This document shows, piece after piece, positions 1-64,000 of a stretch of 64,000 bases of DNA; position 1 is the stretch's first letter; the number at the start of each line of letters is the position of its first letter. The notes under the pieces are model-generated. The model was not told the DNA's origin, made no database searches, and was given only the letters and a program-made list of their open reading frames with translations. Both the position numbers and the translations under genes were made by a program. Source of the stretch: an uncultured Clostridia bacterium (GTDB lineage: Bacteria; Bacillota; Clostridia; Christensenellales; Pumilibacteraceae). Location: NCBI GenBank assembly GCA_947175195.1, contig CAMWLQ010000004.1, positions 82,498-146,497 of the forward strand, in the 5' to 3' direction.

Positions 1-899
1 TCAATATCCAGGTATGCGCCGAGCTGCGCCGCATAATCCACATACTCGTCCAAAAGCGCAATGCGTCCTTGCTCCGTATCGGCAACCGTTCCGTAAAGTC
101 GCTCCGAACGTTCGCTCGGCGTGGTCATTACGCCCAGTCGCTCCGAACGGTTGTTATACGTAATTTTGTCGGTCTTACCCAGCACTGCACGCGCACGGTA
201 GTTAAGCACGTGCATATCGTGCTCGTAGCTGTATACCGCAGGGCGCACAGCCGCAGGCACGCTTGCTATGTTGTCCCTGTCTTTTTTGAGAGTAACGGCG
301 CTCAATCCATTGAGCGACAAGTACGTCCTTGTGTACTTTTCCAGCCGCACGGCGTAGTACTCGGCGCGAGCATTGTCGCCCGCCTTAAGGCTTTCGGTCA
401 TCAGCTTGTCCGAAAGATTATTGCACACGTACAGCGCCTCGATAAAGTCGTCGTTGGTAAGCGCGGGCGTAGCGGTGAGCACGGGCATATTGCCGTCGCT
501 GTCCGCGTAAGCCGCGGTGCGCTTGCCGTCCGTCGATTTGTTGCTTTCAAGCTCTCGCGAGATATACCGTTCGCCAAAGTCCACCGCACGCTCGCTTAGC
601 CCCATGGAATTGAATAACCGCATGGTGGTGAGCGGAATGGCAAACGCAATAATACACGCCAACATCGCTATAAGCGACAGCGCGACAAAAGTCGTTTTGA
701 ATATTGCGGACAGCAGCTCGTCGACAAACGAGTTTCCGCTCGGCTCGTCGGGTTGCGGAGCGGGCTTGGGCGTGGCGGTGCGCGTCGGCACGATTTTGGG
801 CATAACGTCATTGTCGGCGTCTATACCGACGCTTACTTTGTCACTTACGCCGTCGCCGCGTTGTTCGCCGTTTTTGTATTGTTCGTCCGAGTAATTCAT
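1..899 (-). CDS. Hypothetical single-pass membrane protein, cut by window edge
   Basis: Translating the minus strand from the ATG at 899-897 gives 299 open codons that run off the left edge, so the C-terminus is missing. The first ~60 residues are hydrophilic and Pro/Thr-rich (KPAPQPDEPSG). Residues ~68-90 form one hydrophobic membrane segment, and the rest is a soluble, Tyr/Arg-rich, probably helical extracytoplasmic part. I do not recognise a family. The start is supported by a promoter (TTGTGC-17-TATAAT) whose -10 box ends 8 nt before the ATG, so the mRNA would be leaderless or nearly so; no Shine-Dalgarno site is visible. Plus-strand open frames over the same stretch lack such support and are shadows. 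Confidence 0.75.
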   Translation of the reverse strand, partial: MNYSDEQYKNGEQRGDGVSDKVSVGIDADNDVMPKIVPTRTATPKPAPQPDEPSGNSFVDELLSAIFKTTFVALSLIAMLACIIAFAIPLTTMRLFNSMGLSERAVDFGERYISRELESNKSTDGKRTAAYADSDGNMPVLTATPALTNDDFIEALYVCNNLSDKLMTESLKAGDNARAEYYAVRLEKYTRTYLSLNGLSAVTLKKDRDNIASVPAAVRPAVYSYEHDMHVLNYRARAVLGKTDKITYNNRSERLGVMTTPSERSERLYGTVADTEQGRIALLDEYVDYAAQLGAYLDI

Positions 900-907
900 T
901 ACCGAAT

Positions 908-936
908 ATTATATCACAAAATTCTCTACCGCACAA
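908..936 (-). promoter_or_regulatory. Sigma-A promoter predicting a leaderless mRNA
   Basis: On the minus strand, -35 TTGTGC (936-931), a 17-nt spacer and -10 TATAAT (913-908). The expected start point falls at or within 2 nt of the ATG of the gene ending at 899. Confidence 0.6.
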
Positions 937-948
937 GCGTTTTGAATA

Positions 949-1214
949 TAATTATGAATTCGGAATGCGGAATTCGGAATTATAGATAGCAATTGCGAAA
1001 CACATATGCGGCGGTTCGCCTAGATTTCTCCACTTCGTTCGCTACTCTCACTTCGGTCGAAATGATGGGTGGTATGGACAGGTCTTTTAAGAAAAGATAA
1101 CCCTATATCCCCATCATCCCGAGCAATGTCGAGGGATCTAGGCGTAGCCGCATAATTTTTAATAAAACATTTTCCTTATCCTCGCATTCCGAATTCAGCA
1201 TTCCAAATTCCGAA
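949..1214. repeat. Intergenic cluster of interspersed repeats
   Basis: No gene is visible here. It holds GGAATTCGGAATTA-type units at 953-984 and in inverted orientation at ~1186-1217, plus two units of a second family (1008-1075 and 1110-1152) built around ATGCGGCGG...CGCCTAGAT...CTCGGGATGATGGG, in opposite orientations. Related units recur near 2536, 37700, 44121 and 58085, always between genes. Confidence 0.6.
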
Positions 1215-1853
1215 TTACTTTTTCGCTATCACCTTTGCCGTAACGGGATCGAGCAGTACGCCGGTATTGCCGTCCGCCGTGATAAAGGATATATGCCAGC
1301 ACAAGCCGTCCGCGCCAAGCGGATTCTTGATTATGCGCGCGCGTATCTCGTATTCACCCTTGGGGTGCACCGCCGTTTTTGCCGCCGATATTGCGCGGTC
1401 ATAAGTTATCATATCACCCGTGATTTGGCTTTGCAGTGTGAGCACGGTTGTATTGCCGCCGCACTTGATTGTTACGGTAAATTCCTTTGCCTTGGTTTCG
1501 TGCTCGAACTCCGCCGAAAAGCTTGCCGCAAACGGGTGTACAATCATAGTTCCGCCGAAAGTGCAGCCGTCCGCCTCGGCGGTATACGTGATAACCGCGT
1601 CAATATCGAACTCGGTCGGAACAAGCGTGATAAGCGTATACGGCTTGAGCTTGTCGCCCTGCACTTTTCCGTCCGCCGCAAAGGATTGCTCACGCACGCC
1701 TGACACCGCCGTAAGCGTATACCCGTCGCCCGCCGCGGTGTAATAGCCGCTGCGCCGTTCGCTGACGTCCTTCATTGTGTCCGTTCCGCACGAGCAAAGT
1801 ACAATCGTAACCACGGTCATTATCGCCGCAAAAAGCATACACATTTTTTTCAT
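1215..1853 (-). CDS. Lipoprotein with PepSY-like C-terminus
   Basis: 212 aa. The N-terminus (MKKM, then a hydrophobic stretch to VLCSCG) is a lipoprotein signal with the lipid-bearing Cys about residue 20-22, so the protein is probably anchored on the outer face of the membrane. The middle is a beta-rich domain. The end (WHISFITADGNTGVLLDP) resembles PepSY-type folds, but that assignment is weak. It lies directly downstream of the terminator closing the V-ATPase operon. Start choice is uncertain: a TATAAT box abuts the first ATG (1859-1854), which would put the transcript start near the second Met at 1844. The positively charged MKK needed for export favours the first Met. Confidence 0.7.
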   Translation of the reverse strand: MKKMCMLFAAIMTVVTIVLCSCGTDTMKDVSERRSGYYTAAGDGYTLTAVSGVREQSFAADGKVQGDKLKPYTLITLVPTEFDIDAVITYTAEADGCTFGGTMIVHPFAASFSAEFEHETKAKEFTVTIKCGGNTTVLTLQSQITGDMITYDRAISAAKTAVHPKGEYEIRARIIKNPLGADGLCWHISFITADGNTGVLLDPVTAKVIAKK

Positions 1854-1861
1854 ATTATAAA

Positions 1862-1897
1862 ATATGAAAACCGCACGGCGAATATTCGTCGTGCGGT
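1862..1897 (-). terminator. Terminator after V-ATPase operon
   Basis: A near-perfect 28-bp palindrome (1870-1897, ACCGCACG...CGTGCGGT) is followed on the minus strand by TTTTCATATTTT. It sits 14 nt beyond the stop of subunit D. Confidence 0.8.
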
Positions 1898-1911
1898 CTA
1901 TGTGTATTTTA

Positions 1912-2520
1912 CTAATCGTTCTTTACCTTCATCAGTCGGACTATGGACGCGCGCTCGTTCTCGTCCAGTTTCATCAGGATATACTTGATTGTTTCCTGCA
2001 GCTGCGGAATCATTACGTATTCCAGTGCGTTCACCCTGCGCCTGTTCTTTTCTATCTCGTCGGCGAGCATGTTGCAAGTCTTTTCCACCTCGGCAAGGTG
2101 CAGCAGCTTGTCGGTAAGCGCAGTCAGCTTTAGCACCGCGTCGTCCAATTCCGCGGGCGCCGAACACAGCGCGTACGGCAGGCTTACCTCGCCCACACGC
2201 TTGGTTTCCATAAACGGCACGTCCACGCCCATTATGTTTTTTGTCCCGATAGTCACGGACGCGGAAAGCGACGGGAGCGAAATCGCCTGCACTACGTCGA
2301 GCGGCGCGGCAGCCGACAGCGAAAAGCTCTTTAGCGCCTCGCCTATCTCGCCCTCGATTTCCTCTCTCAACCGCTTGTTCTCTTTTATGAGCGTCAAAAA
2401 CTGACGGACCATTTCGTCCGACTTGTCTTTTAACAGCTTATGTCCGCGCTCGGCGGTCTTGAGCCTATCTTTTAGCCTACGCAATTCCATGCGCGTAGGG
2501 TTTACATTAAGTCTTGCCAT
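1912..2520 (-). CDS. atpD: V-type ATPase subunit D
   Basis: 202 aa, the usual size. Subunit D is the long coiled-coil central shaft that couples rotation of the K ring to the catalytic A3B3 head. The N-terminus (MARLNVNPTRMELRRLKDRL) and the long helical body with the KLLKDKSDEMVRQF stretch are characteristic. CGGAG lies upstream of the ATG. It is the last gene of the V-ATPase operon, separated from subunit B by a 94-nt spacer containing an interspersed repeat, and is followed by a strong terminator. Confidence 0.95.
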   Translation of the reverse strand: MARLNVNPTRMELRRLKDRLKTAERGHKLLKDKSDEMVRQFLTLIKENKRLREEIEGEIGEALKSFSLSAAAPLDVVQAISLPSLSASVTIGTKNIMGVDVPFMETKRVGEVSLPYALCSAPAELDDAVLKLTALTDKLLHLAEVEKTCNMLADEIEKNRRRVNALEYVMIPQLQETIKYILMKLDENERASIVRLMKVKND

Positions 2521-2535
2521 AAAACTCCGTTTAAT

Positions 2536-2612
2536 TTCGAATTCGGAATGCGGAATTCGGAATTATGGATAAGGTTGAGATTCCTCGCGTTGCTCGGAAT
2601 GACAAAAAGAAT
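2536..2612. repeat. Interspersed repeat inside V-ATPase operon
   Basis: The spacer between subunits B and D holds a GGAATTC-family unit (GAATTCGGAATGCGGAATTC) followed by a unit reading GAGATTCCTCGCGTTGCTCG. The inverse of this combination occurs at 37698-37771. It must be transcribed as part of the operon. Confidence 0.65.
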
Positions 2613-2614
2613 TA

Positions 2615-3991
2615 TTACATCTTATCGAAGAACTCTTCCAAGTTCTCGTCGCGGATACGTTTCAGCTCGGAACGCGGCAGTATCTTGAGTAATCGCCAGC
2701 CAATATCGAGCGTTTCCTCGATAGTGCGGTTTACGGTGAAGGTTTGGTTTATATACTGCTTTTCAAACTCCTCGGCAAACCGTGCGTACAGCCTATCCAC
2801 GTCGGACAGCGCCGCCTCGCCCAAAATGGAGCTGAGCTCCTTTGCGTCCTTACCGCGCGCATACGCCGAAAACAGCTGGTTCATTGTGTCGGCGTGGTCC
2901 TTTCTTGTCTTGCCCTTGCCTATGCCCTTGTCCTTCAAACGGGACAGCGACGGCAATACGTCGATCGGCGGGTTTAAGCCCTTTTTGTACAGCTCGCGCG
3001 ACAGTATGATTTGCCCTTCCGTGATATATCCCGTAAGGTCGGGAATGGGGTGCGTTTTGTCGTCCTCGGGCATGGTCAGTATGGGAATGAGCGTAATAGA
3101 GCCTTTTTTGCCGCGTATACGCCCCGCGCGTTCGTATATGGTTGCAAGGTCGGTGTACAAATATCCGGGATAGCCGCGCCGTCCCGGCACCTCACGCCGC
3201 GCCGCGGAAATCTCGCGGAGTGCCTCGGCGTAGTTGGTTATGTCGGTCATTATTACGAGCACGTGCATGTCGCACTCGAACGCCAAGTATTCCGCCGCCG
3301 TCATTGCCATGCGCGGCGTGTTTATGCGTTCTACCGCGGGGTCGTTGGCGAGGTTGAGGAACATTACCGTCCTGTCAATCGCGCCCGTCCTGCGGAAATC
3401 GGCGGTGAAGAACTCGCTCTCCTCGTACGTTATACCCATTGCCGCAAACACGACGGCGAACTTGTCATCGGTGTTCTTTACCTGCGCCTGCCTTGCTATC
3501 TGTGCAGCAAGGTCGGCGTGCGGCAAGCCCGACGCCGAAAACACGGGTAGCTTTTGTCCGCGGACAAGCGTGTTAAGTCCGTCGATTGCGCTGACGCCCG
3601 TTTGAATGAACTCGTTGGGATAATCGCGCGCAACGGGGTTTATGGGGCTACCGTTTACGTCAAGACTGCTTTCGGGCAGTATTTCCGCGCCGCCGTCAAT
3701 GGGATTACCCATGCCGTCGAACACCCTGCCCAGCATATCGTGCGAAACCTTAAGCTCTATCGCCTTGCCCGTAAACGCGGCTTTTGCCGCCACAATCTTC
3801 AAGCCCCTGCTCGGCGCGAAAAGCTGAACAAGCGCTTTGTCGCCGTCCACCTCAAGCACGCGCCCGAGCCGTTGCTCGCCGTCCGAGCCCTGCGAAATCT
3901 TGACAAGCTCGTTGTACTTGACGCCCTCTACTTGTTCGACAAGCATGAGCGGTCCGACTACTTCTTTTATTGTACGGTATTCTTTACGCAT
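2615..3991 (-). CDS. atpB: V-type ATPase subunit B (regulatory)
   Basis: 458 aa. The non-catalytic nucleotide-site subunit alternates with A in the A3B3 head. The beta-barrel N-terminus ([20 protein letters not shown]) and the block [34 protein letters not shown] and [20 protein letters not shown] are typical of the family. Its ATG overlaps the stop of subunit A by one base (TAATG), with AAGGAG inside the end of the A gene, so the two are translationally coupled and made in equal amounts. Confidence 0.97.
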
Positions 3992-5742
3992 TACTCAGAC
4001 TCCTTAAGTTCGGCGAACTGTTTGTTCATTTCGTCATGAAGATCGTCGAGCTGTGCTATATCCTCTTCCTTGACGTACTTTGCCCTGCCTATGCGCTCGC
4101 GGCACGGGACGTTTAACACGTCGTTTATGTCCACGCCGCGGTCGAGCGCACGCCGCGCCGCATAGTAAAAGTCGACTATAAGCTTGAGCATTTTGAACTG
4201 CTTTTTGGGCGAAGTGTATGTGTCCACCTCGTGGAAGGAGTTTTGGTGCAGATAATCCTCGCGCACCGACTTTGCCGCCTCCATAGTGAGCCTATCCGCA
4301 GGCGACAGCGCGTCCATACCGACAAGCCTTACAATCTCGTCCAGTCGCGCCTCCTCTTGCAACAGCCTGCTGATTTCCATTCTGTACGCGACGAACTGTT
4401 CGTCAACGTTGCGCCCAAACCAGTCCGCCAGCCTATCGCTGTACAGCGAGTAGCTGACAAGCCAGTCGATTGCGGGGAAGTGCCGCTTGTACGCAAGCGC
4501 GCTGGAAAGTCCCCAGTACACCTTGACTATGCGCAGCGTTGCCTGGCTGACAGGCTCGGACATATCACCGCCCGGAGGCGACACCGCGCCGATAGCCGTG
4601 ACCGAGCCCGTGCGCTCGGTCGAGCCCAAAAGCTTGACCTGACCCGCGCGCTCGTAGAACTCGGCAAGACGGCTGCTGAGGTATGCGGGATAGCCTTCCT
4701 CGCCCGGCATCTCTTGTAATCTTCCACTCATTTCGCGCAGCGCCTCCGCCCAGCGCGAAGTGGAGTCCGCCATGATAGCTACCGAATAGCCCATGTCGCG
4801 GTAATATTCCGCTATCGTTATGCCCGTGTAAATACTCGCCTCGCGCGCCGCAACCGGCATATCCGAGGTGTTGGCAATAAGCACGGTACGTTTCATAAGC
4901 GGCTGACCCGTTTTGGGGTCTATAAGCTCGGGGAACTCGTTGAGAACGTCGGTCATTTCGTTGCCGCGCTCGCCGCAGCCCACGTACACGATTAAGTCGG
5001 CGTCGCTCCACTTAGCCAAAGCGTGCTGCAAAACCGTTTTGCCCGAGCCGAACGGACCGGGAACGGCAGCCACGCCGCCGCGCGCTATGGGGAACAGCGT
5101 GTCGACAACGCGTTGACCTGTTACAAGCGGCTCCTCGGGCGGGAGCTTTTCGGCATACGGTCTACCCTTTCGCACGGGCCAACGCTGCAGCATAGCCACG
5201 TTATGCTTTTGCTTGCCGTCCGATATGACCGCCACGGTATCGTCGATTGTATAATCGCCCGAATTGATTTTTTCTATCTTTCCGCTTACACCGTAAGGCA
5301 CCATAATGCGGTGCGTGATAACCTCGTTTTCCTGCACCGTGCCTATAACGTCGCCCGCAGTGACAGTATCACCCTTTTTGGCGACAGGCTCGAATTTCCA
5401 CTTTTTTTCGTGGTCGAGCGCGGGCGCGCTTACGCCGCGGTCGATTCTATCGCCCGACAGCGCGTAAAGCTTTTCCAGCGGGCGCTGTATTCCGTCGTAA
5501 ATACTTCCGATAAGTCCCGGACCGAGTTCGACGGACAGCGGCTGCTCGGTAGATACGACGGGCTCGCCCGTGCCGAGCATACTCGTTTCCTCGTACACCT
5601 GCACCGACGCCTTATCGCCGCGCAATTCTATGACCTCGCCGATAAGTCCTTTTTCGGACACCTTGACGACGTCGTACATTTTTACGTCCTGCATACCGTC
5701 CGCAACAATCAGCGGTCCGCTTATTTTGATGATTTTACCCAT
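3991..5742 (-). CDS. atpA: V-type ATPase subunit A (catalytic)
   Basis: 583 aa, full length. Catalytic subunit with P-loop GPFGSGKT at residues 229-236, the catalytic-Glu region GERGNEM, and the V/A-type insertion between the N-terminal barrel and the nucleotide domain ([21 protein letters not shown]) that separates it from F-type beta. CGGAG precedes the ATG at suitable spacing. A 127-nt repeat-bearing spacer separates it from subunit F upstream, which is unusual in an otherwise compact operon. The complex hydrolyses or makes ATP coupled to ion flow at the cytoplasmic membrane. Confidence 0.97.
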
Positions 5743-5749
5743 GATGTCT

Positions 5750-5869
5750 CCGAGTGAATAATGAATAGATAATAGTGAATAGTGTCGGACTGCGGCTTAG
5801 CCGCACTGATTTTAATAAAAATTTTTCCGCCATTCTTATTTCTTATCTTTTATCTCTTATCTAAAATTC
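5750..5869. repeat. AT-rich repeat spacer between subunits F and A
   Basis: GAATAATGAATAGATAATAGTGAATA followed by a short hairpin (GCGGCTTAGCCGC) and an AT-rich tail ending in two TCTTATCT units. A similar GAATAGAGAATAATGAAT-plus-hairpin arrangement occurs at 34751-34800. No gene. Confidence 0.5.
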
Positions 5870-6196
5870 TTAATTAAACAATATGTCTACGCCGACTGCC
5901 TTTTCCACGTCCTTTTTGACGCCCGCCATACCAAAGCCGTTGGAGCCCGTGGAGCCGGGAATACTCAGGACTACGGGGAAGGCTTGCTGTTTGAGCTTTT
6001 GCATAAGCCCTTCCATCTTGGCGGCGTAGTTTTCGGTGACGAGTATTACGGCGTATTCGTCGGACTTGGCTATCTCGCGCAAAACGTCCGCCGCCTTATT
6101 TTCGTCGTCCACCTTGTACACAGCCGCGCCAATCGCCAAAAACGCAGTCGCGCTTTCGCTGTCGCCTATTACCGCTATCTTTCCGATTTTTTCCAT
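5870..6196 (-). CDS. atpF: V-type ATPase subunit F
   Basis: 108 aa. This small Rossmann-like subunit binds the central shaft. The N-terminus KIGKIAVIGDSESATAFLAIG, the middle DEYAVILVTENYA and the C-terminal PVVLSIPGSTGSNG are family hallmarks. AAAGGG precedes the ATG. It sits between subunits C and A, the usual bacterial V-ATPase order. Confidence 0.93.
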   Translation of the reverse strand: MEKIGKIAVIGDSESATAFLAIGAAVYKVDDENKAADVLREIAKSDEYAVILVTENYAAKMEGLMQKLKQQAFPVVLSIPGSTGSNGFGMAGVKKDVEKAVGVDILFN

Positions 6197-6220
6197 TTTT
6201 TACCCTTTGCGCTCTCGCCC

Positions 6221-7138
6221 CTATTTGTAAATTTCCGGTATGCGCTTATAGAACATATCGCGCGAGTCGGTCTTGACGCACACAAGCGCCGTCTTGACCG
6301 TTTTCAGCTCGATGAGCGTTTCCGTATAGTAGTTTAGGAACGGCGTGTTCGACACGTACGACACAACTTCTCTATACGTGAGCCAGTACAAAAAGTCGTC
6401 AGCCTCAAGCTCCGATTTCCATAAATCGGCAAAGTCGTTTTCCGCTATGCGCTCGGCATACTCGGCATAGGGCGTATGCTCAAAGCACGACGGGAAATCG
6501 TCCTCGGCAAGCGCCTCGGTAAGCGTTTCCGTCCCTATCCTTCCGCCCGATATAAACTGATCGTCCGCTATGCCCAGCTTTTTCATGCGCGCGGCGGTGA
6601 GAATGTTTTTCATATCGATTTCGGCTTTGGCGTACTTTTTTACGAGCGAAACGCCGCACGACAAAACGTATGCGTACATGGCGCGAGTGAGCGCAAGGTC
6701 GATAGCCTGCGGACGGGTTTCGTTATTCTCGTCCAGCGTTTCAAGCGCCTTCGCCATAAACGGGTCGGCATCCGAATAATCGCCGTCGGCTATCTTTTTG
6801 CTGTCAAAGTCCACCGCGTAATATCCGTCGTCGGGCACTGCGGCAAACCGTGACTTGTACGCCAGCTTTGCGTTGTTGTACTTAAACCGCGCAAGGCATG
6901 CCTCAGCCAGTTTTTCGCTCGGCGCATTTTCCGATACGAACTCTATCAGCTTGTTGGTTTCGCCCACGATAAACCCGTCCACGCTTTGCCCTTCCGAGTA
7001 AGCGTAGCCGTAATCGCCCAGTACCTTAAAAGCCTCCGCTACCGTCTTACATTCGACGACGCGGCGCAAGCGTTCGGTATTCAGTCGGCCGGAATTAAAT
7101 ACCGCCGACGTATTGGCAAAAACCTTGGTCGTGTTCAT
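6221..7138 (-). CDS. atpC: V-type ATPase subunit C
   Basis: 305 aa. This is the d-like funnel subunit that seats the central shaft on the K ring. The N-terminus (ANTSAVFNSGRLNTERLRRVVE), all-helical composition and length fit the family. It starts just after the stop of subunit E (TAAAATG) with no good ribosome site, suggesting translational coupling. Position in the operon between E and F supports the call. Confidence 0.9.
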   Translation of the reverse strand: MNTTKVFANTSAVFNSGRLNTERLRRVVECKTVAEAFKVLGDYGYAYSEGQSVDGFIVGETNKLIEFVSENAPSEKLAEACLARFKYNNAKLAYKSRFAAVPDDGYYAVDFDSKKIADGDYSDADPFMAKALETLDENNETRPQAIDLALTRAMYAYVLSCGVSLVKKYAKAEIDMKNILTAARMKKLGIADDQFISGGRIGTETLTEALAEDDFPSCFEHTPYAEYAERIAENDFADLWKSELEADDFLYWLTYREVVSYVSNTPFLNYYTETLIELKTVKTALVCVKTDSRDMFYKRIPEIYK

Positions 7139-7139
7139 T

Positions 7140-7721
7140 TTACAGTCCCAGCTTTGCTACCGTATCGTATACGGTGCGTTCTTTCAGTTCGTCCACTATA
7201 GCGTCCACGGTGAGGTCGCGGTCGTACTTTGCGTTGCGCAAAATCACGCCGCCGTCAAAGTCGCCCTTTTCGCTCGACAGCGTAAGTTTCTTTTTAGCCG
7301 CGGTAGCGACCTTTTTTACCCACGCCGCCGTGACGCGCTTGCCGTCGCTCGCCGCCGCAATAACCTCGTCGCCGTCCTCGCAGTACTGCAATATAACGGA
7401 CTGCAGGATGCCGAGATACACGCTGTCGGACGAAGAAAGAATCTTTTTCTTTACTCCGTCGTACACCGCCGCAACGCACTGCTGCTTTGCATGCAACAAC
7501 GCCTTGCCAGCCTCCAGCTCGCCCAGCTTGACCTGACCCGCGAACAGCTCTTGTGCCGCCGTCTCCGCCTTTTGCAGGCTTTCCTTTTGCGCGGCGTCAA
7601 GCTCCGCCCTGAGCTCGTCGAGCTCGGCTTGGGACTCCGCCTGCGCCTCCGCAACAATGGACGACGCGGTAGATTTTGCCGACGACAGTATGTCGTCGAT
7701 TATCTTTTCTTTGCCTTGCAT
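7140..7721 (-). CDS. atpE: V-type ATPase subunit E
   Basis: 193 aa. This peripheral-stalk subunit has an N-terminal amphipathic Ala/Glu-rich coiled coil (residues ~10-85, AEAQAESQAELDELRAELDA) that pairs with subunit G/H, and a globular C-terminal domain that binds the head. Its ATG is in the TAATATG junction with the stop of subunit K, so it is probably coupled to K translation. Confidence 0.9.
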   Translation of the reverse strand: MQGKEKIIDDILSSAKSTASSIVAEAQAESQAELDELRAELDAAQKESLQKAETAAQELFAGQVKLGELEAGKALLHAKQQCVAAVYDGVKKKILSSSDSVYLGILQSVILQYCEDGDEVIAAASDGKRVTAAWVKKVATAAKKKLTLSSEKGDFDGGVILRNAKYDRDLTVDAIVDELKERTVYDTVAKLGL

Positions 7722-7722
7722 A

Positions 7723-8193
7723 TTAGATTGACAAAAGCATTACGCCGAGAATGGAAACGATGAATGCGAATATAGCAAAGATCTCGACAAGAACAAGCAT
7801 AGGGATTGCGTGACCGATTTGGTTTTCCTGCTTGCCAACAAGATTGATGCAGCCGATTGCGACGTTGCCCTGCATGATTGCGGACACCAAGCCGACGATT
7901 GCGATAGGCATACAATACGCAAACATAATCCAGCCCTGTGCGTCGGTAAGCTGTGCCATATCGCCGAACGCGTTGAGCTTGATGAGCATCATGAACGCGA
8001 CAACGAAACCGTACAAGCCCTGCGTAGACGGCATGACCTGCAAAATCATTGTCGTGCCGAACTTTTCGGGTTGTTTGGACAACAAAGCCGACGACGCTTG
8101 TCCTGCGCGACCTACACCGATTGCCGAGCCGATGCCCGACACGATAACGGCAAGAGCCGCACCGATTATAGCGTAAACATTACCCATAGTCAT
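7723..8193 (-). CDS. atpK: V-type ATPase subunit K (rotor ring)
   Basis: 156 aa with four membrane helices, i.e. a duplicated hairpin. The start is the ATG at 8193 (MTMGNVYAIIG), set by AAGGAGAAGGAT just upstream; a longer frame to 8244 lacks support. Key residues: T57-Q58 in helix 2 (PSTQGLYGFV), Q108 in helix 3 (AIMQGNV) and E137 in helix 4 (LVEIFAIF). Only the second hairpin has the ion-binding carboxylate. These Thr-Gln, Gln and Glu ligands match those of the sodium site in Enterococcus hirae NtpK, so Na+ coupling is inferred. A conserved Tyr shortly after the Glu appears as Phe here. Confidence 0.93.
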   Translation of the reverse strand: MTMGNVYAIIGAALAVIVSGIGSAIGVGRAGQASSALLSKQPEKFGTTMILQVMPSTQGLYGFVVAFMMLIKLNAFGDMAQLTDAQGWIMFAYCMPIAIVGLVSAIMQGNVAIGCINLVGKQENQIGHAIPMLVLVEIFAIFAFIVSILGVMLLSI

Positions 8194-8252
8194 TTTTATC
8201 CTTCTCCTTTTTGAGAAATATTTATGGTAAACCTTAAAAGGCAAAACCCGTA

Positions 8253-10283
8253 TTAATTGTATCTGATGTACTTAGTCTTTTGACCGAGCGGCGCAAACAG
8301 CCTGCCGCCGCCGTCGTAGAACTTGCCGTAGAATTCCAAGAACTGAAGGCGGGCGTCGTGAACGTATGCGCTGAGCACGCCCAAGCCAAGGTTGAACAAA
8401 TGCAGCACCACCAGCACTATTGCGCCGATTACGTACCCCGCAATGGGAATATCCATTATTATGCCGCCCAAGCTGTTGAAGGCAAGACCTATTGCGCAGC
8501 TTGCAAGACAAAGACCGAACAAGCGGCAGTACGACAGCAGGTCGGACAAAAGATTGACAAGCCCGTACAAGCCCTTAAATCCGCCGATAACCTTGCCGAA
8601 AACGTTTTTGCTGTTGCGCCCGCCGAACAAAAGTATGAGCGCAACGCCGGTAAGCGCAAGCACTATCGCGGCGATATTGAGCGCCTTGGGCGGAATAAAG
8701 TTCACCGTTATGCCGAGCATCGGCGCAAGCGACGGCAGCATGCCGACAACAAGCAATATAAGCGCGACAAACAACAACAATATGGAGCCGCAGTCGAATA
8801 TAGCCGAGAACGGCTTACCCTCTTTGCACAGTGCGACAAACTTGATTATAAAGCCCGTCATTATTTGCACGACGCCCATGCCTATGCTTAGCACCAATAG
8901 CAGCAGCGGCTTGTCTAACGGATTGAGAAGTATTGCGACGTTTACGTTTTCGCCGAAATCGATGGAAAAATATCCGCCGAACAGTACGCCCCAAATTATA
9001 CCCGATATGCCGCCCATACCGACGAGCAAAGCGAGCCGTTTAATGCCGACGTCGAACTTTTTGGACGTGCCTATAACGAATCCCGCGATTGCGAGGATAA
9101 GTCCGTAGCCCGCGTCGCCTATCATTATTCCGAAGAACAAAAAGTAGAATACAGCCATAATCGGGTTGGGATCGATTTCCCTATACCGCGGCGAGCTGTA
9201 CATATCGGTAATTTGTTCGTACGGCTTGACAACGCGGTTGTTTTCCACAAGCGTGGGCGGCTGGTCCTTTTCCTCGGGCGCGAGCAGCTGTATAAACGCC
9301 TTGGGCGCAACCTCTTGCACCTCGTCCACAGTGACCTGAGCAATGCGCTCGGGCAGCCACCCTTCCAGCACAAACGTGCTGTCCGTCTTAAGAAACTTTT
9401 GCTCCGCCTCCGACCGCTCTATATCGAGCTCGATTACGTCGTAGAGTATGCGCAAGTCGTTTACGTACTTTTCGTAGTCGAGCGCCGCTTTGGTAAGCTC
9501 CAATATCTCGCGCTGTACGTCTTCGCTTTCGTTTTTTAACGCGTCCACTTTTTGCGCAGCCGTGCAGTCGTCGTTATACTCACACTTTGTATAACCCGCA
9601 GCACCGAGCTGTTTGTCTATTTCGGCAATATTATTTTTTCGTGCAACCGTCAAAATTACGGTAACGCCGTCCTGCCCCCGCACCTCGTATGCGCAAGGCA
9701 AGCCGTTCAATAACGCGTCGGGCTTTGCGCTCGTGCGATTGCTGTACATAGCTATTGCTATATCTCCGTCGCGGCTAAGCTCCGAAAGCTTAATAGGCAT
9801 GACGGCATAAGGCTTATAATTCTCGGCAGCGGAATTTAATTCCGACATACGCGCCGTGCAATCGACCAGCTTGAACGAAAGCTGTTTAAGGTCGTCGCAT
9901 ACGTGCATAAGCTCGTATTCGCGCGCCGCAGCGTCCGAAAAATCGGCTTTGGTTATAAGCCGTCGCGCCGACGAATACTTCTCACCCGACAGCGTGTACC
10001 CGATAGGCTGCGCTTTACTCTTTTGCACGTCGCGCTTGTTTTGCTCGAGCACCGTCGCCATTGCGTTGTGCCGCGCCTTGAGGAAATCGAGCGCAAAAGA
10101 TATTTCGCTTTGCTTTAGCTTAAGCTCGCGGTAGCGGCTCGTTTCGCCCGATGACAGCTCAAAAGGGAGGGCGTCCGTAGCACGCGCCTCAAACAATCCT
10201 CGACTTACAAGGACGTCCATTATTTTGTTTTGATCGCACCTTAGCCCGACAAGCCGAAGGTGCGACATTTTGGCTATCGCCAT
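8253..10283 (-). CDS. atpI: V-type ATPase subunit I (a-type stator)
   Basis: 676 aa. The N-terminal ~330 residues are cytoplasmic with two long coiled-coil arms (peripheral-stalk attachment). The C-terminal half has about seven to eight membrane helices starting at PNPIMAVFYFLFFGIMIGDAGYG, the family signature, and ending in HLFNLGLGVLSAYVHDARLQ FLEFYGKFYDGGG. It forms the ion half-channels beside the K ring. The ATG overlaps the preceding stop (TAATG). Confidence 0.95.
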   Translation of the reverse strand: MAIAKMSHLRLVGLRCDQNKIMDVLVSRGLFEARATDALPFELSSGETSRYRELKLKQSEISFALDFLKARHNAMATVLEQNKRDVQKSKAQPIGYTLSGEKYSSARRLITKADFSDAAAREYELMHVCDDLKQLSFKLVDCTARMSELNSAAENYKPYAVMPIKLSELSRDGDIAIAMYSNRTSAKPDALLNGLPCAYEVRGQDGVTVILTVARKNNIAEIDKQLGAAGYTKCEYNDDCTAAQKVDALKNESEDVQREILELTKAALDYEKYVNDLRILYDVIELDIERSEAEQKFLKTDSTFVLEGWLPERIAQVTVDEVQEVAPKAFIQLLAPEEKDQPPTLVENNRVVKPYEQITDMYSSPRYREIDPNPIMAVFYFLFFGIMIGDAGYGLILAIAGFVIGTSKKFDVGIKRLALLVGMGGISGIIWGVLFGGYFSIDFGENVNVAILLNPLDKPLLLLVLSIGMGVVQIMTGFIIKFVALCKEGKPFSAIFDCGSILLLFVALILLVVGMLPSLAPMLGITVNFIPPKALNIAAIVLALTGVALILLFGGRNSKNVFGKVIGGFKGLYGLVNLLSDLLSYCRLFGLCLASCAIGLAFNSLGGIIMDIPIAGYVIGAIVLVVLHLFNLGLGVLSAYVHDARLQFLEFYGKFYDGGGRLFAPLGQKTKYIRYN

Positions 10284-10738
10284 TACGCCTTGCCTCCGAG
10301 CATTTTGAACAATACGTCTATTTGCTTAGCTATTTCCTTTTCTTTTTCCTTAATCAGCTTTTCGCCGTTAGCGCGCGCCTTTTCTACGCGCTTTTCGCGT
10401 TCGGCGGCGGCACGCTTTAACGCGTCCTCCGTCTTTTGCGCCTTTGCCTCGGCAATCGTGCGGGAACTGACCTCGCGCATATTTCGCGCACGGGTCGCGC
10501 CGTCCAACTGGATAGCCTTGGCGTTTTCCTCCGCTTTGGCTATTATGTGCTTTGCCTCGCGCTCGGCGGACAGTATGTCCGCTATCACGCCCGAAAGCTG
10601 TGCGTCAAGCGCCTCGCGGTCCTCGTATACGATTTCCGGTTGTTTTTTCTTGCTCGACGAAGGCTCGCTATTCGGGGTTTCGTTGTCCCCGTAGACGATT
10701 TCCGATTCTTTATTCTTATCTATTGTCGTGTCATTCAT
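10283..10738 (-). CDS. V-type ATPase subunit G/H (peripheral stalk)
   Basis: 151 aa. The N-terminal ~45 residues are charged and contain two copies of an EIVYxD/EIVYGD motif, probably disordered. From residue ~48 to the end is one continuous amphipathic helix (AEREAKHIIAKAEENAKAI, then an EREKRVEKARANGEK region) of the type that dimerises with subunit E. It overlaps the end of rpiB by 8 nt and is first of the ATPase genes, as expected for the stalk subunit next to I. Confidence 0.8.
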   Translation of the reverse strand: MNDTTIDKNKESEIVYGDNETPNSEPSSSKKKQPEIVYEDREALDAQLSGVIADILSAEREAKHIIAKAEENAKAIQLDGATRARNMREVSSRTIAEAKAQKTEDALKRAAAEREKRVEKARANGEKLIKEKEKEIAKQIDVLFKMLGGKA

Positions 10739-11177
10739 GTGAGCCCTCGTATGCGGTTATTTTTTCCACGCGGTTTGCATGGCGACCGCCCGCAAAGTCG
10801 GCGGTCAAAAACGCTTGCGTTATTTGCAGCGCCGTATCAATATCGGTGTTGCCCGCGCCCAGCGCCAAGCAGTTGGCGTTGTTGTGCTCGCGGCACAGCC
10901 TTGCCATATCGGGATTAAAGCACAGCGCGCAACGCACGCCCTTTACCTTGTTGGCGGCAATGCTCATACCAACGCCCGTCTTGCATATGACTATTCCGCG
11001 GTCGGCTGCGCCGTTTGCCACGGCATTCGCAACCTTAAACGCATAATCGGGATAGTCGCACGACGCCTCGCTGTCCGTCCCGACGTTGCACACGGTAATG
11101 CCCCGCGCCGTCAGTTTGTCTATAATGGCTTGCTTTAGCTCTATACCGCCGTGATCGCTGCCGATATATACCGTCAT
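10731..11177 (-). CDS. rpiB: Ribose-5-phosphate isomerase B
   Basis: 148 aa. It interconverts ribose-5-phosphate and ribulose-5-phosphate. N-terminal YIGSDHGGIELK (the substrate-phosphate/DHGG motif), catalytic Cys65 in VICKTGVGMSIAANK, and the C-terminal AGGRHANRVEKI match RpiB. The start at 11177 is set by AGAGGTG 7 nt upstream; the open frame extends 36 codons further without support. The usual GTG after the Cys is KTG here, a minor deviation. It sits in the sua5-phosphatase-rpiB block ahead of the ATPase genes. Confidence 0.95.
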   Translation of the reverse strand: MTVYIGSDHGGIELKQAIIDKLTARGITVCNVGTDSEASCDYPDYAFKVANAVANGAADRGIVICKTGVGMSIAANKVKGVRCALCFNPDMARLCREHNNANCLALGAGNTDIDTALQITQAFLTADFAGGRHANRVEKITAYEGSHE

Positions 11178-11232
11178 ATACAACACCTCTATTGTGATAG
11201 TATACCATTTAAAAATTATTTTGTCACGTACT

Positions 11233-11706
11233 TTAGCCGTTTTTTTCCTTGAACTTTCGGTCTGCAAGCTCCAAAATCGCGTCAAACCCCGTTTGCATTT
11301 GTTGCGCGCACATAAGGTACGCCTGCGTGTTGTAACCGTACGGATCGGGAATACGACTGCCTATCAAATCCACATACGACACCGCATTGTCGCTGTCGCA
11401 CCGCATTGCGTGCTCGTCGGTCATGCCGACAATCAAATCGCCGTCAAGCGACATTTGCACGGTAAACACTCTTGCCTTGCGGTCGGGATTGTGCTTTACA
11501 CCGAGCGCGGTGAGCGCCTCTACCGCCTGCGGCATAATCTTATCGCCCTTGCCAGCCTCCAAGCCCGCGCTTGTCACGGTAAAATCACCGCTGCGCTTTT
11601 TTTGGCGCAGGTAGTCCTTGAACAAAAACTCCGCCATAGGCGACCTGCATGTGTTGCCCGTGCAAACAAATATTATGCTGACTTTTTGTTTCTTATTATC
11701 ACTCAT
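11233..11706 (-). CDS. LMW phosphatase, probably protein-arginine phosphatase (YwlE type)
   Basis: 157 aa. The CX5R loop is C15-T-G-N-T19-C-R21-S, and the general acid is D121 in IPDPYGYN. In the LMW-PTP family a Thr in place of the usual Ile within this loop marks the YwlE branch that removes phosphate from arginine, so that activity is inferred rather than tyrosine dephosphorylation. ATG 11706 overlaps the stop of sua5 (ATGA), fixing the start. The B. subtilis gene order ywlC-ywlE-ywlF matches this arrangement. Confidence 0.88.
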   Translation of the reverse strand: MSDNKKQKVSIIFVCTGNTCRSPMAEFLFKDYLRQKKRSGDFTVTSAGLEAGKGDKIMPQAVEALTALGVKHNPDRKARVFTVQMSLDGDLIVGMTDEHAMRCDSDNAVSYVDLIGSRIPDPYGYNTQAYLMCAQQMQTGFDAILELADRKFKEKNG

Positions 11707-12683
11707 ATTATCATTCCACCGCTCAATTTGATTAATCGCGCTATCAACGACTCGCCCAGTCCCTCGGGATTGACGCCCTCGGCAATTACCGCGTCGTAAT
11801 GCTCGCCGTCCGCTTTGCGTAGCACCGCAAACAAATTGTGCGCATACGCCTCGTAGCTGTCGCCCACCGTGTACACGTTGCGGTCGCCGTAGCAATCGCG
11901 GTTGCCGTCAAGGCAAATTATCACCGCAGTTTTTTGCTGTGCAGTAATCTCGTCGTAGCGCTTGCAAATGTTTTCGGTCATGCCATCGTAGTACGCCGAA
12001 AACAGCACTTCGGCATTGGGCATATATCCGCTGAGCCGCGCGTCCTGCCGCAGCGTTTTTACCTCGCCTATCGCTTGCTTTAGCTGCTCTACGGTAACGC
12101 CGCCTACGCGCAAAACGGTTGGCGGCTCGGTGCGCGCGTCGACAATAGTCGATTCTATGCCTATCTCGGACGCACCGCCGTCCAGTATGTATTCTATCTT
12201 ACCGTCAAGATCGTCCTTTACGTGCGCGGCAAGCGTGGGGCTCGCCTTGTCCGCGGTATTGGCGCTGGGCACAACAACGGGCGCGCCAGCAAGCTCTATC
12301 AGCTTTTTGGCAACGGCGTTGTCAGGTATGCGCACCGCCACAGACTCCGACCCCACGGTTACCTCGTCGGGAATTACGTCCGCACGGTCAAGCACGAGCG
12401 TAAGCGCCCCCGGCATAAACCTGTCAATAAGAATTTGCGCCTTTTTGGGAATGGACTTAACAACCTTTTGTATGTCCGACTTTTTGGCGACGGCGACAAT
12501 GAGCGGCTTGTCGGTAGGTCGAGATTTAACCTCGTACACCTTTTTTACCGCCTGCGCGTCGGTTGCTATCGCGCCGAGCGCATACACCGTTTCGGTGGGA
12601 AACGCCACAAGCTCCCCCGCCTTCAACCGCGAGGCACAACGCATAATATTGAGATCGGTCGAAGAAAGAATTTCCGTGTTCAA
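11703..12683 (-). CDS. sua5: L-threonylcarbamoyladenylate synthase (Sua5 type)
   Basis: 326 aa, full Sua5 length: catalytic YrdC domain (KAGELVAFPTETVYALGA, KSRPTDKPLIV) plus the C-terminal Sua5 domain (PTVLRVGGVTVEQL onward). It makes threonylcarbamoyl-AMP for the t6A modification of ANN-decoding tRNAs. I choose the TTG at 12683 (protein MNTEILSS): AAAGGACGG lies at proper spacing, and a TATAAT box (12714-12709) lies between this and the next upstream ATG at 12758, which would therefore be untranscribed. Start of the operon leading into the V-ATPase genes. Confidence 0.92.
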   Translation of the reverse strand: MNTEILSSTDLNIMRCASRLKAGELVAFPTETVYALGAIATDAQAVKKVYEVKSRPTDKPLIVAVAKKSDIQKVVKSIPKKAQILIDRFMPGALTLVLDRADVIPDEVTVGSESVAVRIPDNAVAKKLIELAGAPVVVPSANTADKASPTLAAHVKDDLDGKIEYILDGGASEIGIESTIVDARTEPPTVLRVGGVTVEQLKQAIGEVKTLRQDARLSGYMPNAEVLFSAYYDGMTENICKRYDEITAQQKTAVIICLDGNRDCYGDRNVYTVGDSYEAYAHNLFAVLRKADGEHYDAVIAEGVNPEGLGESLIARLIKLSGGMII

Positions 12684-12708
12684 AACAGCCGTCCTTTGTT
12701 TAAAGCGA

Positions 12709-12736
12709 ATTATACCGCAAAAATATTCACGTGTAA
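12709..12736 (-). promoter_or_regulatory. Promoter of sua5-rpiB-V-ATPase operon
   Basis: Minus strand: TTACAC (12736-12731), 16-nt spacer, perfect TATAAT (12714-12709). The transcript would start ~20 nt before the TTG start of sua5. This is the only clear promoter seen upstream of the nine ATPase genes. Confidence 0.55.
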
Positions 12737-12766
12737 TTTTAGCACATTTCGTCAACAATTACAAGC

Positions 12767-13528
12767 ATGAAAAGCAAGTTTGCAAAATTTATAGACGGAA
12801 CGATAGGCGCGCTACTCATTTTTTTCGCAGCGTTTGCGATAATGCGGTACTTTATCCCCGCAACTGACGCGGCGGTGTTTTGCGCCGTGACGGTAACTGC
12901 GGGACTGTGCATGCTTACGCGGCTGCGCGGCAAGAAAAAAGGCGAGCTTTTGCGCATATCCAAAGCCGCTGACGATATGTTTTTCGAGTTTATGTTTTTG
13001 CCCGACAACGCGCCCGCCGTTAAGCTTGCCGACGCGCTAAAAGCCAAGGGCGAAAACGCCGTTAGGCACGGCAACGGCGTGTACCTGAACAATACTGCCG
13101 CGTACTGCTGCTTTAACAATCCGCCCGACCAAGGCGCTTGCGCACGGCTGATAGCCAAAGCAAAGCACTACAGCGCGGACAAGCTGATTATTATAAGCAA
13201 AGCCCCGCCGCCGGTGCCGCAGGTGGACGGAATAGATATTGCTACCGTTTGCGGCGACGACGCGTACAGGCTGTTTGCCTCGCTAAACGCCCTGCCCGAG
13301 CGCAAGTATGCCGAAACCGCAAAGCGGCACGGCGCGTTTAAAAACGCGTTTTCGCGCGACAAGATTTTGCGCTATCTCGTTCTTGCGTTTTCCTTCTTTT
13401 TTGCGGCGTGGGTCAGCCGTTCTGTAATAACCTTTGCCTGCTCGGTGCTGTGCGCCGCGCTCGCCGTAATAAGCGTTGCAATGACCGCAGTCCACGCCGT
13501 TAAAAAGCGTAAAGAAAATTCGGTGTAA
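12767..13528 (+). CDS. Hypothetical four-TM membrane protein
   Basis: 253 aa, the only plus-strand gene in the first 43 kb. Two membrane helices at ~12-50, a cytoplasmic alpha/beta region (~60-190, with ADKLIIISKAPP and DGIDIATVCGDDA) and two more helices at ~203-243, ending in KKRKE. The central domain's alternating hydrophobic strands suggest a small alpha/beta or nuclease-like fold, but no catalytic motif is clear. It is divergent from sua5; no Shine-Dalgarno site is evident. Not recognised. Confidence 0.75.
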   Translation: MKSKFAKFIDGTIGALLIFFAAFAIMRYFIPATDAAVFCAVTVTAGLCMLTRLRGKKKGELLRISKAADDMFFEFMFLPDNAPAVKLADALKAKGENAVRHGNGVYLNNTAAYCCFNNPPDQGACARLIAKAKHYSADKLIIISKAPPPVPQVDGIDIATVCGDDAYRLFASLNALPERKYAETAKRHGAFKNAFSRDKILRYLVLAFSFFFAAWVSRSVITFACSVLCAALAVISVAMTAVHAVKKRKENSV

Positions 13529-13546
13529 TACCGTGATTACACCGAA
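13519..13546. terminator. Hairpin at end of the 12767 gene
   Basis: TTCGGTGTAAT / ATTACACCGAA form a perfect 11-bp stem with a 6-nt loop spanning the TAA stop at 13526-13528. There is no T-run, so it is a stem of uncertain function between convergent genes. Confidence 0.45.
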
Positions 13547-13567
13547 CCTATAATAGGCGCCACAATC

Positions 13568-13746
13568 GCGCGTCAGGCGGACAACAGGTGGCAAGTAGCC
13601 GACGGGAGCGTAGACCCACCTACGTGACCAAGGGCAACCAAATGTTGCACGTTCCTTGGTTTATCGCTCACCTCTATGTTGTGCATAGATTGCAAAGAGT
13701 CAGCCTGTGGCTGCGTAGCCCGTATCACGCGATGAGTGCGGCGCCG
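13568..13746 (-). repeat. ~180-bp structured interspersed element, copy 1
   Basis: Shares long identical blocks with 36612-36792 (30 nt at 13583-13612; others at 13622-13649, 13660-13671 and 13700-13726). Predicted stems: CGTAG/CTACG (13609-13624), a CCAAGG/CCTTGG stem enclosing GCAAC/GTTGC, CAGCC/GGCTG, and closing ACGGG/CCCGT (13602-13606 with 13719-13723). On the minus strand it begins a few nt after the stop codon of the AAA ATPase gene. Confidence 0.75.
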
Positions 13747-13750
13747 GATT

Positions 13751-14902
13751 CTAAAAGTTCTCGTATTCTTTCAACAGCTCGGCGGGTATACTTGGACGGA
13801 GCTTTTTGAACGCCGCGTCGAACATATCGCGCCGCAGCGGTATGGGCTTACTAAGTCCTTTTGCTTGCATTTCCTCCAATGCAAGGCGGCACGCCTCTTC
13901 TATTATTCCGCAAAGGTCGGCTGCCGAATAGTACATAGTAGTCACCTTTACGTTGGTGTTTGGCACAGCCGTTTTGGTGTACGTTTCGCTTAGCTCAACC
14001 AAATCCTCGGTGGTCACGCCGTCCAACGCTATGCCGCTGAGTTTGCCCTCGATGATGGCGCGCTTTGCCGTGATGTCGGGCGGCGGCACGTGCACGCGGT
14101 GCGAAAACCGCTTAAACCTGAGATACGCGGGATCGATAACGTCGGGACGGTTGGTCGCCGCTATTATTATGCGTTTGGAGCCGTCCACGCCAAAGCCGTT
14201 TATGCGCTGCAACAGCTCGGTGGTGACGGCGGCTTTGTAGTCCTTGGTGTCCGAAGTGCGCTTGCTGAATATAGACTCGCACTCATCCACAAACAATATC
14301 GCGCCGTCGGCGCAGGCGTCCATTTCGTCAAACAGCTGGCGCACAGCCTGCTCGGACTCGCCCACGTACGACTTGAATATATCGGCGGGCGTTATTACAA
14401 ACAGCGGCAACTGCAGCTTGTTGGCTATCGCCTCGGCAAACATGGTTTTGCCCGTTCCCGGCGCGCCGTACATAAGCATGCCCAAACCGCCCTCTATCTT
14501 GTAATACTTGATAACGTCGGGATTTTGCGCAATAAAGATAAAGCTTTCCACCAGCTTTTTTACGTCGTCCAAGCCCTTGACGTCGGCAAACGTAGTTTTG
14601 GGTATGGTGTGGCTGACCGACGAGCCGTATTCGGTCGCCTTCTTGCCCAGCTTTTTAGCCTTGTCGGCATACTCCTCCGCCTTGACTGCGTCGGTGTGCC
14701 GCTCGGACAGCTTTTGCGCGTACTGCGACGCACGCAAGTACTCGGTGCAAAGCCGCTGCTTGTCCTCAGTGCGCAGGTCGCGCTTATCCTTAACCCCGCC
14801 CAAAATAGTGCGGATATTTTCCACAGCCTCGCTGTAGTTTTTTTCCAACTGCTCGAGCGACGAGCCTTCCGCCGCCGTCGATTTCTTTCCGAATCCCGAC
14901 AT
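13751..14902 (-). CDS. Vps4/katanin-like AAA ATPase with possible MIT-like N-terminus
   Basis: 383 aa. Residues ~15-88 are three predicted amphipathic helices (LEQLEKNYSEAVENIRTIL ... YADKAKKLGKK), like the MIT domain that binds ESCRT-III tails; this part is inference. The classical AAA module follows: Walker A GAPGTGKT 146-153, pore loop KSYVGESE 177-184, Walker B ILFVDE 202-207, sensor region ATNRPD ~249-254 and Arg-rich LRFKRF. The C-terminus (FDAAFKKLRPSIPAELLKEYENF shortened: KKLRPSIPAELLKEY) is the terminal helix shared by Vps4, katanin and p97-type AAA proteins. Predicted substrate-threading hexamer. GGAGGG precedes the ATG; 18 nt separate it from the helical partner gene. Last gene of the ten-gene operon. 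Confidence 0.85.
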   Translation of the reverse strand: MSGFGKKSTAAEGSSLEQLEKNYSEAVENIRTILGGVKDKRDLRTEDKQRLCTEYLRASQYAQKLSERHTDAVKAEEYADKAKKLGKKATEYGSSVSHTIPKTTFADVKGLDDVKKLVESFIFIAQNPDVIKYYKIEGGLGMLMYGAPGTGKTMFAEAIANKLQLPLFVITPADIFKSYVGESEQAVRQLFDEMDACADGAILFVDECESIFSKRTSDTKDYKAAVTTELLQRINGFGVDGSKRIIIAATNRPDVIDPAYLRFKRFSHRVHVPPPDITAKRAIIEGKLSGIALDGVTTEDLVELSETYTKTAVPNTNVKVTTMYYSAADLCGIIEEACRLALEEMQAKGLSKPIPLRRDMFDAAFKKLRPSIPAELLKEYENF

Positions 14903-14920
14903 TTAGTCTTTCCCTCCACT

Positions 14921-15691
14921 TTAAAGAATATCGCTTATATCGTCGGCATTTCCCGCACTGCCGCCCGCGGGCGCGGCCGTACCTACGTCACCGACACTGC
15001 CCGCACCGGCACCGTTGCCGCCGTCGCCGCCGCTGCGCTCGCTAATAATCTTGTCCACCATTTTTTCGGCATTGGTGGGCGGCAGCGGCGCGCCGCCGTT
15101 TGCCTTGACCTCGTACTTTTTGCGGCGCTCGGCGCTCTTTGCCAAACGCTTTTGCGTTTTGACGTTGGATTTTTGCAAGCCCTCGGTTATGGAGAACGCA
15201 AGGTCCTGACTGCTTTCCAGCATGTACATGATTTCCTTGATCCTGCCGAGGTTGTTGGTAATCGTCTTTTGCATACGCTTTTTAGCCTTGCGGCGCGCCC
15301 AAAATCCGTGATTGACCCTTTGCGTGGAGTCAAGCGCCGAGGAATTGAGCTGCAAAATATTATCCATGCAAAGCATAGCGTCGGTAATGCACGACACCGC
15401 CATGCTGACGTCGGTCAACAGGTCGATGGTGTCTTCCATTTGTATCGCCACGTCCAAAAACGTCAATAGCGTTTGCGACATAAAATAGTCCTTGCCGTAC
15501 TTTTGAATCATATCGGCGGCGCGGGTGGCAAGCAGCTCCTTGCGCTTACCGAAATTCTTTTTGGAGCTTTCCAGCTTGCGCTCCTGCTCCGCGCGAACGT
15601 ATTCGTTGTCCAGCTCATCCGCCTGCTTGCGTATGCGTGCGCGGCGCTCCTCGCTTTCGGACATCTCCTCTCTTTGCCGTTCTCTTGCCAT
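14921..15691 (-). CDS. Basic helical protein with acidic tail; candidate ESCRT-III-like partner
   Basis: 256 aa from the ATG at 15691, set by AAGGAG upstream; a longer frame to 15790 would overlap the helicase gene and lacks support. Residues 1-60 are highly charged coiled coil (ERRARIRKQADELDNEYVRAEQ); 63-118 a Met-rich helical segment (AIQMEDTIDLLTDVSMAVS); 130-195 basic helices; 200-256 a Gly/Ala-rich disordered tail with a short amphipathic piece (NAEKMVDKIISER) and the acidic terminus ADDISDIL. Basic helices followed by a flexible acidic tail next to an MIT-AAA gene is the ESCRT-III layout. Sequence similarity alone is not decisive; a structural helper of another kind is possible. Confidence 0.7.
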   Translation of the reverse strand: MARERQREEMSESEERRARIRKQADELDNEYVRAEQERKLESSKKNFGKRKELLATRAADMIQKYGKDYFMSQTLLTFLDVAIQMEDTIDLLTDVSMAVSCITDAMLCMDNILQLNSSALDSTQRVNHGFWARRKAKKRMQKTITNNLGRIKEIMYMLESSQDLAFSITEGLQKSNVKTQKRLAKSAERRKKYEVKANGGAPLPPTNAEKMVDKIISERSGGDGGNGAGAGSVGDVGTAAPAGGSAGNADDISDIL

Positions 15692-15716
15692 AATATAAAA
15701 TCTCCTTGTGAGTTTT

Positions 15717-18700
15717 TTACTTTGTAACGTACTTTTGCACTGCGGCTTTAAGCGCCGCTTGTTCGGCTTGCGTGTTGTCAAAGTAGTCATGAATATGCAC
15801 CTTGTGCAAAACCCAGCCCCTGCCCGACAGCGACGTCACGTACCGAGCGTTGTAGTCGAAAAAGTCGTAACGCTTTTGCACGGGCAATTCGCACCACACG
15901 CCTAGCTCGGCTTTGCTTAAATCCTTTGACAGCACCGCTATAGGTATGCGCACCGAGCCGTCCGTAACGCCGTAATCGGTTACAATACGTTCTTTTGCAA
16001 TACCCAAGCTCTCTATATAGCGTGCCACTGCGGAAATAAAGTGCTCGCCCTTTTCGGGTACTGCCGACACGAACTGACCGGAATTATCGGCAAACCGCTC
16101 CACGCCCGCAAGATAGCTGCGAATAAACGCTATGCGGTCGTTGCCCGCCATTTGCCGCGACGTAAGCGTGTGAATGACGGTGACCTTATTCTTTGCGCGC
16201 GTGACCGCCACGTTAAAAATATTCTTGCCCGTCGCGTCGCGGTTAAGCTCGCCGAACGCCAGCTTGACCTTGCCGTTTTTGTCCTTGCCGTACGTGAGCG
16301 AGAGAATAAGGTTGTCCGTTTCCTGACCCTGCACGCTCTCTATGGTGCGGAAAAACACCAGCTTGTCGGGCACGTCGTCAAAGTTGCGCCACGCCGTTTC
16401 TATCATATCGTTGAGCTTTTTGTCGGCACGGACAAGGCTAAGCACGTACTTTAACTGCGCCTCGCCGAACGTGACCACGCCCACCGACGTGGACAAAACT
16501 CCGCGTTTTTTGTCGTAGTACTTGTCAAAATGCTCGTTGAGCGCGGCGAGGACCGCGTTTGCCTCGACGACGTTTACACCGTCCTCGCAACAGCCGTCGG
16601 CTGTGAGAATATCGGTAAAGCCGAGGTCGGGCGTCTTGGGCACCGTCGCGGGGAAGGTGCGCATATACGGGTAAAACTCGCGCTGCGAAAACTCGATAAG
16701 GCTTTCGGTCTTGCTGCGGTAGTGGCAAACAAGCTCCTCCGTGTCGAACGCGAGGTTGCCCAGCGCAAGACTGAGCGCCGATATATCGGTGTCCAGTGTA
16801 AGCTCTGTTGTTTCGTCGCTTATGCGCTTGCGGTTTTTCGTTTTAAAGTGCGTGAGCGGCGGCATTTGGAACTCGTCGCCCACCAGCACGCATTGCTTGC
16901 TACGGAACAGCACGGGCAGCAAATCCACAGGCTCCATTTGGCTCGCCTCGTCCACTATTACCACGTCGAAGTTTTCGTAAGCCTCGCCGCGGAACAGCAC
17001 GCTCGCCGTGGACGGCGACATTATAAAGCACTTTTTAAGCTTGAGTATAGCTTTTGCATACGTGCGGAACATTACCCGCAGCGACATGTTTATGCCCTTG
17101 TCCACCGCCAAGAAATCAAAGTCGTCATCATCGGCGTCTATGCGCGCCATGCACAAGCTTTCGGTGCGCACGGCGTTGCACTCGTATATCTCGTTTTCCG
17201 CGTCGGTAAAATTCTTAATAGCAAGCTCGGCGGCTTTGCCCAGTCCGTTGCGGCGGTTGCCCAGCGTTGCGATCTTGCGGTCTATCACAAGCGCAAGGTA
17301 CGAATGAACGAACAAGTCCACAAACCGCTCGGTCGGCACGTCCACCCTGCCGTCCTCTATCGGCGCAAAAAACGCGTCGAGCAATGCGTTTTGCCTGCGC
17401 AAAATATTGTCGTAGCTTAACGCCGCGCCCGCCGCCGACCTGTCCTTGGCTTGCGTTATCAATACCGCGCTATTTTTCGGCGTAACGCTCCACGGCGCTG
17501 CGGCATAGGCGTTTACAAAATACATAACGCCAAAGTCCTTCAGCTTTTTAACTACCGCCGCCACGTTTGACGCAAGCGCTGTTTCGCCCTGCAAAACAGT
17601 TACAAATTTTTCCGTCATTTGCGCGTCGCAGTTAAACTGCGGGCAATGGTATATCCTAAGTAGCGCCGACAGCGACTGCGCCTTTAAAAGCGCATTATCG
17701 CCCACGGCAATGCCGCACCTGCCGCACATTGCGAACAGCGCGGTATTCAGCTCGGACTGCGCTTGCATAAGCTCCACAGCCGATATAAAGCGATCTATTA
17801 CGTAATCGTCGGGCGTTTTTACGTAGTCATTTGTTGCGGCTATAATTTCCGCTGCGGACTTGCACGCCGACACAAACTCGCGCATATCGACGCCGAATTT
17901 TTCGCTATGCTCGGCGACCGCGAGTATACATTCCGTTTGCTCTTTTGTAAGTGCGTTAAGTCCCACAACGTGCGCGAGCACGCCGCTAAGCCCGTTGATT
18001 TTGCCGTCACATTCGGCAATACGGTTGTAAGACAGCGCGGCTACCGCAAGCTCATTCAACGCAATATCGGTGCGCGAACACACGGCGCGGATTTTCTTTT
18101 CCGCTCCCTTCGCCTTGAAATCGAACAAGCCGATAGCGGGCTTATCGCCGCCCGCATACGGCGCTAACGCCGCGCACGCCTTGAGTAGCTGCCCGTCGTT
18201 AAGCTTAGCCTTGTCGAACACAAAAAGCACGTCGGCAGTTAGCGCATCGCGTTCCGATTTGAGCGCGTAAATATTTTTCACCGTTTCGGTAAACTTTGCC
18301 GCCGCTTTGTCCGTCATCTCGTCGCGCAAAAACAGCTCGGCATTATCGGCAACGTTGTTGACAACAGAAAGCTTGAGCCCGCGCACAGTCTTTACGTCCG
18401 ACACGTGCATAAAGCAGTCGGCTTTAACGCCGTCCGCAAATACGAATTTATCGGCATCAATCGCCACGGTCTTAGCGCGCTCGTACTTGTCCGCAAGCAT
18501 TGTCAGCAGCTCGCCGTCGGTCTTTTTGAGCGTTGTAACAGCCTTTGCTATATCCCCGCCTTTAAGGGCGTTAGGCAGCGCCGCGTCATACAAATCGCCG
18601 TAAGTGCAGTCGCTCCACGGAATATCGCCGTGCGCTTTTTCAAGCCGTTCGATTACGGCGTTTATTCCAATCATATCGTCGGCAATTTCGCCGAGCGCGG

Positions 18701-20225
18701 ATAAAGCACCGTCTATGTCCGTTTTGTCGGTTACGCCGTGCCACGGACTGAGCGCGACCTTTCCGTCACGCAATAGCCGCGCATAGTGTGCGGCGCACTC
18801 TTTGACACCAAGCAACAGCTTGTTGTAATCCTCGCGTGAAATTGCCGCCGCGCTGCCGCCGTCCGTAAACTCTATGACGGGCAGGTCGGCGTCCTTATAG
18901 TACGTATCAAGCGCATCGTAATACGAGCCCCACGCGACGTCGCTGCCGAACACCTCGGCTTGATAGTCGCCAAGTGCTATCATAGCCTCCGCTTTGGCGC
19001 GATCGGCGCGGCAGTATTTTAGGTCGTACTTTCCGTCGTAAACGTATTCCTTTTTGTTTTTGATAAGCCGCTTAAACTCGGCGCGCACCTCGGCGGGATT
19101 GACCGCCGCGGCTTTTTGCTCGGTTTCGTAGTCGAGCAGCATTACAAACTTTCTAAGCCGCTCTGGCAGCTTTGCATACACCTCGGCAAGCGCGGAAAGC
19201 TTTTCGGATGCGACAAGCACGCTTTTGCCCTGCGCAAGCAACGTGGCAAGCATGTTGGCTATGGTCAGAGTTTTGCCCGTTCCGGGCGGACCCTTTATAA
19301 TCATAGACTTTCCTGCCGCTACCTTGCCGATAATATTATCCTGCACGCTGTCGGTGGGCAGTACGGGACGAGTAGTCACCTCGCACTCGTCCGTATCGGG
19401 CAACGGCGCACCGCCGCCGAATACACGCCGTACAAGCGGATGCGCGTAAATCTTTTGCTTGTTGCGCCGCACGTCGTAGTACATGCAAATGTCGCTGTGG
19501 TTGTACTGCGCAATCGTAATTATATCTTTATCGAAGGACACGCTACCGCCGATAGCGGACACAAACTCGCTTACACGGTTCATATACTCCGTGCCGTCAG
19601 CCAGCTTGTCCAAATCGATAGCGTCGTCAAAGCTTTGTCCCGCGCCGTTGGGGTGCGGAAAATTAGAGGTAACGCTTTCCGCAAGCTCGTCCTGCATACG
19701 CGCAATAAGGCAGGGATTAAAATACGCGTCGTCGTCCACAAACTCTATTTCCACATTGCCGGTGTTTGTGCCGCGCACAAGCCGAATGGGAAAAATAAGT
19801 AACGGCGAATTAACCGATTTTATCTCGTCGCCGTGCGCAACCGCCCACGACAGCAATCCCACGCCCAAAAACAGCGGGTTGTTGCCCTTTAAGTCGAGCG
19901 CGTTGTACGCGGCGGAAATAAACTTATCAAGTGCGGCGGCATTTTTGTTGCACGCAAGATCAGCCCAGTCCCACTGCTCGGTGAGCGTGCTGTTTACCGT
20001 CGCTTTTACAAGCGCGCTGCCGCTGAGCACGGTCTTGTTGGACGGCTTGCCACGGCGGGCGCGAATTACGTTAAGCATAGTGCGGCTGTTGTCGCCGCTT
20101 GCGCAAAACAGGCGGTACGCCTTGTCCGATCCGCCCTCGCCTATCACGCCCACGTCGAGCAGCCTGTTGCCGCGCACGTCGTCGGTGTGTAGTAATCCTT
20201 TGATAAACTCGTCCAAAAATTCCAT
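15717..20225 (-). CDS. Giant DUF4011-type SF1 (UPF1-like) helicase
   Basis: 1502 aa. The N-terminal region (NPLFLGVGLLSWAV ... SPLLIFPIRLVRG ... DDDAYFNPCL, ~116-172) matches the DUF4011 module that precedes many bacterial SF1 helicases. Walker A GPPGTGKT 312-319; a ~650-residue helical insertion; Walker B VVIVDEASQM and motif III LVGDEFQMPP at ~1085-1115; motif V ESVQGQETDNLIL and motif VI NVAVTRAKNKV at ~1300-1345. The last ~130 residues (IPIAVLSKDLSKAELGVWCE onward) resemble the restriction-endonuclease-like tail of these proteins, but catalytic residues are unclear. Predicted ATP-dependent nucleic-acid translocase. It lies 25 nt from each neighbour. Confidence 0.88.
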   Translation of the reverse strand: MEFLDEFIKGLLHTDDVRGNRLLDVGVIGEGGSDKAYRLFCASGDNSRTMLNVIRARRGKPSNKTVLSGSALVKATVNSTLTEQWDWADLACNKNAAALDKFISAAYNALDLKGNNPLFLGVGLLSWAVAHGDEIKSVNSPLLIFPIRLVRGTNTGNVEIEFVDDDAYFNPCLIARMQDELAESVTSNFPHPNGAGQSFDDAIDLDKLADGTEYMNRVSEFVSAIGGSVSFDKDIITIAQYNHSDICMYYDVRRNKQKIYAHPLVRRVFGGGAPLPDTDECEVTTRPVLPTDSVQDNIIGKVAAGKSMIIKGPPGTGKTLTIANMLATLLAQGKSVLVASEKLSALAEVYAKLPERLRKFVMLLDYETEQKAAAVNPAEVRAEFKRLIKNKKEYVYDGKYDLKYCRADRAKAEAMIALGDYQAEVFGSDVAWGSYYDALDTYYKDADLPVIEFTDGGSAAAISREDYNKLLLGVKECAAHYARLLRDGKVALSPWHGVTDKTDIDGALSALGEIADDMIGINAVIERLEKAHGDIPWSDCTYGDLYDAALPNALKGGDIAKAVTTLKKTDGELLTMLADKYERAKTVAIDADKFVFADGVKADCFMHVSDVKTVRGLKLSVVNNVADNAELFLRDEMTDKAAAKFTETVKNIYALKSERDALTADVLFVFDKAKLNDGQLLKACAALAPYAGGDKPAIGLFDFKAKGAEKKIRAVCSRTDIALNELAVAALSYNRIAECDGKINGLSGVLAHVVGLNALTKEQTECILAVAEHSEKFGVDMREFVSACKSAAEIIAATNDYVKTPDDYVIDRFISAVELMQAQSELNTALFAMCGRCGIAVGDNALLKAQSLSALLRIYHCPQFNCDAQMTEKFVTVLQGETALASNVAAVVKKLKDFGVMYFVNAYAAAPWSVTPKNSAVLITQAKDRSAAGAALSYDNILRRQNALLDAFFAPIEDGRVDVPTERFVDLFVHSYLALVIDRKIATLGNRRNGLGKAAELAIKNFTDAENEIYECNAVRTESLCMARIDADDDDFDFLAVDKGINMSLRVMFRTYAKAILKLKKCFIMSPSTASVLFRGEAYENFDVVIVDEASQMEPVDLLPVLFRSKQCVLVGDEFQMPPLTHFKTKNRKRISDETTELTLDTDISALSLALGNLAFDTEELVCHYRSKTESLIEFSQREFYPYMRTFPATVPKTPDLGFTDILTADGCCEDGVNVVEANAVLAALNEHFDKYYDKKRGVLSTSVGVVTFGEAQLKYVLSLVRADKKLNDMIETAWRNFDDVPDKLVFFRTIESVQGQETDNLILSLTYGKDKNGKVKLAFGELNRDATGKNIFNVAVTRAKNKVTVIHTLTSRQMAGNDRIAFIRSYLAGVERFADNSGQFVSAVPEKGEHFISAVARYIESLGIAKERIVTDYGVTDGSVRIPIAVLSKDLSKAELGVWCELPVQKRYDFFDYNARYVTSLSGRGWVLHKVHIHDYFDNTQAEQAALKAAVQKYVTK

Positions 20226-20250
20226 TCGTAGTACCTATATATCACAAATC

Positions 20251-22149
20251 TTACGTAAAGTCAATACCGTTCCAGTATTCGTCCAGTCCGCGCCGACAGT
20301 CGATTTCAAACGCGTATGCGTCCGCCTCGTAAATATGCACCTTGTATACGTTTGAGCGCGTGTTGCGGTCGTACGCCTGTTCGAGCGTTTCCCGCCACTT
20401 ACACGACCTGCCGTAGGTTATGCCCATATGGTCGTAATACCACGGCGACCAGTTTCCGCCCATAAGCCGAGCCTGCAACGCGTGAAAGCTTTCGTGCACT
20501 ATCGCGTCGCGCATCCACGAAACGTCCTGCGCCGAGGAGTACTTGAACACAATACGCTTGCCGCCGTCGTAGCACAACCCGCCCGCGCTGCCGTTTTCCA
20601 TTTCGTCGGCGATTTCCACTATCGGGTCGATAGGTATGCCGAGCACGCGGTAAACCAGCTTGACCGCAAGCGCGGCGCGACCTTCCATATCACCGCGTTC
20701 CAGCCTGCTCCACACCGAGTAATCGTCCGTGCCCGTAGTGCAGTACCGCGCGAGCAAGCCGCACTTGCCGAACACCGTGGCATTGCTTTCCACTATCTTT
20801 TTTACGTTGTTAATATCTATCGCGGGTATGCCGTCATAGTCGAATTCGCCCGCGCCGTTATCGGCACTGCCGCCGCCGCGAAAATCGCCCCAGCCGTCGT
20901 CTATAAACAGCATTGCCGATTTGATACGCGACAAGTACCGCTTGGCGGCGTCAGCATTGCCAGCGGAAATCTTGCGCCCGCGCGTCATCCAGTTAGAATG
21001 GTGCTCGGGGCGCACAATCTCGTTAAGCCCCGCAAAGCCCAAAAACGGCATGTCGCGCAACGCCGCGCGCGCCGCAGTATCGTCCGCCATTTTGAGCGAC
21101 GTAAGCTCGTCCACAGTCGCCTCGAACGCCGGCATAGTTATATAAGATTCGCTTATATCGAGCGCACTCAAGTCCTCATACTGCACCGCCGCGGTCAGTC
21201 CGTCGTCGTACAGCGCGCCGCCCTGCACGTCGGCAATAAACACGCGCGTACCCGCCTTGCCCGCCGCCATTGCCGCGCGCAAAAAGTACGTGCGGTTATC
21301 CTCGGGAATCATGTCGGTATTGGATACGAACAGCGCGCACTTTTTGTATTCGGCATAACAAAAAACCTTGTCTATGCCGTCGCGCGAGCCGCCGACCGAA
21401 TTAATATTGAACTCGTAAATTTCCATATCGCGCGGTATGGCGTTGGCTGCATACAGCCGCGCCTCGTCAGTAAACGGCGTGTTTAGTATAAGCGCGTTAG
21501 CCTTGCCACCCTCGTCACATTCGGGCGTGGGAAAGTAATCGCAGTCGCGTAAATTCAGTCGTTTTACCGCCACCGTGCGTTCAAGCGCTTTGGCGTACGC
21601 GCCGCAAATGCCCGCCTTCCAGCTTTCCAAGCTCTCCGCTATATCGCCCGACAACGTGGGGAAAACCACGCCGTCCTCAAACGGTGAGGTCATGCCCGCA
21701 TTAAGCAATCCGTCTATAAGCTCGGTCGCGTTTTGTATTATCTTTTTGCCGTTTAGCGCAAGCGCGTTTTCGCTGCTCGCCTGCGCGGAAATTTCCTTTT
21801 TTGTGTCTATGTACCGCGCGAACAGCGTGACAAACTTTAGCGTGTTTTCCATTGCCGCGGCGCTCTTGTTGTAGCCCTTTTCTTTGGCTATCGGCAGGTT
21901 TTGCTCGACAAAGTTTTTCAGCTTGTCAACAAGATTGCCGTCAAAGTCGGGAGATAAACATTTGAGCCCGAAAATCTTGCATGCCAAACGCATGCGCAGC
22001 GCATCGGCGTTTGCGCGGTTATTGTCGTTTAGCGCGGGTATTAGCAAAAGCTCCTCTATAGAGGCAAGCGCACTGTCCAGCGCCGTTATATCGGTCGAGT
22101 AAATGTACTCGGTATTTGCGTCGGTAATTACCTGTTTAAAATTGATCAT
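20251..22149 (-). CDS. Zincin metallopeptidase (HExxH)
   Basis: 632 aa. The zinc motif HESFH (~residues 548-552, in DAIVHESFHALQARLMGG) is followed ~55 residues later by EADAYAFE, a likely third ligand of gluzincin type. The N-terminal ~500 residues are a helical region then an alpha/beta region (ALFVSNTDMIPEDNRTYFL, GTRVFIADVQGG) of no recognised family. No signal peptide, so it is cytoplasmic. ATG overlaps the upstream stop (ATGA). In the operon context it may process a partner protein; that is inference. Confidence 0.75.
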   Translation of the reverse strand: MINFKQVITDANTEYIYSTDITALDSALASIEELLLIPALNDNNRANADALRMRLACKIFGLKCLSPDFDGNLVDKLKNFVEQNLPIAKEKGYNKSAAAMENTLKFVTLFARYIDTKKEISAQASSENALALNGKKIIQNATELIDGLLNAGMTSPFEDGVVFPTLSGDIAESLESWKAGICGAYAKALERTVAVKRLNLRDCDYFPTPECDEGGKANALILNTPFTDEARLYAANAIPRDMEIYEFNINSVGGSRDGIDKVFCYAEYKKCALFVSNTDMIPEDNRTYFLRAAMAAGKAGTRVFIADVQGGALYDDGLTAAVQYEDLSALDISESYITMPAFEATVDELTSLKMADDTAARAALRDMPFLGFAGLNEIVRPEHHSNWMTRGRKISAGNADAAKRYLSRIKSAMLFIDDGWGDFRGGGSADNGAGEFDYDGIPAIDINNVKKIVESNATVFGKCGLLARYCTTGTDDYSVWSRLERGDMEGRAALAVKLVYRVLGIPIDPIVEIADEMENGSAGGLCYDGGKRIVFKYSSAQDVSWMRDAIVHESFHALQARLMGGNWSPWYYDHMGITYGRSCKWRETLEQAYDRNTRSNVYKVHIYEADAYAFEIDCRRGLDEYWNGIDFT

Positions 22150-23672
22150 CTATCGTCGTCCGAAAACAGCGTGCTGCGCTTAACCTTGACCTCGGGCTTT
22201 TGCTCTTCGGTTTTTTGCGGTTGCTGCTGCGCCTGCAGGATTGCCGCAAGCTCGGGCGACAATTCGGAAGATACCTGTTCCCTGCTGCTCCTTTCGCGCT
22301 CGATAATAGCCTGCCTGTCCGTTTCGGGTATAGCCGCCCTGCGCCCGCGCACAAGCCCGTCCATTTTGAGCCTGTCGCCCGACACCGACAAATTGTTTAT
22401 GCTGTCGTTGATGCCGGCGATAATGCTGTGTATGCTCTCTATGGCGATAGACTGATTTTTGTCGCTCAATCTTCCGCCCATCATGTCTATCAGCGCGTTA
22501 AAGTCCACGCCGTAGATTATATCGGACAAAAGCACAAGGTCGTTTTTGAACTGACCGAGTACGCCGATAACGCTTTCCAACTCGTTATAGATTATTTCGC
22601 GCTGTTCAAGACTGGCTTTAAGATAATCGGGACCGCTCACCTCGCGCAGGGTGGACACAGTATACAGCAGGTCGTCCTCCTTGGGCTTGAGGCTTTTTAT
22701 TTTGCGGTCGGCGGTGGCAAGATCGAATTCGCCGTTTTGGAACGCGGCAACTATATCCGCCTTTTGCTTTTTGATGTCGTCAAGACCTTTTTCGCATTCG
22801 TCTATTTTGTCTTGGCGGGCTTTGTCGCGCTCGTCTATTTGCGTGCGAATAGCGGTAATATCCGCCTTTTCGGTAGCCATACGGCTAAGGAAGGTATCGA
22901 GCATTTCCAGCGACGCCCTGCCCTCGACAACCGCCGCCAAAGCGTCGTTGTTTTTGAACACGTGCTGTTCCTTGACACGCTCCTTGCGCGTGACGCCCAC
23001 GTTGAGCGCGCCCCACGCCTCTATCGCCTCCAACGCCTTTTTCAGCTTGGATATGGACACCGACTGAAGATTGTTGCGCGAGCAGTCCTCACGCCAAACC
23101 TTGATTGCGGCAATCGCCTCGTCCGAACGGCTTTGCGCCGTGCGGCTGCTGGTGTCCCCTATGTTGTCCATTGCGGCAAGCATTTGTTCCAAGATTGTTC
23201 GGCTTTGCTCCAACAGCTCGAACTGCTTTTCGTTTACGTTCAAGAGTCCTTGTCCGCTACTGCGCAATTCCGTCATTGTGTTTACCGCGACAATGCTTGA
23301 TTCTATGCACTCTTTTAGCGGCTCGGTAACGTTGATGACCGCCTTGCGTGCTTGTAATTCCTTTTGCAGCAAGCCGTCCGCCTTTACCGAATACTTGGTA
23401 AGCTTGCCTATTTGCTCGTTGCCCAGCTCGGTGAGCGCAACCACAATATCGGACAATCCGTCCAGCGCGCTTTTGCACGTTCCGTCAAACCCGTTGTTTA
23501 TGCCGTGCACGCACATATCCCACATGCCGTTTACTATGCGATCGGCAAGCTCTTTGGGTCCGTCGAACATGGAATGTCCCGTCAAGTACGAGTCGGTAAA
23601 CTTTTTGTTGAGCGACAATCCGTTTTTGCGCGCTACGTCTTGGATGGATTTTACTTTTTCGATAGTGGTCAT
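22146..23672 (-). CDS. Coiled-coil protein of ten-gene operon
   Basis: 508 aa, almost entirely helical. Helical bundle ~1-270, a long charged coiled coil at ~275-330 (RTQIDERDKARQDKIDECEK), a second bundle ~340-440, then a disordered Gln/Pro/Glu-rich tail (QAQQQPQKTEEQKPE) ending in the acidic LFSDDDR. The general plan (helical body, flexible tail with short terminal motif) parallels the 14921 gene, so it could be a second scaffold or AAA client. It also loosely recalls TelA-like helical proteins. No enzymatic motif. AGGAGTT precedes the ATG; its stop overlaps the zincin start. Confidence 0.7.
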   Translation of the reverse strand: MTTIEKVKSIQDVARKNGLSLNKKFTDSYLTGHSMFDGPKELADRIVNGMWDMCVHGINNGFDGTCKSALDGLSDIVVALTELGNEQIGKLTKYSVKADGLLQKELQARKAVINVTEPLKECIESSIVAVNTMTELRSSGQGLLNVNEKQFELLEQSRTILEQMLAAMDNIGDTSSRTAQSRSDEAIAAIKVWREDCSRNNLQSVSISKLKKALEAIEAWGALNVGVTRKERVKEQHVFKNNDALAAVVEGRASLEMLDTFLSRMATEKADITAIRTQIDERDKARQDKIDECEKGLDDIKKQKADIVAAFQNGEFDLATADRKIKSLKPKEDDLLYTVSTLREVSGPDYLKASLEQREIIYNELESVIGVLGQFKNDLVLLSDIIYGVDFNALIDMMGGRLSDKNQSIAIESIHSIIAGINDSINNLSVSGDRLKMDGLVRGRRAAIPETDRQAIIERERSSREQVSSELSPELAAILQAQQQPQKTEEQKPEVKVKRSTLFSDDDR

Positions 23673-23682
23673 TGGGTAACTC

Positions 23683-24783
23683 CTATTGTTTTGCTACTTT
23701 ATTTATAAGGTCCTCTGTTGCATGCGCGAACGACTCCAGCCGCGATTTGTACATAAGCACGTCGTCCTCGCTGAACACAAAGTCCGTTTGGACCGCCGCG
23801 CCGCTCATAGCGTCGATTATTCTTTTTATGCCGGTGTACTCGCCCAAGCCGCTGTTTTGGCGCAAGGTCTTGGCAATGCGACGGCACTTGCTTTCCGATA
23901 TGCCGTGCGAGCCGCCGCCGTTGAAAAAGTACAAATAGTAGGCGCTGTCGGGCTCGATGGCGTTTACGTCCTCCTCCGTCTTGATAGTACGGAATTCGCC
24001 GTTGTCCGCGTCAAATAATACTATAAGCATTTTTCGCGCAAAAGTCAATAGTTTGCTGTCACTATGCTTGCCGTTTGCGCGAATTGCGCTGAGCTCGACG
24101 TACTCGCCCCTGCCCAAACGCATAATGCCGAACAGCGGCGCACGCTCCTTGTTAAAGCATGTTTGCAATACCGACAGCACGTGCAGGGCGCGGCTTTCGC
24201 CCACAACGCGTTCCGCGCCGTCGTCGTCGGGTATGGTCAAGCCCAAAGCAATAATCTTTTCCCGCTCGTCGTGATAGTTGAGCTCGCCCACGTGCCTAAA
24301 GCTTTCGGGCAGCTTTTTGAGCAGCTCCAAATAATGCTTAGCCGCGGCGGAGCGCAGCTTGATGCAGCTTTCGGCGTAGTCGCGGTCGGCGGGGCGCTCT
24401 TCCATTTCGGGCATTGTGCTCCACACCAGCTTGTAGTACTCGTAGGCTATGCGAAAGCTCTCCGTAATATCGGCGGAAATATAACCGTGCTCGTAATAAA
24501 ACCCCAGCCGAATAAGCGCCTTTGGATTGCCCATGCGCGCCGCCGTGCGGCAGTACTCTATTGCCATACCGAGCTCACGCTCGTAAAGAGCCGCGTCCTT
24601 TTGGCTTTTGAGCGCGCGCAAATAGCACAGCTCGGACAGCTTGAACGTTTCGTCGTTTTCCTTGTTGACCTTGACGGCGATAGACTTTATGCTGACCACC
24701 GCCTTGCACGACGGGCACGCCCAGTCGCCGTTGTACAGCTCGAGAGGCTTTACTATATTCTTGTTGCAATTACTACAAATCAT
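23683..24783 (-). CDS. Zinc-ribbon protein with Sel1/TPR-like repeats
   Basis: 366 aa. The N-terminal zinc ribbon is CSNC-x18-CPSC (residues 3-27), followed by Sel1-type helical repeats at ~60-125 (AIEYCRTAARMGNPKALIRLGFYYEHG shortened: ARMGNPKALIRLGFYYEHG). The C-terminal ~180 residues are an unrecognised alpha/beta domain with a Gly/Ser loop (FFNGGGSHGIS). Likely an adaptor. GGAGGA overlaps the end of the upstream gene (3-nt gap). Confidence 0.75.
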   Translation of the reverse strand: MICSNCNKNIVKPLELYNGDWACPSCKAVVSIKSIAVKVNKENDETFKLSELCYLRALKSQKDAALYERELGMAIEYCRTAARMGNPKALIRLGFYYEHGYISADITESFRIAYEYYKLVWSTMPEMEERPADRDYAESCIKLRSAAAKHYLELLKKLPESFRHVGELNYHDEREKIIALGLTIPDDDGAERVVGESRALHVLSVLQTCFNKERAPLFGIMRLGRGEYVELSAIRANGKHSDSKLLTFARKMLIVLFDADNGEFRTIKTEEDVNAIEPDSAYYLYFFNGGGSHGISESKCRRIAKTLRQNSGLGEYTGIKRIIDAMSGAAVQTDFVFSEDDVLMYKSRLESFAHATEDLINKVAKQ

Positions 24784-24786
24784 ATT

Positions 24787-27700
24787 CTATTCCTCCGTCT
24801 GCGTAGGTGCGGTAACTGTGAGCGTGCCGTTTCGCACAACATTCAACTTATAGTTGCCGTTGTCCGAGCCGCTCAACGTAACGTTAATAATGTGTTTGCC
24901 TACAGGGATATTACCGTCGACGGTGAGTACATTCAAACTGAACGTGACTGTAACGTTGTCACCCGATATAAGTCCGTCGACGGTGTACGTGTAATCGGGC
25001 GTTTGCCCGTACTCGATTGTAACGTCATTTACACTGATGGTCAATACACGTTGTTGTACTGTAAAACGGACAGTCGTATTAGTAAGCGTGTAGTTTTGTT
25101 GTTCGGTAGCGAACGCCGCCGTGGCGGTGCCCGTGCCGACGTCCCTGCGTCCGCCGCTGACGGTAAGCGGCAAATCCTCACCGTTTACGCCCTTGGCGGT
25201 TGCGGTAGGCGTTTGCTCGCTGCCGTTGTATGTGAGCGCAGTGTTGCTCCACTCCACACGCACCTCCATAGACAGGATTATAAACGGCCACTGTGCGGCG
25301 GTAAGTTCACTCGTGATGTCGTCATATATAGGAAATAAGGGGCCGTCATATATTGTATAGTTGGGGTCGGCAACCGTAGCGGTAGCCGTATAATTACCTG
25401 CGTTTATCGCGCCCTCGGGGAAGTCCTCGATGATAACTGTTAAGGGGACGTTTTTGTCTTTAGCTCCGGTAACCATTGCGGTGGGCAATTGCGCTTGACC
25501 GTTGTACCTGACAACACTGTTGGACCATCCGATGCCGGTAAGCACGTACGGCGCGATCGTAAACTCCTTGCTTGCAGTCGTCGGATCCAACGTGTAGTTT
25601 TTGTTCGCCGAGGTTGCGGTTGCCGTGTATGTAGCCGTCTTGTTACCGTCGATCATATTAACGTTTATCTGCCCGCCTGTTATGTTCAGATTAACATTTG
25701 CGTTATTGACGCCGACCGCGGTTGCCGTGGGCGCCTGAACTTCGCCATTGTAAGTAAGCTCGGTATTACCCCACGTTACGCTCACCTGCTTGGGCGTAAT
25801 TTTAAAGCCCTTGCTTTTTTCGCTCGACTCGTCAATCGTGTAGTTGGTATTGACTATTTCCGCCGTGACGGTATAGTTTTCGCCCGCATCGATTTGAGTG
25901 CCGATGTAACGAATATCGAGCTCGCTGTCCCACAAGTCGAATGCTTGCGCCGACGGGCTGTGCGAATTTCCGTCGTACTCGAACTCAGTTTGTTCGCCCC
26001 AAGTGAGAGGGACGGGACGCGGGTAAATTGTGTACGTATACGTTTCACCTTCGGCTATGTAATATTTTTCGGCGATGTAGCTGCTAAGCGTTGCCCTTTC
26101 CGTATGCGTACCTGCATCCAATACGGTAGCACCCATGAAGTATATAGAATCGTTATTGACAGCGTTGTGCGCCGTAGGTTGGATAACCCTTTGCTTGCCG
26201 TCAAACACGCTTTCCGTGCCGTAAGATTGAGTGTCATCGCCAAGCGATCCAATGCTCTTATGTTCCCACGTTACGGTGAGCGGGCGTTTATTAACGTTCA
26301 CCTTGATTTCCGCGGCGTTGCCCGAAGTGCGCAACGTCACCTCCGGCGCGCTCACCTTGACTATGGCGGTGTACGTGTGCATACCGACGTCCGACGCATT
26401 CTCTTTCAAGACTTGGTCGTAGCTTATGCGCTGAGTTTCGTCGTACCATTCGTATTCGATTTGCACGTCGCCGAGCGGGTGCGTAACGGTAGCAGTAAGC
26501 TCAAAGTCGTCGCCGTAAACAAAGTCGGTGCTGCCGTCTACCGCCGACAACGTTATTTGCGGCTTGACAAGCTCCCAGTGCGGCGCAATAGCTACTTCGG
26601 AATATCCCTCGCTAAGCAACTCCGAAAGCGAAGTGAACTCACGATATTGGGGAGTGTTGAACGCCGAGTAATGCATATGGCGAGTAAACGCCTCACCTCG
26701 GTCGAACGGCTCTAACAGCTCGTCGGCTTTGTCGGCTACGGTCAGCTTGAAATCGCGCTTTATGCCGTTTATCGTTGCGAAATTGAACCAGTCGGCGGTG
26801 TTGTACATGTTGTCGTTGCTTACGCCCGCAAGCACCTTGTAGATCCTTTGGAAACGCACGGGAACGTTGTCGCAGCTCTTTGTGATTGTCATGCCGTCCA
26901 ATGCCTTGCCGCCGTCTTGCAGCTCGCACATTATTTGACCGTTACCGCCGTTGATTTTTATGTTATTGTAGCAGTAGTACAAATCCTCGTCCGAGTTTAC
27001 GTCCGAATATTCCACATAATCCACGTCGTCAAAATCGGACAAAACGAACTTATCGCCCTTTTTGCCGTACCACGTGGGAATGATTTCGCCTTGAGCGTAC
27101 AAATACGAATCGCGGTCGTAATCGAACGTTACGTACACCTCGTCCTTGTCCAAGCCGATAGGTCGAACGCGATTGCCAAGCTCATGTTTTAACGTAGTAT
27201 ATATGATGTTTTCTTGTTCGCCGTACAGATTGTATTTGATTGTGTCAACGTCTTTTTTGTCGGCGTATATAATTATTTTTGTGTTTAAGCTGCGCACCGA
27301 GTTCAAGTCCTCGCACAACGCAACGTCGCTGTCGCAGTTTAGCGTTACGCTCTTTATATTGGCATATGAAAAAATGTTGGCGGACACGGCGGTCACCTTC
27401 CGCCCGTTGAACTCATACGGGATTACCACTTTGTCGCCCTTGCCGTAAACAATGTCAGTTACCATGCATTCGTTGTCGCCGACATACGTATAAACAAGCG
27501 GGATTGTGTCGTTGCCTTGACCGAAATAGCCGTCGCTTATTATGGTTATGCCGTAAAACAATACGAGTGCCAAAAGCACAACCGCCGAAAGACCTATAGC
27601 AAAAACGAGCTGAACATGCCGCATCAAGCGCAAACGCCGCGACGCATAAAGGTACGATATTGCCACCGCCAGTATGCCGAAAACATGCAACATTCCCCAC

Positions 27701-28038
27701 GCCGCCTCCACGGTGTCGGCAAGTATGGCGGGGTTACTGCTGCCAAATTCGGCAAGCCAAATAATTACAAATACTATTGTGACTATTATATATACTATAA
27801 ACAACGTTAGCGTATACTTGAACCGCTGATTGGACAGCGCCACGCCCGCCAAGTACAGCAGGTCCGCAACCGTCATTGCAAACGGCAAAAACCAGTACGC
27901 ACTTGACGCGCCGAATACCCACAACGCTATGCACGCGGCAAAATCGGCTACCGACATTAGCGCCAAGCCTATAATCAACCATATTTTATGTTTGCCCGAA
28001 AGCATTTCCGTGACGGGCGAATGTGAAACGTTTTTCAT
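24787..28038 (-). CDS. Five-TM membrane protein with BspA-like and MBG ectodomains
   Basis: 1083 aa. Five hydrophobic segments lie within residues ~18-165, placing the rest outside the cell if the N-terminus is inside. Then comes a BspA-type leucine-rich segment (VVIPYEFNGRKVTAVSANIF, IKSVTLNCDSDV), an Ig-like domain, and five to six MBG repeats with the signature W-x-N-T-x-L-x-Y-N-G-x-x-Q-x-P-T-A (e.g. VTWGNTELTYNGEVQAPTA). It ends without an anchor. It is unusual to find a surface protein in the middle of an operon of cytoplasmic ATPases (gaps 3 and 10 nt); it may tether or sense for the complex. Confidence 0.82.
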   Translation of the reverse strand: MKNVSHSPVTEMLSGKHKIWLIIGLALMSVADFAACIALWVFGASSAYWFLPFAMTVADLLYLAGVALSNQRFKYTLTLFIVYIIVTIVFVIIWLAEFGSSNPAILADTVEAAWGMLHVFGILAVAISYLYASRRLRLMRHVQLVFAIGLSAVVLLALVLFYGITIISDGYFGQGNDTIPLVYTYVGDNECMVTDIVYGKGDKVVIPYEFNGRKVTAVSANIFSYANIKSVTLNCDSDVALCEDLNSVRSLNTKIIIYADKKDVDTIKYNLYGEQENIIYTTLKHELGNRVRPIGLDKDEVYVTFDYDRDSYLYAQGEIIPTWYGKKGDKFVLSDFDDVDYVEYSDVNSDEDLYYCYNNIKINGGNGQIMCELQDGGKALDGMTITKSCDNVPVRFQRIYKVLAGVSNDNMYNTADWFNFATINGIKRDFKLTVADKADELLEPFDRGEAFTRHMHYSAFNTPQYREFTSLSELLSEGYSEVAIAPHWELVKPQITLSAVDGSTDFVYGDDFELTATVTHPLGDVQIEYEWYDETQRISYDQVLKENASDVGMHTYTAIVKVSAPEVTLRTSGNAAEIKVNVNKRPLTVTWEHKSIGSLGDDTQSYGTESVFDGKQRVIQPTAHNAVNNDSIYFMGATVLDAGTHTERATLSSYIAEKYYIAEGETYTYTIYPRPVPLTWGEQTEFEYDGNSHSPSAQAFDLWDSELDIRYIGTQIDAGENYTVTAEIVNTNYTIDESSEKSKGFKITPKQVSVTWGNTELTYNGEVQAPTATAVGVNNANVNLNITGGQINVNMIDGNKTATYTATATSANKNYTLDPTTASKEFTIAPYVLTGIGWSNSVVRYNGQAQLPTAMVTGAKDKNVPLTVIIEDFPEGAINAGNYTATATVADPNYTIYDGPLFPIYDDITSELTAAQWPFIILSMEVRVEWSNTALTYNGSEQTPTATAKGVNGEDLPLTVSGGRRDVGTGTATAAFATEQQNYTLTNTTVRFTVQQRVLTISVNDVTIEYGQTPDYTYTVDGLISGDNVTVTFSLNVLTVDGNIPVGKHIINVTLSGSDNGNYKLNVVRNGTLTVTAPTQTEE

Positions 28039-28048
28039 TAATGTACCC

Positions 28049-29689
28049 TCACTTTACCTTTTTGGGCGGATCGATATAGCCGAAATCATGCGCGTCCAGC
28101 TTGTTGAACACGTATCTCTCCTCGCCCAGCTCGAAAATTATAATATTGCTGTCTTCCTTACAAAACTTTTTGTCCTTTAGGTGCTTGAGCCTTACGCGCA
28201 GCGCGAGCATTTTGCTGTACTTGCGGTACAGCTTTTTGCCCTCTTCGGTATACGCAAAATCGCCGCACAGCCTGCAATACCCGTTTTTGCCGGTATGCTC
28301 GCCGTACGTCCTGCCGCAGCACTTGCACTTTTTAACCTTGCCGTCGGTAAGCACAAACGCTTGCTCGTCCAGGTTGAGCGTGGACGTGAGCTTGCCACCG
28401 TCCACACCGCTCGAAAATATATTGGTATAAACAACCTCGGGATAAGGACAGCCCTTGCACTTGCGTTCCACATTGCCGTCCGCGTCCGTGAATTCCACCG
28501 ATTGATTAAAACAAATGAGCCGCGTGCAATCGCTGTTTCGCATATTCTCCTTGCACGAAATTTTGAACAAGTGCCGCGAAATCAACGCCGAGCTTTTTAT
28601 CAAATTGATTGCCTCGTTGCCCAGTCCGAGATTGCGCTCGGCAAAATCCAAAACGTACCCGCCGTCATATTCGTCTTGATCGAACAGTACGTTGTTGTTT
28701 TCCACCAGCAGTACGCCGTCCTTGCTGCAATTTGTGCAGTACAGGCTTATGCTGTTGTTAAGCCCCACTATCAGCTTGAGCACGTTTTGCCCACCCACGC
28801 TGACCGCATAGGCAAAGTTTTGCCATTCCACGTGCGAAATGCCCAGCACGGTAACGTGCGTACATTCCAGCTCCTTTTCGTCGCTGGTGGCAAGCAGCTT
28901 TAGCATTTTTTCTATCTTGGGCAAATAGTCGGGGTTGAACATTATGTAATCGGCGCACCCCTCGTCCTCGAAAAGACTGCCCGCGCGGTTGAGTACGTCG
29001 CTGACCAGTTGACCGTCCACCAGCTCGCCCGCGCCGCTTTGCCCGTCGTCGGACGGCACCGCCGATTTAATGTAATCGTCTATGCCCTTTGCCTCGCCGC
29101 GGCTGACGGGTATGAACTTGCCGTCACGCCCGACTCTAAAGTACACCTTGCCGAGCAACGGCTCCGATTCCGCGCCGCCGTTTATTTCCAAACGCATTGA
29201 CACCGCGTAAAAGTTTTCCGCCTCGGGCGTGTAGCGCTCGGACACCGAAAACGGCGCGTCGATCACGCGCTTTAAAAAGCCGTCCGAAAATCTTTTGATA
29301 ACAGCCTCTACAGCGCCGCTGCCGGCAGCAAGCCGACTGTCGACGGGCTGACGGAATTCTATAAGCGAGTAGTATTTGTGGTAGTCCGCGCCGACGTCCG
29401 CAATGAGCTGTTCCCAGTCCGAGCTGCTGCTGTCAAAGCTTTTGCCGCGCAGGTTGGCAAACCAGCTCGCACCGTCCTTGTCGAACCTGAGCTCGTTTTC
29501 CTCGCCGCCCCTTGCGCCGTTTACGCCGTGCTCGTCTTGGCAGTACACAAACACATTAGCCGCCGTTACTATTTCCGTATCGGTGACGCGCTTTATATTT
29601 ACCTTGTCGGACAAAAATCCGTTTTTGTATAGACTGCAAATGCTTTTGAATTCCTTTTCGTATTCGCAGCCGACGTTAATTCTTGCCAT
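28049..29689 (-). CDS. Zinc-cluster protein of ten-gene operon
   Basis: 546 aa. The N-terminal ~300 residues are an unrecognised domain with no catalytic motif I can name. From ~315 it has many paired cysteines: YCTNC, the CKEN...C...C group, CKGCPYPE, and a clear ribbon CKCCGRTYGE...CRLCG at ~475-500. A basic helix follows (KYSKMLALRVRLKHLKDKK). AAAAGGAG precedes the ATG, 3 nt after the SNF2 gene. The Cys-rich half resembles the C-terminal half of that helicase in style, suggesting the two work together. Confidence 0.75.
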   Translation of the reverse strand: MARINVGCEYEKEFKSICSLYKNGFLSDKVNIKRVTDTEIVTAANVFVYCQDEHGVNGARGGEENELRFDKDGASWFANLRGKSFDSSSSDWEQLIADVGADYHKYYSLIEFRQPVDSRLAAGSGAVEAVIKRFSDGFLKRVIDAPFSVSERYTPEAENFYAVSMRLEINGGAESEPLLGKVYFRVGRDGKFIPVSRGEAKGIDDYIKSAVPSDDGQSGAGELVDGQLVSDVLNRAGSLFEDEGCADYIMFNPDYLPKIEKMLKLLATSDEKELECTHVTVLGISHVEWQNFAYAVSVGGQNVLKLIVGLNNSISLYCTNCSKDGVLLVENNNVLFDQDEYDGGYVLDFAERNLGLGNEAINLIKSSALISRHLFKISCKENMRNSDCTRLICFNQSVEFTDADGNVERKCKGCPYPEVVYTNIFSSGVDGGKLTSTLNLDEQAFVLTDGKVKKCKCCGRTYGEHTGKNGYCRLCGDFAYTEEGKKLYRKYSKMLALRVRLKHLKDKKFCKEDSNIIIFELGEERYVFNKLDAHDFGYIDPPKKVK

Positions 29690-29692
29690 GGT

Positions 29693-32584
29693 CTACTCCT
29701 TTTCGCTCTCGCCGTCGCGTTCGAGAATACGGCGGACGTCGGTGACGATTTCCGCCTGCTCGCCGAGGTTTTGGCAAAAGCCTTCGCCGCCGTCATGGTC
29801 GAACTTCCACAGCTCGGATATGAAGGTGGCAAACGTGCGCGCAACAACGGGGCGCAGCTTGCCGTGGTTACGGCGCGACGAACAGCTTGGCATGGGACAG
29901 TCCGCCTCCCACTTGTCGTTAAACTCCAAAGCATACGGCTTGGGGCTGCAGCCTGCGTAATCGCAGTCGGAGCACCGTCCGCCCTCGCCCGCCTCGCCGA
30001 CGATTTGCTCTTTGGGCAGTCCCGCAATCTTGCATTTGTCCCAGCAGTCGCTGTTGTCGCACATTGCGCAAATGCGCATGAGCTCGACGTCCGATATGTT
30101 GCTGACCTCTTTGTACCGTTTGAGCACGGGGCATTTTCCGTACATATGCCCGCCCTTGTTAAAGCGTTGGCAATGCGCTATGGCACAAATTTTGCGGCAG
30201 TATATGGACCTGTCGCCCTTTTCGCCCGAATTGCACATCCTGCCGCGCTCGCCGTTTTCCACACTGGAAAAACACATATATCCGTCCGACACCGAGCGCG
30301 TGAGCACCGTGCCGCAGTTGTCGCACTTAAAGTCGTATACAGTTATCTCGCACATCTCCGTGCCGTTGCCGTCGGCGTCTATGCACTGCGTTTCGGCGCG
30401 GCATACGAGCGCGCCCGGTTTTTTGCGCTTTTCGTCGTAAGCCTCTTTGGACATCAATACTACCCTGCCGCACGCGTTGCAGCGCAGCGCGACCATTTGG
30501 TCGGAGTTGCTGCCCGCAAGTATGGTGGCGTCGCCCGTGTTGCCCGAAAGCAAGCCTATCTCGGCAAAGTACGCAAGCGCAAAGCCTTCCAGCTTGCTCA
30601 TATCCGCAAGCGAATACACTATTACGTCGTTCTTTTGCCCAAGCCTGAATATACGCCCTATGCGCTGGTCCATTGCCAGCGGGTCGTAGGTTACTTGATA
30701 ATTTATTATTATGCTCGATTCCTGAAGGTTTGCGCCCTCGGTGTACTTGGCGTCCTTTACTATGAGTATGGCATTACCGCGCTTTGCCGAATTGAACTCG
30801 CGCTCTACCGCGTGCACGTCGGCTGCCTCGTCGCCCACTATTATCCTGTCTTTAAGCTCGGGATCGCGCATGAGCGCGGCGCACACCTCGTCGTATATGC
30901 GTTCGCCTTTTCCGAGGTTGTAATCGAAGAACACCAGCACGCGTTTGTCCTTGTGCTGCTTGAGTATGCGCACAGCCGTTTCGTACTTGTAGTCGGTAAT
31001 GCTGTCGCTCAGCTGTACGGGCACAAAGTACGACTGCTTGGCAACGCTGCCGTGCGTGTTGCGCAGGCGGTCGGCGTAGTACGTGATATAACCGTTTTTG
31101 GTGTGTATGGCTTTGGTTTGCGGATCGCCTTCCGCCAGCCTGCCCAGTATGCTGTTTATTACGTGCGCATACGCCTGCTCCACCGAAAGATTGCCGCGCA
31201 AGTTCTTTACGTAGTCTATTAGCGACAGCTCCTCCGAGCCGACATGCACGATGGGCATGCCCGCCTCTTTCGAGCGCGAAAAGTCTACCGTTATCTTTTT
31301 TTCGTTAAGCCCCGTTATCTTGACCGTTTCGGGCACGCGCGACATCGGATAGAAAAAGTAATTGTGTACCGATTTGGTTTTGGATAGACGGTTGGGCTGG
31401 CGTATCATAATGGAGCGCAGCACGCCGTTGTGGTACGCGTCCGATATGCGCTTTAGCACGTCGTCCTTTATCGCCTTGTTGCCCTCGGCGTTCAAAAAGT
31501 CGTCTATGTACTGCGCACGGTCGTACTGCGATTTGGCGTTAAAGTCGTCCGCCCTGCCTATTTTGAATAGGTACGAACGCAGCTCGTCAAAGTACTTTTG
31601 CATTACCACCGAATATTTTACTCGGCGGATAAAATCGGTAATATTGGTCGCGCCGTAGCACACAGTGTCCTTGTAGTACTGCTTTTCCTCCAAGTACTGC
31701 GCCGTGCGGTCGGCGTCGTCCTTTTCGTCAAAGTCGGACGGATTGCCGCCCTTGCACCGCACAAAGTACCACAGGCGGAACATGTTTTCGAGATTGCCAG
31801 AGTGCGGCGTTGCGGTAAGCAACAAGCAGTACGTTGCGCCCGCGCGCTTTTTGGTTTGCATCATCTCCGACAGCATGCGCATTGCGCCCGCGTACTTGCC
31901 CGCGTCCTCGCTAAAGTGATGCGCCTCGTCAACAACGACGACGTCCACCAAAAAGTCGGGGCTGTACCGCCACTGCGCAAATATGTCTACGTCAACTATT
32001 ATGGGGCGTTTGGGACGGATAAACTTGCCCTGCTTACTCACGCCCACCTTGGATAATACGTCCTGCAGCGTGGGGTACTCGCCGTCCGTTTTTTGCACCT
32101 TGTACAACACGTCCTTACCCATACCGAACTTGTTTTCCAGTACGTCCACCCAGCTGTTAAGCACTTGGTCGGGCGTGATGACGATGAGCGATTTCATTTT
32201 GCCGCGCACGGCAAGCTCGCTCAATATTACGCCCGCCTCAAACGTTTTGCCGCTGCCCACGACGTCGGCAAGCAAGCCGAATCCGCGCAGGTCGCGCAAA
32301 AACTTCTCCGCCGCCGCCTGCTGGTGCGAAAGTATAACGCTGCCGCCCTCGCCGTGAATATCCCTGTCCGCGCCAATGCCGTACTCGACCTTGCCGTTAC
32401 GTTTTTTGTAGTGAGAACAGTCAATCAAAAGCTCGTGAAAATCGTCGTGGCTGTCCAACGCCTCCACGCTTTGCTGCGCCTCCGCAACCTGACGGGTAAA
32501 CTTCTTTTTGTATTGCAGGTTGCTGCGCTGTACGTCGGCTGAAAACGCCGTGTCCGTAAATGTAAGCTTGTAGTTATCTTTCAT
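29693..32584 (-). CDS. SNF2/RapA-like helicase with C-terminal zinc clusters
   Basis: 963 aa from the ATG at 32584 (GGGAAGGAG upstream); a GTG at 32608 would add 8 residues. Helicase motifs: Walker A VVGSGKT (~108-114), ITPDQVLNSW, DEAH-type VVVVDEAHHF (~215-222), LLLTATPHSG, and in the second RecA domain TEGANLQESSIIINYQ and QRIGRIFRLGQ. The final ~280 residues contain over twenty cysteines in ribbon-like pairs (CNACGR, CDNCG, CAMCDNSDC, CSDCDYAGC, CPMPSC). Predicted DNA translocase/remodeller rather than unwinding helicase. This partly resembles DISARM DrmD as a SNF2 protein, but no DISARM neighbours are present. Confidence 0.88.
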   Translation of the reverse strand: MKDNYKLTFTDTAFSADVQRSNLQYKKKFTRQVAEAQQSVEALDSHDDFHELLIDCSHYKKRNGKVEYGIGADRDIHGEGGSVILSHQQAAAEKFLRDLRGFGLLADVVGSGKTFEAGVILSELAVRGKMKSLIVITPDQVLNSWVDVLENKFGMGKDVLYKVQKTDGEYPTLQDVLSKVGVSKQGKFIRPKRPIIVDVDIFAQWRYSPDFLVDVVVVDEAHHFSEDAGKYAGAMRMLSEMMQTKKRAGATYCLLLTATPHSGNLENMFRLWYFVRCKGGNPSDFDEKDDADRTAQYLEEKQYYKDTVCYGATNITDFIRRVKYSVVMQKYFDELRSYLFKIGRADDFNAKSQYDRAQYIDDFLNAEGNKAIKDDVLKRISDAYHNGVLRSIMIRQPNRLSKTKSVHNYFFYPMSRVPETVKITGLNEKKITVDFSRSKEAGMPIVHVGSEELSLIDYVKNLRGNLSVEQAYAHVINSILGRLAEGDPQTKAIHTKNGYITYYADRLRNTHGSVAKQSYFVPVQLSDSITDYKYETAVRILKQHKDKRVLVFFDYNLGKGERIYDEVCAALMRDPELKDRIIVGDEAADVHAVEREFNSAKRGNAILIVKDAKYTEGANLQESSIIINYQVTYDPLAMDQRIGRIFRLGQKNDVIVYSLADMSKLEGFALAYFAEIGLLSGNTGDATILAGSNSDQMVALRCNACGRVVLMSKEAYDEKRKKPGALVCRAETQCIDADGNGTEMCEITVYDFKCDNCGTVLTRSVSDGYMCFSSVENGERGRMCNSGEKGDRSIYCRKICAIAHCQRFNKGGHMYGKCPVLKRYKEVSNISDVELMRICAMCDNSDCWDKCKIAGLPKEQIVGEAGEGGRCSDCDYAGCSPKPYALEFNDKWEADCPMPSCSSRRNHGKLRPVVARTFATFISELWKFDHDGGEGFCQNLGEQAEIVTDVRRILERDGESEKE

Positions 32585-32604
32585 ACCGTTCCTGTCTCCT
32601 TCCC

Positions 32605-34596
32605 TCACGTCAACTGCGTTTCGATATTGAACGAGAATTCTATATCGCGTTTAAGCACAGTTTCCCTTTCGCCGTAGCCGCGGCTGTCCAAGTACTCTAT
32701 AACCGTGAATTCCGAGCCGTTGCGCTTTTTGTCGTTGCGGGCGTACGCCTTGGCGTAGCCGTCGCCGTCGATTTCCACGCCCAGCTTTAAGTATACCTCT
32801 TTGATTATGCGCACGCGCCTGCCGTTGTAGTAGTACTTAGCACGGCTGCCGTTATTCATATTGTCTATACTGCCGTTGAGTACGCGCAAGCCAATTTCCC
32901 TTTGCAGCTTGTTAAGCATCGTCTTGTTGTCGGTGTCCACCACCAACAGGTTTTCACCGCCCGATCTCGAATACGTTATAAGCGGCGCTTTGCGCGAATG
33001 TTCTATGTCCTGCGCCGAGTAGAACGTGCTCATTATGTGCATTGCCGCCGACTGCTCGGAATTGTCGCCGGTAGTTATGCCGCCCTTGTCGCCGTCCTTT
33101 GGCGTGTAGTACGTTGCACCGTTTTGCGGCAAGCGCGTGCCCTTGTTGACCAGCACGCGAAAAAACGGTATAACGTTGTTGCCGTTGCCCACGACGCGGA
33201 AAAGCCGCACGCCGTAGGTCAGCGCAAGCACCATGTCGATTACCATACCGCACATGGACGCCACCGCGCAGCCAAGCGCAGGCGCGTACAGCGCGTCCTC
33301 GTGGCTCATAATGTTAAACCCGTCGTTCTTGACGCCTACGTATTCGCTGTCGTCCTTTTCGAATGTGTATACCTTTACGCCCAGCGGCTCGATAAACCTG
33401 CGGATATATTTCATAAGTCCGTATGTTTCCACCGGTCCGCCGGTGATGAAAATCTTTTTTATATCGGTGTTTATCGGACGAATCAGCTCGTCGGTTATGT
33501 AGTTGACTATCTTGCGCGCTACGCCGTTGTTGTCCGTAATGCCAACGCACTTTTCAAACTGTTCGCGCGTTATATTGCGCTGTATAAGCAAGTCCCGCGA
33601 CGCGGAAATGGGCACGCCGTAACGGAAGGCGCGACTGTCGTAAATGGGCATGCCGAGCACTATCTTTGCCGACTTGATGTCCTTTACAAACAGGTATTGC
33701 TTGGTGTTGAGCGCCGACTCGGCAATGTGCCCTTCCTGCCCGCTGGACGGTCTGCCCATGGTTTCCCGTCCCGACATTTGTCCTTCTATGTACCGCGCGA
33801 TTGCGTCGTCGATGTCCTTGCCGCCTATGGGCGCGGGCTCGTTGTGTCCGTCCACGCCGTCCACCGATACGCCCGTTCCCGAAAACGTGACCTTGACGAG
33901 CGAAATGCGCTCCTCGCCTATATTGAATATTATCGACTTGTCGTTCTTAGCCATTCGTCCCGAATACTTGGCGTATGCGCACAGCGCCTTTGCCATGCTC
34001 ATTACCGATTTAGGCTGAGTGCCGAACGCGTGCGTTACAAGCCGTTTAAGCTCGTTTACGTACTCTCCGTCCGAAAACGCGGGATACACAATGCTCGGCG
34101 TTATTTCGGGCGCTTTGCCCAACAATAATTGCAACCGACCGACCACAATGCCGTGCACGTATTCGAAAAACAGCTCGCACACCTCAGACGGGGTTTGCGG
34201 CGCGGTAAACGTTCTGTCCTTAAGCACCGCCGCGTCCAAATCGTCGGTAAGCACGTCGCGCTGCGGAAAGTAGAATTTGGGGAATCGCGTCTTTTTAAAG
34301 TAGTAATTACGGTTACTCTTTTGCGTCGTCGCGTTTGCCGCGGGCTGCAACAGCCTGAGCAAATCGCAAATTTTGACAACGGTAATAAACGGCTTGTCGC
34401 CGACCGAATTCACCTCGTCGCCGAATAGCCATTTACTTTCCTCAACGTCGTAGTACGCCACCGACGGCACGGCGGTCATAGTCAGCGGGTCGCCCACTAT
34501 CTTGCCCGTGTGATCGTTTCCGTCGTTGTACGCGTACGCGATTTTGATTGTGTCGCTGCCGAGATCGAGAGCTATGTGTACCGATTGTTTTGCCAT
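32605..34596 (-). CDS. Hsp70-like ATPase, first gene of ten-gene operon
   Basis: 663 aa. Actin/Hsp70-fold ATPase: phosphate-1 motif ALDLGSDTIKIAYA (9-22), phosphate-2 IIFNIGEERISLVKV (222-236), the Hsp70-like GGKDIDDAI (258-266) and adenosine motif FITGGPVETYG (~383-393). From ~455 a beta-rich segment (VRLFRVVGNGNNVIPFFRVL ... YLKLGVEIDGDGYAKAYA) resembles the Hsp70 substrate-binding beta domain; the helical lid seems absent. The N-terminal half carries a ~60-residue insertion rich in aromatic and basic residues (~85-130). It is far from DnaK in sequence and not with grpE/dnaJ. Stop TGA is 20 nt before the SNF2 start. Confidence 0.85.
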   Translation of the reverse strand: MAKQSVHIALDLGSDTIKIAYAYNDGNDHTGKIVGDPLTMTAVPSVAYYDVEESKWLFGDEVNSVGDKPFITVVKICDLLRLLQPAANATTQKSNRNYYFKKTRFPKFYFPQRDVLTDDLDAAVLKDRTFTAPQTPSEVCELFFEYVHGIVVGRLQLLLGKAPEITPSIVYPAFSDGEYVNELKRLVTHAFGTQPKSVMSMAKALCAYAKYSGRMAKNDKSIIFNIGEERISLVKVTFSGTGVSVDGVDGHNEPAPIGGKDIDDAIARYIEGQMSGRETMGRPSSGQEGHIAESALNTKQYLFVKDIKSAKIVLGMPIYDSRAFRYGVPISASRDLLIQRNITREQFEKCVGITDNNGVARKIVNYITDELIRPINTDIKKIFITGGPVETYGLMKYIRRFIEPLGVKVYTFEKDDSEYVGVKNDGFNIMSHEDALYAPALGCAVASMCGMVIDMVLALTYGVRLFRVVGNGNNVIPFFRVLVNKGTRLPQNGATYYTPKDGDKGGITTGDNSEQSAAMHIMSTFYSAQDIEHSRKAPLITYSRSGGENLLVVDTDNKTMLNKLQREIGLRVLNGSIDNMNNGSRAKYYYNGRRVRIIKEVYLKLGVEIDGDGYAKAYARNDKKRNGSEFTVIEYLDSRGYGERETVLKRDIEFSFNIETQLT

Positions 34597-34646
34597 TGCC
34601 GCTTTTTAGTTCCCTTGTTGTTAGACTATATAATTCGTCTACTTAA

Positions 34647-34675
34647 ATTATATCACCGTAATACTCTTATGTCAA
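34647..34675 (-). promoter_or_regulatory. Perfect-consensus promoter of ten-gene operon
   Basis: Minus strand TTGACA (34675-34670), exactly 17 nt, TATAAT (34652-34647). It gives a ~45-nt leader before the Hsp70-like ATG. No operator-like palindrome is evident next to it, so strong constitutive expression is predicted. Confidence 0.8.
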
Positions 34676-34699
34676 TTTGAGAAAGATTAGATTTACATT

Positions 34700-34738
34700 A
34701 AAAAAGCTCACCGAAAATTCTAAGAATTGTCGGTGAGC
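34700..34738 (-). terminator. Rho-independent terminator
   Basis: GCTCACCGA / TCGGTGAGC stem (34706-34714 with 34730-34738), extended by AATTCT/AGAATT, then TTTTTT on the minus strand. It ends the 34806 gene and isolates the ten-gene operon promoter. A repeat-like AT-rich stretch (34751-34800) with a GCGCTAACGCGC hairpin precedes it. Confidence 0.85.
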
Positions 34739-34805
34739 GCGGTAAATTTAAATAATATTGAATAGAGAATAATGAATAATTACGGGCTGCGCTAACGCGC
34801 ATTTA

Positions 34806-35144
34806 TTAATTTTCGTCCTTTAATTCTGCATCCGATTGCTCTGCATTTTCCGCCTTAGCCTTATCCTTTTCGGCTTGCTCGGCTTGAGCGGCGGCAAGCT
34901 GTGCCTCGTTCTCCTTGCGGATTTTTTCCATTTCTATCTCGTTGTTGATTTCGGTAATGGAATAGCCCCTGCCGCTCATCTTGACGAGCACGAACAGCGC
35001 AAGCGCCACCGCGCCGCTGCCTACCGCAACGTACGTAAAAATATTGCTGTACACGCCTGCAAGCGATACCGTGAGCGACATCACAAACACCGCCATAAAC
35101 ACCAGCGCGATTATTGCTATTATTCTTGCCGTCTTGTCTTTCAT
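34806..35144 (-). CDS. Small two-TM protein with charged coiled-coil tail
   Basis: 112 aa from the ATG at 35144. Two membrane helices (~6-28 and ~35-56) are followed by a cytoplasmic Glu/Lys/Ala-rich coiled coil (EMEKIRKENEAQLAAAQAEQ). The start is fixed by a promoter whose -10 box ends 6 nt before this ATG, making the A of ATG the predicted +1 (leaderless). A longer frame to 35189 would start upstream of the promoter. Function unknown; not part of the ten-gene operon because a terminator intervenes. Confidence 0.72.
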   Translation of the reverse strand: MKDKTARIIAIIALVFMAVFVMSLTVSLAGVYSNIFTYVAVGSGAVALALFVLVKMSGRGYSITEINNEIEMEKIRKENEAQLAAAQAEQAEKDKAKAENAEQSDAELKDEN

Positions 35145-35150
35145 AACTGT

Positions 35151-35179
35151 ATTATACATTACCCCGCAGCAAAACGCAA
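35151..35179 (-). promoter_or_regulatory. Leaderless-type promoter
   Basis: Minus strand TTGCGT (35179-35174), 17 nt, TATAAT (35156-35151), then 6 nt to the ATG at 35144, so transcription should begin at the start codon itself. Confidence 0.65.
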
Positions 35180-35194
35180 GCGTATACACAAATT

Positions 35195-35230
35195 AAAAAA
35201 GACCCTTCACCGCCTACACGACAAAGGGTC
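35195..35230 (-). terminator. Terminator after pgk
   Basis: GACCCTT / AAGGGTC stem (35201-35207 with 35224-35230) followed by TTTTTT on the minus strand, 15 nt after the pgk stop. Confidence 0.85.
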
Positions 35231-35245
35231 TACTTTTCTTAATTC

Positions 35246-36550
35246 TTATTTATCGTTCAAGCAAGCGATGCCGGGAAGTACCTTGCCTTCCAGCAATTCG
35301 AGCGACGCGCCGCCGCCCGTGCTGATGTGGCTCATCTTGTCAGCAAAGCCGAGCTGTTCTACCGCTGCCGCGCTGTCGCCGCCGCCGATAATGGTGGTGC
35401 ATTTGCCGTACACGTCGGCAAGTGCCTGCGCCACTGCGATAGTGCCCTTTGCAAGCGTCGGGTTTTCAAATACGCCCATGGGTCCGTTCCACACAACGGC
35501 TTTGGCGTTTGCCACCTTGCTTGCGTACAATGCGCGGGTCTTTTCGCCTATATCCATACCCATCATGTCGGCGGGAATAGCGTTGCTCGGTACGGTCTTT
35601 ACCTCTATCGGTCCGTCGATAGGCTCGGGGAAATGCGTGGTGACAACGGTGTCGATAGGCAGCACAAGCTCTTTGCCGAGCTTAGCCGCTTTGTCGATCA
35701 TGTCCTTGCAGTAGCCGATTTTCTCTTCGTCCAAAAGCGAGGTGCCCACCTCGTAGCCCTTGGCTTTGAGGAAGGTGTAGGACATGCCGCCGCCGATAAT
35801 GAGGGTGTCGCACTTTTCCAAAAGATTGGAAATAACGTTGAGCTTGTCGGCAACCTTAGCGCCGCCGAGTATCGCGACGAACGGATGCGGCGGGTTGTCG
35901 ATTGTCGCGCCCATGACCGACAATTCTTTCTCGATAAGCGTGCCGCATACCGCGGTCTTGATAATGCCGTATTCGACGATAGCGGCGGTGGACGCGTGCG
36001 AACGGTGCGCCGTGCCGAATGCGTCGTTTACGTACACCTCGGCGTCGTAAGCAAGCGCTTTGCAAAACGCCTCGTCCTTACCCTCTTCCTCCCAGTGGAA
36101 ACGGAGGTTTTCAAGCAGTACCGCCTCGCCGGGCTTTAATGCTTTGCGCTTAGCCGTGGCGTCGGGTCCGATTACGTCGGTCGCAAACGTCACTTTGCCG
36201 TCCAACAGCTCGTTAAGCTTTTTGGCAACGGGCGCAAGCGTAAGCTTTTTCGGCTCGTCCTTTTTGGCTTTTTCGATTATAGCCTCGGCAGTGGTTTCGC
36301 CCGCCTCGACCTTCTTTTTGTCCTTTTTGTTGAGCTTGACCTCGGCGGAGAATATGGAGTGCGGCTTGCCCATGTGCGAGCAAAGCGTGACCATTGCGCC
36401 CTGACCGAGCAGGTACTTTATGGTGGGCAACGCGCCCATAATGCGCGTTTCGTCGGTTATTACGCCGTCCTTCATAGGTACGTTAAAATCGCAACGCACA
36501 AGCACGCGCTTATTCTTTACGTCAACGTCCCGAACAGTCTTTTTATTCAT
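35246..36550 (-). CDS. pgk: Phosphoglycerate kinase
   Basis: 434 aa, slightly long. It makes ATP and 3-phosphoglycerate from 1,3-bisphosphoglycerate in glycolysis. Motifs: [55 protein letters not shown] and [10 protein letters not shown]. After the SHMGKP motif (usually SHLGRP) there is a ~30-residue Lys-rich insertion ([18 protein letters not shown]) before LAPVAKKL, which accounts for the extra length. AAGGAG lies 11 nt before the ATG. The structured repeat copy 2 lies ~60 nt upstream. No clear promoter seen. Confidence 0.97.
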
Positions 36551-36611
36551 TGTATGTTATCTCCTTATTTGGATTATTTGCAATATTGTGTGTTTTATGC
36601 CGTGGCGGCGA

Positions 36612-36792
36612 AGGCGCGCCGCAGGCGGGTAACAGGTGGCAAGTAGCCGACGGGAGCGTACATAGACGTACGTGACCAAGGGCAACCAAATGTTGCACGA
36701 CCCTCGATTTATCGCTCACTTCGTTATTGTGAGTAGATTGCGAAGAGTCAGCCTGTGGCTGCGTAGCCCGTATCCGGCGATGGATGCGCCGC
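36612..36792 (-). repeat. ~180-bp structured interspersed element, copy 2
   Basis: Second copy of the element at 13568-13746. The hairpin CGTAC-ATAGAC-GTACG (36657-36672) replaces CGTAG-ACCCAC-CTACG of copy 1, so both arms changed together. ACGGG/CCCGT (36650-36654 with 36767-36771), CAGCC/GGCTG and GCAAC/GTTGC stems are kept. On the minus strand it starts ~5-25 nt after the stop of the 36797 gene and ends before pgk. Confidence 0.75.
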
Positions 36793-36796
36793 CGCG

Positions 36797-37588
36797 TCAC
36801 TGCACCGTGCTGCGGTACTGCGCAATCAAATACTCAAACGCGTCGCGCACCTGCAAAAAGTCGGTGTACGTGTCGCTGCCCGCGGCAAGCAACACAGGCG
36901 CGGTTATCTTGCGCCGCTCGAGGTCGGCAAACAGTTTGTCAAACCGATATTTACCACGTCCCGGCAAGCACCATTCCGCCTTGTTAAAGTCCTGCACGTC
37001 AATAAGGCTGACGCGCTGCGGCGGGCACGCGTCCAAAAACTCGCGTATGTCATACCCCGCAACCTCGGCTTGGTAAAGGCTGACCGACGCGAACAGCCTG
37101 GGACAGCGCTCCATTATCTTTTTGAAAAACTCGGGCGTAGCCGCGTACGACCAACGCATATTCTTTAACGACAGGCTCACACCGTACGTCGCCGCAATGT
37201 CGGACAACTGGCTAAGCCGCTGCGCCAACCGCTGGTAGTCGAACTCCTTGGTGTCCGTGAGGTTGATCGGACCGCGGAAGGTGTAAAACTTTGCGCCGAA
37301 CGCAAAACACGCATAGCACACCTTGCGGAAAATAAGCTCCGCGTCGGCACGCACGCGCAAGTTCGGCGAAAACAACTGCGGCTCGAACTGCGTGGACAAC
37401 GGCGAAACTGCCGCTACCTCTACCCCCATGCGCAGCTGTGCGATTTTGTCCACGTACGCTTTTTCGTAATCGGAAAAGGTATGCAGGCACACCTCGGCAG
37501 TGTCGACTCGCATCTTGCGCATTAAGTCGAAAATGTTCTCAGCCGGCGCCGTATTGAAAAACGTTGATGTGGATAAACCAATCTTCAT
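36797..37588 (-). CDS. Sugar phosphate isomerase/epimerase-like TIM barrel
   Basis: 263 aa. AP-endonuclease-2/xylose-isomerase-like TIM barrel: MKIGLSTSTFF start, VDTAEVCLHTFSDYE, a central GAKFYTFRGP strand, VSLSLKNMRW, VSLYQAEVAGYDIREFL, RVSLIDVQDF. The usual metal ligands are only partly apparent (Glu/Asp/His at strands are not all conserved: SLKNMRW replaces the common ENH type), so activity may be altered. Substrate unknown. A promoter ends 8 nt before the ATG, predicting a leaderless mRNA. Confidence 0.8.
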   Translation of the reverse strand: MKIGLSTSTFFNTAPAENIFDLMRKMRVDTAEVCLHTFSDYEKAYVDKIAQLRMGVEVAAVSPLSTQFEPQLFSPNLRVRADAELIFRKVCYACFAFGAKFYTFRGPINLTDTKEFDYQRLAQRLSQLSDIAATYGVSLSLKNMRWSYAATPEFFKKIMERCPRLFASVSLYQAEVAGYDIREFLDACPPQRVSLIDVQDFNKAEWCLPGRGKYRFDKLFADLERRKITAPVLLAAGSDTYTDFLQVRDAFEYLIAQYRSTVQ

Positions 37589-37596
37589 ATGGTGTA

Positions 37597-37625
37597 ATTA
37601 TACTACATATTAAGAAAAAAGGCAA
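37597..37625 (-). promoter_or_regulatory. Leaderless-type promoter
   Basis: Minus strand TTGCCT (37625-37620), 17 nt, TATAAT (37602-37597), 8 nt to the ATG at 37588. Confidence 0.65.
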
Positions 37626-37689
37626 GCGTTTGATATACCTACTTATTTTGAAAAAGAAGTAGACAAGAAAAGTGTAAACGAATGGTTTT

Positions 37690-37771
37690 TACTGATTTTT
37701 GTCATCCTGAACGCAGTGAAGGATCTCAACCTTATTATTCATCCCGCATTCCGAATTCCTAATTACGAATT
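37690..37771. repeat. Interspersed repeat pair
   Basis: TCATCCTGAACGCAGTGAAGGATCTCAACC... followed by GCATTCCGAATTCCTAATTACGAATT. This is the inverted counterpart of the 2536-2612 unit. It overlaps the last codons of the 37759 gene. Confidence 0.6.
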
Positions 37772-38928
37772 AATTTAAATTCCATAATCACGGGATTGTG
37801 GTCGCTGAACGCATAATCGGTATCGATTGTGTTTTCACTCACCACGGTTACGTTGCCGGAAACGATAAACCCGTCGACTACGGTGCTGTAATTTACGCCC
37901 TTTTTGTACGGCATTTCCGCGCCGCGGCATGTAGCAATCTCGGCGCTTGCGGCAATGGAGAATCCGTTTGCCAGCTCGGAATTGTGCAGCACCGAATTCT
38001 TTACCCAGTCGGGTGTTTTTTGGTCACTCGGAAAATGCTGCAGCGCCTGCGCGTCGCTGTCGAATTGATCGGCAATCAGGCAGTGGTTAAAGTCCCCGCC
38101 CGCAATTACGTAATTGCCCTTTGCGTATTCCTCGGCAAGCACGCCGTTTAGCATTTTCAGCTGCGCGGCACGGATTTTGCCGCCCTCGTCGTATGCCGAC
38201 ATATGCAGGTTTATAAGCACAAGCTGTTTTTCGCTGCCGCCTATAGGCAGGTAGTGTACGGCAAAACAGCGATCGAGGTCGAACAGCTTGTCTATAAGCG
38301 AGGTTGTAACGGGGAACGACCTGCGCACCGCGCTGTCTATTTTGTAATTGGATAGCGTGAGTATACCCGCGTTTATCGTGCCGATAGGATCGTTAAACGG
38401 GTACTGCAGGTATGCCGTGTGAAAGTTTTCGGCATACGTAGAGCTGTACGACGGCAACGCGCCGCGCATGGCTTTGACCATATTTATGTTGTAGCTGCGG
38501 TCGGCGCGCTCGTCCACCTCTTGCAAAAAGCAAAAGTCGGCGTTATATGATTTCAGCACTTGAGCTTGTCCGTCCACGTTCTTTTGCACGTCCTTCTTGT
38601 TCAAGCCCTTGGCGTACGTGCCCGTTATTTCCCTTCCGTCGTTCATAACGCCCGTGTCCATAAAGAACGAATACTCGGGCGAATACGCGCCAAACCCGAC
38701 GTTGTACGACAGCACCGTGTACGAGGTTTCAAGCTGAACTTGCTCGCTCACACTCCCCGTCACCGACAGCTTGCGATTGTCCTCTATGCGCGAGTATTGC
38801 GCTATTACGTATATCACGTACCCGCCGATAATCAGTATCATAATAGCAATAAGCGACAATATAGCAATAGCCAAAATTTTCATCAGCCATACTTTTTTCG
38901 TATTAAATGTAAAATCAAAATTACTCAT
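37759..38928 (-). CDS. Membrane-anchored endonuclease/exonuclease/phosphatase-family protein
   Basis: 389 aa from the ATG at 38928. One N-terminal membrane anchor (~15-40), then the EEP fold: SYNVGFG, catalytic-metal Glu in FLQEVDE, IGGSEKQLVLINLHMSAYDEGG shortened to LVLINLHMS, AGGDFNH, and terminal SDHNPVIMEF. All core residues (Asn, Glu, His, Asp-x-Asn, Ser-Asp-His) are present, so it should be an active phosphodiesterase or phosphatase outside the membrane; substrate unknown. The longer frame to 38946 begins with a TTG that overlaps the -10 box, so I reject it. Confidence 0.87.
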   Translation of the reverse strand: MSNFDFTFNTKKVWLMKILAIAILSLIAIMILIIGGYVIYVIAQYSRIEDNRKLSVTGSVSEQVQLETSYTVLSYNVGFGAYSPEYSFFMDTGVMNDGREITGTYAKGLNKKDVQKNVDGQAQVLKSYNADFCFLQEVDERADRSYNINMVKAMRGALPSYSSTYAENFHTAYLQYPFNDPIGTINAGILTLSNYKIDSAVRRSFPVTTSLIDKLFDLDRCFAVHYLPIGGSEKQLVLINLHMSAYDEGGKIRAAQLKMLNGVLAEEYAKGNYVIAGGDFNHCLIADQFDSDAQALQHFPSDQKTPDWVKNSVLHNSELANGFSIAASAEIATCRGAEMPYKKGVNYSTVVDGFIVSGNVTVVSENTIDTDYAFSDHNPVIMEFKLIRN

Positions 38929-38937
38929 AACACGAAT

Positions 38938-38966
38938 ATTGTACAATATTATTCAAAGAATTTCAA
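38938..38966 (-). promoter_or_regulatory. Leaderless-type promoter
   Basis: Minus strand TTGAAA (38966-38961), 17 nt, TACAAT (38943-38938), 9 nt to the ATG at 38928. Confidence 0.6.
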
Positions 38967-38992
38967 TACCCGCACGAAAAAAATTTTTACGG

Positions 38993-39037
38993 AAAAAAAG
39001 GCGTTCGGCAATTTTTACGATTACCGCAACGCCTTTA
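38993..39037 (-). terminator. Rho-independent terminator
   Basis: AAAGGCGTT / AACGCCTTT stem with TTTTTTTCC on the minus strand; ends the 39132-41032 gene run. Nothing else is visible between 39038 and 39131. Confidence 0.75.
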
Positions 39038-39131
39038 AACGCCGTAATTTGCGTTGTAAGCGGCACTTTGCTCGCAACGCTTATTTATACCATCTTGCTC
39101 ATTTTACTCGCATACACGCGCATAAAAGCGC

Positions 39132-39695
39132 CTATTCGGGCTTTAACAATATCACTTCGCGGTATTTGGGCGAATACAAAACATCTATCTCTTTGTCTAA
39201 ATATTTATGCCAACAATAATCGTGACTGCTCGTAAATTTCAAATGACTGCCGTCATATTTAAAGCTGATGCGTATCGTGTACCCGTCATTATTGTTGTTA
39301 CCTAAATAATTCAAAAAATTAACAACAGGTCCGTCATCATGAGGGCGCTTATACTGCGAATACGCTTTTAGCATAACTGCGTCCTCCAGCCATAATTCGA
39401 TTTCTTTTCTCCCATTGATTTTTTTACGCACGCATCTCAACCCAAAGAATAGCGCCGTAAACAAAACAACGCATATCACAAAAATACATATTGCACTTAT
39501 GCCCCAATTCACACTGCCGAGCGCCGTATATACGGCAAGTAAGGTTACGCCTACTATCGCACTTAATGACCCCAAAGCAACAAAAATCACGGTCATTATC
39601 AACAATGACCTAACCGAACTCCCCACCAATCCGTGTTTTAACGACCCGGCTATTCTTTTTTTGTCAAAATCTTTTTCCATTTTTCGGCGTTTCAC
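39132..39695 (-). CDS. Two-TM membrane protein, possible DUF3592-like end
   Basis: 187 aa if the GTG at 39695 is used, 182 aa if the ATG at 39680 is used; neither has a good ribosome site. Two membrane helices at ~30-60 and ~68-90, then a soluble domain ending KEIDVLYSPKYREVILLKPE, which resembles the closing strand of DUF3592 proteins. Last gene of a four-gene run (41032 to 39132) and followed by a terminator. Function unknown. Confidence 0.72.
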   Translation of the reverse strand: MKRRKMEKDFDKKRIAGSLKHGLVGSSVRSLLIMTVIFVALGSLSAIVGVTLLAVYTALGSVNWGISAICIFVICVVLFTALFFGLRCVRKKINGRKEIELWLEDAVMLKAYSQYKRPHDDGPVVNFLNYLGNNNNDGYTIRISFKYDGSHLKFTSSHDYCWHKYLDKEIDVLYSPKYREVILLKPE

Positions 39696-39709
39696 TTACG
39701 TAGATAAGA

Positions 39710-40045
39710 TTACTTATTTTTAAGATTGTCCCGCGCCTCGGCGTTGTTTGATATTACCATGCTGACGGTTTGGCATTTATCGAGATCGGCGCATGCGCCG
39801 CATGTTTCGTGTTTTTTGCCGAGCGCGCATTGCCGTATAGGACACAAGCTATCGCAAAACGGTGTTTTAGCTCCGTCCAAGCGACAACCCTCGCAGTTTA
39901 TCATTTCGGGCGTGATTTCCACTCCGTTCATTTCCGACCACTGCCTTGCCACCTTTTGGCGCAGCTCGTTGTCATCGTTAAGCGTCGCTTTTCTCGCGTC
40001 GCACGCCTCGCAATCCAGTCCGCAGTATGCAATAAGTTTTTTCAT
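39710..40045 (-). CDS. Cys-rich DUF3795 protein
   Basis: 111 aa. The N-terminus KKLIAYCGLDCEACDARKAT and further CEGC, CDSLCPIRQC and CGACADLDKC groups match DUF3795, a small family that probably binds zinc or an iron-sulfur cluster. AGGAG precedes the ATG. It lies 12 nt after the TfoX-type gene. No enzymatic role can be stated. Confidence 0.88.
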   Translation of the reverse strand: MKKLIAYCGLDCEACDARKATLNDDNELRQKVARQWSEMNGVEITPEMINCEGCRLDGAKTPFCDSLCPIRQCALGKKHETCGACADLDKCQTVSMVISNNAEARDNLKNK

Positions 40046-40057
40046 ATGTATTATCTC

Positions 40058-40312
40058 CTATTTTAACGAGTCGCTAAAAGCTTTTAGGTTTGCTTTTGTC
40101 TTTTCGGGCAAGTTGTTAAATTCTATATTTTGGATAGCCCCTTCCAGCGTATATAAATGCACCAAGCACACGTTTGGGTACTTTTCTTTTAGCCTACAAA
40201 ACGCATCCCTTGCGCCCAGCTCTATCAATTCCTCGGCAGTGGTTATGCCCACGCTTTTAAGCTTACTTGCCATTTCCCTGCCAATATTTTGCATAGACGT
40301 CAATTCGGTCAT
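40058..40312 (-). CDS. TfoX C-terminal-domain protein
   Basis: 84 aa. NIGREMASKLKSVGITTAEEL and LGARDAF ... VCLVHLYTLEGAI are the helix-hairpin-helix-like TfoX_C pattern; the N-terminal TfoX domain is absent, as in many stand-alone members. The ATG at 40312 is preceded by AGGAGTG; the GTG two codons upstream is part of that site. Often found beside DUF3795 genes (my recollection); role unknown. Confidence 0.85.
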   Translation of the reverse strand: MTELTSMQNIGREMASKLKSVGITTAEELIELGARDAFCRLKEKYPNVCLVHLYTLEGAIQNIEFNNLPEKTKANLKAFSDSLK

Positions 40313-40327
40313 ATACACTCCTATTAT

Positions 40328-41032
40328 TCAACACAACAATATTGTTTCTAATTTGAAAGCGAATTTATATCGCGTTATTAGTCTTACGAATTTTTCCTTA
40401 TCATCGCAAAACAAAGCGAACACTTTTTTATTAGCAATTATGTCGGTATTGTTGACTAAAAAGTTATAGAAATTGTTGTCGATTTCGGGAAGTACACAAC
40501 TATCTTTTTCACATTGCACAAAAGCACCCAAAAACAATTTTCCGGAATAATAATTTGCATTAAAAACAACCCTTGCTTTTTCAAACGGGATAATCTTTGG
40601 CTCAACTCCGTCTTTGATTTCTTCAAACGGAACAATCAACGTTTCATACGAGTGCTCATTATTATTTACAAAGCCCTCTTCTGTTATGATATTTTGTTCA
40701 ATCAGCTTTTGCTTTGCCTCTTGGTAATCTATCGCATAAAATTCGTTTGTAAGCTTTTTAGCAATATCGCCACACAATTGTTCTTTAACCCTTCTTGACT
40801 TTACGACCAACACTACGCTCATAACGGCTAAAACGCCAAACCAAACAAACTCGGGAATAAAGCACCATACGCCTTCGTCGGTTACAAGAAATCCTATCAA
40901 TAACCCACTTACTAACGCGACAATCGCGCCTCCCAACATAACAATAATATATGCCCACAAAAACTTGTTAAATTTCCATTGGTAGCTCGGCATATTCTCT
41001 TTTTCATGCTGCAATATTTCTTTGAATTTCAT
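40328..41032 (-). CDS. Two-TM membrane protein, unknown
   Basis: 234 aa. Membrane helices at ~27-50 and ~58-80, short KSRRVKEQ stop-transfer, then a ~150-residue cytoplasmic alpha/beta domain. First gene of the 41032-39132 run, with a clear TTGACA promoter and a weak ribosome site (AGGAA, 6 nt before the ATG). Lower GC than the neighbouring 13-36 kb genes. Not recognised. Confidence 0.75.
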   Translation of the reverse strand: MKFKEILQHEKENMPSYQWKFNKFLWAYIIVMLGGAIVALVSGLLIGFLVTDEGVWCFIPEFVWFGVLAVMSVVLVVKSRRVKEQLCGDIAKKLTNEFYAIDYQEAKQKLIEQNIITEEGFVNNNEHSYETLIVPFEEIKDGVEPKIIPFEKARVVFNANYYSGKLFLGAFVQCEKDSCVLPEIDNNFYNFLVNNTDIIANKKVFALFCDDKEKFVRLITRYKFAFKLETILLC

Positions 41033-41061
41033 AACAAATTCCTATCTAAAACTATGCTGAT

Positions 41062-41090
41062 AGTATATTACAACACGCGCCTATTGTCAA
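41062..41090 (-). promoter_or_regulatory. Sigma-A promoter
   Basis: Minus strand TTGACA (41090-41085), 17 nt, TATACT (41067-41062), giving a ~25-nt leader before 41032. Confidence 0.7.
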
Positions 41091-41154
41091 TAGCAAACTT
41101 ATCATAAGATTGAGACTCATCGCTGCGCGCCATGCGCTCAATCGAGTGACAAAA

Positions 41155-41190
41155 TAAAAAGACGCTCAGCTTTCTCCAAGCGTCTTTTTG
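41155..41190. terminator. Bidirectional terminator after MACPF gene
   Basis: AAAAAGACGCT ... AGCGTCTTTTT stem-loop; U-runs on both strands. Nearly the same sequence serves as the 5S terminator at 44195-44228. A GAGACTCATCGC...GCGCTCAATCGAG repeat-like palindrome lies beside it (41110-41148). Confidence 0.7.
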
Positions 41191-41201
41191 CTTATGCACT
41201 G

Positions 41202-43085
41202 TTAATGTTCTTGTTCGGGCAGCTTGCCTTTATATACACCGCCACGCATATCTCCTACGCCCGTAGGGCAAATGCTATTGTATGCACCGTTATACCCGCT
41301 TACCTCAAGCTTGCCTTTGTTTTTGCAGTTATAATATGAACTTTCATAGCGTTCAACCTCTTGCCCTATAATTCCGCCGGCATAGCAATAGCCGCCGATA
41401 TAATGGTAACCATGTAGATTGCCGTAATTAGTACAATCGTGGAACTTTACGGCTGCACCTTCCCCGACCATTCCGCCCACTGTAGCCGCATATCTTCGAC
41501 TGACAAGCGATATATTATTTTCGCAGTTTTTGATTTTTGCATTATATGCATATCCGACAATACCACCGACGTGCGCGTTGCCGTTTGTGTCGGTATCGTA
41601 ACTAAATGTTCCCGATGATATTTTTACATTTTCCACGGTGCCATAGAGTGTTCCCGCTACGACACCGAAGTACACACGAGTTTTGGCATTATTGACTTTA
41701 GGTCCGTTGACATTTACGTTTAATTCCTTGAAATCAAGATTTTTTACTACGCCCTTTTCGCCTATATAACCAAATAAACCGAAGTAAATCCTGCTGTCCT
41801 TTTCGGCTATTTCGGTGTGGCGTTTCATTTTGGTTATAGCGTGTCCATCGCCGTCAAGCTCGCCGTTAAAAGCCTTTTCGCGATAGAATCCTCCGATTGC
41901 CTGCCATTCCGCAAACGGGCTTAAATCAATATCGTTTTTAAGTTTAAAATAAGCGTCCATGTTAAGACCTATATTTTTCAAATGTTCGGCATTTGATATA
42001 ACAAACGGATCGTCCTTTGTTCCTCTACCGCTTTCGTAGTATATCGTATTGGAGAATAGGAATCCCTTTATAATCTTGTCGTATGTATTCTTGTAATAAT
42101 TAACAAATGCCGCCTCCATTTCGCCCGCCATATCCGAATACTCTTGGGGTAGCATTTGCCACAGCGGAATAAGTCCGTCGTCAGAATAGCCTATAAGCGC
42201 GGCGTTTGTGTCTTTTTGATTAAACGAGTCCCACCACGTTTTGTAGTTTTCCTTAAAATCATCGATTGAGCTGGCACCGAACGCATCACCGCCGTACGCA
42301 ACAGCCGTAAAGGACATTTCTATATCCGTCGCCTCTTTTCCAAGCACCGACTTGACCTCATTCATTGCCTCGGTTTTTGCCTTTACACAGTCCATACCGA
42401 ACTTAAGCGCTCTTGATAGTTCCGATACCTTTTCATCATTAATTGTCACCCTGTTTGTGACCGTGCTGAAATATGCATTTAACCGTCCACCAAAAATTGC
42501 CGAGCCTATTAGGTGAGTTCCGTAAGTATCGAAAAACTTTATAAATTCCTTTTCCGTTCGATTGTTGTACAAATGCTTAAGACTGTCTTTATAGGCGCTT
42601 GAAAGGTAATCGATATACCTTCCACGCCGTCCGTAATCTACAAGCGACAGACTGAATCTCTCTATATAATGGTCAAATACGCTGTAATATTTTTCGGTGT
42701 AACGCTTATATTCAAAGTTACTGCTCGTCTTTAATCCAATTTCGACACCTACACTTATGCCTACCGCCTCATCGTCTACTCCCAAATTCAGCTTATACGT
42801 GAGCGATGAATTTGTCATTAAATCGGAAATGGAATTTGTGGAATACGTCTTGACATTATTATAATTGTGCATGTTAATGTCAAACGACGCCTTGTCGAGC
42901 TTGGACCTGTCCAAAACCGACACGCCCCTTTTGTATTCGTTGTAGCTTTTTGCCTTTACAACGTCCACCGTAAACCCGACCCCTGTTTGCAAATACAGTT
43001 CACTTAAATCTTCTGTCATGTCCGCGTCGTTGCTGATTGAAATAGAAAATATATCCTCATCAACAAGTTCTTTGAGCTCCATCAT
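41202..43085 (-). CDS. MACPF-domain protein with GLUG-type repeats
   Basis: 627 aa. The membrane-attack-complex/perforin signature Y188-G-T-H191 lies in FFDTYGTHLIGSAIFGG, preceded by the expected beta-sheet/helix pattern (FEYKRYTEKYYSVFDHY). From ~365 a second part has repeated GLUG-like motifs (FGLFGYIGEKG, FGVVAGTLYGTV, GGIVGYAYNA, GGMVGEGAAV, GGIIGQEV), as in large secreted surface proteins. No signal peptide or membrane anchor: the protein begins MMELKELVDED, after GGGAGGG. It may be released by lysis or an unusual route, or act inside. Pore formation is a family inference. Confidence 0.85.
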   Translation of the reverse strand: MMELKELVDEDIFSISISNDADMTEDLSELYLQTGVGFTVDVVKAKSYNEYKRGVSVLDRSKLDKASFDINMHNYNNVKTYSTNSISDLMTNSSLTYKLNLGVDDEAVGISVGVEIGLKTSSNFEYKRYTEKYYSVFDHYIERFSLSLVDYGRRGRYIDYLSSAYKDSLKHLYNNRTEKEFIKFFDTYGTHLIGSAIFGGRLNAYFSTVTNRVTINDEKVSELSRALKFGMDCVKAKTEAMNEVKSVLGKEATDIEMSFTAVAYGGDAFGASSIDDFKENYKTWWDSFNQKDTNAALIGYSDDGLIPLWQMLPQEYSDMAGEMEAAFVNYYKNTYDKIIKGFLFSNTIYYESGRGTKDDPFVISNAEHLKNIGLNMDAYFKLKNDIDLSPFAEWQAIGGFYREKAFNGELDGDGHAITKMKRHTEIAEKDSRIYFGLFGYIGEKGVVKNLDFKELNVNVNGPKVNNAKTRVYFGVVAGTLYGTVENVKISSGTFSYDTDTNGNAHVGGIVGYAYNAKIKNCENNISLVSRRYAATVGGMVGEGAAVKFHDCTNYGNLHGYHYIGGYCYAGGIIGQEVERYESSYYNCKNKGKLEVSGYNGAYNSICPTGVGDMRGGVYKGKLPEQEH

Positions 43086-43325
43086 TTTACCCTCCCGAAT
43101 ATTATATTTTTCAGCCGTATCATAAAATTAACACGCCTGATAACAATACCATTATACAATAAAATATACCTGATTTTCCGAATTAGTCGGTTAAAGAATT
43201 TAGCCGATTTATTCGTAAAATGTGGCATTAAAAAGAATTATGTCGTATTGATTTTTTGTCATCAGAAAGTGAGCCTACTTTTATGAAACATTGCCGATAA
43301 CCATATTCTCACTTATACAAACGGC
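43086..43325. other. Intergenic, no gene seen
   Basis: AT-rich divergent region between the MACPF gene and the DUF3592 gene. TATAAT-like boxes occur near 43105 and 43155 on the minus strand, but no convincing -35 partner. Nothing else recognised. Confidence 0.5.
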
Positions 43326-43354
43326 TTGCAAATTCGATGAAATTGTGTTATATT
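43326..43354 (+). promoter_or_regulatory. Leaderless-type promoter
   Basis: TTGCAA (43326-43331), 17 nt, TATATT (43349-43354), 9 nt to the ATG at 43364. It supports that ATG as the original start of the interrupted gene. Confidence 0.55.
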
Positions 43355-43363
43355 ATCTGCGAC

Positions 43364-44104
43364 ATGAGCAAGAAAAAGAAACGTATCCCAACGGAAAAAG
43401 AAACGCTACTTCATGAATAGGCTGTTCGCAAAAAACAAGAGCTTGCCGAGGCAAAACGTTTAAAGCGCATAAAGGAAGCTTGGTGGTTTATCGGCGTTGC
43501 GTGCATCATGTTTGTCGTTACGCTGGGATTAACCGTGTGGACAGTCGCACGAATGTACAACTATGAAACAAACTATGCAACAGTACGCGGCACCGTCAGC
43601 GGCTATAACGTCAATCACGGCCCTATAAGCTCGAGCAGTAGCAGAAATACGTACAATCTTGTTATTACTTACGTCTTTAACGACCATGAGTATAAGTTTT
43701 CGGACTCGGTTGCATACCACAAACGCCCGACGGATATGATTGGTACGACAATGAAAATCTACGTCAATCCGCAAAATCCCGAAAAGGCGAAAAAAGTAAC
43801 GACGGCGGACGATCCCTCGATTGTAAGCGCAATAATCTTTCCGTTCGCTGCGATAGTTTATACACTTGGTATGCTTTTGCTGTTACAGGAGAAAGGCGGG
43901 TCTCTCGTTAAACGCCTGCTAATAATTTGGCTACCAATATTTTTATGGTGTATAGCTACTGTTCTACTATTTTGGATAGGACTACCGAACGACGGATTTA
44001 ATGCGGTGTTTTCTCGCGTAGAAGGCGCAATCGGCTACGCCGTCATTGGTGGTGTTTCACTCCTTGCCGCTTTAATTGACGTAATTGTAACTAATAAAAA
44101 GTAG
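43364..44104 (+). pseudogene. DUF3592 membrane protein interrupted by an in-frame TAG
   Basis: From the ATG at 43364 the frame reads a Lys-rich start (MSKKKKRIPTEKETLLHE), hits TAG at 43418-43420, then continues open for 227 codons in the same frame (AVRKKQELAEAKRLKR, then TM helix from ~43480). The residues on both sides form one natural basic N-terminus. The remainder has TM ~43500-43550, a DUF3592 extracytoplasmic part (TVRGTVSGYN ... KIYVNPQNPEKAKK) and three C-terminal TM helices. Re-initiation at the ATG 43508 would give a 198-aa protein lacking part of the first TM. Ends with TAG, so TAG is a normal stop here. Confidence 0.7.
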
Positions 44105-44120
44105 CCGGATTGATAGATTA

Positions 44121-44190
44121 GTTATGCGGCGGGTCGCCCAAATCTCTCGACTATGCTCGGGATGATGGGAGTATTGCTATACATTTCTTA
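44121..44190. repeat. Interspersed repeat unit
   Basis: ATGCGGCGGGTCGCCCAAATCTCTCGACTATGCTCGGGATGATGGG-type unit, same family as 1008-1075 and 58118-58170. Confidence 0.6.
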
Positions 44191-44194
44191 AAAG

Positions 44195-44228
44195 AAAAAA
44201 GACGCTTAGATTTCTCTAAACGTCTTTT
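44195..44228 (-). terminator. rRNA operon terminator
   Basis: GACG-C-TTAG ... CTAA-A-CGTC stem, then TTTTTT on the minus strand, just after the 5S gene. Confidence 0.8.
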
Positions 44229-44234
44229 AATGAA

Positions 44235-44352
44235 ATGCGGCAGCTACCTACTCTCCCGGTCCGTCACCAGACAGGTACTATCGGCTCCATAGGGCTTAAC
44301 TTCTGTGTTCGGAATGTGAACAGGTGTGACCCCTACGATATGACCACCGCAA
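44235..44352 (-). rRNA. rrf: 5S ribosomal RNA
   Basis: Minus-strand sequence contains the 5S hallmarks GGGGTCACACCTGTTC, CATTCCGAACACAGAAGTTAAG and GGAGAGTAGG, with complementary ends (TGCGG / CCGCA). It lies directly against the tRNA-Asn gene, a few nt at most. Confidence 0.93.
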
Positions 44353-44428
<76 letters not shown>

Positions 44429-44602
44429 TCATGCGCTCTTTTGCTTATGTGCTAATCGGCACAAGTTCTTTTGCGGATTTCTATTCACTTATAGAATGTT
44501 CTTCCGTCCTTCGTCCCGTCGAACAAAGGCAACTGCACATAACTTATTACTTTTTACGGGTTTAATCTTGTAATCGCCTATTTAGTTTAGGCAATCGGTT
44601 AT

Positions 44603-47535
<2,933 letters not shown>

Positions 47536-47802
47536 CAATTCCTAAAAATAAGAAATTACAAGATATAAACTTTCAAAATTGTACTGGTAATACATATCAC
47601 CAATTTATTTGATATTTGTATACTCGCTTTAAGTTATATGCAGTTGTCAATGTGCGACGCGGGGACCGTTTAGGTCAAAAAAAACACAACAAACAACAAC
47701 TTTGAACATGCGTTCTTTTATGTGTTATTGTTTATTATGTCCAGCGGTATGGCTTATATGCGATACTTGGATAACCCGTGTGCTGTCCTTTTGCGTGACA
47801 GC
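47536..47802 (-). other. 23S leader with ITS-like sequence
   Basis: Between the promoter and the 23S 5' end. It contains CATTGACAACTGCATATA, similar to the end of 16S-23S spacers in Firmicutes, and a pyrimidine/purine tract. No gene. It looks like a spacer whose 16S is missing. Confidence 0.55.
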
Positions 47803-47808
47803 TTTGTC

Positions 47809-47882
47809 ATAATAACACACCTTATATAGGGATGTCAAGCGTTTTTTACAAATTTTTTAAAAAATTTTCAAAAAATTTTTTA
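47809..47882 (-). promoter_or_regulatory. rRNA promoter with UP element
   Basis: Minus strand: -10 TATTAT (47814-47809), 18-nt spacer, -35 TTGACA (47838-47833), and upstream a dense A/T-tract block (47845-47882) typical of an rRNA UP element. This shows that 23S transcription starts here independently of a 16S gene. Confidence 0.8.
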
Positions 47883-47904
47883 TGGACGAATATGTGAGAA
47901 AATT

Positions 47905-47934
47905 AATCAAGCCGCTCATAAACGAGCGGCTTGG
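47905..47934 (-). terminator. Terminator of the 50968-47994 operon
   Basis: AAGCCGCTC / GAGCGGCTT stem (47909-47917 with 47924-47932), then TTGATTAATTTTC on the minus strand. Confidence 0.7.
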
Positions 47935-47993
47935 ATTTGGCACAAGATCGAGATTGATTTAGCGCCCTTTTATCCGATTATTCCAGCATTACC

Positions 47994-49193
47994 TTAGACA
48001 CGCATTACCTGTTCGCGCCGGCAATGGAACTGCGCGCTGCCGGAAAGAGATTTGGTATACGCCTTGGACGACCCGTCCGACATTATTATTTGATCTTTGC
48101 CTAACACAGGATCTACAAACAAATTATAATCGGCTTCAAAGAATACGCGCGCGTCATGCAGTCCGTTAAATCCATATGTGCCGTTAGTTGCAAAAAAACA
48201 ATTAGCTTTGCCGCCGATAAGCATGTTTGTGTTGTCGTACGCAACGACTGCAAACCGCTCGTAGTATCCTTTTCCGCTCTTTTGTTGTGAAGATTTACCG
48301 CTTCGGGTCATTTGCTCATTAACGCTGTAAGCCATTGCCTTATCGGAGGGCATATAATCTTTGATTGCCGCATCCCATTGTTTGTACGATTTAGTTCCTT
48401 TATACAATTTGCTGTAATCATCGTACAGCGGCACATGAGAAAATAATGCGATAGTTCCGAAATAGGATAACGGCTTAATCGTCCCGTCTTTGCCATATTC
48501 CTTAATTCCACGGTAATCGGCTATTAAGTAACCGATAACATCCCCGTCATCATCGAGCTGTGAGTAATCGGCGTCGCCGTAGTTTGGCGCATCGACATAT
48601 TCATATCCACAATAGAACTGTACGTCGCGCAAGTAATACTTAGACATGCTGACGCCGACGGAATAGCACACGCTGTCCTTCTTGGAAGTAGCCGGTTTGG
48701 TGTAATAAGTATTGGAAAAAACCGACAACTCCAGCGACGCGTAGGCATATCTCTCTTCTACATTAAGCTTATGCGGCACTATAGCCACCTCGGACGAATA
48801 CACGTCGGACTTGGTGGTTTTAATATAAAATGAATATGCTACGCCTTTATGAAAATACTCGCACTCGTTGACGAAATACTGTTCGGGTATTATTTTATAC
48901 AATAATTGAGTATTCGTTTTTTCGTTGATCTTGCCGCCCTTGACCATATCGGTATAATCGGACAACATATACGCAGCCCCGTCCCCATTGTCGGTACCTT
49001 CCAAAATATCGGTTTCGGACAATGCGGCACATTCGCTCTCACACGACGACGGAGCGAAAGATGTTTTCCTTCCTTTTTCCGCGCCCTTACTCTCACCGCC
49101 GCAACCGACAAGCGAAAACAGCGCTACGCAAACGCACACACAAATTGCTATTATCGATAAAAGTCTATTCGTTATCTTTCCCAATCTTTCCAT
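47994..49193 (-). CDS. Lipoprotein, paralog of 49754 protein
   Basis: 399 aa. Lipoprotein signal with lipobox FSLVGCGG (Cys ~30). The mature protein shares with the 49754 gene, in order: ALS.TDILEGT, NTQLLYKIIPE, ECxYFHKGVAYSFY, SSEVAIVPHKL, LELSVF..YY.K, YYLRDVQFYCG, DAPNYGDADYS and a C-terminal DxIMxSGxxKAYT. No known domain. AGGGTGA precedes the ATG; 4-nt gap from the 49198 gene. Confidence 0.8.
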   Translation of the reverse strand: MERLGKITNRLLSIIAICVCVCVALFSLVGCGGESKGAEKGRKTSFAPSSCESECAALSETDILEGTDNGDGAAYMLSDYTDMVKGGKINEKTNTQLLYKIIPEQYFVNECEYFHKGVAYSFYIKTTKSDVYSSEVAIVPHKLNVEERYAYASLELSVFSNTYYTKPATSKKDSVCYSVGVSMSKYYLRDVQFYCGYEYVDAPNYGDADYSQLDDDGDVIGYLIADYRGIKEYGKDGTIKPLSYFGTIALFSHVPLYDDYSKLYKGTKSYKQWDAAIKDYMPSDKAMAYSVNEQMTRSGKSSQQKSGKGYYERFAVVAYDNTNMLIGGKANCFFATNGTYGFNGLHDARVFFEADYNLFVDPVLGKDQIIMSDGSSKAYTKSLSGSAQFHCRREQVMRV

Positions 49194-49197
49194 AATA

Positions 49198-49731
49198 TCA
49201 CCCTATAATAACTTTAAGAAAATAATAATCTGCTGTAGTATGATTGTCGAATGTATACGTCGTAAACAAAAGTAAATAATAAGTTCCAGCCTCCGAGCAG
49301 GACAGCGTGATAGATTCGCCCGTATCAATGCAGCTGATATCTTGTTTACCGTAATAACCATATCTAATGTTATTATAATCGGACTCATTTGCCAAAATCA
49401 AATCGAATACGTCAATGATAGCGTCATTTGCCACCACCTCTTTACCGCCGTTCGTATAATACAACCCTCCGGTAAACGTGTAATCCGCATCGGGATTTAA
49501 ATCCAATTTAACCGAACTTTCATAACAACGCCAGTCATACTCTTCTTTAAGACGCTCACCGCCCTTCACCTTGTACTTATTGCCTAAGTTATCCTCAAAC
49601 ACGGCATATATATTTGTCTTTTTGTATTCACTGTAATCGCATCCGACAAACATAAACAGCACAACAAAGATACACATAAATGCGATAATTAATGACATTG
49701 TCCTATTAATTGCTTTTGCTATTCTATTCAT
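49198..49731 (-). CDS. Small lipoprotein between two paralogs
   Basis: 177 aa. Lipobox VLFMFVGCDY (Cys ~30). The mature part is beta-rich, with a repeated tyrosine pattern (YKKTNIYAVFEDNLGNKYKV) and GESITLSCSEAGTYYLLLFTTY, an Ig-like or jelly-roll pattern ending in short strands. Perfect AAGGAGGT ribosome site. Middle gene of a three-gene operon. Not recognised. Confidence 0.78.
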   Translation of the reverse strand: MNRIAKAINRTMSLIIAFMCIFVVLFMFVGCDYSEYKKTNIYAVFEDNLGNKYKVKGGERLKEEYDWRCYESSVKLDLNPDADYTFTGGLYYTNGGKEVVANDAIIDVFDLILANESDYNNIRYGYYGKQDISCIDTGESITLSCSEAGTYYLLLFTTYTFDNHTTADYYFLKVIIG

Positions 49732-49753
49732 ACTCTACCTCCTTATAGAAACA

Positions 49754-50968
49754 TTAATCATTTATTACTATGTCGTATCCGCAAGTCATTTGCGCGGTTT
49801 TTGAACAATCGGTTGTATATGCCTTGTTTGTACCACTCGGCATTATAATATAATCTTTCCCATTTTGATAATGCATAAACAAATTATACATTGCGCTTAT
49901 TGAGGCTTTTGTTGCTATGGTATCTATATCAACCATCATTGTACATTTCATAGAGCCATCAAAACCAATCATTGGATATTTAGGTAACAATGAATTATAA
50001 ACTGGCGCAACAGTAGCAAAATGCTCAAGATACGGCTTATCATTCTTTAACTGAAGACCTCTCCCGTCAAAGCCTGTGACATTTATTTTACTACTCTTAA
50101 TATCATATTGTATATCAGGGTCATCCCTACAATAATCCCACGCCTCTATCCATTTCGCTAATGTTTTTAAGCCTCTATATAATTTATTATATTGAGACAG
50201 TCCCGGCATATAAGAAAATACTACATCCATACCGAAACTAAGCAATGGCTCAATTGTTTTGTTTGATTTATAATTCTTAACAGCTTTAAAATCTATACTA
50301 ATTTGACGTAATATTGGTCCAACGTCGTTAACTTTGGAATAATTAGCATCGCCGTAATTGGGAGCATCAATATTTTTAGTCCCACAGAAGAATTGAAAAT
50401 CACGCAAATAATACTCGGCAGGAGTAAAACTATTACAATATGATATATTCTTTCCCGTTGTTGAAGATTTCTTAGAATAATATCCTTGCGTAAAAACCGA
50501 CAGTTCAAGCGATACATCTGTTCCTCTAGACAATTCGAGTTTATGCGGAATTATAACCACCTCGGATGCGTACGGATAATCTTTTGTATTGGCGGTCGTT
50601 TTTACGTAGAACGAATATGTCGCACCCCTATGGAAATAACTACACGTATCATTCAGTAACCGTTCGGGAATTATCTTATACAATAATTGTGTGTTAAGTT
50701 CGGCATTTGTAAAAATTGCGCCTTTCTTACTTTTTACAGCATCTATATAATCATATATCGTATATGGTACACCATCATCATTTTGAGTGCCTTCTAAGAT
50801 ATCGGTCTTAGACAAGGCATAACATTCACTTTCCAATGAATACGGCAATACCTCCGCATGAACATTGTATGAAAATAACGACATTGCCAGCCATATCAAA
50901 AAGAAGCCCAATAATGCAATTTTTGTGTAGCGCAAGTTCCTATTATTAGTAGCAGCGTGTCCAATCAT
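49754..50968 (-). CDS. Secreted paralog of 47994 lipoprotein
   Basis: 404 aa. Signal peptide (~16-40) with a probable cleavage after VHA, and no lipobox Cys, so released or wall-associated where its paralog is lipid-anchored. Homology with 47994 runs the full length (TDILEGTQNDDGVPYTIYDY, NTQLLYKIIPERLL, YFHRGATYSFYVKTT, APNYGDANYS). First gene of the operon with a perfect promoter; AAAGGA precedes the ATG. Function unknown. Confidence 0.8.
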   Translation of the reverse strand: MIGHAATNNRNLRYTKIALLGFFLIWLAMSLFSYNVHAEVLPYSLESECYALSKTDILEGTQNDDGVPYTIYDYIDAVKSKKGAIFTNAELNTQLLYKIIPERLLNDTCSYFHRGATYSFYVKTTANTKDYPYASEVVIIPHKLELSRGTDVSLELSVFTQGYYSKKSSTTGKNISYCNSFTPAEYYLRDFQFFCGTKNIDAPNYGDANYSKVNDVGPILRQISIDFKAVKNYKSNKTIEPLLSFGMDVVFSYMPGLSQYNKLYRGLKTLAKWIEAWDYCRDDPDIQYDIKSSKINVTGFDGRGLQLKNDKPYLEHFATVAPVYNSLLPKYPMIGFDGSMKCTMMVDIDTIATKASISAMYNLFMHYQNGKDYIIMPSGTNKAYTTDCSKTAQMTCGYDIVIND

Positions 50969-51008
50969 TTCAGCCAGTTCCTTTTACTCGCTTAACATTT
51001 TGTGAAAA

Positions 51009-51037
51009 ATTATACCACAACGTACACCCATTGTCAA
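51009..51037 (-). promoter_or_regulatory. Perfect-consensus promoter
   Basis: Minus strand TTGACA (51037-51032), 17 nt, TATAAT (51014-51009), upstream of the 49754-47994 operon. Confidence 0.8.
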
Positions 51038-51080
51038 ACATATATAGTGTCTTATAACGGTTATCTATTGTATTTTATGC

Positions 51081-54000
51081 CTATTTTTTGCGTTTTGCCA
51101 ATACAACAAGCACAACGGTCAAAATCGTAAAGCATACGACAACAATCGCTACCGACACCCAAACCCAAACAAGTCCGCTGTCGTCAAGCTTGATGACCAC
51201 ATTTTTATCACCGCTCGGCGTGGGCGTAGGCGTGGGAGTTTCCTGCGTAACAAAGAGTATGGTGCTCAGTTCATTCGACTCGAACGTCGCGTAATCGCCG
51301 TCCGCAGTAAATCTAAGCTCGGTAGCAACGCCGTCTTTAAGGTTGTAAATTTTGTAATCCTTGCCCTTTAGCTCGTCGGGAATGAGCACACGCACCGTTA
51401 TAACGCCCGTCGGATTGACCTCGACGGAGTTGTTGACGAACGACACGTTGAGCGCCGAGCTGATTTTGCCGTTTACCAAGCCGTCGTCCAAATCCTCTAC
51501 CTTTTCAACAAGTACCTCGGTGCCCTGCTCGAAACCGTCGTCGCACGACACGCCCAAAATAACCTCGTCGTTCTCCTCGTAAGTCAAGTCGGATATATCG
51601 CCGATATTTTCCGCGACGGTATAGGTAAACATATTATTATCGAACACGTAGTCGGTGGATTCCGCAAGGATCAAAACATATTCGCCCACCGCGCTCAACG
51701 ACGAAACAGCATTGCCGTCCGCGTCCCTTTTGATAATACCGACGGAATTGCCGTCGACGCGTTTTACCTCGCCGTCGTAGCCGTCGTATTCGGCGACTAT
51801 CTTGCCGCTCGCGTCGGTACCGCTGTACACAAGCTTTGCCGCGTTGTTAGTTGCAAGCACGCCGTCGAAATACCACCTGACCGTCACCTGCTTTCTTGCG
51901 GCGGTAACATTTACGGTGAGCTGCACGGTTTGAACGTCGTCGGGCGCGCCCGTATGCTTATACTCGAATTTAACGGTGTTGACTCCCACATGAAGAGCGG
52001 TAGACAGCCTGACCTTGGTATTTACGGTATTCAGCTTGACGTCTTGATTTTTGGTATGTATAAGCGTCATTTTGACGGTAACGGTAATTTCCGTATCGCC
52101 TACCGTCGCAGTACCGACCACGCCGTCCGCAACCGCGTATTGCAATCTGTAATAACCGTCCTCCACATTAGCCGAATTAACAGTCAATGTGAATGTGTTG
52201 TTGGTGAATTGATGATTATCGTCGGGCGCGAGCGAAACGGTGTACACGCCCTCGTCCCTTACGGAATCGACGGTATTACCGCCAGCGTCCTTTACGATAA
52301 TATTGCCCGACAAGCCGTTGACCGTCACCACTTGACCGTTGTAGCTTGTGTACTTTGCCGAAATGTCGCCCATAACGTCTATGCCGTTGCTCGCGTACTC
52401 CGCGACATTATTTGATGCAAGAGTGCCGTTAAAGTACCACTGCACCGCCGCCGACTTTTTGGCGGCATTAACCGTTACGGTAATTTGCGCCGTTTGCGAG
52501 CCGCCGTTGGTGTCGTTGTACACGTAAGTGAATTTCACCTCGTTATTCCCGGCTTTGAGTGCGGGAACGGTGATTTGCTTGACCTCGGTCGCCGTGGTTA
52601 CGTCGTTGATATTTACGGTATTCTTGAGCGTAGCGGTGACGGTTACGTTGACAGTTGTAGCGCCCGCCGTGTACGTACCGTTGACGACAGCGGTTGCCGA
52701 ACGCATTGTGTAGTAGCCTTCGTCAATCGGCGCCTCTTTAACGGTGAGCGTGAACGTACCGTTGCTGAAATTGTAAATATCCGACGACGGCAGCGAAATG
52801 GTGTAAACGCCAACCTCGACTATGGAGCTTACCGTAGCGCCGCCCTTTTTGACAATCAGGTCGGAGCCGCTTACGGTAACGTTGGTGCCGTCGTAGCCCA
52901 AATAGCTTGCCGTAATAGCCGAAAGAGCATTCGAGCCGTCGTATATGCGTTCCGCCGCAGCGGTACCCGTGGACGTCGCGCCCGTACAAGCCCAGTTGAC
53001 CGCCGCGTTCACCTTGTCCAAAGTTATAGAATACGTTACCGTCTTGGTCACGCCCTTGTACGCGTAATCGAAGGACACGGTATTGACGCCCACCTGCAAT
53101 GCAGGGCACGCAACCGTCTTGACGTCCATAACCGTTTTGGTCGAATTGTCATCGGCATTTGTAAGCGTGACTTCTATATTCAAGCTAATCGAGGTGTCGC
53201 CTACATTGGGCGTTCCCACATGGCTCTTGGCGGTAGCCGAAGTCATTGTATAATTGCCGACGACAACCTCACCCTCGTAAACGGCTGCCTCATTGCCCAA
53301 ATCCTCGTCGTAGCTGATTGAATATCCGCTGTTGTCGCAGTTGAAGAACACGGACGGATTTTGGGTATTGCCGCTTTCCGTGTATCCGCTGGTAATAACT
53401 CCTGTCAAATGATCCGACGGCATGGTTATGCCGATTTGCGAGCCGGCAGCGAGCTGACCCGTAATCTTGATTTTACCGTCGTATAAAATATTCCCTTCGT
53501 AATCCGTTACAGGACTGCCGTCGGAATTGGTTTTGTAAAATGTCTTTACGTTGTTTGCCGAAAGCGCAGACGGTTTGCCCTTGACGTTGCCGGTAATATT
53601 TACGTTACCCTGCATTGTGAACGTGCCGCCGTTGTTGTAAACGCCCGCGCCGTCGTACCAAGTAACAACGGTATCGCTGTCCGTTTCTTTGAACGTAATG
53701 GTGTTGTTGGTTATAGCACCGCCGTACATGTGGAAGGTTGCGGACACGTCACCCACCCTGACGCCGCCGCCGTCCTTCTTTGTGACGGTATTACCGGTTA
53801 TAGTGCCGCCGTACATATTGAATACGCCCTCACTACCTATACCGACGCCACCGCCGCCACTGTAGCTATCTTCGCCATTACCGGATATAGTGCCGCCGTA
53901 CATATTGAACGTAGCGTTTTTGTCGCCTATTTTGCCGTAAACCGACACGCCCGAGTCCTTTGTATAGTCCTTGAAAGCGCCGCTGTACAAATTGACGGTT

Positions 54001-54512
54001 GCGGCGTTCGTAATATTGATACCGCGTATGCTTCCGCTGTGATTGTCGTCGCCGCCGCAGTCGTAAATATTCAGCGTGCAGTCACCGGCAAGATCTATTG
54101 CGTAAGAACTCTTATAAGTAAGCGAATGTCCGTGAAGACAGATATTTACAGTTATAATAGTGTCATCGCCGAAATAGCTCGCTATCATTTGCAAATTGTT
54201 AGACAGCACAACGTCTTCCGTCAGATGAAAGGTGCTCGACTTTAAAAAATATTTATCAGGCCAGCTATATTTGCCGGGTTCAACAAAAACTATCTCCTCA
54301 TCCGATAGCGAAAACGGCCTGGAATTGGCGTGGTTTGCGCCAAACACTTGATCGTGCGTCAGTTGAGTTTCGGACTGCGTTTGCACCTCGTCCGCGCGCG
54401 CCGATTTTCTCGACGCAAAAGAAAATGCCAGCCACGACAACGCACAAACTGCGACAATCGCAACCGACACAAAAATACGGGTAAATATCGTATTGATTTT
54501 ACGACACGCCAT
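51081..54512 (-). CDS. Beta-helix/repeat surface adhesin with C-terminal TM
   Basis: 1143 aa from the ATG at 54512 (GGAGG five nt upstream); a longer frame to 54545 is unsupported. Signal peptide to ~39, then a parallel beta-helix (~85-290) with repeated (F/V)NMYGGTI(S/T)GN turns. Next come three ~150-residue repeats, each with (V)W.F.G, an EGVYT.SLxxxxxxxFxNxTFTxTV strand pair and GYY. The end has TPTPTPSG, a TM helix and KRKK. No LPxTG motif, so it is held by the TM helix. Likely host- or matrix-binding. Confidence 0.83.
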   Translation of the reverse strand: MACRKINTIFTRIFVSVAIVAVCALSWLAFSFASRKSARADEVQTQSETQLTHDQVFGANHANSRPFSLSDEEIVFVEPGKYSWPDKYFLKSSTFHLTEDVVLSNNLQMIASYFGDDTIITVNICLHGHSLTYKSSYAIDLAGDCTLNIYDCGGDDNHSGSIRGINITNAATVNLYSGAFKDYTKDSGVSVYGKIGDKNATFNMYGGTISGNGEDSYSGGGGVGIGSEGVFNMYGGTITGNTVTKKDGGGVRVGDVSATFHMYGGAITNNTITFKETDSDTVVTWYDGAGVYNNGGTFTMQGNVNITGNVKGKPSALSANNVKTFYKTNSDGSPVTDYEGNILYDGKIKITGQLAAGSQIGITMPSDHLTGVITSGYTESGNTQNPSVFFNCDNSGYSISYDEDLGNEAAVYEGEVVVGNYTMTSATAKSHVGTPNVGDTSISLNIEVTLTNADDNSTKTVMDVKTVACPALQVGVNTVSFDYAYKGVTKTVTYSITLDKVNAAVNWACTGATSTGTAAAERIYDGSNALSAITASYLGYDGTNVTVSGSDLIVKKGGATVSSIVEVGVYTISLPSSDIYNFSNGTFTLTVKEAPIDEGYYTMRSATAVVNGTYTAGATTVNVTVTATLKNTVNINDVTTATEVKQITVPALKAGNNEVKFTYVYNDTNGGSQTAQITVTVNAAKKSAAVQWYFNGTLASNNVAEYASNGIDVMGDISAKYTSYNGQVVTVNGLSGNIIVKDAGGNTVDSVRDEGVYTVSLAPDDNHQFTNNTFTLTVNSANVEDGYYRLQYAVADGVVGTATVGDTEITVTVKMTLIHTKNQDVKLNTVNTKVRLSTALHVGVNTVKFEYKHTGAPDDVQTVQLTVNVTAARKQVTVRWYFDGVLATNNAAKLVYSGTDASGKIVAEYDGYDGEVKRVDGNSVGIIKRDADGNAVSSLSAVGEYVLILAESTDYVFDNNMFTYTVAENIGDISDLTYEENDEVILGVSCDDGFEQGTEVLVEKVEDLDDGLVNGKISSALNVSFVNNSVEVNPTGVITVRVLIPDELKGKDYKIYNLKDGVATELRFTADGDYATFESNELSTILFVTQETPTPTPTPSGDKNVVIKLDDSGLVWVWVSVAIVVVCFTILTVVLVVLAKRKK

Positions 54513-54569
54513 AAGTTCCTCCATTTTCCCGATATGAACAATCATTAAGGCTTACCTTGCCTTAACCTA

Positions 54570-54598
54570 ATTATATATTATATATGCCTATATGTCAA
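54570..54598 (-). promoter_or_regulatory. Perfect-consensus promoter
   Basis: Minus strand TTGACA (54598-54593), 17 nt, TATAAT (54575-54570). The leader contains an inverted repeat AAGGC...GCCTT just after the start point (54549-54565). Confidence 0.8.
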
Positions 54599-54632
54599 TA
54601 GCTTTCTTAAAAATTTACACAAAACCAACAAG

Positions 54633-57008
54633 CTATTCCGCCGCCGATTGGTTATCCGCTACGGTATCCACAACCTCGCCGAGCGGCGCTTGCTCGTCCG
54701 TTATTTTGGTTTGTTCGGGCGGTGTTTGCCCGTCTTTGGGCTTTTGCTTGCGCCCTATCACCGTCTTTTTGAGCAGCGGTCCGAGCAGGTACAGCAGCGC
54801 GGGCAGCACGAACAGCACGCATATTATGGATATGATCGTGCCGAAACCGAGCATCATTCCCATTGACGCAATCAGCGGATTGCTTGTCATAAGTCCGACC
54901 AAGAACGACGCCACCGTCATTATCGTGCCCGACGTGAGTATGGTCGGGAACGCCGCCGATATTGCGCCTATAACTGCGTCGCGGTTGGACGTGCCGTTCT
55001 CGGCGCTCATATACCGATTGGTCATAAGTATCGCGTAGTCAATGGTCGCGCCCATTTGTATGGCGCTGGCGATTAGGTACACAAAGAAGAACAAGTTGTT
55101 GCCTAGCATGACGGGTACTGTAAAGTTGATGAATATAGCGCCCTGAATGACGGCGACCAGCACAATGGGAATACCCCACGACCTGAACGTGACCGCGAGT
55201 ATGATGAATATAAACGCAATGGTCAATAGCGTTATGAGCAAGTTGTCCGTCTTGAACGAGCCGTTAAGGTCGTATGCGCTCATGCTCGAGCCCGCAAAAA
55301 TCGCCTGCGGCGCGGTCTTTTTTACCGAGCCGTACAGCCGTTCTATCAGGTCGAACGTCGCCTTTGATTCAACCGTAGACGAAATGTTGAACACAAGCCG
55401 ATAATGATTTTTGCCGACAAGCTGCGACTTGCCGAATTCGAGCAAATCCTTATATTCGAGAATACCGCCGTCCGCCGAATTGCTCGCCATTGCCAATACG
55501 TCTGGATTTTCAAATGCGTACTCGACCAAGTCGCCGAGCGGCACGGCGTAGTTTTGCAGTGCGTCGAGCACGTCTAAACGCCAGTGCGCCAATGCATATA
55601 GCGAAAATAGCCCGCTCGTTTTGTCCTCACCTACTCCGATAATGTCGTTAAGCTCGATATAATTTACCGAGTCCGTAAGGTAATACTGTTTGTTCTCGTA
55701 GGTGCGCGACGGCAACGCTATCGCCGCCCAACCGAGCGCCGAAGTGATAAGCGGCTCGCTGCTCACGTCCGCCAGTACTTTGCGCTGCAAATCGGGGTCG
55801 GTATCATTGGGCAGCAGTATTACAAACGTATTGCTTGCGCCGAACGTTTTTTCCATTTCTTTTTGCGCCGTCATAGTCGCGGTGGGGCGCGAGGTGTCTA
55901 TCGAATCCTGACTGTAGCAGTACGTTATGGTTTGGCTAAACCATGCGCACACGCCGAACAGCGCGACAAACACCGCCACAAGCGCGTAGCGGATTTTGAT
56001 AACGCCCACGCCGAGTAGCCTGACCTTGGGCACAAAGCTGCGGTGACGGGTTTTGTCCATCGGTTTTGTAAGCCACAGCAGTATGCACGGCATAAGCAAA
56101 AATACCGTGAGTAGCGAACAAACTATGCTTTTTGCCAGCACCATGCCAAGGTCGAAACCCAGCCCGAGCTGCATAAACATCAATGCCACAAGCCCCGCCA
56201 CGGTAGTGAGCGAGCTGGACGCGATTTCCGGTATGGCCTTGCTCAGCGCGGTTATCAGCGCGGCTTTGGGGTCGTTGGGATTTTTGTCCTTTTCCTCGGT
56301 AAATCGGTGGCACAAGATTATTGCGTAGTCTATTGCCAAAGCAAGCTGCAATATTATGCACACCGTATTCGATATAAACGAAATCTTGCCCAGCCAGTGG
56401 TTTGTGCCCATATTGAGCACCGCAGCCACCACAAACACCACGGGAAACGCCAGCACCTCGGCAAAGCTTTTGGACGTGAACAGCAACACCGCGAGTATTA
56501 CCGCCGCGGCTATGGCAATGATTATTACCATTTCGCTTGCAAGCGTTTCGGCAAAATCGTTGACGAGCGGCGTAGGCACGCCGTACTTGTACCCGCTTTT
56601 GTCGAGGAGCTTGATTGTTTTGTTATACGCGTCGACCGCCTTTTTGTCGCCGCTGTCGCCTATGTAAAAAATATTAAAAAGCGCATTGCCGTCCTTGTAG
56701 CTGCTATCGGACGAGCTGTCAAAGCTGACAGACGTAACGCCGTCGATGCCGCGTATTTGTTCCGCCAAGCCGTCCGCCGCAGTCGCGTCGATTTTCTTTA
56801 CCATTACCGTCGCCGAGCCGAGCGACGCAAACTCGTCTTCCATTATCGTCAGCGCTTTTTTGGTATCCGTGCCATCGGGAAGATAGCTTGTTATGTCGTA
56901 CTCAACCTGTATTCTGGTAATGCCGAAAATACAGTACGCAATAATTGCAATGAATATAAAGAACAGCCACAGCCGCTTTTCAACTATGAATTGCGCAATT
57001 TTTTTCAT
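54633..57008 (-). CDS. MMPL/RND-family transporter
   Basis: 791 aa. Two repeats of one TM helix + large external loop + five or six TM helices. The N-terminal VEKRLWLFFIFI and YDITSYLPDGTDTKKAL, then the sterol-sensing-like block ALAIDYAIILCHRFTEEKDKNP and its repeat SAIQMGATIDYAILMTNRYM, each with the GxxxDY/IDY proton-relay region, are family marks. Likely exports lipids or drugs using an ion gradient. C-terminal tail hydrophilic. The predicted mRNA is leaderless (-10 ends 6 nt before the ATG). Confidence 0.92.
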   Translation of the reverse strand: MKKIAQFIVEKRLWLFFIFIAIIAYCIFGITRIQVEYDITSYLPDGTDTKKALTIMEDEFASLGSATVMVKKIDATAADGLAEQIRGIDGVTSVSFDSSSDSSYKDGNALFNIFYIGDSGDKKAVDAYNKTIKLLDKSGYKYGVPTPLVNDFAETLASEMVIIIAIAAAVILAVLLFTSKSFAEVLAFPVVFVVAAVLNMGTNHWLGKISFISNTVCIILQLALAIDYAIILCHRFTEEKDKNPNDPKAALITALSKAIPEIASSSLTTVAGLVALMFMQLGLGFDLGMVLAKSIVCSLLTVFLLMPCILLWLTKPMDKTRHRSFVPKVRLLGVGVIKIRYALVAVFVALFGVCAWFSQTITYCYSQDSIDTSRPTATMTAQKEMEKTFGASNTFVILLPNDTDPDLQRKVLADVSSEPLITSALGWAAIALPSRTYENKQYYLTDSVNYIELNDIIGVGEDKTSGLFSLYALAHWRLDVLDALQNYAVPLGDLVEYAFENPDVLAMASNSADGGILEYKDLLEFGKSQLVGKNHYRLVFNISSTVESKATFDLIERLYGSVKKTAPQAIFAGSSMSAYDLNGSFKTDNLLITLLTIAFIFIILAVTFRSWGIPIVLVAVIQGAIFINFTVPVMLGNNLFFFVYLIASAIQMGATIDYAILMTNRYMSAENGTSNRDAVIGAISAAFPTILTSGTIMTVASFLVGLMTSNPLIASMGMMLGFGTIISIICVLFVLPALLYLLGPLLKKTVIGRKQKPKDGQTPPEQTKITDEQAPLGEVVDTVADNQSAAE

Positions 57009-57014
57009 AGCACT

Positions 57015-57043
57015 ATATTACTATTTTCAATGCGAAAACGCAA
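57015..57043 (-). promoter_or_regulatory. Leaderless-type promoter
   Basis: Minus strand TTGCGT (57043-57038), 17 nt, TAATAT (57020-57015), 6 nt to the ATG at 57008. Same layout and -35 as at 35151-35179. Confidence 0.65.
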
Positions 57044-57150
57044 GCGATAAATGAATACTTTTTTACCGCATGCCTAAACTATTTTAAACCACACCCGAGC
57101 GCTCACGCGCCCACCCTCTCCTAAGAAGAGGGCTGATTAAGGAGAAATTT

Positions 57151-58089
57151 ATGGATTTACGCAAAGTAGGAATAATCGGCTGCGGAATGGTGGGCAGCGC
57201 CACAGCGTTTTCGCTTTTGCACAGCGGGCTGTTTACCGAAATGGTGCTTATCGACGCCAACCGCGCCCGCGCCGAGGGCGAGGCTATGGACCTAAGCCAC
57301 TGCCTGCCCTTTATCCGCCCGCTCGACATCATTGCCGGCGACTACCCCGACCTTAAGGACTGCGGCATAATAATAATTGCCGCGGGCGTCGGGCAAAAGG
57401 ACGGCGAAACGCGGCTGGACTGCATACACAACAACGCCAAGGTTTTCCGCTCGATTATCCCCCAAATCGTCAAGTACAACACCGACGCGTTTTTGCTGAT
57501 TGTCACCAACCCCGTGGACGTGCTGTCGTACGTGGCGCACAAACTGTCAGGATTCCCCGCCAACCGCGTGTTCGGCAGCGGCACGGTGCTCGACTCGGCG
57601 CGGCTCAAGTTTATGGTGGGGCGCAGGCTGAACGTCGATCCGCGCAGCGTGCACGCGTTTATAGTCGGCGAACACGGCGACAGCGAGCTTGCAGTGTGGT
57701 CGAGCGCCAACGTCAGCGGCATACCGCTGGACAACTATTGCGACCACTGCGGTTGCGACTGCACGGGCAGCCGCGCACAAATGGAGGACGACGTACGCAA
57801 TTCGGCTTACGAGATTATCAAGCGCAAGGGCGCAACGTACTACGGCATTGCCGCCGCCACCACCAAGATTTGCAAGAGCATAGTGCGCGACGAACATTCG
57901 GTAATGCCCGTTAGCGCGCTGGTAAGCGGGCACTACGGACTGGACGACGTGTATATTTCCGTCCCCACCCTTGTCGGCTCTGGCGGCGTGGAGGACATAA
58001 TAGACATCGACCTATCCGATGACGAAATGACGCGGCTAACCCAATCGGCAAACACGCTGAAGGAAGTGATAAAGCAAATAAAATTATGA
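57151..58089 (+). CDS. ldh: L-lactate dehydrogenase
   Basis: 312 aa. Rossmann start VGIIGCGMVGSATAFSLL; the substrate-specificity loop GVGQ82KDGETRLD has Gln, which marks lactate rather than malate dehydrogenase; catalytic His175 in IVGEHGDSELAVWS. It reduces pyruvate to L-lactate with NADH, regenerating NAD+ in fermentation. AAGGAG lies 8 nt before the ATG. A CCCTCT/AGAGGG hairpin sits in the leader (57112-57130). Confidence 0.95.
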   Translation: MDLRKVGIIGCGMVGSATAFSLLHSGLFTEMVLIDANRARAEGEAMDLSHCLPFIRPLDIIAGDYPDLKDCGIIIIAAGVGQKDGETRLDCIHNNAKVFRSIIPQIVKYNTDAFLLIVTNPVDVLSYVAHKLSGFPANRVFGSGTVLDSARLKFMVGRRLNVDPRSVHAFIVGEHGDSELAVWSSANVSGIPLDNYCDHCGCDCTGSRAQMEDDVRNSAYEIIKRKGATYYGIAAATTKICKSIVRDEHSVMPVSALVSGHYGLDDVYISVPTLVGSGGVEDIIDIDLSDDEMTRLTQSANTLKEVIKQIKL

Positions 58090-58205
58090 ATTCGGAATTA
58101 TGGATGACAATAGCCGCACATGTATGCGGCGGGTCGCCTAGACCCCTCCGCGTTGGTCGGGGTGATGGGTGGTGTGAGCTAAACTTTTTAGAAAGGGCTA
58201 CTACA
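58085..58205. repeat. Interspersed repeat units after ldh
   Basis: GAATTCGGAATTATGGATGAC followed by ATGCGGCGGGTCGCCTAGACCCCTCC...GGGGTGATGGG; same two families and same order as at 949-1075. Confidence 0.6.
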
Positions 58206-58220
58206 ATCCCATCATTATAA

Positions 58221-58256
58221 AAATAGCGCAACGGCATTACACCGCTGCGCTATTAT
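58221..58256 (+). terminator. Possible ldh terminator
   Basis: AATAGCGCA / TGCGCTATT stem (58222-58230 with 58246-58254), followed by an AT-rich but not pure T tract. Confidence 0.5.
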
Positions 58257-58400
58257 ATTAGGTCCGCACCATAATCTTTGCTACCGTGGCAAACCATACG
58301 GTCTACTTCGCACTCGGAACTAATCGGAGACTTTTTCAACCTGTTGTATGCGTTCTCACAAAATACCTATAAGGTTCTTATAACGGTGCACCTTAATACC
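58253..58400 (-). pseudogene. Possible relic coding fragment
   Basis: On the minus strand a peptide-like frame (FGIKVHRYKNLIGIL) ends at TGA near 58357 and continues after a one-base shift as NAYNRLKKSPISS ... SKDYGADLI, ending at TAA 58255. The two pieces look like the tail of one protein. Weak evidence; family not recognised. The rest of 58400-58460 holds nothing visible. Confidence 0.25.
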
Positions 58401-58463
58401 AAAAGCTGTAAGTTAATTACCCTACCCACACCTCACGCTTACTATCATACCATACTTTTACGT

Positions 58464-58540
58464 GTTGGTCAACCAACTGTTGGTACACCAACGACAAAAT
58501 TTTTGTGAATTCAACATAATAACCATGTTGGCACACCAAT
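58464..58540 (+). promoter_or_regulatory. Triple palindromic operator
   Basis: GTTGGTCAACCAAC (58464-58477), GTTGGTACACCAAC (58479-58492) and GTTGGCACACCAAT (58527-58540). The first two are 15 bp apart centre to centre, the third 48 bp further. They flank the promoter at 58491-58519 and precede an HTH gene, so they are probably its own or its neighbour's binding sites. Confidence 0.7.
58491..58519 (+). promoter_or_regulatory. Putative promoter of HTH genes
   Basis: ACGACA (58491-58496), 17 nt, CATAAT (58514-58519); start point ~58526, inside operator 3. Weak -35. Confidence 0.45.
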
Positions 58541-58559
58541 AATCAGCACGGGGTATTCT

Positions 58560-58793
58560 ATGAGATTAGTTGACGCGGTTTACGCAAGAATTATCGAATT
58601 GGTTAAAGAACGGCAAATCACGGTAAATGCATTGGCAAATTTAAGCGGCGTACCTCGCCCGACTATTGTTACAATGACAAGAAGTACCACCGTAAAGCTT
58701 TCAACTATTTACGGTATATGCGACGGACTGAAAATCACTTTGCAGGACTTTTTCAATTCTCCGCTGTTTATGCCCGAAAATATTACCGATTAG
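58560..58793 (+). CDS. XRE-family HTH regulator
   Basis: 77 aa, a single Cro/CI-type domain: YARIIELVKERQITVNALAN, turn LSGVPRPTI, then TVKLSTIYGICDGLKITLQDFF. GGGGT precedes the ATG. It probably represses its own promoter through the GTTGG-N4-CCAAC sites. Eleven nt before a second HTH gene. Confidence 0.85.
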   Translation: MRLVDAVYARIIELVKERQITVNALANLSGVPRPTIVTMTRSTTVKLSTIYGICDGLKITLQDFFNSPLFMPENITD

Positions 58794-58804
58794 TAATTAA
58801 TAGT

Positions 58805-59023
58805 ATGGAAAAGAATTTTGAAGTATTCAAAACGCGCTTACGTGACGAAATAAAGCAAAACGGCATTGCCGTAAAAACGCTTGCGGAAAGCATAGGCGTA
58901 TCGCCCGAAATGGTCACGCAGTATTATACAACCGACAAGCTGCCTTCGCTCGAAACCTTTATAAAGCTTTGCAAAGCGCTTGACGTGTCGGCTGATTATA
59001 TTTTGGGATTAGACGAATTTTAA
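58805..59023 (+). CDS. Second XRE-family HTH regulator
   Basis: 72 aa from the ATG at 58805; a longer frame to 58718 overlaps the first HTH gene and is unsupported. FKTRLRDEIKQNGIAVKTLAESIGV, VSPEMVTQYYTTDKLPSLETF and LCKALDVSADYILGLDEF are a full Cro/CI domain. No good ribosome site, so translation is probably coupled to the first HTH gene. Followed by a bidirectional terminator. Confidence 0.85.
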   Translation: MEKNFEVFKTRLRDEIKQNGIAVKTLAESIGVSPEMVTQYYTTDKLPSLETFIKLCKALDVSADYILGLDEF

Positions 59024-59030
59024 TCAAAAT

Positions 59031-59057
59031 AAAAATCCACCCGCGGGTGGATTTTTT
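59031..59057. terminator. Bidirectional terminator
   Basis: AAAAATCCACCCGCGGGTGGATTTTTT, a perfect stem with A- and T-runs, between convergent genes. Confidence 0.9.
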
Positions 59058-59069
59058 GTTGTGGTTATT

Positions 59070-59549
59070 CTACGCTATATTAAGTTCATTAAGCCAAGCT
59101 TTGATTTCGTCGATTGTCATATCGCCTTTTATAAGCTTGCCCTGCAGCCAGTTGGCGTTTTTGGCTTTGGTTTGCAAAACCGCCTCAGCCTTTGCCATAT
59201 CGCTGCTGCCGCTCGTTGCAAACGGCACAAGCGTTTTGCCCGAAAAATCGTAGCTCTTTAAAAAGCCGTTGATAATAGTGGGCGCGATATACCACCAAAT
59301 GGGAAAGCCGACAAACACGGTGTCGTAGTCCGCCATGTTCTCTACCCTGTCGGCAATGGCGGGCTCTTCCAGCGTGCGCATTTCAACCGAGGTGCGGCTG
59401 TTTTTGTCGTTCCAGTCAAGATCCGCCTCGGTGTACGGCACTACGGGCTTGATTGCAAACAAGTCCGCACCCGCCGCCTTGGCTATTTGCTTTGCTGCCA
59501 TTGCGGTGTCGCCGCCGCACGAAAAATACGCTACCAATATTTTGCTCAT
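59070..59549 (-). CDS. Flavodoxin
   Basis: 159 aa. FMN phosphate-binding loop SCGGDTAMAA after KILVAYF, and FVGFPIWWYIAPTI plus FATSGSSDM, as in the flavodoxin_4 group of Firmicutes. A one-domain electron carrier or NAD(P)H-linked reductase. AGGAG precedes the ATG. Confidence 0.92.
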   Translation of the reverse strand: MSKILVAYFSCGGDTAMAAKQIAKAAGADLFAIKPVVPYTEADLDWNDKNSRTSVEMRTLEEPAIADRVENMADYDTVFVGFPIWWYIAPTIINGFLKSYDFSGKTLVPFATSGSSDMAKAEAVLQTKAKNANWLQGKLIKGDMTIDEIKAWLNELNIA

Positions 59550-59627
59550 TTTGTATTCTCCTTTTTTTTATATTACTGATTAAACAACACCCGCCGCTCC
59601 TCGGCGTCCTCTCCCGAGGGATGGTTG

Positions 59628-62600
59628 TTAAGCCTCATCGGGATGGTTGAAAACGGCAAACGAGTCAAAGTTAGCCTCGCCCGTACATTTGATTTGTACC
59701 TTATGCTTACCGCTTTTCAGCTTTTGCGATATGTACGTGTACTTATACGAGCCGTTATCTTCCTTTAACGGTAATGACTCGACCTTTTTGCCGTCAATGT
59801 ACACCTCGAATTTTTGTCCGAGGCTGTTGGACGACACAACGCCGAGCTGCGTGCCCTCAAACGTAAAGTTTACCGTAGCGCCCTTTTTGCCGACAAACAC
59901 GTGACCGTAGTTGGAATGAACTGTCGCCTGACTCCATTTTCCGCTGTAATTGAACATTGTGTTGTCGGGCGAATACAATACGCCGCCCGTGACCTCGGTG
60001 GAATACACCAAATTAATCGAGCTGATAACAATGTAATAAGGGCTTGTGCCGCCGCCCGCCGTGGGTTGCGAATGAGTTATCTCTACCCTGTAATAGCGAA
60101 ACTTGGATGCGGGGAAATTAACCGACGTCGTGTTGGCGCGCGGAAGATTTTCGTAAGACGCCACCTCGTAGTATACCACGCCGTCCATACTGCTGAGCAA
60201 TCGGAAACTGCCCGGACCTTCGCCCATGTTGTTATGGTTGCGCGCCGTTATTACTATCCTGTTGGCGGTTATCTCCTTGCCCGCGTCGAAGGTAAAGCTT
60301 AACGGATTATTTTCGGTAATAGTGGAGCTGGTATGGATGTACGTGTTGGTATTGCCGTCCGTCAGGTTGGTAATCGGGAAATTACCCCAGCCCCAGCCCG
60401 TAGGCGGTGCGGAATAGTTACTTTCGATAAGCGTAACCTCGCCTGCCGGCGTCAAATTGACGTTGTCCAAATAATTCGCCGCGTAATCTCTTATATAGAA
60501 ATAGTCGGTTTTAAATTCATTCTTCCTGAACTCGTACGTGGTGCGATACGCATTGGCATATGACGCCGACGTAGGCTCGACCAATTTGGGCTCCGTAATC
60601 TCGGCAAACTTGGTACCGGTAATCTCGGTGTACGTTCCTCTGCTTATGCTGTAATACTTGACCGAGCCGTTACTGTAGGTACGTGTTGCGGCAATGGCAA
60701 CGCCAGATTGGTTGTTATACGTATTTTGCGTATAGTTATAATCGACGTTCTCGGCGCTGGTCAGCTGTCCGCCGCTTGCGTTGTGATACGTTTCGGACAG
60801 GTTAAACATTGTTTCGGTCCACTGCGACGTGCCTACGCCGATAAAGCTGACTGCGCCCTTGGACGTGTCTATAAGAACTTCTTTGATATATACCCAGTTC
60901 CTGAATTCGCCCGTTTCGTCGCGCTTAAGCTTGTAATCGTACGTTTTTTGCCCGCCGACGTACACGGTAACCGTGCAAGCGCCTTCGTCGAATTCAACAT
61001 CGAAATACGTGTTTTCGTCGGTCGGTCTGAACTCGTAGCTTTGTCCTGTGGTCGGCAACGCCTTAATCGTTCCGCCAAGCTTGTAATCCTTGCCGTCTAT
61101 GGAGAAATACAGTGCGCAGTTTGTTCTGCCGCGCAGGAACACCCTGTATTTGCCGTCCTCACCGAAGTACAGCTTGCCGTCCACAACGTCGATTTGGTTT
61201 TCGTGTATAAAGTATTCCTCGGGGTCGCTTGAGTATTGCGTGCGGTACTGTTCGGTATCCGGACGGAACCAAATATCGGTATTTGCGTTTTGCGTGGGAT
61301 TGGATTGATAACGAGTTACAACGTTCTTGTAATTTTTGAACTTGGCGTTGTACGCATCCTCCGCGTCGGTATACATTTTGTCCGCGTCATAGGTATACGT
61401 AGTCCTGTCGAGCGCCATTTTGTTCAATTCGTGAGTTTGCTCGAATTCCAATACAAGATCCACGTCGTCTATTTTGGTGATTGCGCCCGTATCGTCGGTT
61501 ATTCCGAGCGTGACAATAATCTTGCCCGACGTCAAGCTCTTGTCGCTTTGGTTGGGAATGTAATTGTAATGCAGGTCGTCCACCTTTTCTATTTTGCCAT
61601 GCTCGGGCTGCGACACGCTCTTTACGGTGTAGCTGAAACGCTTGGTTTGCGCGCTGTCCTGCTTGGTGGGCAACACTATGCTGCCGCTTGCGTACTGACC
61701 GCCGGGCGCGGAGTACGGGGAAAGGTCGATGTTAAACGTGTTGCCGTAAGGAATAACGTACGGCCGCGTAGTGGTGATATACTTTTTGTTGTCGCCAGTG
61801 CCGTAGCTCCTGCCGGTCTGGTACACGCTCGATACGGGTATAAACATAGGCAACGAGGAATTTGCCGCGGGCTTGTCGCCGACCGCATAGGCGGAAACAA
61901 GGTTGGCATAATACGACATATCGTAGCCGGTATAATTGCTCCAGTTATTCCAATACGTCAGGTTGCTGTCCTTTGCGTTCTTTATAAACGCCTCGGGACC
62001 GAAATTGTGCAACAGCGTGGCGTATACCGCAAGACCGTTGGTAGACGTTATGGAATTGTTGTTTATTTGGTTGAGCGTCCACGTTCCGACGGTGTAGTTG
62101 TTCCAGCCGCCGCCGACGCCCGCAACGCCGTAAGAGCCTATACTGCGCTTTGCGGAGATGTTGGTAAACAATGCGTAAGAAACAAGATTCAACGAGTTGT
62201 TGGTAACCTCGCCGTCGGCACCGCCGCCCACGCCGAAACCTTGGAAATTGTGGTGGTACTCGTGCATATTACCCCACGAGCCCGACGTGATCATAGCGTT
62301 GTAGTTGAGCGACGACGTCATCCAGCCCAACGGACAGTTGACCGAGCTCCTGCCCGGGAATGCAACCGCCGCGCCCGCCGCTACAAACGGGTCGTAAATA
62401 AATACTATGCCCTGCTTATAGCCGTAGCCGCGCTGGGTAGTGACAAGCGAAACCTTTTCCCAGTACACGGCGGCATCGTACAAATCGTTGTACGAGAACT
62501 GCTGCGCGTAACTTTTGGGTCCGGAATGGAGCACGCCGTACTCCCAAACCTCTAAGTCGAAATAGGGAGCGGTGGACTTGTTGTTCTTTTCAAATTCCTC

Positions 62601-64000
62601 GGGCGTGGTGTATCCGAGAATAAAGTGCGAATACGTAACGCCGCCCGAAATCTCCACCGTGTACGTAGCCGATTCGTTTTGAATGTACACGGGACCGCCG
62701 AGGAAGGAGCCAATATACCCCGTCCACGTATCGGTTTCCTCGCTGTACGTCATAGTGTTTTTGTTCATCGAAAGCGTGGTCAAAACGTGCGGCATACGCG
62801 GCATGGCGTTTTTGCCCGCCCAAATATTATTGGCTTGGCTGTTGTAAAGCGCCTGACCTATATTGATCGCTATACCGCCCGTCGCGTCCATAGCCGCGCC
62901 GCTCAATTTGACCGTAAGCACCTCGCCTGCGGGCGCGTAAACACCCGTAACGTTATAACTGGTATATCCGCGGTTGGACAACGTTACCTTTTTGGTAATG
63001 GCGGGCTCACTGTCCGCAACGTCGCCGAGATACATCCCGACCGAAGCGGTGTGCTTGTACAGCTGGCGCTGCTCGTTGGAGTAAGTCTTTACACCGTTAG
63101 ACAAGCTTGCTATCTTCTTTGCAGGCACGGGCGCGGACACCGAGCCGCGGTAAAGATACCCGTCTTTGTCCATCCAAGTATACTTATCCTCGTCATCCCC
63201 ATTGCCGTCGTTGTTGGCACCGCGCGTGCCGTATGCAGCAAGATATGTAGATTCGTTGATAAGCGCGTTTCTCGCGGCAACCCTTTCCTCGCCATCGCCT
63301 ATAACCGCGCCCAACGTATATCCGTATTTGGGATAACCGTTAGTAGAGCCGAATGCATCCGCCTCGTCATGAACGCCTTCGACAGGCTTGTTTCGCTTAA
63401 CTTTGCTTGACGTCGATTCCGAAAAGTACGCTACTTTGCTCATAGCGGGATACTGGTTGATAGCGGTAGCTTTTTGATTTTTCAACCCCACGTTATCGGA
63501 GCCACAGCCTTTAAGCCCGAGCGCAAGTCCCAAAATAAGCGCAAGAATAAGCACAAAGCATACCGCGCCGGCAATAATGGATTTTACCTTATTTTCTTTT
63601 ATCAACGCGACAACGTTACCGAACTTGGAGCCGTTATTCGACTTTTTGGCAGTCGACTTTTTCTTGCTCTTTTCGGTTTTCTTAATAGCCGCGGTTTTAG
63701 CCTTGCCCTCTTTTTTGGCAGGCTGAGTAATCGTAGGCTTAGCGGCAGGCGTAGACTTAGCTGTCGCCGCACTCACCGTCGCCGCAGTTTCCGCTTTGCC
63801 GCTCTCGGTAGCGGAAGACTGACCTACTTTTTGAGTAAGCGTAGGCTTAGCGGCAGGCGTAGGCGTAGCGGACTTTGCCGTAGTTGCCGTCGTCGCAGGT
63901 CTTGCCGTAGGCGTAGCGGACTTTGCCGTAGTTGCCGTCGCCGCGGGTCTTGCCGTAGGCGTAGCGGACTTTGCCGTAGTTGCCGTCGCCGCGGGTCTTG
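59628..64000 (-). CDS. M60-type (enhancin-like) surface metallopeptidase, 5' end outside window
   Basis: At least 1456 aa; the reading frame stays open through the right edge, so an internal GTG near 63776 is not the start. In order: Ala/Thr/Pro repeats (63862-64000), a Lys-rich stretch, one TM helix (~63505-63580, type II anchor), a Trp/Tyr-rich ectodomain, zinc motif HEYHH with GNMHEYHHNFQGFG (~62245-62270) and following GEVTNNSLN for the third Glu, then a coagulation F5/8 type C (discoidin, CBM32-like) domain (~60010-60440) and a final beta-sandwich with GATVNFTFEGTQLGV (~59640-59960). M60 peptidases cut mucins and glycoproteins, so a gut glycan-rich niche is inferred. Confidence 0.9.
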   Translation of the reverse strand, partial: RPAATATTAKSATPTARPAATATTAKSATPTARPATTATTAKSATPTPAAKPTLTQKVGQSSATESGKAETAATVSAATAKSTPAAKPTITQPAKKEGKAKTAAIKKTEKSKKKSTAKKSNNGSKFGNVVALIKENKVKSIIAGAVCFVLILALILGLALGLKGCGSDNVGLKNQKATAINQYPAMSKVAYFSESTSSKVKRNKPVEGVHDEADAFGSTNGYPKYGYTLGAVIGDGEERVAARNALINESTYLAAYGTRGANNDGNGDDEDKYTWMDKDGYLYRGSVSAPVPAKKIASLSNGVKTYSNEQRQLYKHTASVGMYLGDVADSEPAITKKVTLSNRGYTSYNVTGVYAPAGEVLTVKLSGAAMDATGGIAINIGQALYNSQANNIWAGKNAMPRMPHVLTTLSMNKNTMTYSEETDTWTGYIGSFLGGPVYIQNESATYTVEISGGVTYSHFILGYTTPEEFEKNNKSTAPYFDLEVWEYGVLHSGPKSYAQQFSYNDLYDAAVYWEKVSLVTTQRGYGYKQGIVFIYDPFVAAGAAVAFPGRSSVNCPLGWMTSSLNYNAMITSGSWGNMHEYHHNFQGFGVGGGADGEVTNNSLNLVSYALFTNISAKRSIGSYGVAGVGGGWNNYTVGTWTLNQINNNSITSTNGLAVYATLLHNFGPEAFIKNAKDSNLTYWNNWSNYTGYDMSYYANLVSAYAVGDKPAANSSLPMFIPVSSVYQTGRSYGTGDNKKYITTTRPYVIPYGNTFNIDLSPYSAPGGQYASGSIVLPTKQDSAQTKRFSYTVKSVSQPEHGKIEKVDDLHYNYIPNQSDKSLTSGKIIVTLGITDDTGAITKIDDVDLVLEFEQTHELNKMALDRTTYTYDADKMYTDAEDAYNAKFKNYKNVVTRYQSNPTQNANTDIWFRPDTEQYRTQYSSDPEEYFIHENQIDVVDGKLYFGEDGKYRVFLRGRTNCALYFSIDGKDYKLGGTIKALPTTGQSYEFRPTDENTYFDVEFDEGACTVTVYVGGQKTYDYKLKRDETGEFRNWVYIKEVLIDTSKGAVSFIGVGTSQWTETMFNLSETYHNASGGQLTSAENVDYNYTQNTYNNQSGVAIAATRTYSNGSVKYYSISRGTYTEITGTKFAEITEPKLVEPTSASYANAYRTTYEFRKNEFKTDYFYIRDYAANYLDNVNLTPAGEVTLIESNYSAPPTGWGWGNFPITNLTDGNTNTYIHTSSTITENNPLSFTFDAGKEITANRIVITARNHNNMGEGPGSFRLLSSMDGVVYYEVASYENLPRANTTSVNFPASKFRYYRVEITHSQPTAGGGTSPYYIVISSINLVYSTEVTGGVLYSPDNTMFNYSGKWSQATVHSNYGHVFVGKKGATVNFTFEGTQLGVVSSNSLGQKFEVYIDGKKVESLPLKEDNGSYKYTYISQKLKSGKHKVQIKCTGEANFDSFAVFNHPDEA
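63862..64000 (-). repeat. 48-bp coding minisatellite
   Basis: Three tandem copies of a 48-bp unit (starts 63862, 63910, 63958; the last cut by the window edge). Each encodes a 16-residue unit SATPTARPAATATTAK with one A/T substitution. It lies on the cytoplasmic side of the M60 protein's TM helix. Confidence 0.9.

What the first reader, a model, noticed from the sequence alone, without database searches (positions are those of the whole stretch)
13751..34596. Ten-gene operon joining Hsp70, SNF2 and DUF4011 helicases, zincin and a Vps4-like AAA
Seen: ten minus-strand genes with gaps from -4 to 25 nt behind one perfect TTGACA-17-TATAAT promoter. Known: each recognisable family (Hsp70 NBD, SNF2, SF1 DUF4011, HExxH, classical AAA, MBG) exists elsewhere, but I know no described system with this set. 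Inference: a multi-ATPase machine handling nucleic acid and membrane, perhaps a defence or conflict system.
Basis: partly seen in the sequence, partly recalled or inferred. Interest (0 to 1): 0.95.

Follow-up and report, generated by a model that had tools for sequence, protein, structure and literature searches.

The report
Mobile Vps4–Hsp70–helicase operon of Clostridia
A tightly ordered block of eight to ten genes, combining three or four predicted ATP-driven machines with predicted metal-binding proteins and a predicted surface protein, occurs patchily in one order of Clostridia, fits no named system that was tested, and is likely a defence machine against invading DNA.

Summary
The ten-gene operon (13751-34596) is real: gaps of -4 to 25 nt behind a TTGACA-17-TATAAT box that 8 of 8 closest copies keep. 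It is neither strain-specific nor housekeeping: 32 of 396 sampled genomes of the order carry g1, 32 carry g3, 31 are shared, and recognised genes keep one order in the 35 copies read. In the genus 9 of 19 other species have it. Window-type copies sit between two genes that are neighbours in 9 of 11 congeners lacking such a copy there. The core is eight genes: Hsp70-like, SNF2, two Cys-rich proteins, a 5-TM/MBG protein, a coiled-coil-type protein, a helical protein (g9) and an AAA protein (g10). The HExxH protein and DUF4011 helicase (g7-g8) are an optional pair. g10 has a Vps4-like layout: an MIT-like N-domain (fold model only), a classical AAA, a weak Vps4_C match. g9 ends in a conserved (S/D)DI(L/V) tail, as an MIT-binding partner might, but shows no ESCRT-III sequence homology. 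No tested named system fits. Best reading: an accessory, horizontally exchanged, membrane-linked machine, likely defence; function untested.

The parts
34647..34675 (-). promoter-like TTGACA-17-TATAAT, 50 nt before g1
   Evidence: perfect in 8 of 8 window-clade copies
32605..34596 (-). g1: Hsp70/actin-fold ATPase-like protein, 663 aa (core)
   Evidence: DLGxD and GG motifs conserved; HSP70 Pfam hit in 5 of 12 rows, none for the window row; PDB profile hits to DnaK/SSB1 only at E 0.049 or worse
29693..32608 (-). g2: SNF2 helicase with Cys-rich C-terminal part, 971 aa (core)
   Evidence: SNF2-rel_dom 33.4 bits; DrmD 114.6 bits, BrxHI 106.8 bits; GSGKT, DEAH, Q..GR motifs and many Cys invariant (97% or more) in 35 copies
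28049..29689 (-). g3: unknown protein with invariant cysteines (zinc-binding predicted), 546 aa (core)
   Evidence: 11 invariant Cys in 13 rows; found with g1 in 31 genomes
24787..28038 (-). g4: five predicted TM helices then MBG/Big-type repeats, 1083 aa (core; predicted surface protein)
   Evidence: five N-terminal TM segments in 14 of 16 copies; MBG_3/MBG_2/Big_3 in 5 of 7 scanned
23683..24783 (-). g5: four-Cys ribbon (C3 C6 C23 C26) plus Sel1-like protein, 366 aa (core)
   Evidence: Sel1 16.9 bits is below its cut-off 30.7
22146..23672 (-). g6: coiled-coil-type helical protein, 508 aa (core)
   Evidence: no Pfam family; kept in 8- and 10-gene forms; coiled coil judged by eye
20251..22149 (-). 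g7: HExxH protein (zincin predicted), 632 aa (optional pair with g8)
   Evidence: H552 E553 H556 and E608 invariant
15717..20225 (-). g8: DUF4011 / SF1 helicase with MTES_1575-like C-terminus, 1502 aa (optional pair with g7)
   Evidence: DUF4011 40 bits; ProA 378 bits (cut-off 1500); PDC-S37 371.7 bits; MTES_1575 18.9 bits (cut-off 38.2)
14921..15691 (-). g9: charged helical protein, predicted disordered linker and conserved C-terminal motif, 256 aa (core)
14924..14944 (-). g9 C-terminal tail DDISDIL, candidate AAA-recruitment motif
   Evidence: 17 of 18 full-length copies end in (S/D)-D-I-(L/V/I/A); the 18th ends IDDITFM
13751..14902 (-). g10: classical AAA ATPase with Vps4-like layout, 383 aa (core)
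14621..14857 (-). g10 N-domain: three-helix, MIT-like predicted fold (residues 16-94)
   Evidence: for; no sequence-level support
14084..14479 (-). g10 AAA module: Walker A/B and Arg-finger region
34806..35189 (-). up1: small 2-TM protein, left border of the insertion site
12767..13528 (+). nb: 253-aa protein, right border of the insertion site

Best explanation
This is an accessory operon, kept in fixed gene order and likely exchanged horizontally within one order of Clostridia, whose eight core proteins are predicted to form a membrane-linked, ATP-driven machine that likely defends the cell against invading DNA. Shown: conserved order of recognised genes, patchy presence, an insertion site that is closed in most congeners lacking it there, the optional g7-g8 pair, one genome with a divergent g6-g9 block, and dN/dS well below 1 for all genes compared. 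Inferred: g4 sits in the membrane and displays its variable repeat region outside as sensor or anchor. Inferred: g1 (Hsp70-like), g2 (SNF2) and the Cys-rich proteins g3 and g5 work on nucleic acid and its protein partners inside. Inferred: g9, perhaps with g6, assembles, and its C-terminal (S/D)DI(L/V) tail recruits the MIT-like domain of g10, whose AAA ring then unfolds and recycles it as Vps4 does with ESCRT-III. Inferred: where present, g8 and g7 add a helicase and a protease effector.
For: Distribution and linkage: 16 of 121 relatives and 32 of 396 order genomes have g1; g3 hits 32 of the same 396 and 31 are shared. Recognised genes keep their order in 35 copies as far as each stretch runs. 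Mobility: up1 and nb are neighbours in 9 of 11 congeners lacking a window-type copy at that site, with other cargo in 2; G015 and G018 have a 37-38% copy elsewhere; in the g2 tree supported branches split families f1 and f6, and the window clade joins the f20 copy at 98/98. Modularity: nine 8-gene copies plus G019 without g7-g8, nine complete 10-gene copies; G007 g6-g9 at 46/51/62/42% identity against g5 71% and g10 85%. Defence kinship: g8 to ProA/PDC-S37, g2 to DrmD/BrxHI/DpdE, g10 to IetA. Vps4 layout. Precedent for Hsp70-like, coiled-coil and AAA parts in one predicted defence operon: CoCoNuTs (PMC11090510, passages).
Against: No function was tested. All NCBIfam kinship scores for g2, g8 and g10 are far below the named systems' own cut-offs. 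Most traced flanking genes are ordinary; in 24 genomes the restriction-type neighbours traced are a GmrSD gene right after g10 in G007, a DNA methylase 1.2 kb before g1 in G030, and by motif and eye a methylase-nuclease cluster about 12 kb past the G074 copy; some batch hits were not traced. Presence in 13 of 17 genomes of one genus and a large surface-type repeat protein would also suit an envelope function. The MIT resemblance is structural only: no MIT hit by sequence, Foldseek E 2.5 for the first MIT chain, and a designed bundle ranks first in the re-alignment. g9 shows no homology to PspA or Snf7 and its model is poor (pLDDT 63). The nuclease-like end of g8 may be inactive.
Confidence: 0.42

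Rival explanations
1. An envelope or surface machine: the operon would build, export or turn over the g4 surface protein, and the AAA/Hsp70 parts would remodel membrane protein complexes, with the SNF2 protein acting on transcription or assembly rather than on foreign DNA.
For: g4 is a core gene with N-terminal TM segments and exposed-type repeats; the G074 copy has only g1-g5 at its locus (the rest of that genome was not searched for g6-g10); present in 13 of 17 genomes of genus g87.
Against: g2 keeps SNF2 motifs in 35 copies and the optional helicase g8 is of an anti-phage-related family; no Pfam match to a secretion or wall enzyme in the ten.
Confidence: 0.25
2. A true bacterial ESCRT-like membrane-scission machine: g9/g6 filaments cut or reseal membrane under control of g10, for repair after phage or toxin injury or for vesicle release carrying nucleic acid.
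Against: No ESCRT-III sequence homology; g9 fold searches gave nothing specific; helical bundles give middling Z without kinship, as the tool warns.
Confidence: 0.2
3. A mobile-element cargo for DNA transfer or maintenance (conjugation, transformation or replication helper) rather than defence.
For: Two helicase-type motors and an AAA in one unit; a serine recombinase and a Rep-like gene lie upstream of the G074 copy.
Against: No relaxase, coupling protein, integrase or pilin match among the ten; g1 not in 50,697 phage or 72,556 plasmid records by tblastn; no g2 relative in viral contigs.
Confidence: 0.08

Closest known systems
Archaeal ESCRT core (CdvB/Snf7 plus CdvC/Vps4)
   Same: An AAA with an MIT-like N-domain model and a weak Vps4_C match next to a helical, charged partner with a conserved C-terminal tail; NCBIfam CdvC 146.1 bits over residues 21-382, MIT chains in the fold list.
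   Different: CdvC score is below its cut-off of 650; MIT not detectable by sequence; partner not Snf7-like; linked to Hsp70-like, SNF2 and surface-type proteins. PMC10936438 (passages, abstract included) says ESCRT homologues are identifiable in archaea but not in bacteria; PMC11237479 (passages) reports VPS4-like ATPases transferred to several bacterial lineages, with Snf7 displaced by a TPR/6TM gene.
Anti-phage DUF4011 helicases (Hhe, ProA, PADLOC PDC-S37)
   Same: g8 shares DUF4011, SF1 blocks and a nuclease-like end.
   Different: Below the curated cut-offs (246.3 of 2000; 378 of 1500 bits); here it is an optional part of a larger operon.
DISARM DrmD, BREX BrxHI and Dpd DpdE SNF2 proteins
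   Same: g2 scores highest with these among the models shown (114.6, 106.8 and 95.4 bits; RapA 75.4).
   Different: Far below the NCBIfam cut-offs (610, 500); none of the non-helicase partner proteins of those systems was matched.
IetAS (AAA plus subtilisin)
   Same: Single AAA matched from residue 57-61 on, 117.4 bits to IetA; a predicted protease lies in the same operon in the ten-gene form.
   Different: The predicted protease g7 is an HExxH protein, not a subtilisin (the IetS type is recalled), and is missing from the eight-gene form; IteA cut-off 510 not met (105.9).
CoCoNuTs (type IV restriction, McrBC-related)
   Same: Hsp70-like domain, coiled coils, zinc ribbons and accessory AAA proteins in long operons (PMC11090510, passages).
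   Different: No DUF2357 or McrB-named match among the ten in the rows shown; g10 only weakly matches the general AAA_5 family beneath its main AAA match.

Membership tests
ESCRT-III/Vps4 system | classical AAA ATPase with intact Walker A/B | tested here: met
   AAA 116.8 bits; motifs invariant (97% or more) in 19 copies
ESCRT-III/Vps4 system | N-terminal MIT domain | tested here: inconclusive
   fold of a pLDDT 85.6 model resembles MIT chains but no sequence support and no significant Foldseek hit
ESCRT-III/Vps4 system | Vps4 C-terminal oligomerisation domain | tested here: inconclusive
   8 of 9 rows at E 0.1 or better, best 4.4e-4; window 17.9 bits against cut-off 21.3
ESCRT-III/Vps4 system | Snf7/ESCRT-III partner by sequence | tested here: not met
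   no Snf7 hit at the operon, no such Pfam family for 26 g9 rows in the 25 of 32 families shown, hhalign with PspA probability 0.2%
ESCRT-III/Vps4 system | ESCRT-III fold of the partner | tested here: inconclusive
   g9 model pLDDT 63.2; no Foldseek hit at E 0.001
Anti-phage DUF4011 systems (Hhe, ProA) | score above the curated equivalog cut-off | tested here: not met
   246.3 of 2000 and 378 of 1500 bits
DISARM / BREX / Dpd | SNF2 protein above cut-off plus partner proteins | tested here: not met
IetAS | IetA above cut-off with a subtilisin IetS | tested here: not met
   105.9 of 510; no subtilisin match in the ten
CoCoNuT | McrB GTPase and McrC DUF2357 proteins | tested here: not met
   no DUF2357 or McrB-named match in the rows shown for the ten
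Antiviral defence system in general | protects the host from phage or plasmid | not testable with these tools
   needs a bench test

The most novel reading that the evidence does not exclude
A bacterial counterpart of the ESCRT-III/Vps4 pair, with a sequence-unrelated polymer (g9) carrying a C-terminal MIT-binding tail and an MIT-AAA-Vps4_C motor, wired to Hsp70-like and SNF2 motors and a surface-displayed sensor. It would travel as a self-contained eight-gene accessory immune machine that acts on DNA at the membrane, with a swappable helicase-protease module.
Probability: 0.25. Interest if true: 0.92.

Novelty: categorically new. Interest (0 to 1): 0.74.

Why it matters
Six of the ten window proteins (g1, g3, g5, g6, g7, g9) have no Pfam family above its cut-off, and the set fits no tested named system. 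It is nonetheless a conserved, exchanged unit present in about 8% (32 of 396) of sampled genomes of a whole order. If the Vps4-like step is real, it gives bacteria a dedicated AAA with an MIT-type domain and a tail-tagged partner. That bears on a question left open in PMC8281802 (passages): whether PspF or another ATPase does for bacterial PspA/Vipp1 what Vps4 does for ESCRT-III. The question becomes testable by peptide binding and filament disassembly assays. If it is defence, it adds a surface-anchored multi-motor class.

Tried and rejected
Housekeeping locus: rejected, since 10 of 19 congeners had no g1 match and 364 of 396 order genomes none. Strain-only cluster: rejected. Phage or plasmid cargo: g1 found in none of the phage or plasmid records, g2 in no viral contig. 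g9 as PspA or Snf7 homologue: not supported. g9 fold searches: designed bundles, BAR and other coiled-coil chains, a few Vipp1 rows, none significant. Rows dropped: two class-level g1 hits of about 20 bits, G576 and G637, taken as other Hsp70-fold proteins; G143, g3 only, E 9.4e-4, taken as chance; of the 32 order genomes with g1, four were not read as copies (G391, contig 3.3 kb; G293, G188 and G272, not fetched); the G007 sua5 value is a frame error. Odd copies kept: G357 has an extra 206-aa ORF between g1 and g2; the ORF after g4 in G375 and the ORF at the g6 place in G283, and at the cut ends of G234 and G303, were not recognised by the profiles. Defence-island test: two PADLOC batches of 70 and 65 flank proteins (135 of the 160 ORFs) from 24 genomes gave mostly generic matches such as primase-like, dGTPase, E1-E2 and helicase models; tables are capped at 25 of 36 and 25 of 96 families and MzaA was not traced; L127:2844-5648 upstream of G357 matches SspH at 189.6 bits. 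There was no control set, so I claim no island enrichment. Literature: searches listed no paper that I recognised as describing this gene set (listings only, plus the passages cited); Hsp70 with DUF4011 and SNF2 gave 0 papers. PMC9519451 held none of the terms asked for Hhe; PMC10250203 uses a DUF4011 gene as a hotspot border (passages); PMC11746142 was seen in passages. Recalled, from no call: MIT domains of katanin and chitin synthase in the fold list, the canonical MTES_1575 residue, the MIM motif, the subtilisin nature of IetS.
Full report
What is there. Ten minus-strand ORFs fill 13751-34596 with gaps of -4 to 25 nt once g9 is started at 15691, the start that 24 of 25 homologues share. 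A perfect TTGACA-17-TATAAT lies 50 nt before g1 and is kept in 8 of 8 copies of the window's own clade; in the 26 more distant copies with enough upstream sequence the best match is 8-12 of 12 positions. GC of the operon windows is 0.50-0.56, like the genes beside it (0.51-0.54), so it is not a foreign-looking patch.

It is a unit. A search with g1 found it in 16 of 121 relatives, 9 of the 19 other species of the genus among them. With a profile it is in 32 of 396 genomes drawn from the order and in 13 of 142 genera. In 391 genomes of the class it appears only in the two order members G000 and G074, plus two 20-bit fragments that I do not count. A profile of g3 in the same 396 genomes gave 32 hits, 31 of them shared with g1; the odd ones are a 3.3-kb contig too short to reach g3 and a 16.5-bit match. 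I read 35 copies: the window, the 15 others and 19 of the further order genomes; four order genomes with g1 were not read. Recognised genes always come in the same order. Twenty-one copies show how the operon ends: nine with all ten genes (G077 with an extra g7; its g6 was recognised by eye), nine with eight genes that go from g6 straight to g9 and g10, G019 with the same eight-gene join, G030 with g1-g5, three further ORFs and a divergent g10, and G074 with g1-g5 only at that locus, followed by what read as hrcA-grpE-dnaK-dnaJ. Fourteen are cut by contig or fetch ends. So the core is g1-g6, g9 and g10, and g7-g8 is an optional pair with one fixed slot. Exceptions are listed under Tried and rejected.

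It is accessory and exchanged. The insertion point can be read in the genus: pgk, up1, nb, sua5. The up1 side is seen in the window and in six named records (L003-L008), the nb-sua5 side in G000, G004, G009, G007 and G011. Of 11 genomes of the genus in which pgk was found and that lack a window-type copy there, up1 and nb are neighbours, within about 0.6 kb, in nine, and other cargo lies between them in two (G001, G017); in the twelfth, G008, pgk was not found. G015 and G018 are among the nine and yet carry a 37-38% identical copy elsewhere. In a g2 tree of 35 copies the window clade joins the f20 copy at 98/98, and well-supported branches force at least two changes each for families f1 and f6; long branches make deep placement unsure. 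In G007 the block g6-g9 is 46, 51, 62 and 42% identical to the window while g5 is 71% and g10 85%, as if a cassette had been swapped inside a constant frame. Pairwise dN/dS in five comparisons is 0.03-0.32, and 0.25-0.35 for G007's divergent block; g10 is lowest or tied in each comparison, and g4 highest outside that block.

The parts. g1 keeps an actin/Hsp70-type pattern (D11 G13 D15, G227, G386 G387 among the invariants of 35 copies); PF00012 matches 5 of 12 rows. g2 is a complete SNF2 motor followed by a Cys-rich region and scores higher with DrmD, BrxHI and DpdE models than with RapA. g3 has eleven invariant Cys in 13 rows; g5 has a four-Cys ribbon and a Sel1-like stretch. g4 has five TM segments in about its first 165 residues in 14 of 16 copies (three or four in the others) and then MBG or Big-type repeats in 5 of 7 copies scanned; full-length copies run from 900 to 1916 aa, so an exposed C-terminal part is inferred. 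g7 keeps HExxH and a later Glu. g8 has DUF4011, both SF1 blocks and an MTES_1575-like end (below its cut-off); in all 11 copies where the end is visible the motif recalled as R-I-D reads R-I-P or K-I-P, so nuclease activity is doubtful.

What it most likely does. The parts point to work on nucleic acid (g2, and g8 when present), on protein assemblies (g1, g10, g7) and at the membrane (g4). Patchy, exchanged, modular genes with DISARM/BREX-type SNF2, ProA-type DUF4011 and IetA-type AAA relatives are often conflict or defence systems (established knowledge, not a call), and CoCoNuTs show that Hsp70-like, coiled-coil, zinc-ribbon and AAA parts can share one predicted defence operon (PMC11090510, passages). 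I commit to a membrane-linked defence machine at 0.42, with g10 recycling a g9 assembly through its tail. The island evidence is thin: GmrSD directly after g10 in G007, a DNA methylase 1.2 kb before g1 in G030, and, by motif and eye, a methylase-nuclease cluster about 12 kb past the G074 copy, which probably accounts for the strong type II hits; most other traced flanks are ordinary genes, and no control set was run.

What is known. No tested named system fits. PMC10936438 (passages, abstract included) says ESCRT homologues are identifiable in archaea but not in bacteria; PMC11237479 (passages) notes transfers of VPS4-like ATPases to several bacterial lineages, with Snf7 displaced by a TPR/6TM gene. 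The present operon would be a different context, with a tail-bearing partner. Hence 'categorically new' as a gene system, while each recognisable domain is known.

Noticed in passing
window 44235-47532 (-): 23S-tRNA-Asn-5S cluster in a 40-50% GC stretch; no 16S reached the Rfam threshold in the 64-kb window, so 16S may be unlinked in this genome.
   Followed up: no
between up1 and nb, window 13529-34805; L152 1333-5511; L153: The up1-nb site is a variable spot: the operon in the window clade, genes that read by eye as a glycosyltransferase and a two-component pair in G017, small unknown genes in G001, nothing much in nine congeners.
   Followed up: partly
L055:9383-11239 (-): A GmrSD-type gene lies directly after g10 in G007, the same genome with the divergent g6-g9 block.
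   Followed up: partly
window 15717-20225, residues 1425-1500 of g8: Nuclease-like C-terminus with R-I-P or K-I-P in place of the recalled R-I-D in 11 of 11 visible copies; possibly an inactivated nuclease.
   Followed up: partly
L063:270-8195 (-): Upstream of the G071 copy: an FtsK/SpoIIIE-type ATPase and three proteins without Pfam match, perhaps a secretion-type cluster.
   Followed up: no
L067:2976-5926 (-): A serine recombinase and a Rep-like gene (REP_ORF2-G2P) lie upstream of the five-gene G074 copy, a possible mobile element.
   Followed up: no
L061:11030-13713 (-): Three genes about 12 kb past the G074 copy that look by motif and eye like a type II methylase-nuclease cluster.
   Followed up: partly
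window 63858-64000: Three 97%-matching copies of a 48-bp tandem repeat at the window end.
   Followed up: no
L039:12929-16744: Two g7-like genes in tandem in G077, 28% and 25% identical to the window's g7.
   Followed up: no
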